Positions 1-64,000 of a stretch of DNA of 64,000 nucleotides are shown here, piece after piece. The position numbers and the translations under genes were made by a program. The notes beneath the pieces were generated by a model. The model saw nothing but the letters and a program-made list of their open reading frames with translations. It searched no databases and was not told the DNA's origin. Every line of letters starts with the position of its first letter. The stretch's first letter is position 1. The stretch comes from Zygnema cylindricum (Eukaryota > Streptophyta > Zygnematophyceae > Zygnematales > Zygnemataceae): the NCBI GenBank assembly GCA_037447655.1, contig JBBHKE010001463.1, positions 62,001-126,000 on the forward strand, written 5' to 3'.

Positions 1-406
1 AAATATATGGAGACACAAGAATTTATGAAAGCAGATCGAAACATATAAACTTGCATAAAAAAAACGGAAAAAGGCTGGACAAATCACAAAAATGGGGATG
101 AAGAGAAAAAATGAGTATTGATCAAAAATGAATTTACCATAGGATAAGTGAACTAAACCGTGTATGTAAAAACAACCATTAACTTCTATAAATTAACGAT
201 CCTAAAAACTCCATGACACATACAATCAGCATAATACAGCAAAATTACTTAAATTGGGTACTGCAAGCTCTCGCCTAGAGCACTTGACTTAAACAGCTTA
301 ATGTAAGAAATAAACACCTTAGTAGACAAATTGAACCGTCTTAAACAAAAATTATCACAAGATTCTAGCACTTAAGAAACACAATCCGAGGCGACAAATT
401 TCTTAC
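1..406. other. Left edge, no exon recognised
   Basis: AT-rich sequence downstream (on the minus strand) of the zinc-finger exon ending at 407. That exon ends in a splice donor, so at least one more exon of the gene should lie here or beyond the window edge. I could not identify one. Confidence 0.4.
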
Positions 407-768
407 CTCTGTCCGTACAGCAAATATGGGGTGGTTTTCAATAGCTTGTGTGGATATTTTGACGTTTTTGTCTACTTTTGTGATCCATCGAGATTCCGGA
501 AGTGTCAAATAATGTCCAGCCCTCTTAAGAAGCTCATCTCGTAGCGTGAGAAAGTCTGGTGCCTGTATTGCTCCACTACAAAGACCAGCCTCATACTTTA
601 AATTCAGGGCTGTTCTCCAACAATTATCACAAACACGATGTTTTCCGGGTCCATAACCGTATGCTTCTGGGAGTTCCAGACGAGAAGAACTGCATTTGTC
701 ACAAACCAGCTTGCCACAGCCTCGGCTGGCATGGAAACCCATCCCCATCATTTTTGTCAAACATGATT
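407..768 (-). CDS. FYVE-like zinc-finger protein, internal exon (partial gene)
   Basis: Internal exon of a minus-strand gene. An acceptor (TTGTAG) precedes base 768 and a donor (GTAAGA) follows base 407. The frame carries one base from the preceding exon and is open for 120 codons. The peptide has a Cys/His-rich part with RGCGKLVCDKCSS, LPEAYGYG and HRVCDNCW. This resembles the C-terminal half of a FYVE-type finger (R..CG..VC..CS, then RVC..C); the first Cys pair would lie in an upstream exon. The next 65 or so residues include LTLRDELLKRAGHYLTLPESRW, split here as LTLRDELLKRAG and HYLTLPESRW, with no family I recognise. FYVE fingers bind phosphatidylinositol 3-phosphate on endosomes, but the basic RRHHCR motif is replaced by FHASRG, so lipid binding is doubtful. 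An apparent start farther upstream uses GTG inside the intron and is not a real start. Confidence 0.55.
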
Positions 769-2120
769 CTACAAGAAGTATGAAAAGTACAAAAAAGTAC
801 GAAACTGTATGAAAAAGTAAGAAAAAATTAAACACTTCGAAGGGGCGATAAGTGAAACCTAGGAGACTTCCACAACCACGCTAATGGGAGCGAATAGAAA
901 AAAAACATCTCTGCTTCCAGAAATGTCTCCAGAAATAAGTTAAGATTCCAACACAACAGCCTACTGCGGCTTAAACTTGCGTGACGGAAGTGACCAGACT
1001 AAACGAGTTCTTTCACATGGAACCTTGTGGAAATTTCTCCTAGGCAATCCAAATCTGTTAATGATCATCAGTTAAATTAGCTGGGATGCATTCTTAGAAG
1101 CCCTAAAAATCACAAGAGAGAATAGCAAAACGTTCGCATTTGCACAAGTGGAAACTGTAGACTATAATTAATGACTTTGTTCAACACAGAAAAACGGGAA
1201 CTTGTGCCATAGTCCGTACCAATGGTGACGTCTCAGGTATATGGTGAACAAGCGATTGCATCCAAAACATGTTTTTGCCTCCTGATTGGCCTGCATTGAT
1301 CAATTCCAGCGGAATTCAGTCTGGTAACTCATGCATCATTTAATGTCAAACTTGGCCTGACAGAGATCATAAAGAGTCATAATAAAAATCAAATAAACTC
1401 AGATAAACCTGAATACCATGCTTGAGTTATGTTCTCAAGCCATGGAACTTGGTGAATGAAAGGCTAAAATAGCTACGACTTTGTACTACCGCCGTAGGAA
1501 ATGCCTACTTTTCATGGCTTACTTTGGCGATATGCCAGAAATTTTGGCTAAATGCCATTAAACATGCTATTTCTAGCAGTAGAAGAAGTACATGCAGTCA
1601 GAGTTGAATACACAGAAAGAACAGACTCATAAGCTCTTCCCAAAAATAATACAAGTCTAATGAGGCCAACAATGTCCATTGACCAAACCCAGAGAGCTCA
1701 TCTGTTCACTCCTTAAAAGCAAAAATCTACCTTATTCTTGACACCAATGACTCTGCACTATCGTTGCATGACATTAACATTGTCGATGTAACAGGGTAAC
1801 TGTGCCACAGGCTTTCCTTTACTTCATTGCATAAAAGAAACCCATACAAAGCAACAAATTCTTCCTGCTTTTTCAGCTTGAGCGGAGCTCCAAAAAAGCA
1901 GCGAAATTATTCTTATTATGGTTGTTCGCTACTTTTTCGGACCATTTTTATGTATTCCTGCGTCCGAAAAAGCAGCAAACGAATTTTAATAAGCATAATT
2001 TTGTTGCTTTTTTGGAGCTCCACTTAAACCGAAAAAACAGGAATTGACATTTTTGGCGCATGAAACATGGATGAATGACAAACAAAGCAAGGCAGGAAAA
2101 GCAAGCCCAAAAGATCCCAC
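769..2120 (-). other. Probable intron(s) of the zinc-finger gene
   Basis: No convincing coding segment apart from the exon candidates on each side. A missing exon with the first Cys pair of the finger may be here. The stretch holds the fold-back element described at 1861-2042. Confidence 0.35.
1861..2042. mobile_element. Fold-back (palindromic) MITE-like element
   Basis: The two halves are near-perfect inverted copies. The left arm reads from TTCCTGCTTTTTC through GGAGCTCC, AAAAAAGCAGC and on to TTTTTCGGA; the right arm reads back from TCCGAAAAAGC through TTTTTTGGAGCTCCA to AAACAGGAA. Arms are about 75-80 bases with a loop of roughly 20 bases. There is no coding capacity. It would form a long hairpin if transcribed, and it lies in the probable intron of the zinc-finger gene. 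Confidence 0.75.
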
Positions 2121-2254
2121 CTGCCATACTGGTCTACCATTCGAAGATAGGTCATGAATATCGGCCATAACAGTACTTTTAGAGTAATTCCCTTCCGAAA
2201 CAGCCTCCAACAGCTGATTCAAGGAAAAAACGTCATTCCCAAGGTAGTTTAGGG
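2121..2254 (-). CDS. Candidate upstream exon of the zinc-finger gene
   Basis: Open minus-strand segment giving LNYLGNDVFSLNQLLEAV, then SEGNYSKSTVMADIHDL and SSNGRPVWQ, with a donor (GTGGGA) at its 3' end and a possible acceptor (AAAAAG) at its 5' end. The composition looks protein-like, and a Trp just before a FYVE-type finger is usual. The phase does not join directly to the exon at 768 with this donor, so either a further exon lies between them or a different donor is used. No known family. Confidence 0.35.
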
Positions 2255-4030
2255 CTTTTTAGGGTCCTGCATGTCCTGCACTGAAGGAAGGTAAAAGACA
2301 GACTTAAAGACAAGAAAGCTTTAAAAACGGCTCCATTGGTTCAGCAATAGCACTGAAATGACATTTTTTGAACAAGGGAAGTGAGTGAGATTGACTAAGG
2401 ATGTCTTGAAACTCAATAAAATCCACTTGCGGATGATTTCAAATGACTCAGTATTGCTGTAAAAAATAAAAAATAAATAACACCCTGCCTTCTCTCAACC
2501 AGACATAAAAAAAAAATCACATGCATATACTTTCATATTTGTTTACTTTTGTGAACCAAAAGGAAAGTGAGAACATCAATTTTCTGGGATAGTTTGCATG
2601 ATCCACAAAACATTTAAAATACTCCCTCTTCCTCCCCTTTCTCTCTCCCTCCCTCTCTCTCCCCCTCCTCCCTCCCTCCTCTCTCTGTGTGTTGCACTTT
2701 AACACTAGAATTTTCTTAGTGCGCGTCGGACTACAATCTGCCAGCTTTATCATTTCTCAACTCTTAAAGAACACATTGAAGAAATTTGACCTAATGTTGC
2801 AAATCGTACGTAAATTTACCCAAAAGCCTGTACAAATTGTACGATTTACCCTCAAAACACGGGAACTACTTTGGTAGCGTAATTAAACTATCTGCCGTTT
2901 GATTGTAGATTGATACACGCACATCCACAAAGTTTATGAGTTTGATTTTCTTACATAGTTAGAAATGGATAAAAGCTCCAAACAATCCTTTTCAGCATTG
3001 CTACCTAAGAAGCTATTGTTCAAATTCCGTGACATTAATCTTTAACAATAATTTTTTAATCATTAATGATCATTCACATTCAGTAAGAACTAAATTATTA
3101 ATGATTAATGATCAGTAATTCCATTGAACATATACTTTTGCCATCAACAAATGGGACAGCACTATTTGAGGTCAATTAAATCAAATGTCATCGTTTCTTT
3201 TCATTCATAATAAAAAGATTAATTTTTGCTTTTGAAGCAAATTTTGTGAACCAAAAGCTGGAAATCATAACCTCTGTTTGTTACATCAACTCTGTTGATT
3301 CAACTATACTATATGTTCAGTACTCTTTTGAAGCAGGAAACAATTTTGGATAAAAAAACTGAACCAGTTTGAAAGTACAAAATAGACTCAGTTCCAAAAT
3401 CTCATATTATGACACAATACAGCGTTAAGATCAGATGTGACAAAAAAATTGGATTTAGAAAAATACTATAGGAGGTATCTTGGTGTTATCCAGTTGCTCA
3501 ACTCGTTAAGGTACCATTTCCCTAAAGCCCTGACACTCAACTTTGTATTTTCAAACTTTGGGTGCAAAATCACAAGCAATCTTATAAATTCAAATAAGGA
3601 TTTCTGAGCAAAAATGTTGTGCAATCTTCACGGTATTGCAACCATCCAATCGTCAGTAGGCTTACATTTGCAAACGTAAAAACCGAGAGGAATAGTATGT
3701 CGCAAATTGCTCTGTCTTGTCACCGAGTGATTTGCCTTTCAGCATGCCTCATTGATATTAACTATGTGCATATGAGCCATGATGAGTGGTATGATACTCT
3801 GTTTGACATACTGAAAGATAAGGGGAAAACAACGGAGGGGAACATGAACCAAACAGGCGGTACGAAGTTAATAAGTTATACACTTCACAGTTAAGAGCAA
3901 GATGGCACGTGGGAGCAGTAGGACTTGAATACAGGTAAAAATATCAATACTTATTTCGGGTACAAGTGTACAACAGGGATAAAGTACAGCACTATACATC
4001 AGCCGTACCTGTTTAAGTATGAAAAAAATA
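2255..4030. other. Intergenic or intronic, no gene recognised
   Basis: Low-complexity AT-rich DNA. A pyrimidine-rich CT tract lies at about 2625-2695 and a short self-similar ATTAATGATCATT cluster at about 3055-3115. The open frames here are short and have no recognisable motif. Confidence 0.5.
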
Positions 4031-4036
4031 TAATAC

Positions 4037-4160
4037 AGTGCACCGCAAATCGTTATTAGCGTATTGAACGCTAATTCGGTTCCCCCAAATTCTTAAATAA
4101 AATTATCCATACTATTTAAACAAAGCCTTAATTTCTAATTAGAGTAAGGGTCACATTCCA
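4037..4160. mobile_element. Truncated left end of a TA-flanked MITE
   Basis: Begins with GCACCGCAAATCGTTATTAG followed by GCGTATTGAACGCTAATTC, matching the left termini of the complete elements elsewhere in the window. No matching right terminus is found downstream, so this is a fragment. The right boundary given is approximate. Confidence 0.55.
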
Positions 4161-4377
4161 TCGGTCGAAAAGTGGGGTAGTTTATAGAAATCCGCGACTA
4201 TCCGTATTAAACCGTACCACTTATTTTGTTTTTATAAGCGAAACAACATTACAGAGAATCTTGCCAACACTCTCCGAAGGTCTGGGAGGCAAAACTGACC
4301 GTCGAATATTCATCCGCGAGGTGTTTGCTTGATTTTTCTCTGTAGCTGCCAACGCACCTCAAGAAGGTACGCACCTC

Positions 4378-4445
4378 AAAGAGGTGGGTTGGTAGATACC
4401 TAAGGAGGTGGGTTGGTAGATACGTAAGGAGGCGGGTTAGCAACT
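4378..4445. repeat. Short minisatellite, unit about 24 bp
   Basis: Three imperfect tandem units of the form GGAGGTGGGTTGGTAGATAC plus four bases. The repeat gives a spurious open frame on the minus strand rich in Leu-Pro-Thr-His. Confidence 0.75.
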
Positions 4446-5828
4446 ACAAAAAAAAAAGAAAAATCACGACACGCTGGACGATTAGGCTACGTGTCATGAT
4501 GGACAACCGACGAAAATTGACAAAATTTGCACATTACACGCGCTTTAAAAAATACAACCGGAAATAAAAATGTAATTTCGTAATTCTCCCTCGTCACTCT
4601 ATTTTCAGTGCCTTTTATTTGTCACGCTATATCTGTCAAAAGACTTTCGTTATGTTCGAAAACATGAACCCTTGAGTTGGCGTAGAAGACTGGTCTCTGC
4701 AAAAAGAATAACAACCTTTTGTCGTATGATGATTTCGTACACAGGTACATGGCACGCAAGTGATGATTTGATGTAAACTTTGTCGGTGCTAAAAATCTTA
4801 AGGATATTTAACATCGGATGGTAGTTTACGTGGTGCTAGTCATTTTATAACACGTGGTTTACATACTCTTCGTGATGGAACATCGACTCATAGCCTGTTC
4901 CCACCGAAACAAAATTCACTTTCGCAACAGACGGGCGTTCGTGTAATGTATGACTTTCCGAGCACCGACTTTGTTGTTCTATGAAGTTCTCGGAAAACCT
5001 TACAATAGAACTTCCTCAAAATATTTGAGGATATTGAAGTCGGGTTAAGGTTGCGTCTTTCTTTGAAATAGGCCAAAGGTTAACCCAAAAACTGACGAAG
5101 CAAAAACAACATCCGAACGGCTATTTCATTGTTTTCGCGTGAAAAAATGTCCAACTTTGAACCACCCTCTTCGTCCTTCGAACATTAGTAAGTTTGAAAA
5201 ACTGCAGGTTTGTTTTCGCACCTATGTTCGATGACGTCGAAGCGTGTGACGTGTCTCAAGACACCTTCAATCGGATGGTTGCTATTTGAAGAACCTCACC
5301 CTCCTATTGGCGGTCTATGTTTGACAATCTTACAAGTGTGCACACAGAAAAAAATGTTTTAAATGTCGAAAAAAACTAACATAATTATTAATTAACGATG
5401 AGCGGTGTAGTATGCTTGCCCATTGCTTGATCGAGTTTATAACTTTTTTGACCAATATTATAAACTCTGACACTACATAACTGTACTATACTGTCACTAT
5501 CGATAGGCAATCGTAATGAGCCACGTTCGAAACATGTTTAGTTAACTGATTCTAATAATAGTTATAATGCTATGCGGTGTCTCGTCCTATGCAAATCTTT
5601 GACAGAATCTATGCATGCGTGCTCAGAAACTTCTGACCGTTTCCGAATTTTGGTGTAGCTAAATGTCTGGCCAAATTAGATTCTAAAGAATCCTCTCGAT
5701 GGAAACAAATCTGAGGCGTAGGAGACAGGAAATTGGTAACCGTCCAGATGGAGAACGGACGGTGAATGAATATTACGCGATCACATGCCTCAATCAACCT
5801 CAAAACGGAACCAAGGTTTCAATCCATC
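4446..5828. other. Intergenic, nothing recognised
   Basis: AT-rich DNA with only short open frames that lack splice context or motifs. Confidence 0.5.
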
Positions 5829-5830
5829 TA

Positions 5831-6369
5831 CACCGCGCATCGTTATTAGTGTCAAGGTCACTTATTTGGGTTCTTAAAATTTTGATTTTTTTCCAAAAAT
5901 AGTATACGTGATTTTAATTTTTTCTTGACGTTAATTGAGGTTCCGTACAAATTAGCGTACAGAACGAAAGTACATTAATAAGTAAATAGTGTGGTGTACG
6001 GTCGATTTCAGACCGAACATAAATGTACCTTTTTAGTTGAAAATTTTACAAAAAATGAATTAAATCGGACGCGTTCGCATAGGAACGTGCGCTAAAAAAA
6101 CAGGATTGGTCTGACATGTGAATAAGTCTGACATGTACGGATATTAAAATTTCACTACGGTGTACGATTTTTTATATTCTGTACGAATACATATAATAAT
6201 GTATATAATCGTACAGAAAATTTTCCATTTTTGCTGTTCCAAATTAGCGTTAACACTGAAATTAGAATAAACCTTTTTTTTTTTAATTTTCAAATTCTTA
6301 ATTAGCGTCAATGACGGTATATTTACTTACACACTATTTAAACTTTGACACTAATAACGATGCGCGGTG
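5831..6369. mobile_element. TA-flanked MITE, copy 1 of the 5831/8253 pair
   Basis: Left terminus CACCGCGCATCGTTATTAGT and right terminus ACTAATAACGATGCGCGGTG are perfect inverted repeats, flanked by TA on both sides (5829-5830 and 6370-6371). There is no transposase. The interior contains the family core AGTGTGGTGTACGGTC seen in most elements of this type here. It starts a 1068-bp segment repeated almost identically at 8253-9302. Confidence 0.85.
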
Positions 6370-6898
6370 TACTGTAGTGAAGCAAAATCAAAAGCACAAA
6401 CTAGAATCTAATACAAATCTAAATTTTGATCCTACGGTACGCCTGATGACGCGCACAGCGGAGCGAAAACCAGCATCGATTAAAACAAGTCAAAAAGGTA
6501 CCCAAACGCCGGAAACCTTGGCACGATTCAGAGCGCAAAACGTGGCCTTTTCTACTTTGTCCTTCCCACAAGTTGCCCGTTTCACGTACAACTGCCTGTC
6601 CGTTAACATGTACAAAAAGGAGGTTGCGTCCACCGCCTGCCGTCCAGACCAATCGCTGTCGAACCGGCACAATCAGCGCTGACGTTGTGGACACGAAGCG
6701 AAGGGACACGCAGCCAGTCGCAAGTGTATTGTCGTATGCACAGTTCTCAAAAGTGCGAAAAGTGAGTCCATATTATTCGTTTAAGATTCTAATTTAAGTA
6801 TTTAACTTACTGAAATGTCGCACGATTGAGGATGAATAGTTGAAATACGCATGTAATACGCAAAAAAACTCTTATTGTATGCACCCGACTCTCAGTAC
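5831..6898. repeat. Direct repeat, copy A (MITE plus downstream flank)
   Basis: Nearly identical to 8253-9302 with a few small indels and substitutions. One is a single-base indel near 6654 (CGTCCAGACC versus CGTCAGACC). The left boundary coincides exactly with the MITE terminus; the right boundary is at CTCTCAGTAC. An open frame at 6311-6682 also occurs in copy B with a different C-terminus because of the indel, so it is not a conserved gene. Confidence 0.85.
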
Positions 6899-8252
6899 GA
6901 CAGAGGAGATGAGGAGGGGAGGGAAGAGAGAGGAGGAGAGGGTGGAAAAAAAACTCATGACAGAGTAGAGAGAGGAAAGAGGGGAAGAGGAGAAGGGAGG
7001 GATAATTGGGAAAGGAGAAAGCTGTGGGTCTGTGTGTGTGTGAGAGAGAGAGGGATAGAGAGGGATAGAGAGAGAGAGAGAGGGAGAGAGAGGGAGAGAG
7101 AGGGATAGAGAGAGAGAGAGAGAGAGGAGCAGTCGGTTTGGGCGGCAACTTGAGATCAAAAGGTTAGTACAAAATAGTACGGCCCAGAGGATGCCCAATA
7201 CAATTTCAACCAATGAGCGGAAAGTCTGTTTCCGTACAGAAGTACAAGTAGGCAGTGATTTTGGCTTATGTGAAATCCAAACAAATTTAAAAATTTTAAA
7301 CATCTGCAATCCCCGTAGGACGGCAGTTCCACCAATCATAGGCCTCCGGATCCAAAAAGAGCCCGTTGTTATTTGTTTAAAAATATCTGCATACTTTGTG
7401 ACACGTGTTCCATCAGTGCCGTACAAAACTGATGTTGGCGAAGGTACAAGTACTGCAGTCAGACACCCATACGGTACGCTGGATGACCTCTTACTATATT
7501 AGTATGGTACTATGTACTTTGCGATTAAATCTGGCCGTCTATTTTTTAAAAGATGTGGCGGGAATTTCTGTCAGGTACAGTACAGTAGTCATCGTGAGAA
7601 AAGGTGACGGGCGCCGACACGTGCAGAAGTTGAGCAGCTCAAAAGTTCAAACCGTACAAGTCCAAAACTTCAAAAGTTCAGACCGTACAAGTCCAAAAGT
7701 TTAAAAGTTCATACCGTACAAGACACAATACTTCCGAGGACTCATTGGTTCTGTGCTCACGTGGCACACAGAAAATCAACCTTGAGAAGCGGGCTACAAC
7801 TCCCACACGTCAGCAGGAACGAGGTACAATCGACAATATCTTGCCGGAATTAAATACGCGTCGCGATCTGGTTATCACTGAATTCCCCCTATACTGACAA
7901 GGCGACAACGTCTAGTATTTCCTGATAGGCTGGTATAAAAGACGTCATTCAATTTTGCTGTTAGTGCAGTGTAGACTCTTCATGAAAACTATCCATTACT
8001 GTTACAGGTTAATTATTGAGCTTTGGATTACTCGCAGCGCGGAAGAGTGAAGAATGTCGTAGCGAGAAACGCGAAATTGAGAAACGCGGAAGCTATACTA
8101 TTACAGTACAGTACTGAATCGAGCGTTTTTAGTTAGCAATTCCAAATGAAAAGCGTGCGTGCGTACGCAAAAAAGCGCGTAAGTTTGTCCACTCCTTACC
8201 GGGAACGCGTGACCCGAAGTCCAACAAATTCACCCGAGTCCCCGTCCCACTA
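6899..8252. repeat. Spacer between the direct repeats, with GA microsatellite and minisatellite
   Basis: Contains a purine (GA/GGGA) tract at about 6900-7130 that creates artificial Ser-Leu-rich and Arg-Glu-rich open frames. A minisatellite of about 32 bp at about 7640-7725 is built on AAAAGTTC and ACCGTACAAGTCC. The segment is unusually dense in GTAC. No gene recognised. Confidence 0.6.
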
Positions 8253-9302
8253 CACCGCGCATCGTTATTAGTGTCAAGGTCACTAATTTGGGTTCTCAAA
8301 ATTTTGATTTTTTTCCAAAAATAGTATACATGATTTTAATTTTTCCTTGACGTTAATTGAGGTTTCGTACAAATTAGCGTACAGAACGAAAGTACATTAA
8401 CGTGTAAATAGTGTGGTGTACGGTCGATGTCAGACCGTACATATAGGTACCTTTTTAGTTGAAAACTTTACAAAAAGTTAATTAAATCGGACGCGTTCGC
8501 ATAGGAACGTGCGCTAAAAAAACGGGATTGGTCTGACATGTACGGACATTTAAATTTCACTACGGTGTACGATTTCTTATATTTTGTACGGATACATATA
8601 ATAATGTATATAATCGTACAGAAAATTTTCCATTTTTGCTGTTCCAAATTAGCGTTAACACTGAAATTAGAATAAACCTTTTTTTTTTTTAATTTTCAAA
8701 TTCTTAATTAGCGTCAATGACGGTATATTTACTTACACACTATTTAAACTTTGACACTAATAACGATGCGCGGTGTACTGTAGTGAAGCAAAATCAAAAG
8801 CACAAACTAGAATCTAATACAAATCTAAATTTTGATCCTACGGTACGCCTGATGACGCGCACAGCGGAGCGAAAACCAGCATCGATTAAAACAAGTCAAA
8901 AAGGTACCCAAACGCCGGAAACCTTGGCACGATTCAGAGCGCAAAACGTGGCCTTTTCTACTTTGTCCTTCCCACAAGTTGCCCGTTTCACGTACAACTG
9001 CCTGTCCGTTAACATGTACAAAAAGGAGGTTGCGTCCACCGCCTGCCGTCAGACCAATCGCTGTCGAACCGGCACAATCAGCGCTGACGTTGTGGACACG
9101 AAGCGAAGGGACACGCAGCCAGTCGCAAGTGTATTGTCGTATGCACAGTTCTCAAAAAGTGCGAAAAGTGAGTCCATATTATTCGTTTAAGATTCTAATT
9201 TAAGTATTTAACTTACTGAAATGTCGCACGATTGAGGATGAATAGTTGAATACGCATGTAATACGCAAAAAACTCTTATTGTATGCACCCGACTCTCAGT
9301 AC
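8253..9302. repeat. Direct repeat, copy B (MITE 8253-8775 plus flank)
   Basis: Second copy of the segment at 5831-6898. The MITE part has perfect inverted termini and TA on both sides (8251-8252 and 8776-8777). The sequence upstream of 8253 differs from that upstream of 5831, while the downstream flank is shared for about 525 bp. Confidence 0.85.
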
Positions 9303-11202
9303 TTCATATCGTCGGGTGGCTCGAAACGACACCGTAAGCGTCCGAAGTTAGCGTTCGAAGTTACAGTACTGTAGCGTTCGAGATATGCACGTGTGGTTTC
9401 GTAAGAAGAAGGCAGAGGTTTGTCGTCTCTATTTGGCTACTTGGAGGACAACAGTGGTACAATGTTGTAAGGAAAATTGCTAGGTCTGAGACAGAGAAGT
9501 CCTCTTGCTATTTTTGAAAAAGGAAAGTGTGAGAATTTGGACGGAGAGAGGCTCGAGTTTATTACAAGTCTACAACGTATACAGGAGAAGGCAGGAAACA
9601 ATTTTATTGAAAATGCTTTTTTATCGTCTTATGATGAAGAAGCTGACATGATTTTGTGTACATTGCTACACCTGTGCTCCTTTTATTTGCGTGAAAAGTT
9701 ATTTTAATTTAGATATTTTAATTCAAATTCTCATAAGTTCTCATAAGTTAGAACAATTTTTTTACTTTCATCATTCTGAATATCAGCGGCAAATTCTTTC
9801 CTGAAACAGCTAATCTTCAGTTAATACTTAGGTTATTGAGACTTCTTATTTCCAATAGAAGAAACAGTTTTTAAACAATTTCAAGGGTAAAAAATGAATG
9901 TAGTAATGAAAATTATGCGAGATAATTTTTCTGGAGGGAAGCAAAAGCTACCGGGAGGCCCATGGATTGGTCCAAATATTCAAGAAGCGATAAACGGACA
10001 AAACTCTGAACGTACCTCACACACAAGGTAAGACAAAAAAGAAAGATGAAAAAAAAAGAAAGGCTGAAGAGAAAGAAATATGATAAAAATTGAAAAAAAG
10101 ATGAAAAGGCAGGAAGATGGAGAGAGAAAGATGAAAGGAAAGATGAAAGGAAAGAAAAAAGAATAATGTAGACAGAGAGACGTCAAAAAACGCAGTTAAA
10201 AAAAGCTACGGTAGTAGCAATCATTCATGTTAAGCTGGCCTGCAAAAGTCGAAAAATTAGGTTTGCCTTCACCAGACTACGTAAGTATGTCTTCCTTATT
10301 CGAAAGTACAGTGAAAGTACAGTGACTCCAAGGCAAAAATAGTTTCTCTGTCTTGAGAAGTGTCTCGAATGTTTCCGCATTGGATATGTTACCATATTTC
10401 AATAACGGCCGCTTTTAATATTTTATCAAAGAAGGCTACTGTACTTGTCAGAATCTTCATTCTCCAGCAAAAAACTATGTCCTCCGCCATTAATCTGAAC
10501 CACTCTATTTTACGTGACGACTTTTGGTAAAGAAACTCGTTTTGGAAAAATTTAACTGTCTGGAGATTTTTTTTTGTATTCCGTATTAGAAACGTGCGAA
10601 CTTTTCTGTGGCGAATGCACAACGTGTCGTACTGAAAGTTTCATGCGGCCGCGAGAATTTTCAAGGTTATTAAACGGACTCCCTTATTGGCGATATTGGC
10701 CAGGAATCACCGTAACCGTACAGGGAAATGTACCTTTTTCCTGTCAGGGAATCGTACGTTTCTTTGTACGAATAGTATGATTTTCTCGCCAGTAACGGCC
10801 AGTTACTGGGCGCGTATTATTCCGCTTTTAGCCGCAAGAAGTTTCCAATTATGGGGAATTTTCATACTGTACGGTATACTAATTTTGTGCGACCTCGTAC
10901 GAAATTCTCGCACTTTTCGTTTTTGAACATAACCCTAAAAGACGAAAGAAAAGGAACTAATCAGTGCATGGACCACGTATGCCCACGTCGAACGGTTTTT
11001 TGAAATTGAACACTAAGCATTGTTTAATTGTTTTGAAATTGTCGACATATCATTATCACTACTTTGAAAATCATTGTAAGCAGGTCCTTGCTTAGAAAAC
11101 AACTTTCAAACCTGTTTGTTGTTTACTATAATTGACATAAAGCATTTTCCGTAAGACAACATAAAATTTCATAACAAAGATGGAAAAACATGATAATGAT
11201 CT
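9303..11202. other. Intergenic region upstream of the kinase gene
   Basis: No gene recognised. A purine-rich AAAGATGAAAGG-type tract lies at about 10040-10165 and GTAC-rich sequence at about 10690-10920. Two CCACG boxes at 10974-10990, about 220 bp before the kinase start, could be promoter elements (inference). Confidence 0.4.
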
Positions 11203-14200
11203 ATGGCGACAGCTGTTAGGATATGGATGCAAACACTCTGTTTAGGAGAAACATTGATGCTTTGTATGGTACTGGAGGCCAGAGGCGAAAGATCCACGAT
11301 TGGTTCAAACGAAGATTCGACAGGAAAGGCATCGACCAATCGCTATGCAAATTGCACTGTACAAAGCTTTACAAACTTCAAAGAAATTGGAAGTGGAAGG
11401 TGAGGCTTTTTTTAATAAATGCACATAGTTGGGAGCCAATCATGTGCACTTTGCACTTGTTATCTTTTTGATAAAGCGCTAGGCACTTGCATTGTACCTG
11501 CTGTTCATAAGAGACGAAGGCAATGAAAGTTGTTCGTGCATTGTACTCATAGCAAAAGTTAAAGCCGTCACACAGTTTTAAAAATGGAATGGTATGAGAA
11601 TTCAGTTTTTGTTGTTTCCACATCCATGATGCCTATCATCAACACACATTCGTGAAGTTTTTAATTAACAACTCCTAAGGCTTAGTTTTGTTGTGCGATA
11701 ACATCTGAAAATGCTGTTTTTGGTTGACCCATCTCATACGTGTTTTTTACGTATATTGCGGGGTCACCAGATACGGCGTTTCCATGCGTTTTCCTGCTCT
11801 TGAACTACGCTATTTTTGGTTTTACATAAGGATTCAGATGTATTTTTTTTTAAACGTCTCCAATTGGTTGCTTATGCAGAAATGCCTTGATTTACTCCGC
11901 TGTCTGCTGCTATACTGGGCAACGTGTAGCCATCAAAGCTTATCTGCGTAAAGGACTCACGACGATCGATTTGTATCGAGTGAAACGAGAAATTGGACTT
12001 CTCAGAATGTTACAGTAAGCAAGCTTTTTCCGTTTACTGTGTAGGAAGGATTCAAAATGTGTGAATGCACTTCTAAACCGGTCCATTGTCCAAGGATGTA
12101 CCCAAGAGGGAAAGGAATGTCTTTTCATCAGGCCCTTAATACGAGATTTTTTTGATAATTAATGCTCAAATTATTGGACCTTCAACATCTAATGTTCATA
12201 GTTGTTCAATGTTGGACATTTGATGGTGTTTCCTTGAACTAAATCACATAATGTGATTTTATTGCCAAATTATGTATGGTTTAGACACGAGAACATCATT
12301 CGATGGTTGGGACATTTTGAAGACCAGCAGTGCATATTTCTCGTTCAAGAGTGGGCGTCAAGAGGAGATTTATTTGAGGAGTTGAAAATTTGTGGCGGTA
12401 CAATGCCAGAGCGCAGAGTTGTTTCACAGGCAAGGTTTTGCGTTTTCTTCCTTTTTTTTTTGCTTTCTGTATAAAACCTCACATGCCGTCCAGTCACCAA
12501 TATGTTTTCCTTAAACATTTGATGTAAAAAAATCAGGGCGAAAAAGTATTGCCCCAATCACATGTGCAGAAAATACAGTTTTCCGTCACCCACTTTCTCT
12601 GTCAATTTTGCCCAATGCAACATCCTGAATTTGCAAGAAGAAAAATAAAGCAATGAATTGTTTTTTTTTTTTTGGCAAGGACAAATAGCTTACTTTGGGA
12701 GGTGGTGAACATATGCAGATCTTACTACCACTAATCGCGGCATTACAACATATGCATTCACTCGGTATTTTGCACCGAGATCTCAAACCAGAGAACATTT
12801 TGCTCTCTTCTGACGGTGCTATCAAGGTATGGAACGTCGTCTCTTAATTACACTTTTTCTCGTCAATTTGAAAGACATGTCAATTTTTTCAACAACCAAC
12901 AAAGTCTTGCAAATTGTTGATAATTCCGTTTTTTGAGAGTCATGCGACCTGGTCAACAACAACACAGAATGGATTAGTTTGAAAATGTGGAGAAAATGTG
13001 GCATTGTAAGTGATGGATCCACACCGTCCATCGTTATAAAAGTTAATAACACTAATCTGGTCGCAATTTTTTTGGGTCTTTAATCATGAAATAGTGTTAA
13101 CAACACTATTTAAGGACTACAATTTGCCACGTCTACTTGCACTAAATTAGTGATATAAATTCTAATTTTGCATTAACGCTAATAACGACGGGCGGTGTAC
13201 TATGGTTTTAATTGACCGCAGGTCATCCCCTTGCACTAAATTAGTATTATAAATTCTAATTTTACATTAACACTAATGAGTCCTTAACGCTAAAAACAAT
13301 GGGTGCTGTACTGTGGCTTCGATTGACTCCAGGTTTGTGATTTTGGGCTGGCCATAAATGTGGCTATGGAAAGACCAGCAAGTCGTCTTGGTACATTACA
13401 ATACATGGCACCGGAGGTTGTTTGTAGACCCATGATACGACCCCGGAATATGGCCATGATGGAAGCATATGATGAAAAAGTCGACATTTGGTGAGTTGAA
13501 ACTTCCACGAACTTCAAAAATGTTTACTGATTCTCTCACTCACTCAGAAACTCTTGAATTAGCAAGAGTTAGGGAATACAGATTTAACTAATGCAAGACT
13601 GGGCTTTTTTTTGGGTTTTTTTTAATATTTTTATTGATTTTTTTTTCCAGGGCATGTGGAGTTCTTGTTTATGAGCTTGTGATGGGACGACCACCATTTG
13701 AGGGATCAACTGATGAAGGCACAACTCAACAAATCCTTCACATGGAACTCAGGCAGATGCCAGACTCCATGTCTCCACCTTGCCAAGACTTTGTCCGTAA
13801 GGTGACGGTCAATCTCGTCACCTTTTTTTTATTTCCGTCTTTAGTTTCCATCATTACCTTTTTTTAATGTTTTCCAGATAGACGGTTTTTGCTGAGCGAG
13901 CGAGCGAGCCTAATGGAATTAGAGTGAATACATATTGAAATGTGATGCAAAACAAAACTGATTTGACTCACATTTGTTTCCCGCTTTGAAGGTTTTATGC
14001 GAGAGTTTTGAGTCCTCCTCCCCTGCTAATTGTATGTGGACTAAGTGCGGAACAAACCCTTTGTGATATTTGCAGGTTCTAAGAAAGGATCCTTCGGAGA
14101 GAATATCGCTTGCTGAGATGCTTCGTCATCCTTTCATTGTATTAAATTCCAGTCATGAGCAACTTCAGAAAGTTAAAAGGCCGACGGCGTCCGCTTTGCC

Positions 14201-15779
14201 CTCTCCTAGGACACCAAAAAACACTGTCACAACTCCAAATCCAAAATTAGTGGACAAACAATTGCCAATAATTTCTTGGGAAGTAGAAAAGCAAAATAGT
14301 CCAGCATCACAGGTACCTCAAAGGTGGGAAGAAACAAAATGTTTGAAAGGTAAACTACTCTCATCTGAGAATGAAGACGACCAGGGAAATTTAATGAAGG
14401 AGAACAAAAATGGAAATGGGAAACAAAGTGGGTTACAAGATAGTGAGACAGGAAGGACAGAGAATAAAACTAGCAATGTCTCCATAACAGGCAAATTAAG
14501 CATTGAATTCCTTAATCCAATGGACAAAACCAACGAAGGAAAGACCAAGTTAATTCATGGGAAAGGAAACTGCCACACTGAGCCTCACTCAGATGCACCT
14601 CTGGAAAACATCGTAATGCCCTCGTCAAAAATGACAAGTCTTCAAAGAGACTCAGGAGAATTTTTGCCCGGAATTCCAAAAGTGGAAAGGGCAGATGTTA
14701 AAGAATACAACACAGAGACTGTTGAAAGCTCTAGAAAGGAGCAGGAAGTATTGACCATATTAACTACATCGTCAACTGCAGAAGACACGAGGAGTTTGGA
14801 TCGTTCAACCAATACCATCTCTCCAAACTCACTTTCAAAAGGCTCATTTTTCACCTCCCTCCTCGCAAGTGTAATAAGAACACCCATTTCTGCCCCTCTG
14901 ACAGATGATCCCAAAGGTTCTCAATTATGGTCAGAGGAAGAGATTTTGCCGCCTTCTCTCTGCTCCACATTGAGCTCCCAATCTGTCCTATCAATTTCCG
15001 ATGGTGAGAGAACTTCAGAAAAAGCATTGAAGTCTGGTAAAAACAGTCCTCCTTGGACCGAATATGCCACAGCAACATCTGACATATCATCGTCCCAAGA
15101 GTCATCATCATCGTGTAATTCCTCTAGAACTAGCTCTCCTCGATCTAATCCTATCAGTCCATACAGCCCTCTTGAGCTCCAAAACACAGAATGGCTTCTT
15201 CATAAACTGTCCTCAACCACAGTGTTCATCGGAAAAATAGAAATGCCCAATACATTTTCCTCGGACGGAAAAAATGGCAGTTTTCCAGGCGACACGGAGG
15301 AAAGAAAAGGACTTAAACCTCTAAAGAATATCGTCTGTTCCCATGGTTCTGATTCTCAGAGGATGTCAACTGAAAGATCGAAGGAAGGCGTTTCTTCTTC
15401 GTCAGGAATAAGTTCTTCTGGGAAAAAAGGGGTTGTTAACAGTGCGGTTCATACAACATCACCCGGTCGAGGGATACCAACTCGCCCTCTATTACCTGAT
15501 TCTCAGTTCCCAAAAACATCTCCATGGCTTATAGGCCCCACTGGAAATAATACAAACCTGGTTTCTAAACACCAGGAAGATAAAAAATGTTTAAAGTATG
15601 AGATAGAAAGAGAGGGAGGAGGAGGAGATGATACTGAAACAGACAAAAACGAAGAAGTAGAACAGAAACGACAAGGGAAAGATGATTTGGGACATGTTTC
15701 AGAACAAAATTGGCCATGGTTAGCCGGACTTTTGGAAGCTTTGACTCCCTCAACATCTGATCTGATGGTTCGTACTTGA
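11203..15779 (+). CDS. Ser/Thr protein kinase, Aurora-like catalytic domain with long Ser-rich tail
   Basis: Seven exons join in frame: 11203-11399, 11880-12014, 12285-12429, 12719-12826, 13333-13490, 13651-13801 and 14076-15779, giving 865 aa. The catalytic domain spans about residues 55-320. It has a Gly loop IGSGRNA (about 62-68), ATP-binding Lys85 in VAIK, helix-C Glu103 in VKREIGLL, catalytic HRDLKPEN (178-185), DFG (198-200), GTLQYMAPE (215-223) and [11 protein letters not shown], so it should be active. The activation-loop and APE region resembles Aurora-type kinases, which phosphorylate mitotic substrates; the actual role is unknown. Residues 330-865 are Ser/Thr/Lys-rich, apparently disordered, and all in the last exon. 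Intron 3 must use a GC donor (12430-12431): the nearby GT would put a stop just after the junction. Intron 4 contains a MITE and a duplicated 3' splice region. The start is uncertain because residues 1-50 look unlike a kinase N-terminus and other frames are open there. Confidence 0.85.
13021..13199. mobile_element. Small TA-family MITE in kinase intron 4
   Basis: Left terminus CACCGTCCATCGTTAT and right terminus TAATAACGACGGGCGGTG, about 180 bp, non-coding. The interior CCACGTC and TGCACTAAATTAG are related in inverse orientation to the elements at 35105 and 61502. The left terminus follows TC rather than TA; the right one is followed by TA. Confidence 0.75.
13134..13332. repeat. Tandem duplication of MITE right end plus intron 3' splice region
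   Basis: Segment 13134-13222 (TTGCACTAAATTAG ... GATTGACC-like ... CGCAGGT) is followed by a diverged second copy at about 13231-13333 (TTGCACTAAATTAG ... GATTGACTCCAGGT). Both contain the MITE right end and a polypyrimidine-poor acceptor AG followed by GT. The frame-keeping acceptor of exon 5 is the second copy (AG at 13331-13332). The first copy has an AG at 13220-13221. Confidence 0.75.
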
Positions 15780-15796
15780 ACATGAGATGACATCAC

Positions 15797-16080
15797 CAAT
15801 ACAAATAAGCTGGCGGATTGAAGTGGAAGATGAAGTCAGCAATAGAATATTTGTTTGAAAATAAGGTATGATGGTCCACAGTCGAACCTAAGATGATGTC
15901 AGCAATACGATTAAGCTGGTGGATTGAAGTGGAAGATGAAGTCAGCAATAGAATATGTTTGAAAATAAGGAATGATGGTCCACAGTCAAACCTAAGATGA
16001 TGTCAGCAATACCAATAAGCTGGCAGATAGAAGTGGAAGATGATGCCAGCAACAGAAAATTGTTTGAAAATAAGGAAATT
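15797..16080 (+). repeat. Tandem repeat in the kinase 3' UTR, unit about 108 bp, three copies
   Basis: Starting 18 bp after the stop codon, a unit containing GATGATGTCAGCAATAC, AAGCTGG, GAAGTGGAAGATGA and GTTTGAAAATAAGG is repeated about three times with a few substitutions. It is probably transcribed as 3' UTR. Confidence 0.8.
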
Positions 16081-18790
16081 GTATAAAGATAGCTATACAG
16101 AGACTTGACAAAGCTGTAAATAAATATATGGATGTATATGATGAAGAGGAGGAGAACAAGAAAACCTTAGTACATAATAAGAATTAAAAAACAGTGGAGG
16201 TACTTGAAACTTACATTTTTTTGTAAAAAATTGTCAGGGAAGGAGGGAGTTGCAGTGTTCAGTACGCGTACAGAATAGAACATTTTTTTTTTTGTACTTT
16301 TTATAAGGATGTGTTTTCCCATTTTTTTTTTTGTTTTCTATTCTTTGGAGGGATGTAGAATACAGGCAGCAATACTGGTGTAGATAATTTTTTTCCTCAT
16401 AGAAGTAGGTGTGTAGACTTTCTTCCAATCTTGTAATTTAAACTTTCTTCATTTTGTTTCCTTGTCTTTCTAATTTTGCCTCATAAAAAGTAGATAGTGT
16501 AGACTCTCTTCATCTTTGTAATTAAGACTGTCTTTAAATCTGTTTCCTTATCTTTCTTAAAAGGAGAGCTCAAAATTATTATTTTTACTTTCTTCTCTTT
16601 TTATCGCATTAGAGATGAAGAGAGAAAGGATGGGAAAAAGAAAGGAAACCAGGCAGTTTTATATCATAGCTGAGAGTAAAAGAAGGAAAGCTTGAGAGTT
16701 TTACAATATCTATTGACACTTTTTCAGTCCATAGAAGGGTATTTTAATAATAAGTCAATAAAATTATCTTTTCAAACGAATGACACAAATTATAATCAAT
16801 TTGAAATGACATGAATTGTAACCAAACTCTTAAAATTTCAGTGGAGCGAGGATGAAAAGAAGACTTGAACATTTCCGTCTTCGTTTCTCTCGATCCCTAC
16901 CTCCCTCCCTGCCTCAAATCCCTCTCCCTCTCTCCCTCCCTCCCTCTGCTCAAAGTCATTTTTCTCCTCCCTCCCTCTGCGCAAAGATAATTCTCCTCTC
17001 CCTCCTCCCCTATGCTCAAAAAGAATTATACAGACTTGGTAGAGAAAAACACAAGTTGGTGGATTGACTTACCTTTGCTTTAGTGAGCCCTGTGGTGGCC
17101 AATTATAAAGCTCAAGTTAATATTAAATATATTTATGGATACGAAACAAGCCAAATAAAAATATACGAGCAGGGTTTAACAGAAGCGAGGTGGGAGAGGG
17201 AGAGGGAGACAAATATACATCAGACAATATCTGAACATATCGCCACCAACAGATATTCGCTGCGTACAAAAAATATGTTTTGCAAGAAAATTCTTTCTGC
17301 CTTCATATTTGGCAAAGGAGTTGTTTTTTGGACCATATTATCAGTAAACATAAGAAGGTAGAAAATAAAAAGATTGTCCACAATTGAAAGGTGAGAATCT
17401 TAGCTTTCCATCGCAACCATCGGATCAGTAATCCCATAAGTGTACACCAAGGAAAATGAGTTTAAGATTGTAAACTATATAGTTGCTGGAAAAATATCAA
17501 CACTAATAGCGATACACAGTGGTGTCTCCAACTGAAAATCGGAGACGTGTTCACGGAGAAAAGTTGATTTAAGTTTAAATTTTCACTTTAGTTTTCATTT
17601 TGGTTTTTGATTTTAATGTAAATTTTAATTTTAATTCAGCTGGAAGTGCCAAAAAAAAAAAAACTTAAATGATAATAGCGATGCGCAATTTTGGAATAAA
17701 TTAAGTAGTAAATTTAATCATTATTAAATTGCTTAGTTGATTAAGTAAGTAAATAACTTAAGTAATTTTGTGATCAATTCCCCAATAATAGTGAGATATA
17801 AAATAGAAACAAATGGTTGTCAGGAATTGCCCCTGGAGGCTCCCAAAAGTTGCCCGGAGAAAGAAATGAAAAAAAAACAAACAAAAAAATAATAAAAAAT
17901 GTTCGGAAAAATAGTTGGAAAAACAAGAAAATAAAAAATGGTCACAATAAGGTGTGCAGAAAAACATGCCAAAAAAAAAAAAAAAAAACAGCAGTAATGC
18001 TCAGAAAAATATATGGACAACGAAAATGCTCAGAAAAAAAAGAAAAACGAAGAAGAAAAAAAGAAAAATCGCTGCCAAAGGGTCGGAGGTCTTACAGTCC
18101 ACACTATATGTGGTAAGAGGATACTGTTGCCGTCCGTAAAAAAAATTACCTCAAATTTTAAGACAGAGGGAGGAATTTTCCCTTCCCTCCCCTCCCTCTC
18201 TCCTCTTTCTCTTGTCCTTCCTCTCTCTCCTTCATCTCTCCTCTCTCTCTCTCCCTCTTTTCCCCCTCTCCCTTTCCTCCCTCCCTCCCTCCCTCCCTCC
18301 CTCCCTCCCTCCCTCCCCTCTCTCTCTCTTTCTCTCTCTTCTCCCTCTCTGTCTCCCCTCTCTCCCTATCTCTTCCCCCTATCTCGCCACTTCCTTGTCC
18401 CGAAATCCAAAAAAATAGTGCGGCAACGGCGCTACCCAAAATTCCATTGTCGTGGCCGTACGGTATTCTATCCTTTTCCAAGTTTTTTTTCGTAATTTTG
18501 TACTTTTTGTGCGCGATCCTGTACGAAATTGGCGGCGGCGTAGGAGCCAAAAATGCGCGGCCGACTCCGAAATTCCTCGGAAAGTGCCAGTCTGCCGTAC
18601 ATGTAATTTTTATAAAATGTACTAAAAGGAATCGATGGTAGTGAATCCGACGGCGTAGAAGTGCGGACTTGCTCTGTCGAATCATGGTCACGGTTCAATG
18701 GTACGAAAAGTGACTGTGACGTATGTGATCCAACGGTGCATAAATGCTAATCTGTTCCACTGCGTCATGGTCATGGGGACCTGTCACTAC
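16081..18790. other. Intergenic, simple-sequence rich, nothing coding recognised
   Basis: Pyrimidine tracts occur at about 16890-17010 and 18180-18385 ((CCCT)n/(CTCT)n), with poly-A-rich DNA at 17865-18065. All give spurious low-complexity open frames. A degenerate right end of a TA-family element (CTAATAGCGATACAC) lies at about 17500-17525. Confidence 0.5.
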
Positions 18791-18829
18791 AGTACACCGC
18801 GAATCGTAATTAGAGTAATGAAAAAACTA

Positions 18830-19317
18830 CACCGTGAATCGCTATTAGCGTAATGAAATAGATAGCGTAATGAAACAATTAGCGTACTTTACGGTAAATT
18901 GTGTTTTTTCGGGTACACCATGATACTAATTTATCATGTACTCTAATTTGTAAACTGCTTTGTAAAAATTTTCAGCACATAATATGTCCACACTAAAACA
19001 TGAATATGTACGAAACTGTTCAAATCGTACGCCGTCGCGTTTTTTTGACATCTGCGTATGCCCGAAAATATTTACGCAATTATATTTATTATATTTTATG
19101 TACTTTTAAACTTAAAAATGTACGAAACAGTACAGATCTGGTTGTCCGTACACCACACTATTTAAAAGGGAACTAAATTACAGTTATGAACCGCATTGAG
19201 CGGGGTACCTCAAATAACGTGCAAAAACATTTAGCGTACTTTATTCTATTTGAGAATTTGCCCCAAAAAAAGGGGTACCCCAATTAGCGTCATGTACGCT
19301 AATAGCGATTCGCGGTG
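18830..19317. mobile_element. TA-flanked MITE A2, nested in A1
   Basis: Left terminus CACCGTGAATCGCTATTAGC, right terminus GCTAATAGCGATTCGCGGTG, flanked by TA at 18828-18829 and 19318-19319. The same subfamily is seen at 36946-37463. It splits A1 at a TTAGAGTACAAAAAC site that is intact in the copy at 59418. Confidence 0.85.
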
Positions 19318-19363
19318 TAGAGTACAAAAACCTAAAAAAAAACAATTAGAGTAATGAACGCTA

Positions 19364-19864
19364 CACCGCGAATCGTAATTAGAGTAATGAAAAAATTAGA
19401 GTACAAAAACTGAAAAAAACAATTAGAGTAATTGACGCTAATTTATGTGATAGAGCCTTTTCAACCATGAAGTTTACTCTAATTTATTTATGTATTCTAA
19501 TTTGTCACGCTAATATCCTCTACTGTAATTAAGGTATCCGTACAGTATTTGGCAAAACGTACAGTTTATCGTCACTATGACGTTTGCACTACGCGGTTTG
19601 TTATAACGTAGATACATGATAACGGCATGTATTTAATCATTATTTGTACTTTTTTACTTCATAAAGTACAATTTTGCACGGTCTGACACCGTCCGTACTC
19701 CACACTATTTAAAACGAACCTATAATAGAATTAAAAACGCTAATTAAACTTTACCTTAAATAGAATAATGAAAAAATTAGAGTCATTTACTCTATTTCAT
19801 GTGATAGAGTCGAAATTTCGAGCGACCGAATTAGAGTAATTTACTCTAATTACGATGCGCGGTG
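19364..19864. mobile_element. TA-flanked MITE A3, nested in A1
   Basis: Left terminus CACCGCGAATCGTAATTAG, right terminus CTAATTACGATGCGCGGTG, flanked by TA at 19362-19363 and 19865-19866. It belongs to the same subfamily as its host A1. The host reads GAACGC-TA before it and TA-GTTTATGTGAT after it; the empty site at 59418-59890 reads GAACGCTAATTTATGTGAT. Confidence 0.85.
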
Positions 19865-20409
19865 TAGTTTATGTGATACAGCTTTTTCAACTATGAAGTT
19901 TACTCTAGTTTAATTAAGCATTCTATATTAGGTTATGTCGGCGACAATTTTTTGCGTGATAATTATGAACACTAAATTGCGTAAACATACAAAATGTGTC
20001 AGTCCTTATAGTATTGACGTCATTGTGACGCTAGTACTATTTGTCGCATTGAATGTCAGTAAATGTTCACACTGACGACGATGCTGTCGACGGACGAGAG
20101 TTATGCGAACGGATATTTTTCGATGTGATTGATTCTTTTGTTTAGTGCTATTTCACGTGCGAGCGCGATTCTATTAAATCATTTTTTGTACCTTTTTACT
20201 TATAAAAGTACAATTTTGCACGGTCAGACGTCGTCCGTACTCCACACTATTTAAAAATAACCTATATTATATTTTTTTACGCTAATTAGACCTCACCTAA
20301 ATTTAGAATAATGAAAAAGTTAGAATCGATTACTCTATTTGATGTGATAGACTCGAAATTTCGAGCGACCGAATCAGAGTAATTTACTCTAATTACGATT
20401 CGCGGTGTA

Positions 20410-21400
20410 GTAACCTGTAAGGACTATGGAGAATGCCAGCAATTTTTCGACTTTAAGTTTCAATTTCTCAACGGTTTCCGTCGTTTTGGTTTGCGAACGT
20501 CAAATTGTTCGCACTTTTATTTCGATTTTATTTCGTGGACCAAAGCGCGTCCTTTCAAAAGAAACATAACATCCGAAGATATCATTCGTATCATATTGAT
20601 TGCGTGGCACTGCGGTCTTAAAAGGAGTTTTTTTACGGACTGTAGAGTCACGTTCCCCTAACACGGCCTTCTACAAGTTTCGACCATGGCTTCCTGCTAG
20701 AGATTTTCGTCTTTTTCTTCGTGTATCCGGCGCCAAATTTGGCGTGCAAGTACTCTAACGAAATATTTTTTCAAAATCTTTCTAGTAATGGTAAAATAAA
20801 CTCCATCTATTATCTCGTTTTCCATAATCGACTCACGCACTTTACTTCCGATTTTAATTTCTTTTTCGTGTAATCTCCTCCACCTTTGTCGCCCAATTTG
20901 AGGCTCCTTTACTTCACCATCAGAGTCCCTCAGACTTCGCCATCCTCCGCGAATCACTTGTGCTTTTTCGACGACGTTTTCGCTACCGCCTATGGATTCC
21001 CACTAAGGATTTCTATCATTCTTTTCGTGTTTTTCGTGTATCCGGCGCCAAATTTGCCGTGCAGTTACTAAAAAAAAAAATATCTTTTTATAACCCTTTA
21101 TAATAGCCGGCAAATCAGATCCATCCGTTCCGCCGTTCTTCCATAATTGGCTCTACCACTTTCGAACGATTTCCTTTTTTTCCTTCTGTGGCGATCGCTC
21201 GCCATCTTTGTCACCCAAATTGGCGTCATATTAGTCCACGAACATGATTTTGAACTTACTGCACACAGGGAAGAGGAGGGACGAGGACTTGAGAAACTCG
21301 TTTGAAAATTCCGTTGCGTTCGTGGACGCCCGGACCCTTTCGGATGAGTGACACCTGAACACCTTGGTGGTCGTGCTCAACCGTCCACACCGCGGGTGGC
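20410..21400 (+). repeat. Probable 5' leader of the non-LTR element with about 300-bp tandem units
   Basis: Two diverged units, about 20714-21015 and 21016-21235, share TCGTGTATCCGGCGCCAAAT, a CCATAAT(C/T)G(A/G)CTC block and a CTTTGTC(G/A)CCCAA block. They lie just upstream of the retrotransposon ORF in the same direction, as tandem promoter monomers of non-LTR elements often do. The role is inference. Confidence 0.45.
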
Positions 21401-22779
21401 ACACGACATTCGTTCTTCTAGCATGTCATAAATGAACAACGTCTCGCTCTCCTTCCCCATCGTCTCCAACGCATCCGCGTGCACGGACTTTCTCCTCAGG
21501 GTTGTCCCACCCTCGTGAACCGCCTCCTCCACCAGCAACTGACACACCCTCACCCCAACCCCTTTACCCAAACGATCCCCTTGTTCCAGTGCCCTCGCCC
21601 GAATCTGGAGAGCACCATACCCTACCTTTCCCTACACCGCGGTATGGCCCTCCTTATCGGCGACAACAACCTCCAGACTTGTCTTTGACCCTCATTTCCG
21701 ACCGTCCTTTTCCTCCACCCCCATCGAAGAGCCCTTCTACCCCTCCTCCAACCAACCCACCCTTAGGTTTTCCCCATGTACCAATTTTTTCGTCCCACCC
21801 CCCTCACACAAACATCATACCTCCCTCTCAAGTCCATATTTCTACGGCCTCACATTCGACCCATTCTTCTCATCATTCCCATTCGTCTGTCCACCCTTCC
21901 TCTAACACCCCTACATCTGGGGTACCTTGTCCGGGTTGTGGGAAGCCTTTTGCTCAAGGTGCGGGTTTAGCGCAATATTTAAAAACTTGTCCCAAGATCG
22001 CTCCAACCCTTTCCAATGTCCGAGACGACACCATTGCTCACCCCATCCAACGCCACCCCTCTCACCATGATTCGGATTTTGTCCGCAATCTTAACGTTAT
22101 GGGATGTTATCATTTGGGTTCCCCCAGACCACGATTCTATTCGCGGATTCCTCCTCATCTTCGAGAGATCGTTCAAACTGCGCTTCGGTTCTCGCTTGGG
22201 CTTTAAACTGATGATATCAATAATCTTGCTGCATGGTATCTTTTCCTTTTATTTTCCTTTAGGGTTTTGATTCTACCTCTCCGTGGAGGTGTTAGCAGGG
22301 CACACGAGACACGGTCACGCTGCCAACGTTTTCTGAGTAGAGATTGGGAATCTCTTCAACAAGAACACACAAACCGCGTAATTGGCCTTTTTGTGACGCC
22401 TCCTCGTCGCCAAGCTCCACTTCCAACTTCTACGGCTCGCATGCGGCATGCCTTGCACTTTGGTCGATGTGGTGAGCTCTCTCGTGCAGCCCGTGCACTA
22501 CGACCTTTCACACCGTCACCCACAACAGCGTCTACAGTTTCATCCTGTGGCACCGACTGACGTTTTATCATTTGTTGATTCATATGAACCTCTAGAGCCC
22601 ATTGACCTAGACCAAGATGCCTTTACTAGAGGTATAGTTCGTTCCCCTCATCTCTCAGCTAGGGGACCATCGGGGATGGTTTATAAGCTTTTCCGCGATC
22701 TTTTCCCCTCTAGAAAATCAATCACAAGGTTTTGATTTGTTATTCAGAGTGGCTTTTAAATTAGCTCGGGGTCTTGTGT
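21401..22779 (+). mobile_element. RLE-type non-LTR retrotransposon, 5' part (broken)
   Basis: The first open frame (about 21502-22206) is Pro/Ser/His-rich and ends in a C2H2-type finger, CPGCGKPFAQGAGLAQYLKT then C. Further frames carry RSRCQRFLSRDWESL and RMRHALHFGRCGELSRA, and then SARGPSGMVYKLFRDLF. The last is the motif found at the start of the reverse transcriptase in R2-like and related elements. The parts lie in different frames, so it is a pseudogene. A cysteine/histidine finger before the RT, together with the endonuclease remnant at 31130-31830, points to the RLE group rather than the APE group. The copia segment starts at about 22780. Confidence 0.7.
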
Positions 22780-23470
22780 GTTGAAGGTCTTGGGCATTCT
22801 GACTTGGCTGTGTTCCACTCCCACTAAGCGTCACACTTGCACCATCAGGAACTGAGCCATTAGTACACATGGCAGCAGAAGCAAACCCAAAGAGTAATAC
22901 CTATTTGACTAGATTTATGTTGTAAGATATGTAGCTTTAAGTGAGAGAGGTCTTACAACCAGACAAACATATACCACAACCAAAAATAAGGACAATAAAA
23001 CAGAAAAACACCTTAAAGTGCACTTAGTGCTCTCATTTCCTTAACCTCTGTGTAGAATGTACATTCTGTGTTGAATTGATCAATCCTAATTGAACTAAAT
23101 ACTCAAAAGATCTAGAAAACATCTAAAAGATATAGAAAACATCTAAAATATATAGAAAACATCTAAAACTTATGTACATGGTTTAGTAGACACCCTACTC
23201 ACAAAAATCTAAGTGTTTGGACCTGAATTGTCTACTAACAATATCTATACCCTAAAAATCCGGGTGATTCTTATCACGTCTATATTCATTGGCAACCCTA
23301 CACACTAACTAACTTAAAGATATCAATTCGTGTAGATACTACAAAAAATCCACACTAAATTTGGTCAATATTGAACAGTTGGTATTCCAAAAATATTCTA
23401 AGTGCTAGACTCAAATTTCTAAGACTTACTAAAACTTACTTTTCAATACTCCCCTTAAGCTTTAGAAGAC

Positions 23471-24274
23471 TTACTCACTTAGACCACATGTTTTTCTGCA
23501 GAACTCCAACTTAGGAGCGGGAAGGGTTTTTGTCAACATGTCCTCAACCATTTTCTCATCAGGCAAATAACAAAGTTTGACCACTTTTGCAAAAACTTTC
23601 TCTCTTACCAAATGTAGCCGAATGTCCATATGTTTACTCTTAAAATGGTGACTTGGGTTTGAAGCCACCGAAATGGCTGTCCGATTGTCGCACCACATTA
23701 TTTGTGTCCCGTGTTGCGTAAAACCCAATTCTTGAAGAAACACCTTAATCCATAGCAACTCTTTCAAGGCTCCGCTCGCAGCCATATATTCGGCTTCCAT
23801 AGTAGATTGAGCCATGACCTTTTGAAGTTTACTGCTCCAACTACAAGTACCACTTCTAATCTGAATGACATACCCAATTGTAGACTTCCTACTAAGCACA
23901 TCACCATAGCTAGCATCACTCCAAGTATTAATGCTAACCTTGTCCCCTCCCAAAGTAAGCCAAAGATTTCTTGTCCCAACAAGATACCTTAACACCCTTT
24001 TTGCAGCCTCCCAGTCTCTCTTTGGTGGATTTTGCAGACTTTTGCTCAATACACAAACAGCTGCAGCTATATCGGGCCTAGTGCAATTCATGAAGTAAAT
24101 TAGACTTCTTACTACTTGTCTGTAGGGTACTTGGGACATAAACTTTTGCTCTTCTGCACTGGGTTCCTCATCTATTATGACTCCAAACTCATGCTCCATT
24201 CCTTCAAGTTTTTGCTTATACTCCATAGGAGTTGCACAACCTTTGGCATCAACCAAACCAAATTTTTCCAACAT
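23471..24274 (-). pseudogene. Copia RT C-terminus and RNase H
   Basis: 267 codons from a Met inside the coding region. It includes SQVPYRQVVRSLIYFMNCTR, TRPDIAAAVCVLSK, WSDASYGDVLSRKSTIGY, a SKLQKVMAQSTMEAEYMA block (typically SRKQ..VALSSTEAEYMA), WCDNRTAI, KHMDIRLHLVREKV and DMLTKTLPAPKLEF. This is the canonical Ty1/copia RNase H order. The motifs D, E and D of the active site are visible. It is separated from the RT frame by a frameshift around 24300-24340. Confidence 0.85.
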
Positions 24275-24340
24275 GTTTCCTATCGCTTCTTTTTGAGTTA
24301 GCCTAATGATTTTCTTTTCTCTATCTCTTTCAGCTTGTAT

Positions 24341-25117
24341 TCAAAGAATGTATTTAGCCTCACCCAAATCCTTCATTTCAAATTTTGAATTAAGAGCACG
24401 TTTTACTCTAGCAATTCCTTCTTTGTTCCTACTAATTAGCAGCGAATCATCAACATACACAGCAATGAATATCACCTCATCAGGATTATCACCACACATC
24501 ACATATACTGAATGATCTGAACTAATTCTTGTAAATCCTAATCCTGTCAATAACTCATCTAACTTTCGGTTCCATTGCCTAGGGGCCTGTTTTAGGCCAT
24601 ACAAAGATTTTAAAAGGCTGCACAAAATATTTTCTTTTCCTGCTTCCTCATAACCCTCTGGTTGCTTTATATAGTTGACCTCATCTAAATCACCATGCAA
24701 AAATGCAGTTTTGACATCCATTTGGTTGATGTCAGAATCCTCTATGGCAGCTAATGTAAGTAAGATGCGTACAGATGGAAACCTTACAACCGGTGAAAAT
24801 GTTTCTTCATAATCTATCCCCTCCTTTTGATTATATCCCTTAGCAACCAAACGAGCCTTATACATGTCTATGGTATTATCTGGGTTCAATTTTAACTTAA
24901 ACACCCATTTACTTCCAATAGCCTTTCTTCCAGGAGGAAGTTCCACCAGATCCCATGTTTGGGCCTCCATGATGGACTTCATTTCCTCATTAACCGCTTC
25001 CACCCAGTGTTCCCTTTCATTACTCGAAAAAGCTTCCGTCAACGTTAGAGGCTCTTCTATGTGTGCTGAGTGAGCAAAGGCTGCATTTTCTCCCCTAAGT
25101 CGCGCACTTCGCCTCAC
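24341..25117 (-). pseudogene. Copia reverse transcriptase
   Basis: 258 codons with the family landmarks: EAVNEEMKSIMEAQTWDLVE, GSKWVFKLKLNPDN, YKARLVAKGYNQKEGIDYEE, FSPVVRFPSVRILLTLAA, QMDVKTAFLHGDLDE, SLYGLKQAPRQWN and the catalytic YVDD in VYVDDSLLIS. The ORF covers most of the RVT_2-type domain, and its end joins RNase H after a frame change. Not a host gene. Confidence 0.9.
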
Positions 25118-25129
25118 TCGACCTGGAAA

Positions 25130-25468
25130 TTATGTCGCTGGTATAGATGGTTGAGTCCTCCTCCTTGGTACATGTGATTCTTCTTGTGATTCAGTTTCGG
25201 CTTGAGGTAGAGGAGAGTCTGCAGCTATTTCGGGCATAACACTTTCTGTTTCTGGTGGAGAAGATGATTGCAAGGCACTTTGAGCTAATGTAGATGCATT
25301 TTCTATATTTTTCTTGAAAAACATGGGATTTTCTTCTAAAAAGATATAATCAACACTTTTATCCTTCTTTTCATCTATACGCTCATTAAATACATCTACT
25401 CCTTTTCCTTCATCCTTCACAATAATGTTTCTGGCTACCACAACTTTATTTCTCTTAGTGTCATACAC
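25130..25468 (-). pseudogene. Copia integrase C-terminal and linker region
   Basis: Starts with MYDTKRNKVVVARNIIVKDE, the usual end of a copia integrase (YD...K.V.ARDVVF.E). An acidic, Ser-rich linker follows up to RRTQPSIPAT before the RT frame. The upstream part between this and the integrase core is in another frame with a stop (RN-type segments near 25500-25620). Confidence 0.75.
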
Positions 25469-25551
25469 TCTATAACCTTTGGCATGATCATCATACCCTA
25501 GAAATAGCTTTGCTATACCCTTTGGTTCTAGCTTCTATTTCTGCGGATCAT

Positions 25552-26275
25552 TATCTAACATAAAAACCTTACTTCCAAAAACCTTAAAGTGACTTACATC
25601 TGGTTTGTGTCCAGTCCACATTTCATAGGGAGTTTTATCTTTTACGGCCTTGTTTCTAGCCTGTTTCTCACATAAGCTGCACAATTCATAGCCTTTGCCC
25701 AAAACTTGTAATCTATGTCTATATCAGCCATCATTGTCCTAGCACACTCTGATATAGTCCTGTTCATCCTCTGTGAAACACTGTTTTGTTCCGAAGAATA
25801 AGGAACAGTAAGCTGACGTGAGATTCTATGCAATTTTAAGAATTCAGCAAACTCATTAGAAATGTACTCCCCTCGATTATCAGATTTGAACCTTGCTATC
25901 TTTCTCTCATGCATATTTTCACCCCAAGCCTTATATTCCTTAAACTTTGCAAAGACTTCATCCTTACTTTTCAAAAAATAAACTGTAGTAAACCTACTAT
26001 AGTCATCCGTAAAAGTAAGCATAAACTTAACCCCTCCCACAGATGGGTATCTAGATGGCCCCCATATATTTGAATAAATTAGTTCTAGCACCTTGCTACT
26101 TCTAAGATCAGTTTGCGAAGGGAAAGGCAACTTATGGATTTTTCACATTGCACCACCATCACATATATTTGATGCTGGTTTTTAACTAATTTTTACACCT
26201 TTCACCATTTTTTGATTTACCATCTTTTCTAATCTATCATAATTCACATGTCCTAAACGTTCATGCCACTATTGA
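25552..26275 (-). pseudogene. Copia integrase core, copy 2
   Basis: Includes LELIYSNIWGPSRYPSVGGV, FTDDYSRFTTVYFLKSKDEV, FKSDNRGEYISNEFAEFLK, RQLTVPYSSEQN and MNRTISECARTMMAD. The DDE-type residues are recognisable. It is a near-duplicate of 26886-27606; here several residues are altered (SEQNSVSQR instead of PEQNGVS). Confidence 0.8.
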
Positions 26276-26885
26276 AAAAAAGATTTAGTAAGTCTTAGAA
26301 ATTTGAGTCTAGGACTTAGAAATTATTTTTAGAATACCAACTGTTCAATATTGACCTAATTTAGTGTAGATTTTTTGTAATTTCTACACGAATTGATATC
26401 CATAAGCTAATTAGTGTGTAGGGTTGTCAATGAATGTAGACGTGATAAGAATCATCCGGATTTTTAGGGTATAGATATTGTTAGTGGACAATTCTGATCC
26501 AAACATTTAGATTTTTGTCAGTAGGGTGTCTAGTGAACCATGTTTATAGGTTTTTGATGTTTTCTAGATCTTTTAGATGTTTTTATTAGATCTTTTAGAT
26601 GTTTTCGAGATATTTTGAGTATTTAGTTCAATTAGGATTGATCAATTCCATACAGAATGTACATTTTACACAAGAATTAAGGAAATGAGAGCACTGAGTG
26701 CAGTTTAAGGTGTTTTATGCTCTATTGTCTCTAATTTGCATGTAGTACATGTTTGTTTGGTTGAAAGACCTCTTTTGTTTGGAGTAACATATCTTACACT
26801 ATAGATCTAGTCTTTTAGGCATTTCTCTTAGGGTTTGCTTCCGCTAACATGTTTGATAATGGCTCAGCTCCTATTGCAAGGGCTC
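26275..26885 (+). mobile_element. Inverted copia LTR plus start of gag
   Basis: On the plus strand this segment reads as the LTR of the same family (GTAAGTCTTAGAAATTTGAG, CACGAATTGATATC, GTGATAAGAATCATCC, TAGTTCAATTAGGATTGATC). It continues through the leader to a gag-like start (ATG then NGSAP), that is, in opposite orientation to the rest of the locus. It lies exactly between the two integrase copies. Confidence 0.8.
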
Positions 26886-27831
26886 CTATTATCTAACATA
26901 AAAACCTTACTTCCAAAAACCTTAAAGTGACTTACATCTGGTTTGTGTCCAGTCCACATTTCATAGGGAGTTTTATCTTTTACGGCCTTGTTTCTAGCCT
27001 GTTTCTCACATAAGCTGCACAATTCATAGCCTTTGCCCAAAACTTGTAATCTATGTCTATATCAGCCATCATTGTCCTAGCACACTCTGGTATAGTCCTA
27101 TTCATCCTCTATGAAACACCGTTTTGTTCCGGAGAATAAGGAACAGTAAGCTGACGTGATATTCCATGTAATTTTAAGAATTCCGTAAACTCATTAGAAA
27201 TGTACTCCCCTCTATTATCAGATCTGAACCCTGCTATCTTTCTCTCATGTAGAGATTCAACCCAAGCCTTATACTCCTTAAATTTTGCAAAGACTTCATC
27301 CTTACTTTTCAGAAAATAAACTGTAGTAAACCTACTATAGTCATCCGTAAAAGTAAGCATAAACTTAACCCCTCCCACAGATGGGTATCTAGATGGCCCC
27401 CATACATCTGAATAAATTAGTTCTAGCACCCTGCTACTTCTATGATCAGTTTGCGAAGGGAAAGACAACTTATAGATTTTTCCCATTGCACAGCTATCAC
27501 ATACATTTGATGCTGGTTGTTGACTAATTTTTACACCTTCCACCATTTTCTGATTTACCATCTTTTCTAATCTATCATAATTCACATGTCCTAAACGTTT
27601 ATGCCATAAATCACAATCACTGATTACACTTGAGTACATAACATCATTGTCATTATCATTTGCAAGACTCAATCGATACAAATTGTTTCCACCAGCAAAA
27701 CCCTCTGCAGCTATTTTCCCATTCTTACTCACTGTTTTCTTCCCATTCTCAGAAATAGTTTTAAAACCTTTTTTTTCTACCACTGACGTAGAGAAAAAAG
27801 TTTCTTTTAAAAGCTGGGACATGCAACACAT
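26886..27831 (-). pseudogene. Copia integrase N-terminal zinc region and core, copy 1
   Basis: Contains the GAG_pre-integrase part (YRLSLANDNDND, LWHKRLGHVNYDRLEKMV, VCDSCAMGKIYKLSF) with the HHCC-type residues. The rve core follows (LELIYSDVWGPSRYPSVGGV, LTFTDDYSRFTTVYFLK, FRSDNRGEYISNEF, PYSPEQNGVS). It is cut at 26886, where the inverted LTR fragment begins. Confidence 0.85.
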
Positions 27832-28261
27832 CTTCTAAAACCCTTTTCACAGGTTTTCCCTCTACATTCAACATAAGTGTCACCCTCCTCTTTGCTTTCG
27901 ACTCAACAAAGGTATCATCACTAAAATAAATTTTGACAGGAGAGGTAGATGGAATACTCTCAAAGAGATGGCGACTGCGGCATATGTGTGCAGATGCACC
28001 CGAGTCCATAATCCATTCGTCTTCCTCCACGCCTTCCGTTGCTTGTGCCATCGCAAAGTATTTCTTTTCGCTGTTATCGGGAGAGCTGCTCACATCCTCC
28101 TCTTGAAGTGCGTTGGAAAATGTTGTTGGGCGTCCATTTGACGTAGATGGAACTCGGCTTTCGTCCCAACCAGAGCAAAAATTTCCCGTAGCTTTAGCTC
28201 TCTCGTAGGCATGACACATCCTGAAAACATGGTTTTTTTCATCACTGTAATAGCATGTCAA
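27761..28261 (-). pseudogene. Copia zinc knuckle and protease region
   Basis: Shows a degenerate knuckle (CYYSDEKNHVFRMC, in which the second Cys of CX2C is Ser), a Ser-rich linker, and the aspartic protease motif in EWIMDSGASAHIC. YFSDDTFVESKAKRRVTL and the LEDVLHVPAFKRNFF segment that ends copia protease follow. It is separated by frameshifts from gag and integrase. Confidence 0.85.
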
Positions 28262-28297
28262 AGGTGACCTTCTAGGACCACTACCTCTACCACTGCC

Positions 28298-28577
28298 ACT
28301 ACCACTGCCACTGCCAATCTTAGAGTCTAAAAATTGGTTAGTTAGTGCCTGAACAGACTTACTACTGCCTCTTTGTGAAATCTAGTTAGCTACTTCGCTC
28401 AAAATAAACTATATTGCTAATGCTATGTTCCACTGAAGCTACCACTGCCACGGCCAATCTTAGAGTCTGAAAATTTGTTAGCTAGTGCCTGAACAGACTT
28501 ACTACTACCTCTTTGTGAAATCTGGTTAGCTACTTCGCTCAAAATAAACTATATTGCTAATGCTATGTTTCACTGAC
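28298..28577. repeat. Tandem duplication of about 143 bp inside copia gag
   Basis: A block with CCACTGCC, GCCAATCTTAGAGTCT, CCTGAACAGACTTACTACT and CTATATTGCTAATGCTATGT is present twice in tandem with about 10 differences. It lies at the 3' end of gag and contributes to its inactivation. Confidence 0.8.
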
Positions 28578-29157
28578 GCTGTGGAAGAGCCCTTAGCCTA
28601 TCCATGGCTCCTTTATATTCATCAGGTAAAGTTCTCATCAATAACATAGCCTGTTGAGGTGGTGAAATGTCCCCACCTGCACTTGTACTCTGAAGGAAGA
28701 ACCTTTTCATAGCATGACAATGATCTGACATACTACCCCGTGAATACTTAAATTCAAAGATCTGAGTGGCTATGTTAGTTTGCACAGTAGCATCTAGCTG
28801 AACATACATAGCACATACGCTAAACCAAACTTTACAAGCTTTCTTCAAATCAAGATACGACATTACCAAATCTTTTGTCATTACCTGTTTCAAGACGTTG
28901 AGGCAGTAGAGATTCTTCTTTTTCCAATCCGGTGCCGTCTCATCGGCAGTTCCTTCCACAATGGGTGACAAGTCCCTCTCCTCGAAATATGAGCTCAGCA
29001 TATCTTCCCAATATAAGAAGTCAGTTCCATCAAAAATAGGCAATTTGGGCGGTGGGCCCATAACGTGTTGAAGGTCATGGGCATTCTGACTTGGCTGTGT
29101 TCCACTCCCACTAGGCGTCACACTTGCACCATCAGGAACTGAGCCATTAGTACACAT
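28570..29157 (-). pseudogene. Copia gag (UBN2-type) N-terminal part
   Basis: 195 codons with PPKLPIFDGTDFLYWEDML, KACKVWFSVCAMYVQLDATV, FEFKYSRGSMSDHCHAMKRF and PQQAMLLMRTLPDEYKGAM. These match the copia gag polypeptide (W...L...Y, LP.EY). The start Met lies in the segment duplicated at the far left of the locus (22868). Confidence 0.8.
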
Positions 29158-29633
29158 GGCAGCAGAAGCAAACCCAAAGAGTAATACCTATTTGACTAGA
29201 TTTATGTTGTAAGATATGTAGCTTTAAGTGAGAGAGGTCTTACAACCAGACAAACATATACCACAACCAAAAATAAGGACAATAAAATAGAAAAACACCT
29301 TAAAGTGCACTTAGTGCTCTCATTTCCTTAACCTCTGTGTAGAATGTACATTCTGTGTTGAATTGATCAATCCTAATTGAACTAAATACTCAAAAGATCT
29401 AGAAAACATCTAAAAGATCTAGAAAACATCTAAAAGATATAGAAAACATCTAAAACTTATGTACATGGTTCACCAGACACCCTAGTGACAAAAATCTAAG
29501 TGTTTGGACCAGAATTGTCCACGAACAATATCTATACCCTAAAAGTCCGGGTGATTCTTATCACGTCTACATTCATTGGCGGCCCTACACACTAATTAAC
29601 TTAAAGATATCAATTCGTGTAGATAGTAGGCAG

Positions 29634-29930
29634 ACCGAGACTTAGTAATATTTAGGTACTTCTCTCTCTAAGAGAGCTTGTAACTATAAAGGTCATCTTT
29701 GACCAGCCATAACTTACTGCTCGGGTGAGCAAATTCAGTGATTCTTTTTGCTACGGACTCAGGGGAGTCCAAGCTACACAAGAGTGTAGTCGGTCAGAGT
29801 CTTTGCGTGCCAGGGTGGCGCTTATTCAGCGGGAAAGTAGAAGGGGAAAATATTATCCTAGAGGCTTTACATAGGCTGCTCATTCTGTAGGTCAATGGAG
29901 ACCACAGAATTTCACTTTCCAAGATCATTT
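29634..29930 (+). repeat. Dispersed repeat R, copy 1
   Basis: About 300 bp shared with 40530-40830 (+) and, inverted, 63110-63445. Landmarks: CTAAGAGAGC-type start, CAGCCATAACTTACTG, TTCTTTTTGCTACGGACTCA, GGGGAGTCC and a CAGGGTGGC block. It separates the copia right end from the resuming non-LTR element. Element class unknown; a solo LTR or SINE is possible. Confidence 0.7.
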
Positions 29931-32275
29931 TTCTCCACATCAATTTGGTGTCACAACACGAGGGGGTTGTGAGGCAGTAGTCCACGGTTTACGAGCGATT
30001 TTTGAACTGCATCCGGATTGGGTTGTTCTCCAAGTCGACATTGCCAACGCCTTTAACATGGTTGATCGCAACTCCATTTTCCGTGAGGTTAAACACGCAC
30101 CGTCTCCTTTTAACCAAATTTTCCCTTTTATCCGTGTGTTTTACTCCAAACCCAACCCTTTACTTTATCTCATCATAGGCCTATTGGGAGACGTTACCAC
30201 TTTGGAATCAGTAAGGAGTACTCGTCAAAGTGACCTTCTAAGAGCTTCATTGTTTGCCCTCGCTCACCTGCATGCTTAGAGCATCGGCTACGACTTTTCT
30301 AAATTGTTTATTCTCTTCAGTTGTTGACGACGCTCGAATAGTCGGCCCGTCGAACCAAGTTGTTCTTGCCATTCACCATTTTGTAGAGCAACTTTTTAAA
30401 ATTCACCATTCTGTCAAATTCACCAAATGTGTCGCATGGAGCCCGACTGGTCTTCCACCCGAATTCTCTCACCCTTCACGATTCCGTATTTCAACTCCTC
30501 AAGAGGGTATAAGGGCTTTAGGTTCTCCTATTAGAGCCCCTGATTTTGTTAACCATTTTGTTAAAGACGCTTTGTTAGATGAACTTTCTCATTGTGAGGA
30601 CCTTCCTAAACTTCCAGATTCACAAGTTGCGTTTGCTATCTTAACACGTTATTTTGCCCAACGCCCTTTGTATTTGGCCCGCACTTTACCCACGGACTCT
30701 TCTTTCCTTTCTTCCCTTTCTGAATTTGATGATCGGCTCTTTGGCATTCTAAATCAACTGGTCGGCCAGTGTATCTTTCATCGGTCAAAAGGCCTCCTCG
30801 CTCGTAGACAAGCTGTTTTACCAGTCTCTTACGGGGGTCTCGGTTTGCGTCCTACAGCCACCTTGGCACCATCCGCTTACCTAGGGAGTTGGGCTTTGGT
30901 GGCATCAATTATTACATCAAGGTTTTTGGTGGACAACACTCCTATTCTAGCTCATGCGGTCTCTCACGTCGACGAGGGTTTGCTCTCATTCCAACAAGCA
31001 TTATTGTCCTCTCGAACGCATTTACCAGTCGAGGCCCAAGCTGAAGTTCCTCCGTCCCTTCCCTCATCACCGGAATTCACTCACGCGTGCAACAACACAT
31101 CGCCGATAAGGTAGCCGCCGGCGAATTCAATGATCTACTTCAGGCGCTCCCTACGGCTGAAGCGCGGAGCCGACTTCGATCATGCTCGGGGCCTGGGGTT
31201 GGGGCTTGGCTTATTGCTACACCAATTTTCACTTCGCTCTGTTTATCTTCTCCTTAATTTTTTGCTGCGCTTCGCTTACGACTTGGCTTGCCGCACCCTT
31301 CCCTTTTTGGCAAGCCCCGTTGCATTTGTGGTCAAATCTATAGACGAGCAATGGGTACATTTGCTACGTTGCTCACACGGTGGTGAGCAAACAACAGCAC
31401 AAGACATGGTACGGGATGCTATCGCTGCCGTGGGTTCTGAAGCAGGTTACATAGGCAAGCGCGAGGTGTCGCACATATTACCACCACGTTCTCAATCTAG
31501 GGGTACACGGGGTCCTCGTTTGGATATAGGTTTTCTACATGGTGCTACGAGAACGTTGGGGGACGTAGTCTTCACAGACCCTACAGGATCTCATGTTTCC
31601 TCGCGCGCGGCATTACATACTGGTGTAGCAGCTCGGGATGCAGCGGCTTCGAAAGAACGTGACTACGCTCACAACCCAGCTGATACTTTCACACCATTTG
31701 CTTTGGAGATATTTGGGACCTTAGACTCGTCTTTTGACAACTTTTTGCGGGACTGCGCTCGACGATCTTTCGAAGTCAGAGGGTCGGGTAGCCCTTCTCC
31801 AGCTCTCATGTCGGCTTTCTACCGCTAACGCATCTCTGTCGCCTTTCAACGTTCCCAAGCTTTGGCCATTATCCGACAGTTATGTCGCCTTTCAACGTTC
31901 CCAAGCTTTGGCCATTATCCGACAGTTATCCGACAGAGCACAATGGTGACTGATGGCCGAGGGCTGCGAGACTTACCGCCGCGCCACCCGGCGCATATAG
32001 ACGATATCCATAGTTTTGATCTTGAGTTGGGCGTAGTTTGAGGCTTTAGCGGCTAGGTTAGTTTGTAGTGTTTCAATTGTATGGTTTTGTTGTACTTGCT
32101 TTCTTTCTTTCCTTTTAGGCTTTTAATGCATTTTTTGTTGTGTTATTAGTCCTTTAGGATTTTGGTCTTTAACCTTTTTGGGTCATCAATACTTTTTAGT
32201 GACAATCATGTTTTGTACTTTGATGGTATTACCATCGCGTTATTGGAAATAAAATCTTCTCTTTTCAATTGAACA
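29931..32275 (+). pseudogene. RLE-type non-LTR retrotransposon, 3' part (RT core and endonuclease remnants)
   Basis: Resumes inside the RT with HQFGVTTRGGCEAVVHGLRA, VVLQVDIANAFNMVDRN (catalytic Asp block), LFALAHLHA, and VVDDARIVGPSNQVV (the xxDD catalytic pair). VKFTKCVAWSPTGLP and AYLGSWALVA follow. The LFALAHLHA and VVDDARIVG parts are joined by a frameshift near 30270-30280. The thumb continues into 31130-31830 with HLLRCSHGGE, MVRDAIAAVGSEAGY, RLDIGFLHGATRTLGDVVF (PD-(D/E)XK-like endonuclease) and PFALEIFGTLDSSFDNFL. At least two more frame breaks occur between 31080 and 31400. The region joining GPSGMVYK and HQFGV is missing. Confidence 0.75.
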
Positions 32276-33844
32276 ATAGAACATTGAAATGAAAACAATT
32301 CCGGCGAAACCGGGTCCAATACAATTTCACCTTCACTAGATTCTCCCGTATCTTCAGCACGTGTGGAATTTTCTTTGCTTCGACGACAAGTGAGGTCGTA
32401 TAGATGAAATTCAGGAGTCCTTAATTCAACTCACACATACACAAGTGCGAACAATTTAAATAAATTGTTTGCACTTGTGTATGTGTGGACAATTGGGCAT
32501 TGACCTTCACACGTGTGTACGCACGCCTCTAAAGCTCTTTCGCACATGTATAGCGGAGCAAAATTTCTAATGCTTTCGATACATGTGCAACTTCCTTTAC
32601 CCAAATCTCATTTTTATAGAAAAGAACAAAGAACAAAAAAAAACTTTTGAGTTTAATAAAAAGGGGAACAATGCCCTCTCTTTTTCCAGAAATACATCGT
32701 GATCATAAAAGTACAATAGGGTTTTGTTTTCTCAAATGTCCCCTAGAATTGTTGAAAGATTACTCTACATTGCCAATCCTTTGGAATTGTAAAGGTTATT
32801 AAGAAAACTGATTTTTTTTTGAAATGCAAAGGACATAAATATGCTACTCTAGAATCTCATGATTCTATAACATTCATTGTTTTCAATACAAAAATATTTT
32901 TGATGTCACTTTTGACACATTTTGATGTCCATTTTTCGTCTCCCTCTCTCTCTTTAGATTCTCCGAGAATCTTTGGCAACTATAGTACATTCTAAAAGCA
33001 CAACAATAAAAATACATGTCGAAATTAAAAAACAATTCCCCATCTCCAAATTCCCTCATCCCAATTTGCGACTCTTCCAAACCCCAGTCTCCAATTTCTA
33101 ACTCCCTATTTTCCCAATTTCCCAATTCTATAATAATTCTAAAATTTTTCCCAAGTTCCTCAATTTTCCAAATTCTCTATTTTCCAAATTCTTGACTTTC
33201 CCGGATTTATTGTACAGCTGCAAATGCGGTCACGTCGCGTTTTATTTTTTAGCTCCTCCAATCCGAGCAAAAATAGTTTCTCGACGAAGACGTTGATGTC
33301 AATTTGAATACAAAATTAGCAGATCCACACTAATTCCGATTCTCCATCACATTTTTCAGAAGATTGACTAAAATACACTTCCGATACAACAATATCGATA
33401 CAACATTTAGATTCAAGTGTAAATATATGATGTTAAATCTTCAAGATTGGCTTAAAATAGTGAATTTCCCCGGTCCTCCGACAATGTGGTAACCAAATTG
33501 GGCATAAGAGGCTCCAACTGTCAAAGGGAAAACATAATTCGGAAGAGTATATGTATTTGCACCCAAAGAAACAATGTTGTATTTATCGATGGGATTAAAG
33601 TTGTCCGCAACAAAAATTATGGTGTTAACCGGTTTATCTCCGTACTAATTTGACCCTTAACCCGTTTCAATGATACCCACTTGTTATTTAGACCCCACGC
33701 TGTCACCTAAATACACCCATCGCTATAACTTTTAAAATATAACTCCAAATAGCGTGATTCTTTCGCGGAAGTCTACCAATTTTAGTACTCTATAATCATA
33801 ACACCGAAATACCCATTTATAAACAAGTTCGATCCGCTATTACT
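32276..33844. other. Intergenic, hairpin and degenerate short repeats
   Basis: A 56-bp hairpin lies at 32432-32487. A degenerate TTCCCAATT/TTTCCAAATTC array occurs at about 33030-33200. No gene recognised. Confidence 0.5.
32432..32487. repeat. Near-perfect hairpin, 26-bp arms
   Basis: CACACATACACAAGTGCGAA runs to ATTT, a 4-base AAAT centre, and back to TTGTGTATGTGTG; only one pair mismatches. It lies about 160 bp after the end of the non-LTR element. Confidence 0.8.
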
Positions 33845-33937
33845 GTTTCATGTAATTTATTATATTTAAGGCATCAATGTCAAAATTTTGGGGTGCCGAT
33901 ATAGCGTACATAAGGCTAATAACGATTCACGATGTAC
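33845..33937. mobile_element. Right-end fragment of a TA-family element, inverted relative to 35105
   Basis: Ends CTAATAACGATTCACGATG followed by TA. The reverse complement of about 90 bp matches the left half of the element at 35105-35292 (ATATCGGCACCCCAAAATTT and flanks). The left half is missing. Confidence 0.75.
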
Positions 33938-35420
33938 TGAATGACTGATTTGATTTTCCAAGGTTATGGGCGTAAACATCGACCGTTGGATTCAGAATCA
34001 GATACGTCATCGGTTGAACATTCCATTTTGCAACAAGTAACCTGAAGGAGGTCAATTTTCATAGTCTGAACATATAACATTGCGCCTCGTGGAAAAGTGA
34101 AAAAAAATCCTCGATGAACGCCCGATCATGTGCATACACGTCGCATAGGCCATGTGGGTTCCTCTAGGGTGGATGCGAGGCCACCAGAAGCCGCGAGAAA
34201 ATCTTCGACGGAGGATATTCTTTCACCCTCCCTGTTGCCATCCACTAATCATTTTGACATTTTCGTATCCTTTTACAAAATTTAAATTTCGTCCGCTCGT
34301 ACTGATTTTATTCGATAAATCGTATGAATCTCTTTTTACCTCCGATGGTACAGATATTCCGTTATCACCTTGCTGTAAAAGATTCTATATAGATTCGCAT
34401 GATCGGAATAGTTTCTTACGTGGAGCCAACCAACATGCGCCACGCAATAAAAAAGTCGGTTACTGACTTGACACAAGGAGCGAAGGCCTTTAGTAAGTGC
34501 ATTTTTTTTTTTACGTTTACTGACACCGCAAAATGGAACCGCGGCCTAAAGGTAGAATTCCATTAGACGAAAAGTGAGGTTCGTTACTAGACGTCGTATA
34601 AGTTCGTACAAACACATACCGCGCCGTACCTTATTTTTTTTTTGTCATACGAAATATCGTTACTGTAAAACATTCGGGAAGCTCCAATGATGTAGGCGTA
34701 ATTCTTGGCCGTTGGATATTCCACTTTTTCAGATCCGCGAAGCAATCGCGCACATCATCCAGTGTGACGTTACTCTCCTCGCGAGCAGAGTTGTACGATA
34801 CTAGATGTGTACCATAGGTACACGTGAAAAAGCAAAAAAATATCCGCTTTGAACAAGCGATCACAGGTCTACATGTTGTATAGGCCATGTGCCTACATCG
34901 TACGGTCCATATGCCGCCTTCCACGTTGGATGCAGGTGAGCCGAAAATATTTTGGCACGCTCCGTATGACATCCACTGACATTCAAAGTTTGTCGCGACC
35001 TTCAAAGTTTTGCCGCGTCTTTTTGCCATTTTGTTTCGATATTTTGACTTCTGTTTTCAAAATAAAAAATCTGGCCGCAAACTTTACGTACGAATCATTA
35101 ACAACACCGTGAATCGTTATTAGCCTTATGTACGCTATATCGGCACCCCAAAATTTTGACATTGATACCTTAAATACAATAAATTATACTACTTAATGAC
35201 GTGGACCATAATATGCCACGTCTTCCAACACTTATGACGCTATTTTTTTCTTTACACTAATAATTTCTATACACTAATAACGATTCAAGGTGTACCTCCG
35301 GTTGTACAGAAATTTCGTTCTGACTTTCCGTTTGAAGATTTTCTTTAAGATTTTAAATCTGGACTTTAACCTACGTGGCGCCAACCATAATCGAGGAAGG
35401 TTTGTTATTGGCCGAATGGA
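33938..35420. repeat. Diverged tandem duplication, unit roughly 700-1100 bp
   Basis: Segment about 34095-34440 (GCATAGGCCATGTG, TTGGATGC/GTGGATGCGAGG, TGACATCCACT-like, CGTATGAATC, ACCTCCG, TACGTGG(A/C)GCCAACCA) is repeated in diverged form at about 34830-35395. The second copy is interrupted by the MITE at 35105-35292. No conserved reading frame was seen. Confidence 0.6.
35105..35292. mobile_element. Small TA-family MITE inserted in the second tandem copy
   Basis: Left terminus CACCGTGAATCGTTATTAGC, right terminus ATAACGATTCAAGGTG then TA, 188 bp. The first tandem copy near 34340 reads TTTTTACCTCCG without insert, so the insertion site is TA; the left flanking TA has mutated to AA. Confidence 0.75.
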
Positions 35421-36944
35421 GAGTGTATAGCAATTATAATTTTATTACATTCGCGGGACGCTAATAAATTCTACCCTACTTCGTGTCGAAAAGATCAAAT
35501 CCGTCAGCAAAAGTCGATATATCGATGTCAACTTGCGAAACTGGTACTTTACTTGTTTAAGGTGCGTTCATGGTGAAAAGTGATTAGTTCTGATAAAGTG
35601 CCCCGGAGTCGTCTGACCTTTTGTTTCATCGGAAGAGCAACAAGAATCCAATACTCAGAAGGTCAGTAATGTGGTTGGTGTTCATCTGCGAAGTTGACTG
35701 TTTTCGTAGCGTTTTCGGGGAGGTGGGTTGAAATCTGAAAAAAATGTCGGCCGGACTGATCAACTTCGTGTCGTATAAACAACGAAAAAATCTTAAGATT
35801 TACATGACCGTGGCTCCAAGTCAACCGAAGAAAGCGAAATTTGTATTCTAAATCTTATTTACGGTAACTTTTTTAGTCCACTATTTCTCTCAAGACTTTC
35901 GTTATGTTGAAAACAAACCAAAATGGTGACGTCTGGTCAAGCGTCTGCAAAATTATAATTCTTTTGTCGTATGAACCCGTGCAGTACATAATCCATGATC
36001 AAGATTGAAGTTAATTTGTCGGTTGAAAAATCAAAGGTATTTGTGCTCGAATGCATTGGCTTGTGCGGTCAGGGCAGAACCGTGACCACGGACTCTGCGT
36101 TGATGGGCTTCGATGGCGAACCTGCGTGGTATGCGGCCGGCTCTGGGACGTTGGTGGTGAAGTCGTAACCGCGTCGTAATGCGCTCTGACGATATCTGGG
36201 CAACTTTCTTCAACTTTTGCGTGCGGCACACGCGACGCATTTGCGGGGCGGTACGGAGTTTCCCGAACATGCCCGAATCACCGGCCGAAAAGATTAATGG
36301 CAGCAAGTTATAACAAATTTGGGGAAACCGTGTCATACCAATCTAGAATTTTTAATTGGTCTAAATCCCACCTACTGGCCGCCAGGCCTGACCCGCGCTT
36401 GGCCGGTGGGTTTAGTGCTGAAAGAGGCGAACTCATGCAGATGAGCATCCGATGGCTATCCACCTCGAAGACCTCCGGAATATTGGCGTCTGTGCATGGG
36501 CAGTAAAAAACAAAATAGGCCGTACGATCTGGTACGGAGAGTCGTGGATTTCTGTTAGAAACGCCACTTTTCGCTTGATGGAACTTCACCCTAAAAGTAC
36601 GTTACAGTTTTCTGTATTTTTCATTTTTTTTCTTTCTTTTTACACGTCTTTCACATGTTACATGCGAAACGAGTTCGCAACATTTAACATTGTCTTGTTT
36701 CGCAGACATTTTTTTTGTTCCGCGCAAACGCTTAGGTCATCAACAACAAAAATATGTACGGTATTTGTACAAACTGACGGCAAAAACATTGACTACTTTT
36801 GACTACCGAAGCCGATCTCACAACCCGGTTAAAACAAACGGATAGCTGAAACTGGAACATAGAAATAGAAGCACCCAGCGGAGGCGGGCCAAGCTCGAAT
36901 CTTGTAAATTAGAAATAAAAAATCAAGTGTAAACACTAAACAGT
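35421..36944. other. Intergenic, nothing recognised
   Basis: GC rises locally (about 36050-36560) and short open frames occur, but none has a domain, splice context or duplication supporting it. Confidence 0.45.
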
Positions 36945-36945
36945 A

Positions 36946-37463
36946 CACCGTGAATCGCTATTAGCGTGTTGGACGCTAATTGAGGTACCCTGCTTTTTTC
37001 GGCAAATTCTCAAATAGAATTAAACATTCTAAATGTTTCTACACGATATTTGATCTAGCCCATTAAATAGGATTAATGACTCTAATATAGTGCCATTTTA
37101 AATAGTGTGGTGTACGGTCTGTCAGAGTCGTACTTTTTTGTACTTTTCTGGTAGAAAAGTAAACAAAAAAAAATTGACGCTGTCCCGTAGTCGCGCTAAC
37201 ATGTAATTGCGTAAATATTATCCGGCATTTACGGGTGTCAAAAAAACGCGACGGCGTACAATTTGAACAATTTCGTACATGCACATATTTTAGTGTTGAG
37301 ATATTTTGCACCGAAATTTTTTACAAAGCAATTTACAAATTAGAGTGTACGAAAAATTAGAATAAAAATTAGTTCAAAAAAAACGGCATTCCCAATTAGC
37401 GTAAACAACGCTAATTGTTTCATTACACTATCTATTTCATTACGCTAATAGCGATTCACGGTG
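36946..37463. mobile_element. TA-flanked MITE, A2 subfamily
   Basis: Left terminus CACCGTGAATCGCTATTAGC, right terminus GCTAATAGCGATTCACGGTG, TA at 36944-36945 and 37464-37465; 518 bp, non-coding. The core AAATAGTGTGGTGTACGGTC is present. It abuts the next element directly. Confidence 0.85.
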
Positions 37464-37465
37464 TA

Positions 37466-37663
37466 GCGTTAATGTTTTTTTCGACTCTTAAAACATCTTT
37501 TCTCCGTACACACACGTCGGATTGTAGATTTGACGATTGCGTTTGAAAGGTAATATTCACAGCTTACGAATGGCGGTCTTAAATTGAAAATTGGACAAAT
37601 GTATACGGAGAAAAGATGTTTTCAGTGGCTACAAAATTATTAACGCTAATTACGGTTCACGGT
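37466..37663. mobile_element. Small B-type element, left end truncated
   Basis: Starts GCGTTAATGTTTTTTTCG, has inner inverted arms (AACATCTTTTCTCCGTACAC and GTATACGGAGAAAAGATG) and ends TAATTACGGTTCACGGTG. Related copies lie at 43036-43260 and 43261-43460. The expected left terminus is replaced by the right end of the preceding MITE. Confidence 0.65.
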
Positions 37664-38194
37664 GAGTAAAGGAATAAATAGCGTAAAAAAAAAGTTAGTG
37701 TTATTAACACTAATCAAGATTTTTTTTTTTTTTTTTTAAATATATATACTAATTAATCCCTAACTGTAATTTGGGTTGTCCTGAATAATAAATACCCGCC
37801 CTTTCGATGTCTATAGTAATATGTGTATCCGTACAATATCTGACAATTCGTACTCCGTCGCGCTGTTCACACGGTCGACGGACGAACATATGAGAACGTG
37901 ATTTTTGTCGACGAGTTTCCATCTCTCTCTTCCAGTGCACATTCACATGTGTGCGCAATAATGTTAAGTGTCTTTTTATGCCTTTGTAATTCAAAAAATA
38001 CCATTTCGTACGAAAATAAACTGTCCGTAAGCCACACTATTTCCATCGCATTATAATTCCATTATTAACGCTAATTGAAAAAAAAACTAATTAGAATAAT
38101 GAAAAAAATAGAATTATGGATTGTATTTCGGGTTTTTTTTTTTGAAAAAAGGGCACCGAATTGGCGTTATATACTCTAATAGCGATTGACAGTG
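37664..38194 (-). mobile_element. C-type element, inverted copy of 62395-62935, one end truncated
   Basis: The reverse complement matches 62395-62935 along most of its length, including an 81-codon open frame in both copies. The right terminus is intact (AGCGATTGACAGTG then TA). The left terminus is lost at the junction with the B-type element. Confidence 0.75.
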
Positions 38195-38195
38195 T

Positions 38196-40125
38196 AGTTC
38201 ACCAAGGCAAATCGTGAAATGAAATGTAGAGTCGGTATTCTGAAGCGTTTACTAGTCAATATAAATATAGTGTAGTCCATCATCTATATAACGCGACAAC
38301 TCTTTATAATTAGTTAATTACATCCTAGGGTGATCCTACCATTTGAATTCTGGCAACCACACTTATTTCCACCATTATTGGACAATACTAAAATTATGTT
38401 ATGTTTTCTGAGGATTTCATTAGGGTACGAAAAGAGTAAGGACAGATATGTTGTACGGTGGCCTATATAGTGTGGGTGGTAACATGAAAAATGATGGATC
38501 GGAAATTAACGAAAGAGATTAGGGGTCTTTTCCATTGGAAAAGAGAGCAACCCGTTTTGATGTCGTAAGTAATAATGACAACGCAAATTAGTCTAATACT
38601 TTGTTTAGGACCTTAAGAGAAAGCTAACATTTGCAAGAAATGAAGGATTTAACACACTAAACGGCTAAGGTAGTATGAACACTTACTTTGTGCGGATTAG
38701 GGGAAACATAATGTGGGTGAACTTTTGTCTCAGTCTGTACAAGTACTAATGTTGGCCAATGTTGGCCACCCTAGGACGTGATTTGTGATATATTTCAACA
38801 TATACTATTACATATCTACCACGCAAATTCCTTTGCTTTCCTCCACTCCTCTGTAACGCCTTTGAGCAATCTAAATATCCCTACTCAACCTCCTCCTTCC
38901 CACCTCCTTTTCTTGATGTCCTGGGTTGTTACATAAGACCATTAGTAGTGTGGATTGTTAGATTTCCAAAGAATCTTAGGTTTGACATTTCCCAAACCAA
39001 TTTGAGCCGGACAATTCTCGAACTTGGGACCACTAACTAAAGCTATTAATTCACTAACCACTACACTGCGAAACCTTTTTTTGTCTCCAAGGGGTCAATT
39101 ACTTAGTAATTTCAATCATCATAACTTATTATTTTTGAGAGTACTTCGAGGTGGATGATCCATCATATTCCAATATAGGACGCTCATCTTGCTTAAATCA
39201 GCATGGATATCAAAATATTCTAAATGTTGAGACCTAAATCTTTCACTAATGTACAACCACCCTCAAGTGGTAGTCGATTACACCCAAACCACGATGGCAT
39301 TTATACCAAAATTGGCATTTAGAATTCCGCAAAATTTAAGGTTTGGCCTGTCTCACACGTTGGAAAATTGTGTTAACGTAAACTACTTGTAGCGATCGAT
39401 ACCCGATATGAAGAGAAACCAGACTAAAATAGGCCATAATAAGGATTGACCAGCCACGATATCTTGGTTGGTTGCGCAGTGATTAGCGCATTCACAATTA
39501 GAGTGAAAGGTTCTATGTACAAACATTCGTTGGCTTATCATTCCCATTAACGGTATTGTTTACTTTATACGAATCTTAACAAATTTAACCAACTGGGCTC
39601 GAACTTGAGATCTTTGACTGTGTTGACGAGCAATCATACAAACCGTAACGAGTGTATTTCTGAATTGTAATACTAAAATATCTTAAATCAATAATAACTC
39701 CATTAAATAATTATAAGAATAAACCGTTATAGTTGTACTAAATGATCATCATATATGACCGTCGCCTTTGGCGGTGTAGAAATTAATGGTTATTTGTTAA
39801 GTATTTTCTAGGTCTAAAATGAAAGGCAGAAAAGAAGCATAGGCAGTCTTCTTCTAACTCCTCTCTTCAGCTCCCACGTTTGTCGCAGTCACTAAAAGTT
39901 GAAGAGGAAGCTAGAGCCATGGCTGCCTATGCTGCTTATAGAGATAGAGAGACAGGTGGTAGATTTTGGTAGATTAACCAAAATATACCTGACGGACCCA
40001 GGATTTGATCCTGGTATCTGCCGTCCGTCAAATCTAAGTAGCTAGTAGCTTTACCCTATAGTCTAGGATCGCTACTAAGACATATAGGGTTTGACAAATA
40101 TTTAAACTGTTACGCGTGAACAAAT
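38196..40125. other. Intergenic; possible tRNA-derived repeat remnants
   Basis: Several segments have a B-box-like motif: complement of about 39000-39070 with TAGTGGTTAGTG and CAAGTTCGAGAAT, complement of 39590-39632 with TCAAGTTCGAGCCC, and plus-strand 39455-39530 with GCGCAGTGATTAGCGCATTC. None folds as a complete tRNA by eye; tRNA-derived SINE remnants are the likely explanation. Confidence 0.35.
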
Positions 40126-40169
40126 TCATTTAACTGTAGCTATAGACGTCGCGCATGGATACAGTTTTG

Positions 40170-40505
40170 TAAAAGTACGAGGTACAGTACGAATACGCAA
40201 TGGATATCGCTCATTTTGTTTCGACAGCGAAACAAGTATCGCGGAACAATTTATGCTGGCTACGATTAAAAACCGGTTTGATCGGACGACCCGAAAAGAC
40301 GTTGAGATGGCGGAATAGGATTTTGGCGGTTTTCGGTCACCGCCACATCGATCGACATGTGGCATGACAACATTGGATTCCATCATCTCCGGAGATTTCA
40401 GGAACGAATCTAGATATGAAATGTGTCGGTTAGTTAGCCATGTTGTACAATAGTCGTACAGAAAGTACACCGACACCTGTACCTTTCTGTACAATACAAT
40501 ATTTT
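40170..40505. repeat. Dispersed GTAC-rich repeat, copy 1
   Basis: Matches in reverse complement about 63470-63800. Landmarks: GTACACCGACACCTGTACCT, TGTGGCGGTGACCGAAAA and CGTCCGATC. In both places it is joined to repeat R in the same relative order, so the two together form one larger element. Confidence 0.65.
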
Positions 40506-40529
40506 GATTGGTGGCGTACTTCAGTAGGT

Positions 40530-40830
40530 AGTGTTTTAGAGAGAGATATGACTTGGAAAAATTTGGAAGATAGGACCCTCTCTCCAAGAGAGCCTCTGTA
40601 CAAAAGGTAAACTTTGACCCTCCCTAACTTACTGCTCAGGGGAGCAAATTTAGAGATTCATTTTGCTATCAACTCAAGGGAGTCGTGTCTTCACAAGGGT
40701 GAAGGTGGTCAAAGTTTTTGTTTGCCAGGGTGGCAGTTATTCTTGCTGAAACACAAAGGGGTCAGGGTTATCCTAGGTGTTTCTTGCAAGCTGTTTCTGA
40801 GGACCAATGGAGGTCTCAGAGTTGCAGGCG
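40530..40830 (+). repeat. Dispersed repeat R, copy 2
   Basis: Shares CCAAGAGAGCCTC, CCCTAACTTACTGCTC, GATTCATTTTGCTA, CTCAAGGGAGTC and a GCCAGGGTGGCAGTTATTC block with copy 1 at 29634. Divergence is substantial, so it is an old copy. Confidence 0.7.
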
Positions 40831-40859
40831 GGTCTTTATAAATTTCTAGTGTATTTTGA

Positions 40860-43035
40860 GTGTTGATGAACCATATCTCGGTATAGGACAACTCATCTTG
40901 CTTTATTCAAATTGGGTATCAAAATGTCCTAATTCTTGACATATATGGTCAAGGGCTAACATTAGTGAGATTTTACACACTAAAACCATAATAGAAGTAA
41001 CTATCAAATAAAGCTTTGCAAAACATATAAGTAGATAATAAAAATAATAGAAAAAAGGTCAAAATGAATCACACACTCAACAACTAAAAACCATGAACAC
41101 TGCAACAATCAAATGATCAGAAAGATAGACAATTTACACTTTTGTAAACCCCCCATGAACGTGGGAGGCTCTTAACAAACTTAAGAACACAATGTCGATT
41201 CGTAAATGCAGAAACAATTGAAGAAGGATAAATAGACTATACGAGTTGTTAAAGCAAAGACAAATTCTCAAGAAAACATTATGTGCATATAAAATATAGA
41301 GGGCTCTCCAATTGACAACCACAAGCTCATGCAAGACAATTACCAAACATCCACACAACTCGACTGCCATAAGCATCTCGACGGTTACGATCACGCCCAT
41401 TACCATCACTCTTAATATTTTTAGACGCGCGACCCAATCTTGCTTAAGAGGCAAATTGTGTTAAAAAATATCTTCAAAAAATATTACTCTAGAGGCGAGG
41501 TTCGCCAAAAAAAAAATGCGCAAAATATAATCAAGGTTATGAATATCTTATATACAAAATATATCTCAGTGATCACTTTTACTCTCCTCACTATCACTCC
41601 AATATTTTTGGACACCTAACTTGATCTTGCTCAAAGGGCGGGTTTTTAAAACATTATCTTCGAGAATATTGAAATAGAGGGAGAATTCGGTGAAAAAAAT
41701 TGCCCAAAACATCATGAAGAACAATGTCTCGAGGCAAAGAATAAACTTGTGAAATATAGTGTTGAGTTTTATTCAATATTTTTGAACGTGTCACGGACGG
41801 TGTTGTATTCCTAATTCATTTCACTCTTAACGGAGCAGTGAAGAACATAGATGTTTAATCACGAGTCAAAGCATTTCATGATGGATTCATTTCATCGATC
41901 ACGAATTCCACCAATCTATTCTTCATGTTATTTATTAATGCCTTACGCATGCTTAGGGCTCTCTAGTGTATGTTGAGGATACATACACCAAAAATACCTC
42001 TTTGTTCCTTTAAGGATAAGATTTTATTATAAAATCACGACTAAAATGGGAAACGTGGTGAAAGATACTGACAAAAAAAACATTGAAAGGAACAAAAAAC
42101 ACAAAGGCAACAAAAAGATAGATTTTTCTTTTCTTCCTTAAGCTTTTTCTTAGGACATCTAATGTTGGTATGGAGGGGTATATTCCCCTTACTAGCAATA
42201 CAGGTTCGTACATTACTTCATATTCATGTTAAGCATTAGTTTGACCGTGTATCCTTATTGGTGTTAATGATTTTTTATCCCAATTTTAGATTGTCGACCG
42301 TCTATCAAAAGGCAATAATCATATTTACATCATGGGCATAAAACGCATGGTAAAACACCAAAAAAATCACACATAATCGCAAGGCAAAATACAATGCTTA
42401 TAAAATGCGTTGATCGACATTGACTAAAAAAAAAATCAATACAAATAAACATGTTAGGAATCGTTAATCGGAACAACATCACCCATTTTTGAATCCATGT
42501 GAGCAATACGTCTTACTCTTCACATAAAAACTATCCCCCTACTGACCTACTCTAAATTAGGTCATTCATGTCCAACCTAGACTCATCTTCCACTTTTTCC
42601 CCCTCCTCAATGGTGGCTTCGTTGAAGTGCGTAACTGTCTTGAACTCGTTCAAATTTCACGCAAAAATGTGATGCAATGTCACTTCTTTCAATCATTTCA
42701 CGTACAACGCGAAGTATACGTCGTTACGAAAATCCAAAAAATAATGCATAATCGTAAGAAAATGAAAAAATGCACGCATGGAATAAGTAGGGATTGAGAA
42801 TAGTTGCTTTTCCATCGCAGCCGTGTTAGCAACCCAACAAGTATGCGCTGAAAAATGATGTTTTTAGTTGCAAAAAAAAATATCAACGCTAATAGTGATA
42901 CAAGGTGTAAAGTTAGTAGTGCATCGACAAATTTCCTATCGCGATAAATACGATAGCCGATATATCGGTCATCGGTTCGGCGAGGCAAGCAGATATATTA
43001 CTAAGCGAGTCCTACCAGTGAGTTGTTTCCTCGGT
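40860..43035. other. Intergenic, with diverged tandem duplication
   Basis: A block at about 41385-41515 (TCACTC..AATATTTTT.GAC, CTTGCT, AATATCTTC) recurs at about 41595-41710. A degenerate right end of a TA-family element (CAACGCTAATAGTGATACAA) lies at about 42885-42908. No gene recognised. Confidence 0.45.
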
Positions 43036-43460
43036 CTTTTAAACCGTGAATCGTTATTAGTGTTAATGTTTTTTTCGTCTCAATAATCATCTTTTATTCG
43101 TACATGTATGTCGGTTTTTAGATCTGACGGTTGAGATTGAAAGATAAGATTCTCAGCTTCCGATTGACGGTCTCAAATTGGAAATCGGACAAGAGTGTAC
43201 GGAGAAAAGATATTTAAAGTGGCGGAACAATTATTAACTCCAATAGCGATACACGGTGCAGTGTTAATGTTTTTTTCGTCTCTTTAAACATCTTTTCTTC
43301 GTACACACATTCAAATTGTGAATCTGACGGTTGATATTGAAAGTTAAGGTTCTCAGCTTCCGATTGGCGGTATCAAACTTAAAATCGGACAAATGTGTAC
43401 GGATAAAGATGTTTAAAGTGGCGAAAAATTATTTACTCCAATAGCGATACACGGTGTAGT
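43036..43460. mobile_element. Two B-type elements in tandem
   Basis: First about 43036-43260: ACCGTGAATCGTTATTAGTG to CCAATAGCGATACACGGTG. Second 43261-43460: GTGTTAATGTTTTTTTCG to the same right terminus. They share GTCAGCTTCC-like and TTCTCAGCTTCCGATTG blocks and the TGTGTACGGA inner arm. The junction lacks a left terminus for the second unit, as at 37466. Confidence 0.75.
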
Positions 43461-43660
43461 TTTTTATGGCCGATAAGGATCGTACACTCTAGTGATACGA
43501 TCTAATCATGTCCTGTCTGTCGTTTTATCCTCTCTCCGTTCAACTGGTCTATCATAGAACGGACAAAAATCAGCCACGACATCGGAAATTTTCATCCAGC
43601 GGTCACACGCGCTTCCGCTTATAAAGTGAACTTTCAGCCGCCTGCAACTTCTCCCGTTTG

Positions 43661-43672
43661 TCACGTCACGTG
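43661..43672. promoter_or_regulatory. CACGTCACGTG box upstream of the CER1-like gene
   Basis: TCACGTCACGTG contains a G-box (CACGTG) overlapping a TGACGTG-type bZIP site, about 280 bp before the start codon. A further CCACGTCA occurs near 43722. A similar TGACGTG cluster precedes the ATP6AP1-like gene. Function is inference. Confidence 0.4.
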
Positions 43673-43949
43673 TTTGCTGTCGACTTTTGATTGGTCCACG
43701 CCGCCTTCTAGATGCTAAAATAGCGCCACGTCACTCAAATTTTTGCCTTCCTTTCCTTTTTTGCTGTTCCCCCTTGCAGACGATCTCCTGTCTCCCCTTG
43801 CAAGAAAAATATGACTTGATAGGAATTCTCAGTTTCATGCTGCAGAGCTGAGATCAGGTCAAGGAGAGAAAGAGAAAAGAAGTGAAAGCGAAGTTAGAAA
43901 GTTTTCTTTTCTCTTTCATCTTATCTGAGCGAGAAAGTAAGAGTTATCC

Positions 43950-44586
43950 ATGGCTACCAAGCCAGGAGCTTTTTATGATTGGCCATGGCAAAGTCTTGGT
44001 AACTTCAAGGTGAGATATGTGATCTTTTTTTTTTTAGCTCCTTCGTGTTTTTTCTTAACTTATCTCTTTGTTTTCTCATTTGGTGACACTCTTTTTTCCT
44101 CTCTCTCTTTTTCTCTCTCTCACTGCCCTTCTCTCTATCTCAGTTCCATAGTACTCTCTGACATATTCACTTTCTCTCTCCCTCTCTCTCTCAGAAGTTA
44201 CACAGAACAAATCAAGAACTTGTTAAGATTTGGTTGCGTCTTGATTTCAGTCTAAGTATGACGTTGATGTTAATCATAAATGAGCTTATTCACTTACTAT
44301 TATGTGTCAAATGTCTGTTTGGCTCAAATATATTTGACAGCAATGTTTTTCAGTCAAACCATAGCTGGTTGTGTGATCCCGGAATACCTGAAACGGTTTT
44401 AATCAAAATTTAGAAAGGTTTCTCACACTGCCATAGGTTCAGCTGGAATGTACGTCAATAATGAGGTAAATTTTAACTTAGATTACGCATTACTACTCAG
44501 CAATGTAGGCACTTCAAACAATGTAGGTCTGTAGTGTTAGATTGGACTTCAATACTATGTCTTTTGTGAAATGTTTATATCTACAT

Positions 44587-44655
<69 letters not shown>

Positions 44656-47600
44656 TATATATATATAGACATTTTCCTTCTCATAAGCTTATGAGGAACA
44701 GCTCAATTAAAGTTTCAACAGTATCTTTATCCAGACTTCTTAACAATAAATTATTGTATATGCTGTCAAGCTTCCATCTCTTTCTGTCTAGTTCACTTTT
44801 ATTGGTATCTCAATGCCAATTTTTTTTCTTGATTTTTGAAGATAATTGTTATTATTATTACGTTTTCTTAAACTCTGGCCACTGAAAAGGGGAGCTCAAC
44901 GATCAGATTGTTAACTGATGAGAAAAAGTACATTTGCTGAATGCATAAGTAGTTTTTTTTTTTTTTAAATGAGTAAATTTTGTCTTGTAGTACTGAGGCA
45001 CATTACTGTCGTTGACCTCCAAGTCTGGCGATTATAATTTTCTTTACTAGAGAGGCAATGTACAATCAGATTTTTTTTTTTTTAAATTGCATTAGAAATG
45101 CTGTTTATCATTTTTGTATTGACACATTCTTGAAAATAAGAATAAAATAATTATGAATGATTTGATTCTAATTTTTTCCTCTGTCAGTTTCTTAGCAATT
45201 TGCAATGTCGCCACATTTGCTCCTTTAAAAAACAAGAAGGAATAAAAGGTTCAACAAACATTTTTTCTCTCTAGATTTTTTGGCAGTTTGCAGTAGCCAT
45301 ATTTGCTCCTTTTGTTGCAAATGAAAGGTTCATGAAACCAATGCCTCATTTTGACAATTTGCCAATTTTTCCTTTGTAACTCTCTTAGCAATTTGCAGTA
45401 TGCCATTGTTGCTCCTCAAAAAAAATATATCAATGAAAGGTTTGTGAATCTTCATTTATTGTAACTTTTTCGGCCTTTGCAGTATTGTATATTTTCTCCT
45501 TAACACAGTAGTTGAATGAAAAGTCCGTGGAACTGAATCCTCATTCGTTGTAACTTTTTGGCACTTGCAGTATGCCATATTTGCTCCATTTGTTGCAAAG
45601 GCTGTTCATGCAAACCTTTTGAATGGTCATGACGCGGACAATTGGTGCCTTCACATGGTCGTGGCTTCCGCTTTACGATTTCTTCACGGTCAAATATGGA
45701 TGTCTCTTTCACGGTGGCAGTATTTGGTGGAAAAGCATCAGATCCAGACAAAGGGGATCGCATTCGAGCAAGTGGATCGTGAGGAAAGATGGTAATAAAG
45801 TGACTCCGCCTTTACCTTGGCTTTGGTTAATTTCTGTTTCTTGTAGGTGTCTTGAAAGGTTGCAAAAAGGTACTTTTTCTTTGTAATTTTTGCAAAGACT
45901 TGTCAATCATGTGCTGATCAAAAGACATGACATTTAGTCAAGAATAGTCAAAAATCCCGAAGTCTATCAGAAGGGGCCATATTTGTTGCTTTCAACTTTC
46001 AAATCGTGTCTCGATTCTACTTCTAGTCCCAGTTGTGCCAAGGAGTGGAATTGCCTTGTTTGTCAAAATTGTTTTTTTTCCTTGTTTGGCCGGTAAAACT
46101 TGATTTTCTTGTTTACCAACATTATTCGCCCATTCTTGTTTGACTAAGCGGGTTGTTAATTTCATTTTCTTGTTCGACTAAGTCATTTGTTTCTTTGTTT
46201 CACCAATAAAACATTCCATTTTCTTTTGCCCAAATTACTCCCTTCCTTGTTCAACCAAGTTACTTTTTCCTTTCTTGTCTTGTCACAGGGATGACTACAT
46301 TATCTTACATGTTCTGGTGGCCACGGCTGTTCGTGCCATTCTTCCTGGATTCACCAATTTCCCCCTTTTTGATGGATGGGGCCTTGTCATAATGCTGTTG
46401 CTACATATGGGTCCAGCTGAATGTGTATACTACTGGGCCCATCGTGCCCTTCATCATCACTACCTCTACACTCGTTACCACTCCCACCACCATGCTTCTT
46501 TTGTCACAGAGCCCGTGACTGGTAATTATTTCTTTTTTTTTGGGTATCATCAAATGCAAGACAAGACTGAATTTCTCGCATGACAAGACTTCGAAACGTC
46601 CCACTTGTTATTTCGCATCTTAAATTTCTTTCTTCAGGATGCTTAAGCTGTTTATGTCTTTGTTGCTCGATTTTTCAAATTGAAGAGAGAAATCGGCAAG
46701 AGTTCAACTCTGGAAGAGACTGGAGAGGATGTTAGCGAGAGTGAGGTGAATTGCTAAAAGGAGAGAATTGTCCTGTCTTATGAAGATTCTGTGATGTCGT
46801 GATTGAGAAGGCATTGAAGGCTGACCATATTGGGGTGGGGATGTATACAGGCTCTGTCCATCCTTTTGCAGAGCACATGATGTATACGGCTATGTTTGCG
46901 ATTCCATTATTGGGAACATGGTTGCTTGGAGGAGCTTCAATAGCCATGTTTTACGTCTATTGGCTTGGGTTTGATTTCTTCAATGTTATCGGCCATTGCA
47001 ATTGGGAATTTATTCCTTCATGGGTGATGAAGACCTTTCCATTTATTAAATATCTCATCTACACGCCATCGTAAGTCGATGATTAGTGATGAAAACGAGT
47101 TGCTATGGATGTGATGTTTGGCTCCTTTATTTTATTTTCTTTTGCTATATTTTTTATTGGCTTATATTACGTGTTATCCTATCTAACTTTGTGATTCTTA
47201 CCATTATCTATTTTTTAGAATTTGTGGGGAAATGAACCCAATCATGACCAGTTTCTATGTTCCTCATATGAATGGTTCCACCATCTCTCATCCTCTCTCG
47301 TTTCACTCATCTACACAAACCCTCCATGAACATTTTTTCTAAACTTCTTTTCAGTTTTCTTGATTCACAGGTATCATTCATTGCACCACTCCCAAGTCCA
47401 TACTAATTTTGCTCTCTTCATGCCCCTATACGACTATTTGGGCGGCACGATGGATCCAATGTCAGACCTTCTTCACACTGCTGTTAGAAAAGGTGATTTA
47501 TTTGTCTTCTCTTTCCTCTGAACTTCACAAAACATGAACTTTTCGGTCATGAAGGTTTGAAACGTGAATTTCAAGTCATGTTCATAATTTGGATGGACTG

Positions 47601-50600
47601 TGGCTATCTTTTGATAGTTTTCATATGATCAAAGCTTTTAAGAATTGTTTTTTTATGGAGCTGATCGCATTAGTCAATTTCATTTATGCCAGTGAAGACA
47701 AACAGATCAAATCAACAAGCTCAATTCATGAACTTTGGATAGTCCGTTTTTCTTTTTCCAGGCCGGACCAACCAACCAGATTTTGTATTTCTGGCTCATG
47801 GCACGGAGCTCCTCTCTCTTTTCCATCTTCCTTTCGGTATCGCATCATTTGCAGCACGACCATATGCTCCCACATTTTTCTTGTACCTTTTGTGGCCACT
47901 AACTCTCCCTGCTTTAGTGATTATATGGATTTTTGGACGAGTTTTCACTTCCGATAAATACACTCTTGAAAGCCTTCGCATGCAAACATGGGTCATGCCC
48001 CGTTTTGGGTTTCAGGTGAGCAACCTTTCACTTAAGCTCAGCTAAGGAGAGGAACATTTGAGTTTGATAACAATAAGTAGATAATCACATTTTGTTCTAA
48101 CAAGGAGAAGGCAGTCACATTCAATAACAGAAGCCATTCACGTTAATCAGCAGATGGTCATTCACAGTAATTGACAATCCACCGCTAAAATGATAAAAAA
48201 AGAGTTGTTCTCACTAGCGAATGAAATCATATACATCGACGTGTTCGTTAAAGGTAGATGCTGACATTTGAAATTTCTCTTTATCGATGCGCTTTACAAT
48301 GAACTAATCATACAGCTCTATGTCTTCGATGACTATGATGCAGTCACGCCATTTGTGGTGTGCCATGAATTTCTGTTGTTTTGCTACGTCGGTTTCATGG
48401 GTAGTGCTGATGTTGTTAGTGGATAGATGTAGATAATTATGTCCAAAGTTATTTTAAATAGCAAGGGCAACAAAGTGTTTGAAAAACGTTAACAGATTTT
48501 TAAATTTGCCTGTGGAATTTCACTGCGGACAAGTGATAGGAGAAACTGATTGTAGCGATAGAGTATTCTTTCTTTCCCTTTTCATGTGCCCTTCGGATGG
48601 AAAGGATGTGAATTTACAGCAAAAGATTTAGATGTCATGGCTCTTAAGAATAGGGAAGTTTTACAGCCCAGCCAGTGAGAGGAGTTTAAAACATGCATTT
48701 GTTGTAGTCTGGACCACAATATTTCTGAATTGAGAGTATTTAATGTTTTTTTTTGGGGCAAAGCTTTATTTTTTGCAATATATGCAATTTATGGTCCAAA
48801 GCATACTTGCAGTCACCTGAATTGCACCTGAATTGTAAATATTGAACGTAAATTTGTATGGATTTGTGCTGTAATTCTCCAAAGTATGTTAGCGCAGAGA
48901 TCCACACTAATTGTGATGAGCATTCGCACTCATTTCAGTTGCAAATACGGCAAGCACTGATTGGAGCATGCTAGGGATTAGCCAATCTGAATTATTTTTT
49001 TCCTGGAATAGAATATTTTTTTGTCCTTTGTTGAGCAGCTATTTTCAAACTGAAAATTTTCTCCATTTTATTTCTCTTTTTATCAACATTTTCTTTGAAT
49101 TTACAGTTGTTTGAAGTAACTTCGGATGGATTTAAGATTAGACAGGGAGTTACAGACCAAAACTGCCTGAAATGCAACATTTCTTATTATTTCTTCTCAT
49201 GCATCAAAGATATAATTAAATGAAAAATACATTAATGAAAAGTAGCAATCAGTTATACTTTTGGTAAATTGCCCATCCAAACTTTAGCTACCCTATCTTG
49301 AGAGGAAAACCTTACCAGCAGATTACTACAGGATTCATTTCGAATTCTAACTGTTATTGTTTTCTAACTGACTAAACCCTCCTGCTGGAATGCTTTTTAT
49401 GACCAGTACTTTTTGCCTTTTGAGAAAAAACGCATCAATCAACATATTGAGCAAGCGATTCTTGATGCTGACCGAATGGGAGTTAAGGTTTTCACCTTGG
49501 GAGCTCTCAACAAGGTTAGTGGAACACTCCCCTTTTTTTTGGACAATAAGACAATGGACGGGGAAAATGGTGTTTACAGTTTCTATCTTTATTGTTGACC
49601 GTTAAACAGTGAAAATTCATATGTTTGGTCAGTCATATGTTAAGTCAGTGATTAATAAAAGTGTCAATAGGATTTCTGTATCTTTCAGTATCGGTGACAA
49701 TCTTGAGGAGTACGTTATTTTCAGAATGAGTCTTGATAGCTGATTTGAAGTATAGCTGACTCTCTATCTTTCAAAACCAGTTGCTGGTTTTTCCTAGTTT
49801 GTACTCTTTGGGCTACTCTTTCAATGCATCTTTTTGAATAATGAATGTCTTGAGATGTCCATATCTGAGAACCGGTTGCTACCTTTTGTCAGTTTTTCCC
49901 ATTGGGTTGCTCTTTCAATGCATCTTTTTGAACAATTAATGTGTTGAGATGCCCACATCGAAAGACCGGTTGCTAACTTTTGCCAGTTTTGCCCATTGGT
50001 TTGCACTTTAAATGTATCTTTTTGAATAATGGATGTGTTGACATGCCCTTAATTTGATGATGCAGAATGAAAGTCTTAATGGAGGAGGCACTCACTTTGT
50101 TGAAAAGCATAAAGACTTAAGAGTTCGTGTCGTCCATGGGAATACTTTAACTGCTGCTATTATTTTGAGAGAATTGCCTGTTGGAGTGAAAGAAGTATTT
50201 ATGAATGGGGCAACTTCAAAGCTCGGTCGGGCCATTGCATTGTACCTTTGTCAAAGGGGAGTACTTGTGCGGGTATGTTTCCTCCTTCCTGAATCACTTT
50301 TTTTTGTAAACTTTTCACCAAGATCAGGTTTGAATATACTAAGTTTCTTTTCTGTTTTTGTTTATTTTAGAAGCTGACAGTCTAACAAGCTTTGGCTGAT
50401 ATAACTTGCAAAGAAGTTTTGCTTTTTCTTCTCGTTCAACTTTTATTCACACTATTTCATTCCAATGGAAAAACTCTTGTTTTTTATTCTTTCTTGTTCA
50501 ACTCTTATCCTAGCTATTTCATTCCAAAAATAACATCCGTGTGTTTATTTTCTTTTGCGTTATCTTATACTAATGTTTTCATCTCCCAAAAAAAAAAAAC

Positions 50601-53128
50601 CTGCTTTTTTTTTTCTTTCTCGTTTGACCCTATTTCATCCCAAGAAAGAAAACCTTGTTTTAATTCTTTCTCATCGGACTCTTATCCTAATTATTTTGTT
50701 CCCAAAAGAAAAATCCTGTTTTTTTCTCTTATCCTAACCCAAAATGAAAAATCGTGATTTTAGATTCTTTCTCATTCAACTCTTATGCTAACAATTTTAT
50801 CACGAAAAAAAAAATGTTGTTTTTTTTTTTTTTTCTCATTTGACTCTAATCCTGACTTCTACCCAAAAAAAGTAATCTTGTTTCTAGTTTTATTTCATTC
50901 TACTCTTGTCCCAGCTATTTCATTCCTAACAAAAGCTTCTCGTTTTCATTTTCTTTCTCATTTGAATCTTATCCTAACTAATCCAAACAAAAATATACTG
51001 TTTTTATTTCCTTTCTCATTCGTCTTTTCTTCCAAATAATTCACTTGAAACGTAAAGCTATTGTTTCTGTTTTCTTTCTCATTTGACTTTTATCCTGACT
51101 AATTTATTCCAAACAAAAATATCTTGCTTTTATTTCCTTTCTCATTCGACTCCTATCTTAGCTATTTTCATTCCTAAATGAAAAAATCTTGTTTTGTTAT
51201 TCAACTCGTATCCTAACTAATCCATTCCAAAAAAAAAAATTGTCCAGATGTTGACATCGTCCCAAGAACGATTTGATTCCATCAGAGAGGAAGCAGAAGA
51301 AGACAAACGCCATCTTTTGGTACAAGCCAAAGATTACTCTGATGGGGCAAATTGCAAGGTAACTTTTCAATAAAAATTTGTTTGTTTATATAACATTACC
51401 AGCAAATATTATTTACTAATACAAAATGCTTGTTATCGATTACTCGTTATTTGTTCTCGTTGTTTGCTTGCCGATTGCCGATTATTGAGTATTACTTACT
51501 GATTATTTGTTATTGATCTGACGCCATTTATCGATTACTGATTGTTGATTCTTGTTCATCTATTTTGTGTATACATTGTTCATTGTTTATTTATTAGTAT
51601 TTCTTTTCCGTTGTTTTTTTTATTTTATTGATGAGATATTGCATATAATTTTTATCTCTAGTTGTTATTTTTCTCTGACAATGACACCAGTGTCTTACAT
51701 TAAAGCATATTGTTATTTTCACAAGCGTTTTTATCCAGTCTGTTTCTAATTTCTGAATCTCTTATCTAGTTTTTGGCATGTGTGGTTGTCGTTTTGTATT
51801 GTTCATTTGGAATTCTTACATGAGTGGATATTGTGTGCATTTTATTGCTGGATCTAGATTATTGTGGAATACATTTAAATATACACCAATGAGACTCAAA
51901 TCTATTTACAGTGGATAGAGTTTGACAAATAAACGAAAGGTTGAATGGTATACCTATCTTTTGATTAAATTTACATCCTGATCTTGTATTGAAATGCTCT
52001 TTAGGGAAAAAATTTCATTAAAAAAAACCGGAAAAGAAAAGACCGGTGTATTTTGCCTACAATGATTGATTTTGTATTCCGCATTCACATTTTATTTCGC
52101 CGGTCGGAATATCTTTGTTTGAAAGCTTCTTCTTATTTTTCAGAAACTCTAAGCCTCATTACTAACAGAATTTTGGATTTCCTGCTCACATTCAGAAACT
52201 TTTGTCAATGATCCTCATTGTTCTTTGCAATATTCAGGATGTACTATTTGCATTCGATCTTATATCAATTTTTTTTTTCTTTGCAGACATGGATTGTTGG
52301 AAAATGGTTGAAACCAAAGGAGCAAGATTGTGCTCCTCCGGGAACCCATTTCCATCAATTTGTGGTTCCTCCAATGGCAGAAACTCGTACCGATTGTACT
52401 TACGGAAAATTGGCAAGCATGCGTCTTCCTAAGAGTATTCAAGGAATGAGGAGTTGTGAGGTGAGCTTATGAAAAGACCTTTTCATGACCATGGGGAGAT
52501 TTGACAAAGGCTAACAATATTTCCTCTAACAGCAATTCACCAGTCGTTAACTCCCTTATCACGGTAATGTAGATGATTACTGAGAAATTGACAATGGATT
52601 ACTAACAATTTTGTTACTTTCATAGCAGTTCACAAGGTGTAATAACTGGTCTTATTATTGCAGATGACTATGGAGATATTGACAAAGGTTAACTAACCAT
52701 TTCTTTGCTCTAGTAGCAGTTCACGAGGTCTTATAACTCGTTTGTCTTATTACAGTAGCAGTTCACAAGGTCTAATAACCCATTCGTCTTATTACAGCAG
52801 CAGTTCATGAGTCATTCGTCTTGTTATAGCAGATGACTACGGAGAAAATGACAAAGGTTAACTAACATTTTCTTTACTCTAAAAGCAGTTCACGAGGTGT
52901 AACAACTCGTTTGTCTTATCATAGTAGCTGTTCACAAGGTCTAATAATAAATCGTTTGTCTTATTATTGCAGATGACTATGGAGAGGAACTGTGTGCATG
53001 CATGCCATGCCGGGGGACTGGTCCATGCGCTAGAGGGATGGCAGCATCATGAGGTCGGGGCCATCGACCCGTCGCAAATTGATGTGGTATGGGAAGCTGC
53101 TCTTCGACATGGATTTAAGCCCGTATAA
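43950..53128 (+). CDS. CER1: CER1-like very-long-chain aldehyde decarbonylase (alkane-forming)
   Basis: Eleven exons join in frame to 621 aa, the usual CER1 length: 43950-44009, 45571-45791, 46289-46521, 46851-47070, 47371-47492, 47762-48015, 49407-49514, 50066-50272, 51248-51358, 52287-52460 and 52973-53128. All introns are GT-AG. The start [20 protein letters not shown] is typical. The N-terminal fatty-acid-hydroxylase domain has several membrane segments and the three diiron His motifs HRALHH (145-150), HSHHH (158-162) and HSLHH (247-251), plus HPFAEH and GHCNWE. The C-terminal WAX2/CER1 domain includes [20 protein letters not shown] and ends with a [15 protein letters not shown] motif. 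In land plants CER1 works with CER3 in the ER to turn very-long-chain acyl-CoA into alkanes of the surface wax. CER3 lacks these His motifs, so CER1 is the better name. Introns 1, 2, 7, 9 and 10 carry tandem repeats. Confidence 0.93.
44583..44673. repeat. (AT)n microsatellite in CER1 intron 1
   Basis: About 70 bases of uninterrupted AT dinucleotides, then a short mixed ATATAGAC tail. Confidence 0.95.
45188..45600 (+). repeat. Array of duplicated 3' splice sites and exon-2 starts in CER1 intron 1
   Basis: Five units spaced 84-105 bp, ending in the real exon 2. Each has a TT(A/G)GCA(A/G)TTTGCAG-like or related acceptor followed by sequence related to TATGCCATATTTGCTCC. The AGs end at 45293, 45398, 45482 and 45570 (real); the first copy (45205) has lost its AG. 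The unit at 45293 also keeps TTTTGTTGCAAA but lacks one base of exon sequence. Confidence 0.85.
46075..46285 (+). repeat. Degenerate tandem repeat in CER1 intron 2
   Basis: About five imperfect units of roughly 35-45 bp built on TTTCTTGTTTGACTAAGTC and related variants. They run up to the acceptor of exon 3. Confidence 0.6.
49790..50065 (+). repeat. Tandem repeat at the end of CER1 intron 7, unit about 105 bp
   Basis: Three units share GCTCTTTCAATGCATCTTTTT, split here as GCTCTTTCAATG and CATCTTTTTGAA, then TGTGTTGAGATGCCC and ACCGGTTGCTA. The last runs into the exon-8 acceptor. Confidence 0.8.
50395..51240 (+). repeat. Degenerate tandem array filling CER1 intron 9
   Basis: Roughly ten to twelve imperfect units of 60-85 bp containing CTTTCTCATTCAACTC, TTATCCTAACTA and TTTCATTCCAAA. 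The array ends at the exon-9 acceptor. It makes Phe/Ser/Leu-rich spurious open frames. Confidence 0.75.
52480..52990 (+). repeat. Array of duplicated last-exon starts in CER1 intron 10
   Basis: Copies of the acceptor and start of the last exon (ATTGCAG|ATGACTATGGAGA) occur with AG ending at 52572 (diverged), 52663, 52832 and 52972 (real). An AG-less copy lies at about 52484. Intronic copies continue with TTGACAAAGGTTAACTAAC, whereas the real exon continues with GGAACTGTGTG. Confidence 0.85.
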
Positions 53129-56002
53129 AACTAGAAGGGGAGAGAGAAAAAAGGGAGAGAGAAAAAAGGGAGAGAAAAAGGGAGAGAACGTATAAGAGGG
53201 AAAAGGGAGAGAAAAGGGGAAAAGAGAGGGAGATAGAGGAGAAAAATCGCAGACTGGAGACATGGATTTAGGTCTGCGAACCAAGCCTGTGAAGAGAAAA
53301 ACAAAAAAGAGAAAAAGTGAAAAAAGACAAAAACAAAAAAGACAAAAAAACAAAAAAGTCAAAAAACGGGCCTGTGAAGATAGCGAGGGAGATAGAGAGA
53401 GAGAGAAAAAAAAGAATGATTCATCTACTGTATTGGTATAATATACCGATGCAGAAAAGTTAGGTGTTCCTATTTCACTGTCCTAAAACCATCGAGGTTT
53501 TGGGCCAAGTCTTTTTGTAGGTATTTTGACACCCAGCTGGATGTAGAGGCAGTATTTTTCATTCTTTGAATTCAGTATGCACGAAAAGAAAAAGGTTTTG
53601 TTTTATTTTGGGTATTTTTCAGGTATGAGTGAGGTTAGAAACGGGTATTTAACGTTGTTCGAAGTAATATAAAAAAGGATAAATGTCATTTTAGTAATGT
53701 GTGCTTTTTTTTTCGTGTATTTCTGAAAGTTTTCAGTGTTTTGTTGTATTTTTTGCTGTTTAATAATGTGTGAGATTCATATTATTCATAATTGAAAATG
53801 CCAGAAAATGCGATTAGTACACATCATTGCAAAAGAAAATCTAATCGAATATTCAAACAGTGTGGTGATACTATTTTTTAATAGTGTGGCAGATATGGCT
53901 CAGAAATTTAGCAGTCTTTGTTTGTGTGGAACCCAGACGCGGGAGTACTGATGCTTTTTTGAAAATACTGGGAGGTGTATTCGTTTTTTCAGTTTTGTTT
54001 TGGCTTTTAGTTTGTTCCATGTGTTGAAGATGATTAATCATTGCGCTTTCTTAATAAAAAAAATAAAAAAAATAAAAAAAAAATTGGCGTGAATATCTGC
54101 CTGTAGTGGAGTTTGGCTTAAGCTGCTGCTTCCTGATATTTCTACAGTTAGGCGAACCCTTACTATGCAGCTCAGTTTCCGTAACTGGTAAACGGATTCG
54201 GTAGCACTAATCCGACAATCCGACAAGTGTACACAAAAAAAGATTTTAAGTGGCGAAAATTACTTGAACACTAATTTAGTGGTGCGGCGGCTAGCCAGTG
54301 AGCTGCCCCTAGTAAATGGGTACTTTGAACTTCCAATGGCAATATTCCATCAGAGAAATATTCACCGTACAAAAAATAATAAATCAATAAATGTTCTTGT
54401 CTGCCTATTCATGAATAGGCAGACGAGAATATTTGGCAAATGCAACCGTCATTCATTTCTCTTACTCAAGTGGCAAAATCAGACGGTTTTTCTTTTCCTC
54501 TTATGAGTGAAAAATGTAAACCATCTCTTGTGCAGTGTGTTTTTAAAGATTTTGTCTGCACAAAACGAAAATTAAAAGTACAATTTATAGAATGACAAGT
54601 AGGTTGCGAAATCATTCAAAGTATAATCAAGGACTAGGAGAAAAAAAATATTAATTCATGGGAAAACTGACGGCACCCTTCCCGCATATTTTTGCATCAG
54701 CAACATGCCAAAGTGTTTGAGTAATGTGGACAAGAACCCACCAGATCTACAAAGATACAAAGTAAGTTTATGAGAGGTATCATCAGATTTAACTTCCTAC
54801 CGAGGCTGAGCAGTTATCACCAAGTCCTTGTACTTAAAGCAGTTTTAGTGTTGTAGACTTACAGAACCCATTGGGCGCCAATGCTATCACCTCCCAATAC
54901 ATGACAATACATAACCAAAACATACTACACAATCGAAGGAATGTTATTTTGCTGATTTCTTGTAGTATGCCTCATATAATGGAGACATAAACCAGGCTAG
55001 TCAAGTGCACCTAATAGGAGAACACCACACAATATTCACCAACACAGTTTAAGATCAGTGTCCAGTCCAAACCTCGCAAAATATTAGTTTTGTACGTGAA
55101 GAATTCCAATGAAGAACATAACTAAGTGACTAGTGGTGCATTCATTTCAAGAAGGCACAAAATTCCTTCACTTTATATCACCAAAACAGCAGCTGTTGGT
55201 TACCAAAAAAGTACATTTGAATACAAAACATACATAAGAAGTTGGTGATGTAGAGTGAAAACCTCAATCATTCTAGTAAAACCTAAGAAGTAAAAACTCT
55301 TGGCAAAAGAAAATGCTCACATTCACCAAGTTTCCTTAGGAAGAATTCCTCCAACAAAATCAATTCATATGATTGGTATACAAACTATAGGCTTAAAGAC
55401 TTAAACATGCACAAAGCCACGATGAGATGTAACACTATTAGCTTTTACAACTTTAGTCACAAACACTATTCAGTATCCACTATCTTTTGGAATACCATTT
55501 CCATGAACTAATGTTTCCAAAAGGCTCACTTCCCGTCATATGAGTACAATAATGACAAAAACCTACTCCTTCCTGACAATACCACCTCCAATTTTTCCGT
55601 TTTTTCTGTCAACATAAATCCTTACGAGTACACATTGACTGAATCTCTCACTCCTGCGGCCCTTAACCTCACCGGTTGTTGAATATCCTTCACTGCCCGA
55701 CTCTCGACATCTGCCTCCAATCCTTCATCTTTTTTAGTCCTTCGACCATCGATTTTTCCAAATCCCAATCCTAAACCAGTACTCCTCAAAGTCCCCCAAC
55801 CGCCCACCAACGTCAACGTCTCCTCCTCTTCTTTCTTCCCTCCTGTACTACTACCACCACTCGCCTGATCAAGCTTCTGTTTCCCTTTTTTTTCCTTCCA
55901 TGTCCACGATTTCTTTTGGTGTCCCGCCCAGGAATTCACGGCCGGTACACTCCGGGACTTGGACTTTCCCAGACCTCGGATTCCTAAAGCGGGAGTGAAG
56001 CC
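53129..56002. other. Convergent intergenic region between CER1 and the ATP6AP1-like gene
   Basis: 3' ends of two convergent genes. It contains purine-rich DNA (53130-53400), a truncated B-type end (about 54205-54285), the palindrome at 54399-54424, and a Lys/Gly-rich minus-strand open frame (55939-55622) that I could not tie to a gene. Confidence 0.45.
54399..54424. repeat. Perfect 26-bp palindrome
   Basis: GTCTGCCTATTC, ATGAAT-centred, AGGCAGAC. It extends five more bases each side with a single mismatch. Confidence 0.85.
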
Positions 56003-59000
56003 CTACGAATCCCGTGGAGCTTCAAACCTTGTAGGGGAGTCGACAGCCCCTAGGCAGCAAAGCCCAGAAATCAAAGTAATAAGAAGCACAATTACCTGTT
56101 AACAAAACCCACAATTTTCCCCACCATCATTTTCCCTCCGTGTTAGAGTCGGGTATGGATAATGTAAGCACAGAAATACGAGTTATCAGAAGCACAATTA
56201 CCCAAAAACACAGCCAACTATTTTCCTATCATGGTAAGTCCGGTATGGATGATATATCAAGAATCATTTATACGTCGGCTTTAAAAGGAGGAACACAGGG
56301 AATAGGAGACCCGCTTCAACAATTAGGAAGCAGTACCATCCAACGGAAACAAAGTCCAAAATCGCCATTTCAACTGCAAACAGTTCATAACTGACTCAAA
56401 TTACTACACTGACTCACTCAATCACTGACTCTCTGATTGGTCTGATTGTATTGCAACTTCATTCTCTTACGTTTATCATTCTCTCTTACAATGGAAACCT
56501 TACAATGGAGTTAAAAACAGTCAGACCCACAGGTTTCACGAATCCGGTAAACTCACCACTGCTAATGTCTCCAACATCAGAGACCTGGTAAGACAGCTGT
56601 CATCGCAAGTCCTATTGGATGAGACAGTTGTGGTAGCTGTGTCGAGAACTATTCGCCGGGCTCCAATGCTTTCCTTAGGATCGGCTGTATAGAGCACAAG
56701 ATGCTTGACACCAAACTCCTGGACAGAGGAGTAAGCACTTGAAAACAAACCACCTGCCAGGCAAAGTGTTTTATCAATATCAAAAGTATAAATGGCACCA
56801 GCATTAGTAGGAATACATAAAGAGCAAGAAGAAAGATGGAGAGTCAGATAAAGGCGTGCAATATCAAAAAACCCTTCCCACTAGAATCGGCTAAATTTCA
56901 TCCAATGGAGCTGGATTTGTATGAAAACTAAAACATCATAGCATTTCCGATCCGGTTTTCTTTTTACCAAGTGTGTTTTCTGTTATACCTTCTCTCAGAA
57001 GAAGGTCATGTTCCTCATCTGCTTTTGTGGATGGTGCACACATGAGCAGCAAGTCAGTTTGACCTTCCAATTTTTTCACAGCCCTCTCCTCCAAATAAGC
57101 CTGCAACAACGTAAGTTAAACCAATTCCATAATAGGCGTTAATATTAAAATTAACATAAGAGGCTTTAAAACCTACAAAAGATTAGTACTGAACCAAGCC
57201 CACAAGCATGAGTTCTCAGAACTCCCCACATGCATGAACTTCATACCAACAGGATAAGGGGTTCATTTCAGATTACCGTGTGTTGAAAAGATAAAATTAA
57301 ACCCTAGTTCCAGAAAACAAGTCCTTCAGTGCATATAACATAAAATTCGCAACTTCCTCGACTTTAATCCTCAAAAAACTTCAGTACTCCTACTACCATA
57401 AAAGACCACCATGAAAATTGCAAACGAGTGGCCATTTAACACCTTCGACTTTTTGCTCCAAAGTCAGGATAATCGAGATGATAAACATATAAAAGAGATG
57501 GGAAACACAGAAAGGTAGTAATACCCTACCTTCACATCATCCACAGCCTCCAAGGTCCTACCAGCAACTGGCGTGATCTGACAGTCCCCAACAATCACCA
57601 CCTGACCTTCCGGAAAATTCTCCCGGAATGCATTTAATAACTGAGCCGTTACTGATTCCTGAGTTTTTGAAGTCTCAGAGGTGATGTAGGGAAGCACACG
57701 GGATGATGTAGCATCGTCCAAAGCATTCTGCATCATCTTCTTTCCACATATCAGCTACCTTATGCTTAGTCGGTATCTTGATCACAAATTTCAGAAAAGA
57801 ATATCGACATGAAGAAAACAACTCACAATTTGTCAGTAAAATCTGAGACATCCAGTTCACAACTGAATTCGAAAAAAATTCTGACAGGAAGCTTATAAGA
57901 GAGAAAACTGAAATTATTTGGAATAGCCCAACTAAACATGAAATCTTACGTCATAAACAGGCCTGCAAAGAGCTTCGCAGGTGACTTAATTAGTAGTCCT
58001 TGAGATGGAATCTCTTTCAAAAAGGACACAAATTAACTGTGTGGGGCAAAAAAAAAATCTATGTCTACAAGTTTGTGAAGCAGACGGACAACTGACAAGT
58101 CCACAAATCTTAATCCCAAATCTGACCTTTGACAATGTTGCTTGCCTGCACCTTATCCCAAAAAACCCTGCTACTGTCCAACAACAGATAAAAACCTACC
58201 CCACAATAAAGGCATAAGAAAGGGACCCGGAACCTGGGACTTCTCCATACCGGCATGTATAGACAGAAACAAACGCTACCTTTTAAGAAAGAAAATGAAG
58301 GTTCACTGGCACTGTAGCCGCATCCATCATACATGAAGGGACAGCTTTTGAGTTTATCCAATTCCCAGAAATGGCAGGTGACAGAAAAAAGTCAGGAAAC
58401 AAAAAGCTAACCTTTATGGTGCTCAAAGGGTTGGCAGCCAGCTCCTGAACCTCTCCATATTGTGCCAAATGTTGAGAGTTAAGCTGCTCCGAACAAAAAA
58501 CCATTTTTGCACATCACTTTCCCATCCAGTGAACTTCAGAAACTTTGAACCTTTCTTAATCTAGATTTAGGAAAGTTGGCCTGGCCTAAGCTGCCCGATG
58601 ACCAAAGTTTTAATGAGACATTTAAGGCATTTCAACTAACTTTTGACCTTCAGGATGACCACTCGGACTCTTCGTTCTATGAAAACAAACGATGATGTCA
58701 AAATCTCCAATAAGAACTGCCATTGGTTTGATGTCACTCCTATTCACAGTCAACAGTATTAAAACATTGTAAAGCATAAAAAAAATAGTATAGAAAATTC
58801 CAGCGGAAATCCATCGAAAGCGGCAAGACATCATCCAAAAGCGTGATTTTCCAAACTTTGGTAATAGTCTCAAACTTTGCCTGCTCACCGATTCTCCTAG
58901 GAGTGTGCCAAGTGAAAAAAATATTGAAAGGCTATCAGCAAACTGGAATGGAAGCCATAATAAGATAGTAAATGATTAATTACTATCAACAATGTTCCAC

Positions 59001-60996
59001 AGGATCATATATGCGGTAGCTCCCAGCTCCCATGACACTTAACATCTTTTAAGTCCTTCCAGCGCATTAAATGGAGACTGAAAAGAATCTTACCTCCTTG
59101 CCCACAAAGGCCAAAACAAGGTCAGGCTTCTCTTCTACTGTCGCTGAAAAGACCGCAGTCTGCAAAGTACAAAGGACAAAGCATTTGTTTATTCCATTAA
59201 CCTTCTTCTCTATATTTATGGTAGCTTGCAGCTATTTTCTCAGCGAATGTGTAATCGTTATAGACTTTAGTCTGGACACATCATGACAGGAGGGAAGTAG
59301 GACAATCAGCAGCAACACCATAACCATAAGCATCAAACCATACTCTCGACTTTGAGCAACAAATTGCAAAACCAATGTCCTCTAAACTTTCTTTGGATCA
59401 GAGATTATTTAACACTACACCGCGAATCGTAATTAGAGTAATGAAAAAATTAGAGTACAAAAACTAAAAAAAAAAATTAGAGTAATGAACGCTAATTTAT
59501 GTGATAGAGCTGTTTCAACTATGAAGTTTACTCTAATTTATTTAAGTACTTCTAATTTGGCACGCTAATATCCTCTACTGTAAATAAGGTATTCGTACAG
59601 AATTTGGCAAAACGTACAGTTTATCGTCACTATGACGTTTGCACTACGCGGTTTGTTAAAACGCAGTTACATGATAATGGCCTGCATTTAATCATTATTT
59701 GTACTTTTTTACTTAATAAAGTACAATTTTGCACGGTCGGAGGTCATCCGTACTCCACACTATTTAAAACGAACCTATACCTTAAATAGAATAATGAAAA
59801 AATTAGAATCATTTACTCTATTTCATGTGACAGAGTCGAAATTTCGAGCAACCGAATTAGAGTAATTTACTCTAATTACGATTCGCGGTGTACAAGAACC
59901 AAACAGCCCAACGAGTCCTGAGAGATCAGATACACCAATTTCATGACAAAAACAGGAAGGTTTGTCAATCTCGCTAATTTATGACCACAATCGACACGTA
60001 TATGAGGATTCTAATAACTCCACAGCTAATAACTAACAGAAAGACACACTGTGAGTACCCATAGCAAACAAAAAATGATATGAAAACTAGCATTCAGCAC
60101 CAATTAATAACCTAATAATGCAATAGTGAGTGACATGAAACTGGATTTTAAAATTAAATTAAGAGTAATCTGTCCTTTTATGATGCAAACTCAACCCTTA
60201 CTAATATCAGCAATAATACGCAGTGCAAATTTAATATAGGAAATATTATCAATAAATTGCCTGCAGATTTGAACCAATCAGTGAACATGAAAGAAAATAG
60301 AACTATTCACTTCTTGCTAAGTTTATGCCATACAAAAAACTAAACGTAGGATCAAATATCCAATGAAAACCTCATCTCGGAGAAATATAAGAGTTTAAAT
60401 GGTAAAATGACCTTATGGTGCAAACCTAAACCTAAAACTTCAGCTGATTTGCAATATGTCCTGTTATATACTGTTCAGAAAATGTCAAACATACCTGTGA
60501 CAGTTCCTCCTTTGATTGACCTTTCAGAGATCCAAAGAGGTCGGAAATAAGCTTTTCAAAAGAGATTGTCTGATAATCTAGGGAGGAAGAGCTTTGCACA
60601 AATCTGAAAACAAGTCACACATTGGAATCAAAATACAAGAAATTACAGCACAAACAAATCACAACACAACACAAGTACCGTCATACAGACTTTAGGAATC
60701 AATATTTGGTTGACGAATCAGTTCAGATAGAGTCATTAACTTTAACATATAAAAGCAAATCTTCATCAACAGAGGGATTATAGAACAGTTTGCTGATAAA
60801 GGCACCTACATTCACAACTTTCAAAAAGGAAAAGTTACAAAAAAAAAGAAATAGGGAAGAGAAAGTACCCTGTATTCGACCATACAAATGCTGGAACGCT
60901 CCATGAGGCTGCGGCGGATCCAGAAAACGTCAAAATAAGTCCAAAAAGGCATACAGCTGCCAGAGAACCAGAGCAAAAAGACGTGGATACAGCCAT
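56003..60996 (-). CDS. ATP6AP1/Ac45-like V-ATPase accessory protein (type I membrane protein)
   Basis: Eight exons join in frame to 328 aa: 60996-60869, 60603-60495, 59159-59094, 58483-58412, 57739-57530, 57100-56989, 56753-56557 and 56095-56003. Residues 1-30 are a signal peptide (AAVCLFGLILTFSGSAAA). Then comes SVPAFVWS, the start of the mature domain shared by Ac45/Voa1/BIG1-type proteins, and later YQTISFEKLISDLF, VFSATVEEKPDLVLAFVGKE, GQTDLLLMCAP and FGVKHLVLYTADP. A glycosylation site (NRT) and a CDDSC pair precede a single C-terminal membrane segment (VVIVLLITLISGLCCLGAV) and a short tail, SPTRFEAPRDS. The tail and layout match the plant members of this family. Such proteins assist assembly or targeting of the V-ATPase V0 sector in the secretory pathway; the plant role is less established. 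Intron 2 holds a MITE (59418-59890), and intron 7 a decayed copy of the last exon. Confidence 0.85.
56150..56240 (-). pseudogene. Decayed duplicate of the transmembrane exon
   Basis: On the minus strand GGTAATTGTGCTTCTG is followed by a diverged copy of the last exon (VIVLLITRISVL versus VIVLLITLISGL) ending in a CCCGACTC segment. It lies 60-150 bp upstream of the real last exon, in the same intron. Its acceptor has decayed (TTTTTGG instead of AACAGG), which would keep it out of the mRNA. Confidence 0.75.
59418..59890. mobile_element. TA-flanked MITE, A1/A3 subfamily, in intron 2 of the ATP6AP1-like gene
   Basis: Perfect inverted termini (CACCGCGAATCGTAATTAG and CTAATTACGATTCGCGGTG), TA on both sides, 473 bp. 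Uninterrupted, so it serves as the empty-site reference for the nested copies at 18795-20407. Confidence 0.9.
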
Positions 60997-61368
60997 TTTC
61001 TTTGTCACAATACACCTAGTTTCCCTTCAAAGCGTGACCTAGAAGTAATAAACACCGAATATGTTTAAATATTTCTCTATTACTCCTATTCATCCAATGC
61101 TTCGATCAAATTATTAGCTTCTAAAGTGAGAACCAAAGAAACTCCCAGACAGGAGCTGCAAAAAACCTCTCGCCTCCTAGAAACCAGGGGAAAAAGAATA
61201 AATTCACACGAATACCTAAATATAAACTAAAAACAAATTACTATTCTCAAGAAACAACGGAATCCAGTCAGTCTTCCCGTAAGAAATTCCTTCACGAAGG
61301 TTGCTACAGTACTGTAGCTTAGAAGAATGAACGACAGACACAGGAAGAGACAAGGGCAGAATGAATGG

Positions 61369-61392
61369 CACGTCAAGTCACGTCACGTCACA
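61369..61392. promoter_or_regulatory. TGACGTG cluster upstream of the ATP6AP1-like gene
   Basis: On the minus strand three overlapping TGACGTG/TGACTTGACG-type boxes lie about 370-400 bp before the start codon. These are bZIP-type sites. The resemblance to the CER1 upstream box may be chance. Confidence 0.4.
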
Positions 61393-61501
61393 CCAGAGAA
61401 AGCTCCGCTAGATCTCCAAAAAGGGCATTATAGGAGGCTCTGTGGACGCCAGAGCAGTACATGTACGGTATAGCGTACGAATATGTTTATCATATGTACA
61501 A

Positions 61502-61717
61502 TACCGCGAATCGTTATTAGTGTCAAAGTTTAAATAGCGTAAAAATAAATTAGTGTTATTGATTCTAATTTAGTGCGAGAGACGTGGCAGATTATGGTCC
61601 ACGTCCTTAAATAGCGCTGCTAATTTATTTTCGAAAATCATGCATGCTAATTGCGGAAAAAAATAAAATTTTAAGAACCCAAATTAGTGACTTTGACACT
61701 AATAACGATTCGCGGTC
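61502..61717. mobile_element. Small TA-family MITE upstream of the ATP6AP1-like gene
   Basis: Left end ACCGCGAATCGTTATTAGTG, right end CTAATAACGATTCGCGGTC then TA, about 216 bp. The interior GACGTGGCAGATTATGGTCC matches the elements at 13021 and 35105. About 500 bp from the start codon. Confidence 0.8.
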
Positions 61718-62040
61718 TACTGGGTACAATCCACTGGAGAGTATGCACAGGCGCAGTACTTTTATGGAAAATTATGTGATCTTTCCAGACATCATGCCTG
61801 GGCATATGTGTCCAGCCAGAAAAGCCACGTTGCATGTTGAGATGGCTGCGATTAGATTTCATTGAGCAAACAGACAATTCTGAGGCCGAATTAGTACGCC
61901 ACTTCCCTTATCGCTATCTCGACATACTAAATGTATCGAATCGGAATTTCCATTTACATATCGGCTACTTAAAGGTTGCAAGGTCTTTTCTTGGCGATCT
62001 TCAACACCAAAGAATACATCGGTCATTTTCATTACAGACA

Positions 62041-62195
62041 GAGGTCGCAAACGGTCAACCGAAACCGTGACCGACCGTTAACCGACCGCCCGCGCCGGAT
62101 CCGGAATGGATTCGGTTGCCAAATTTTGAGGGCCGGGCGGTTGCGGTCGGTTGATTCACCAGAAAAAAAAACGGTCGGTTACGGTCGGTCAACCA
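62041..62195. mobile_element. Imperfect foldback rich in CGGTCGGTT, possible hAT-type remnant
   Basis: ACGGTCAACCGAAACCG and GACCGACCGTTAACCGACCG on the left pair with GGGCGGTTGCGGTCGGTTGA and CGGTTACGGTCGGTCAACC on the right. Such CGGTCGGTT-rich ends are common in plant hAT-like non-autonomous elements; the assignment is inference. Confidence 0.5.
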
Positions 62196-62294
62196 AAAAA
62201 CCAAAAAAAATGAAAATTCTGTACTGTCCATACAATCCAACATTATTGTACTTTGTACTCTTTGGTATCGTGGAAGTATGTTACATCATGATTA

Positions 62295-63000
62295 GCGTCG
62301 CAAATCTGACACGGTACTGTAGTAACACTATTCATTTCGCAAATCTTAGGGAACGCGACAAAGCGTCGCAAATCTGACACGGTACACCGTCAATCGCTAT
62401 TAGAGTATACAACGCCAATTCAGTGCCCTTTTTTCAAAAAAAAAAACCCCGAAATACAATCCATAATCCTAATTTTTCCATTATTCTAATTAGGGTTTTT
62501 ATTAAATTAGCGTTAATAATGGAAGTAAACTGCGATGGAAATAGTGTGGCGTACGGACAGAATATTTTTGTACGAAATGGTACTTTTTGAATTACAAAGG
62601 CATAAAAAGACACTTAACATTATTGTGCACACATGTGAATGTGCACTGGAAGAAAGAAATGCAAACTCTTCGTCAAAAATCACGTTCTCATAAGTTCGTC
62701 CGTCGACCATGTGAACAGCGCGACGGCGTACGAATTGTCAGATTTTGTTCGATTACACATATTACTGTAGACATTGACAGGGCGAGTATTTATTATTCAG
62801 GACAACCCAAAATACAGTTAGGGATTAATTAGTATATATATATATTTTTCAAAAAATAATAATTCCCAATTAGTGTTAATAACACTATTTTTTTTTAAGC
62901 TATTTATTCCTTTACTCTAATAGCGATTGGCGGTGTAGTACACTATTCATTTCGTAAATCCTAGGGAACGCGACAAAGCGTCGCAAATCTGACACATTAA
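62295..63000. repeat. 68-bp tandem repeat interrupted by the C-type element
   Basis: Units begin GCGTCGCAAATCTGACAC at 62295, 62363 and 62978 (partial). The second unit is split at TA (62393-62394 / 62936-62937) by the element at 62395-62935. Confidence 0.85.
62395..62935. mobile_element. TA-flanked C-type element, complete
   Basis: Left terminus CACCGTCAATCGCTATTAGA, right terminus CTAATAGCGATTGGCGGTG, TA both sides, 541 bp. It contains an 81-codon open frame also present in the inverted copy at 37664-38194, probably by common descent of the repeat rather than as a gene. Confidence 0.85.
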
Positions 63001-63109
63001 TTTTATGGGCTCCATTGCCACACAGAATTCGCATATCAAAAGAAGCTAATCTAGATAGTGCCGAATCCAAGTTTATATAAACCCAAATGATTGACCCCTT
63101 GACAAATAG

Positions 63110-63445
63110 AACCCCATTACAGCTTCACCCCTGTGAAATAAGACTTTCTGTGTGCTCAGTTCCACCACAGAATGCAAAGTTAGAATATGAGATTTGGACA
63201 CATTCACCCACTTTGACTTTCCCTTAGAAATGCAGCCACCCTGTCAGGCGAACACTCTGACCGATTACACCCCTATGTAGCCTGGACTCCCCTGAGTCCG
63301 CAGCAAAAAGAATCATTGAATTTGGTCAACAAAGTTGATAGTTATGGCTGGCCAAAGTTTACCATTTATACAAGGTGCTCTCTGGGAGAGGCAGCTACCT
63401 ACCAGAAAATATTCTAAGTCCTAAAACCCCTCTCTAAGCCCCCTA
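63110..63445 (-). repeat. Dispersed repeat R, copy 3 (inverted)
   Basis: Reverse complement of the R block (TGACTCAGGGGAGTCC-like, TTCTTTTTGCTGCGGACTC, CAGGGTGGC). It is followed, in the same order as at 40170-40830, by the GTAC-rich repeat. Confidence 0.7.
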
Positions 63446-63469
63446 GTACTAAATTACGAACCAATGACA

Positions 63470-63960
63470 AGACTGTAAAGTACATAAAGGTACAGGTGTC
63501 GGTGTACCTTTTGTACGACCATCGTACGACATGGCCAAAAACCAACACGTGTCTTATTCGGACTCGTTCTTTTAATTCCCGGAATTCGTGCCGTCAAATA
63601 TTATCTCTCCACGTGGCTCCAGGTCATGTCACGTCTGAAAAACGGTACAGTACAAGAAAGTACAAGTGCCGGAGTACTTTGTGTACGTACAATGTACGAA
63701 ATCACCATAGTGCGACATTTGTCACTCCTGGATTTGTTTTCTGCCGTTCCGGAAATTCCGTAAGCCCGTATGATGTTGCCACGTGTCATCCGGAGTGGCG
63801 GCGTCTGAAAACTGCCAAATTGTCCTTTCCGCGATGTCGGCGCTAACCACGGCCGTCCGATTTACATCGTCATTTAAAACGGACCGTCGAAATAAATGTT
63901 CGTACTATTTATTTCGTTCGGTACTAAAAGTACAACTGTTTTTATGCCCCATATACCGTA
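63470..63960. repeat. Dispersed GTAC-rich repeat, copy 2, internally duplicated
   Basis: Two tandem half-units of about 170 bp: AAAGGTACAGGTGTCGG, GTACCTTTTGTACG, then AAAGTACAAGTGCCGG, GTACTTTGTGTACG, each followed by similar GTGCCACGTG/CACGTGGC text. Related to 40170-40505 in reverse orientation. Confidence 0.65.
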
Positions 63961-64000
63961 ATCCAGTTAAATGGAAAACCCTACCTGTAACTATATAAAT

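Follow-up and report, generated by a model that had tools for sequence, protein, structure and literature searches.

The window analysed here, a stretch of 64,000 nucleotides of Zygnema cylindricum DNA, raises the question of whether introns have repeatedly grown at their 3' ends, and whether a mechanism by which intron ends are copied anew is needed to account for it. Both had been proposed in the initial annotation of this DNA. The observation of tandem copies at acceptor ends holds, with corrections, and a special mechanism is not supported, which leaves the proposal partly confirmed.

Genes, introns and tests

Three genes in the window could each be spliced to one open frame: a CER1 gene of 11 exons, a kinase gene of 7 exons and an ATP6AP1-like gene of 8 exons. 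At the protein level, CER1 shares 96% identity with the database protein P0001 and 73% with the model SM000176S03123, whose prefix we take to denote Spirogloea; its next database matches are from named mosses, liverworts and a clubmoss. For the kinase, the seven best database matches are all from Closterium, and its intron 3 has an apparent GC donor (GCAAGG) instead of GT at 12430, as judged by the reading frame. PF20520 is present in four of the five database matches of the ATP6AP1-like protein, and one match is named as a V-type proton ATPase subunit S1. A FYVE zinc-finger gene fragment (Pfam FYVE) lies at 365-2255 on the minus strand, with two clear introns (2120-1291 and 1219-726).

The kinase, CER1 and ATP6AP1-like genes contribute 23 introns, and the FYVE gene brings the sample to 25. 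In a z test on the 23 introns, the acceptor region [-60,+40] was compared with the remainder of its own intron against a null of dinucleotide shuffles, and donors were treated likewise. Intron 4 of the ATP6AP1-like gene entered this test in the model preceding the acceptor at 57728, which was placed after comparison with a relative's protein, P0121. A cross-intron control set the match of each region to its own intron against its match to the 24 others (25 introns, FYVE included), and an exon-only test compared 45 exon bases with their own and with other introns (25 introns). Additionally, a general scan covered any internal direct repeat in each of the 23 introns, with 12 shuffles per intron.

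Tandem copies at intron 3' ends

Upstream copies of the acceptor and exon 2 start, four in number, occupy 45199..45563 on the plus strand in CER1 intron 1 (z 21.9; exon-only match 48 vs 21). They begin at 45199, 45287, 45392 and 45476, followed by the functional one at 45564, giving spacings of 88, 105, 84 and 88. The functional acceptor and the first 46 bases of exon 2 lie at 45564..45616 (plus strand, exon start 45571), and the copied part runs to exon +46, or to +29 under another scoring. Between their exon-like parts, the intron copies have in common a stretch resembling AATGAAAGG, which is missing from the functional exon.

A similar organization is seen in CER1 intron 10, where four units at 52485..52972 (plus strand; z 25.8; exon-only match 26 vs 23) each open with a copy of the exon 11 start. 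These copies are found at 52485, 52573, 52664 and 52833, ahead of the exon at 52973, with spacings of 88, 91, 169 and 140. By alignment, the copied exon part is the first 13 bases of exon 11 (52973..52985, plus strand), and in the intron copies the 13 exon-like bases are followed by a shared TGACAAxGG stretch that the exon does not have. The array fills almost the whole intron, and the donor region scores high as well (z 8.5). Comparison of this array with a plasmid collection gave no match, a search that says little.

Two other introns have one extra copy each. In the last ATP6AP1-like intron (intron 7; z 13.0), on the minus strand, a decayed upstream copy of the intron end and last-exon start lies at 56165..56256, with its AG now GG (exon-only match 42 vs 24), next to the functional intron end and about 36 last-exon bases at 56060..56166 (exon start 56095). 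The decayed duplicate of the last exon that had been described, including its acceptor side, is present, but it covers only about 36 of the exon's 93 nt, reaching exon +36 (+10 under another scoring). In kinase intron 4 (12827-13332, plus strand), an upstream copy of the 3' end with last bases CAG was aligned at 13136..13224 (z 14.6), and the functional 3' end with the first two bases of exon 5 lies at 13230..13334 by gene model and alignment, so that positions -197..-109 align to -103..+2. The duplicated 3' splice region reported for this intron stands, with the correction that its exon part is only those 2 bases; it also includes part of an interspersed repeat. This MITE-like repeat, with ends like TACACCGCGAATCGTNATTAG, is found for example at 59416-59893 in ATP6AP1-like intron 2 and at about 13021-13200 in kinase intron 4, where the duplication took in part of one copy; a repeat finder located one 26-nt end piece in 17 copies within the window.

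The arrays of CER1 introns 7 and 8 do not span the boundary and stop 7-17 nt short of the acceptor. In intron 7, a 94-bp unit is present about three times at 49789..50049 (plus strand; z 18.0); this tandem repeat had been noticed before and said to run up to the acceptor, but it ends 17 nt before it. In intron 8, diverged repeats of a shorter unit, to which TRF assigns a period of 63 in part of the array, extend over most of the intron, at 50403..51240 on the plus strand, and end 7 nt from the acceptor (z 11.8). It is this intron that is affected instead of intron 9, which had been listed as having a repeat up to the acceptor and was rejected as an array case (z -1.4). The repeat assigned to intron 2 survives in weak form, as a pyrimidine-rich repeat near the acceptor at 46166..46277 (plus strand; z 3.6) whose best match is its own intron (28 vs 23); its donor region reaches z 4.1, and it falls under the threshold of the general scan.

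Acceptors compared with donors

Acceptor z exceeded 10 in six of the 23 introns (kinase 4, CER1 1, 7, 8 and 10, and ATP6AP1-like 7), and, CER1 intron 2 aside, it was at most 2.7 in the remaining 16. Among donors, CER1 introns 10 and 2 were the high scorers, both in arrays also seen at the acceptor, and the other 21 donors had z of at most 2.8. In the cross-intron control, the own intron was the best match for 7 of 25 acceptors (the same six and CER1 2) and for 3 of 25 donors (CER1 10, CER1 2 and, by a margin of 1, CER1 1). With the 45 exon bases alone, this was the case for three of 25 acceptors (CER1 1, ATP6AP1-like 7 and CER1 10, with the values given above) and for one of 25 donors, again by a margin of 1 (22 vs 21). 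Scores of at least 45 were found at 3.3% of 1306 arbitrary intergenic positions and at 7.2% of 996 genic ones, the genic figure including the arrays themselves; against these rates, 6 of 23 acceptors corresponds to p 8.0e-5 (intergenic) and 4.8e-3 (genic).

Four of the duplications cross into the exon, by 2 (kinase 4), 13 (CER1 10), 36 (ATP6AP1-like 7) and 46 nt (CER1 1), and no crossing duplication was found among the 25 donors; taken alone, four crossing acceptors against zero donors is a 1 in 16 outcome. The general scan of 23 introns returned six strong arrays, all abutting acceptors and lying on both strands. Apart from these, it listed the interspersed repeat of ATP6AP1-like intron 2 and, within CER1 intron 1, two runs, one an AT microsatellite and the other rich in T. 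Under random placement, with array extents set by hand from alignments and CER1 8 slightly short, the abutting position of all six arrays has p 7.5e-5, and the crossing of the junction by four of the six has p 0.006. When each gene was reduced to a single array and CER1 8 was given a longer extent, the abutting p was 0.0019, 0.0063, 0.0101 or 0.0215 for the four CER1 choices, and it was 0.034 from the kinase and ATP6AP1-like genes alone. For uniform 95-bp duplications, four of six crossing the acceptor has p 7.0e-4, or 5.4e-3 if crossing copies stay visible twice as long.

We hold that the acceptor-side bias is real within this window, which was picked because the pattern had been noticed and in which CER1 gives four of the six strong arrays. 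Intron growth at 3' ends, as proposed, exceeds both chance and the donor side here, in three genes on both strands. In the FYVE gene, neither of the two introns has an acceptor duplication, and a suspected exon-start copy in intron 1219-726 failed its test (p 0.29). Array-bearing introns are somewhat longer than others (p 0.06). RNA folding at their acceptors is no stronger than elsewhere in the sample (p 0.52) and the pyrimidine tract is the same (p 0.46); strong folding and a weak pyrimidine tract were accordingly both rejected as causes of the arrays.

Counterparts in other lineages

Tandem repeats across an intron-exon boundary have been described in amphioxus as mirages, in Adh3, troponin C, the globins BflGb6 and BflGb9, and PGBD5 (PMC3087553, PMC3902484). 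Their units are of 10-160 bp with splice signals kept in many copies, and regular splicing is reported there as undisturbed. The mirage of BflGb6 comprises the intron 3' end and exon 2 start, and in a second globin gene it is the other boundary that is involved (PMC3087553, PMC3902484). The arrays of kinase 4, CER1 1, CER1 10 and ATP6AP1-like 7 resemble mirages in being boundary-spanning tandem repeats, whereas those of CER1 7 and 8 end before the boundary and fall outside that definition. Four intron copies each give CER1 1 and 10 a minisatellite-like copy number, while kinase 4 and ATP6AP1-like 7 have only one extra. Amphioxus mirages, as described, involve both 5' and 3' boundaries, often have near-identical copies and vary in length; the present arrays involve acceptors only, are more diverged and come from a single sequence. 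The hosts also differ, a lancelet in one case and a plant lineage in the other.

In potato, an acceptor-crossing tandem duplication in an RdRp gene led to a new intron (PMC4974935). There the upstream copy became exon and an intron was gained, whereas here the upstream copies appear to remain in one intron. Judged by their sequences, the four junction-crossing arrays may be placed with the mirages and with this potato duplication. Among insertions in rice, tandem duplications are the most frequent class; the majority are below 125 bp, and they are ascribed to adjacent-nick repair (PMC7971508). The arrays resemble these, and the short duplications at broken DNA ends, in tandem layout and unit length (PMC7971508, PMC8355091); unlike the arrays, neither kind is tied to intron ends. 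Nothing closer was found in passages of PMC10487979, PMC2891723 and PMC11096116. A literature search, with most subscription papers outside it, found two papers on mirages, both dealing with lancelet genes, and no paper on tandem repeats in zygnematophyte introns, which is not a claim of absence from print. If mirage-type arrays do exist outside lancelets, they would offer a simple route to longer introns, alternative acceptors and new introns.

Proteins of relatives bear on the arrays as well. Those of a close relative, P0001 (CER1) and P0121 (ATP6AP1-like), have no insert at the array-bearing junctions, a point in favour of the origin set out below, although this relative may itself lack the arrays. 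In the model P0002, 24 additional residues, the last of them Q, coincide exactly with the CER1 exon 1/2 junction, and two of the seven Closterium kinase models P0126-P0132 (P0126 and P0127) have extra copies of the exon 5 start after kinase intron 4. As P0002, P0126 and P0127 are predicted proteins without DNA, they are leads only, to possible acceptor duplications in relatives.

Origin of the arrays

What is directly seen are the copies with their ends and spacing, and the sequence common to the intron copies. On this sequence evidence, the arrays are probably mirage-type minisatellites that arose by short duplication and array growth, without a separate re-copying process. The first step would have been a short duplication in tandem, in most cases of about 80-110 bp, that captured the last intron bases and, in four cases, the first 2-46 exon bases, perhaps when nearby nicks were repaired or through some comparable ordinary duplication. 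The duplicated product would then have multiplied inside the array in CER1 introns 1 and 10, through slippage or unequal exchange. The last copy would remain joined to the real exon and be spliced, the last acceptor presumably being the one used in this species, while upstream copies turn intronic and decay. Spacings of 84-111 bp are found in kinase 4, CER1 1, CER1 7, ATP6AP1-like 7 and the first two units of CER1 10, the exceptions being the shorter units of CER1 8 and the two CER1 10 units of 169 and 140 bp.

The proposed mechanism that re-copies the intron end fits poorly with the two long arrays. The intron copies of CER1 1 and 10 share sequence or joins that are missing from the functional exon, suggesting one founder and later array growth; in these two, which are the informative ones among the six arrays, the functional acceptor and exon were apparently not the source of each copy. 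Re-copying that used one and the same breakpoint every time would mimic the founder pattern in CER1 10, so that CER1 1 provides the better argument; overall, such re-copying seems unlikely.

Similar arrays also occur outside these introns, examples being one with a 104-bp unit past the kinase stop, one with an 86-bp unit at 16390 and one with a 140-bp unit at 28299. The first of these, 2.8 copies at 15785-16077, lies directly past the kinase stop codon. When the array units were compared with the rest of the window, only the kinase array matched elsewhere, over 26-29 bp of the interspersed repeat. Mobile elements or introner-like introns were rejected as the source of the units, since within the window the same sequence is not present at many places.

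Random duplication does not predict that six of six arrays abut acceptors, which leaves either an added 3' bias or a lucky window. Such a bias could be a mutational one of the lineage, with intron 3' ends becoming duplicated where, for instance, transcription or splicing causes nicks or fork stalling at the acceptor. The position of all six strong arrays at acceptors, on both strands, the four junction crossings against none at 25 donors and, as a lead, the two Closterium models point towards it. However, the sample is small and was chosen for the pattern, four of six arrays are in one gene, the FYVE gene adds none, and the comparison of crossings is modest when taken alone. Furthermore, a single founder seems to have given rise to the copies of each of the two long arrays by amplification, and neither folding nor pyrimidine content differs at array acceptors. 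A bias of this kind is rather unlikely. It is similarly doubtful that the lineage has gained tandem duplications at intron 3' ends genome-wide and one-sidedly, with stacked old acceptors as a polar plant counterpart of mirages; if genome-wide, a one-sided 3' bias would point to acceptor-tied repair or transcription events.

Selection might instead keep extra acceptors as decoys whose use leads to early stops, tuning expression of the CER1, kinase and ATP6AP1-like genes. AG is kept in seven of nine upstream acceptor copies, and the nine copies that were translated (CER1 1 and CER1 10 with four each, kinase 4 with one) all reach a stop codon within 0-22 codons. Any intron sequence would be expected to contain stops, though, two of the nine lack the AG in front (the ATP6AP1-like GG copy is outside the nine), and AG retention is estimated to be no higher than neutral decay would give at the observed identities, making selected decoys improbable. 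Assembly errors are the least credible source, for although tandem repeats are prone to misassembly and one amphioxus mirage was misassembled in the draft genome (PMC3087553), the copies are diverged (e.g., 77-91% identity over best-matching stretches) and each array has its own unit.

Apart from the arrays, the window contains a direct repeat, 5823-6568 and 8245-8974, about 2.4 kb apart with 94-99% identity in pieces. A retrotransposon at about 23100-29500 on the minus strand has gag-, integrase- and reverse-transcriptase-like frames; one scanned frame had no Pfam match, and the element is Copia-like by eye. Within it, a 300-nt stretch at 25550 recurs at 26888 with 97% identity.
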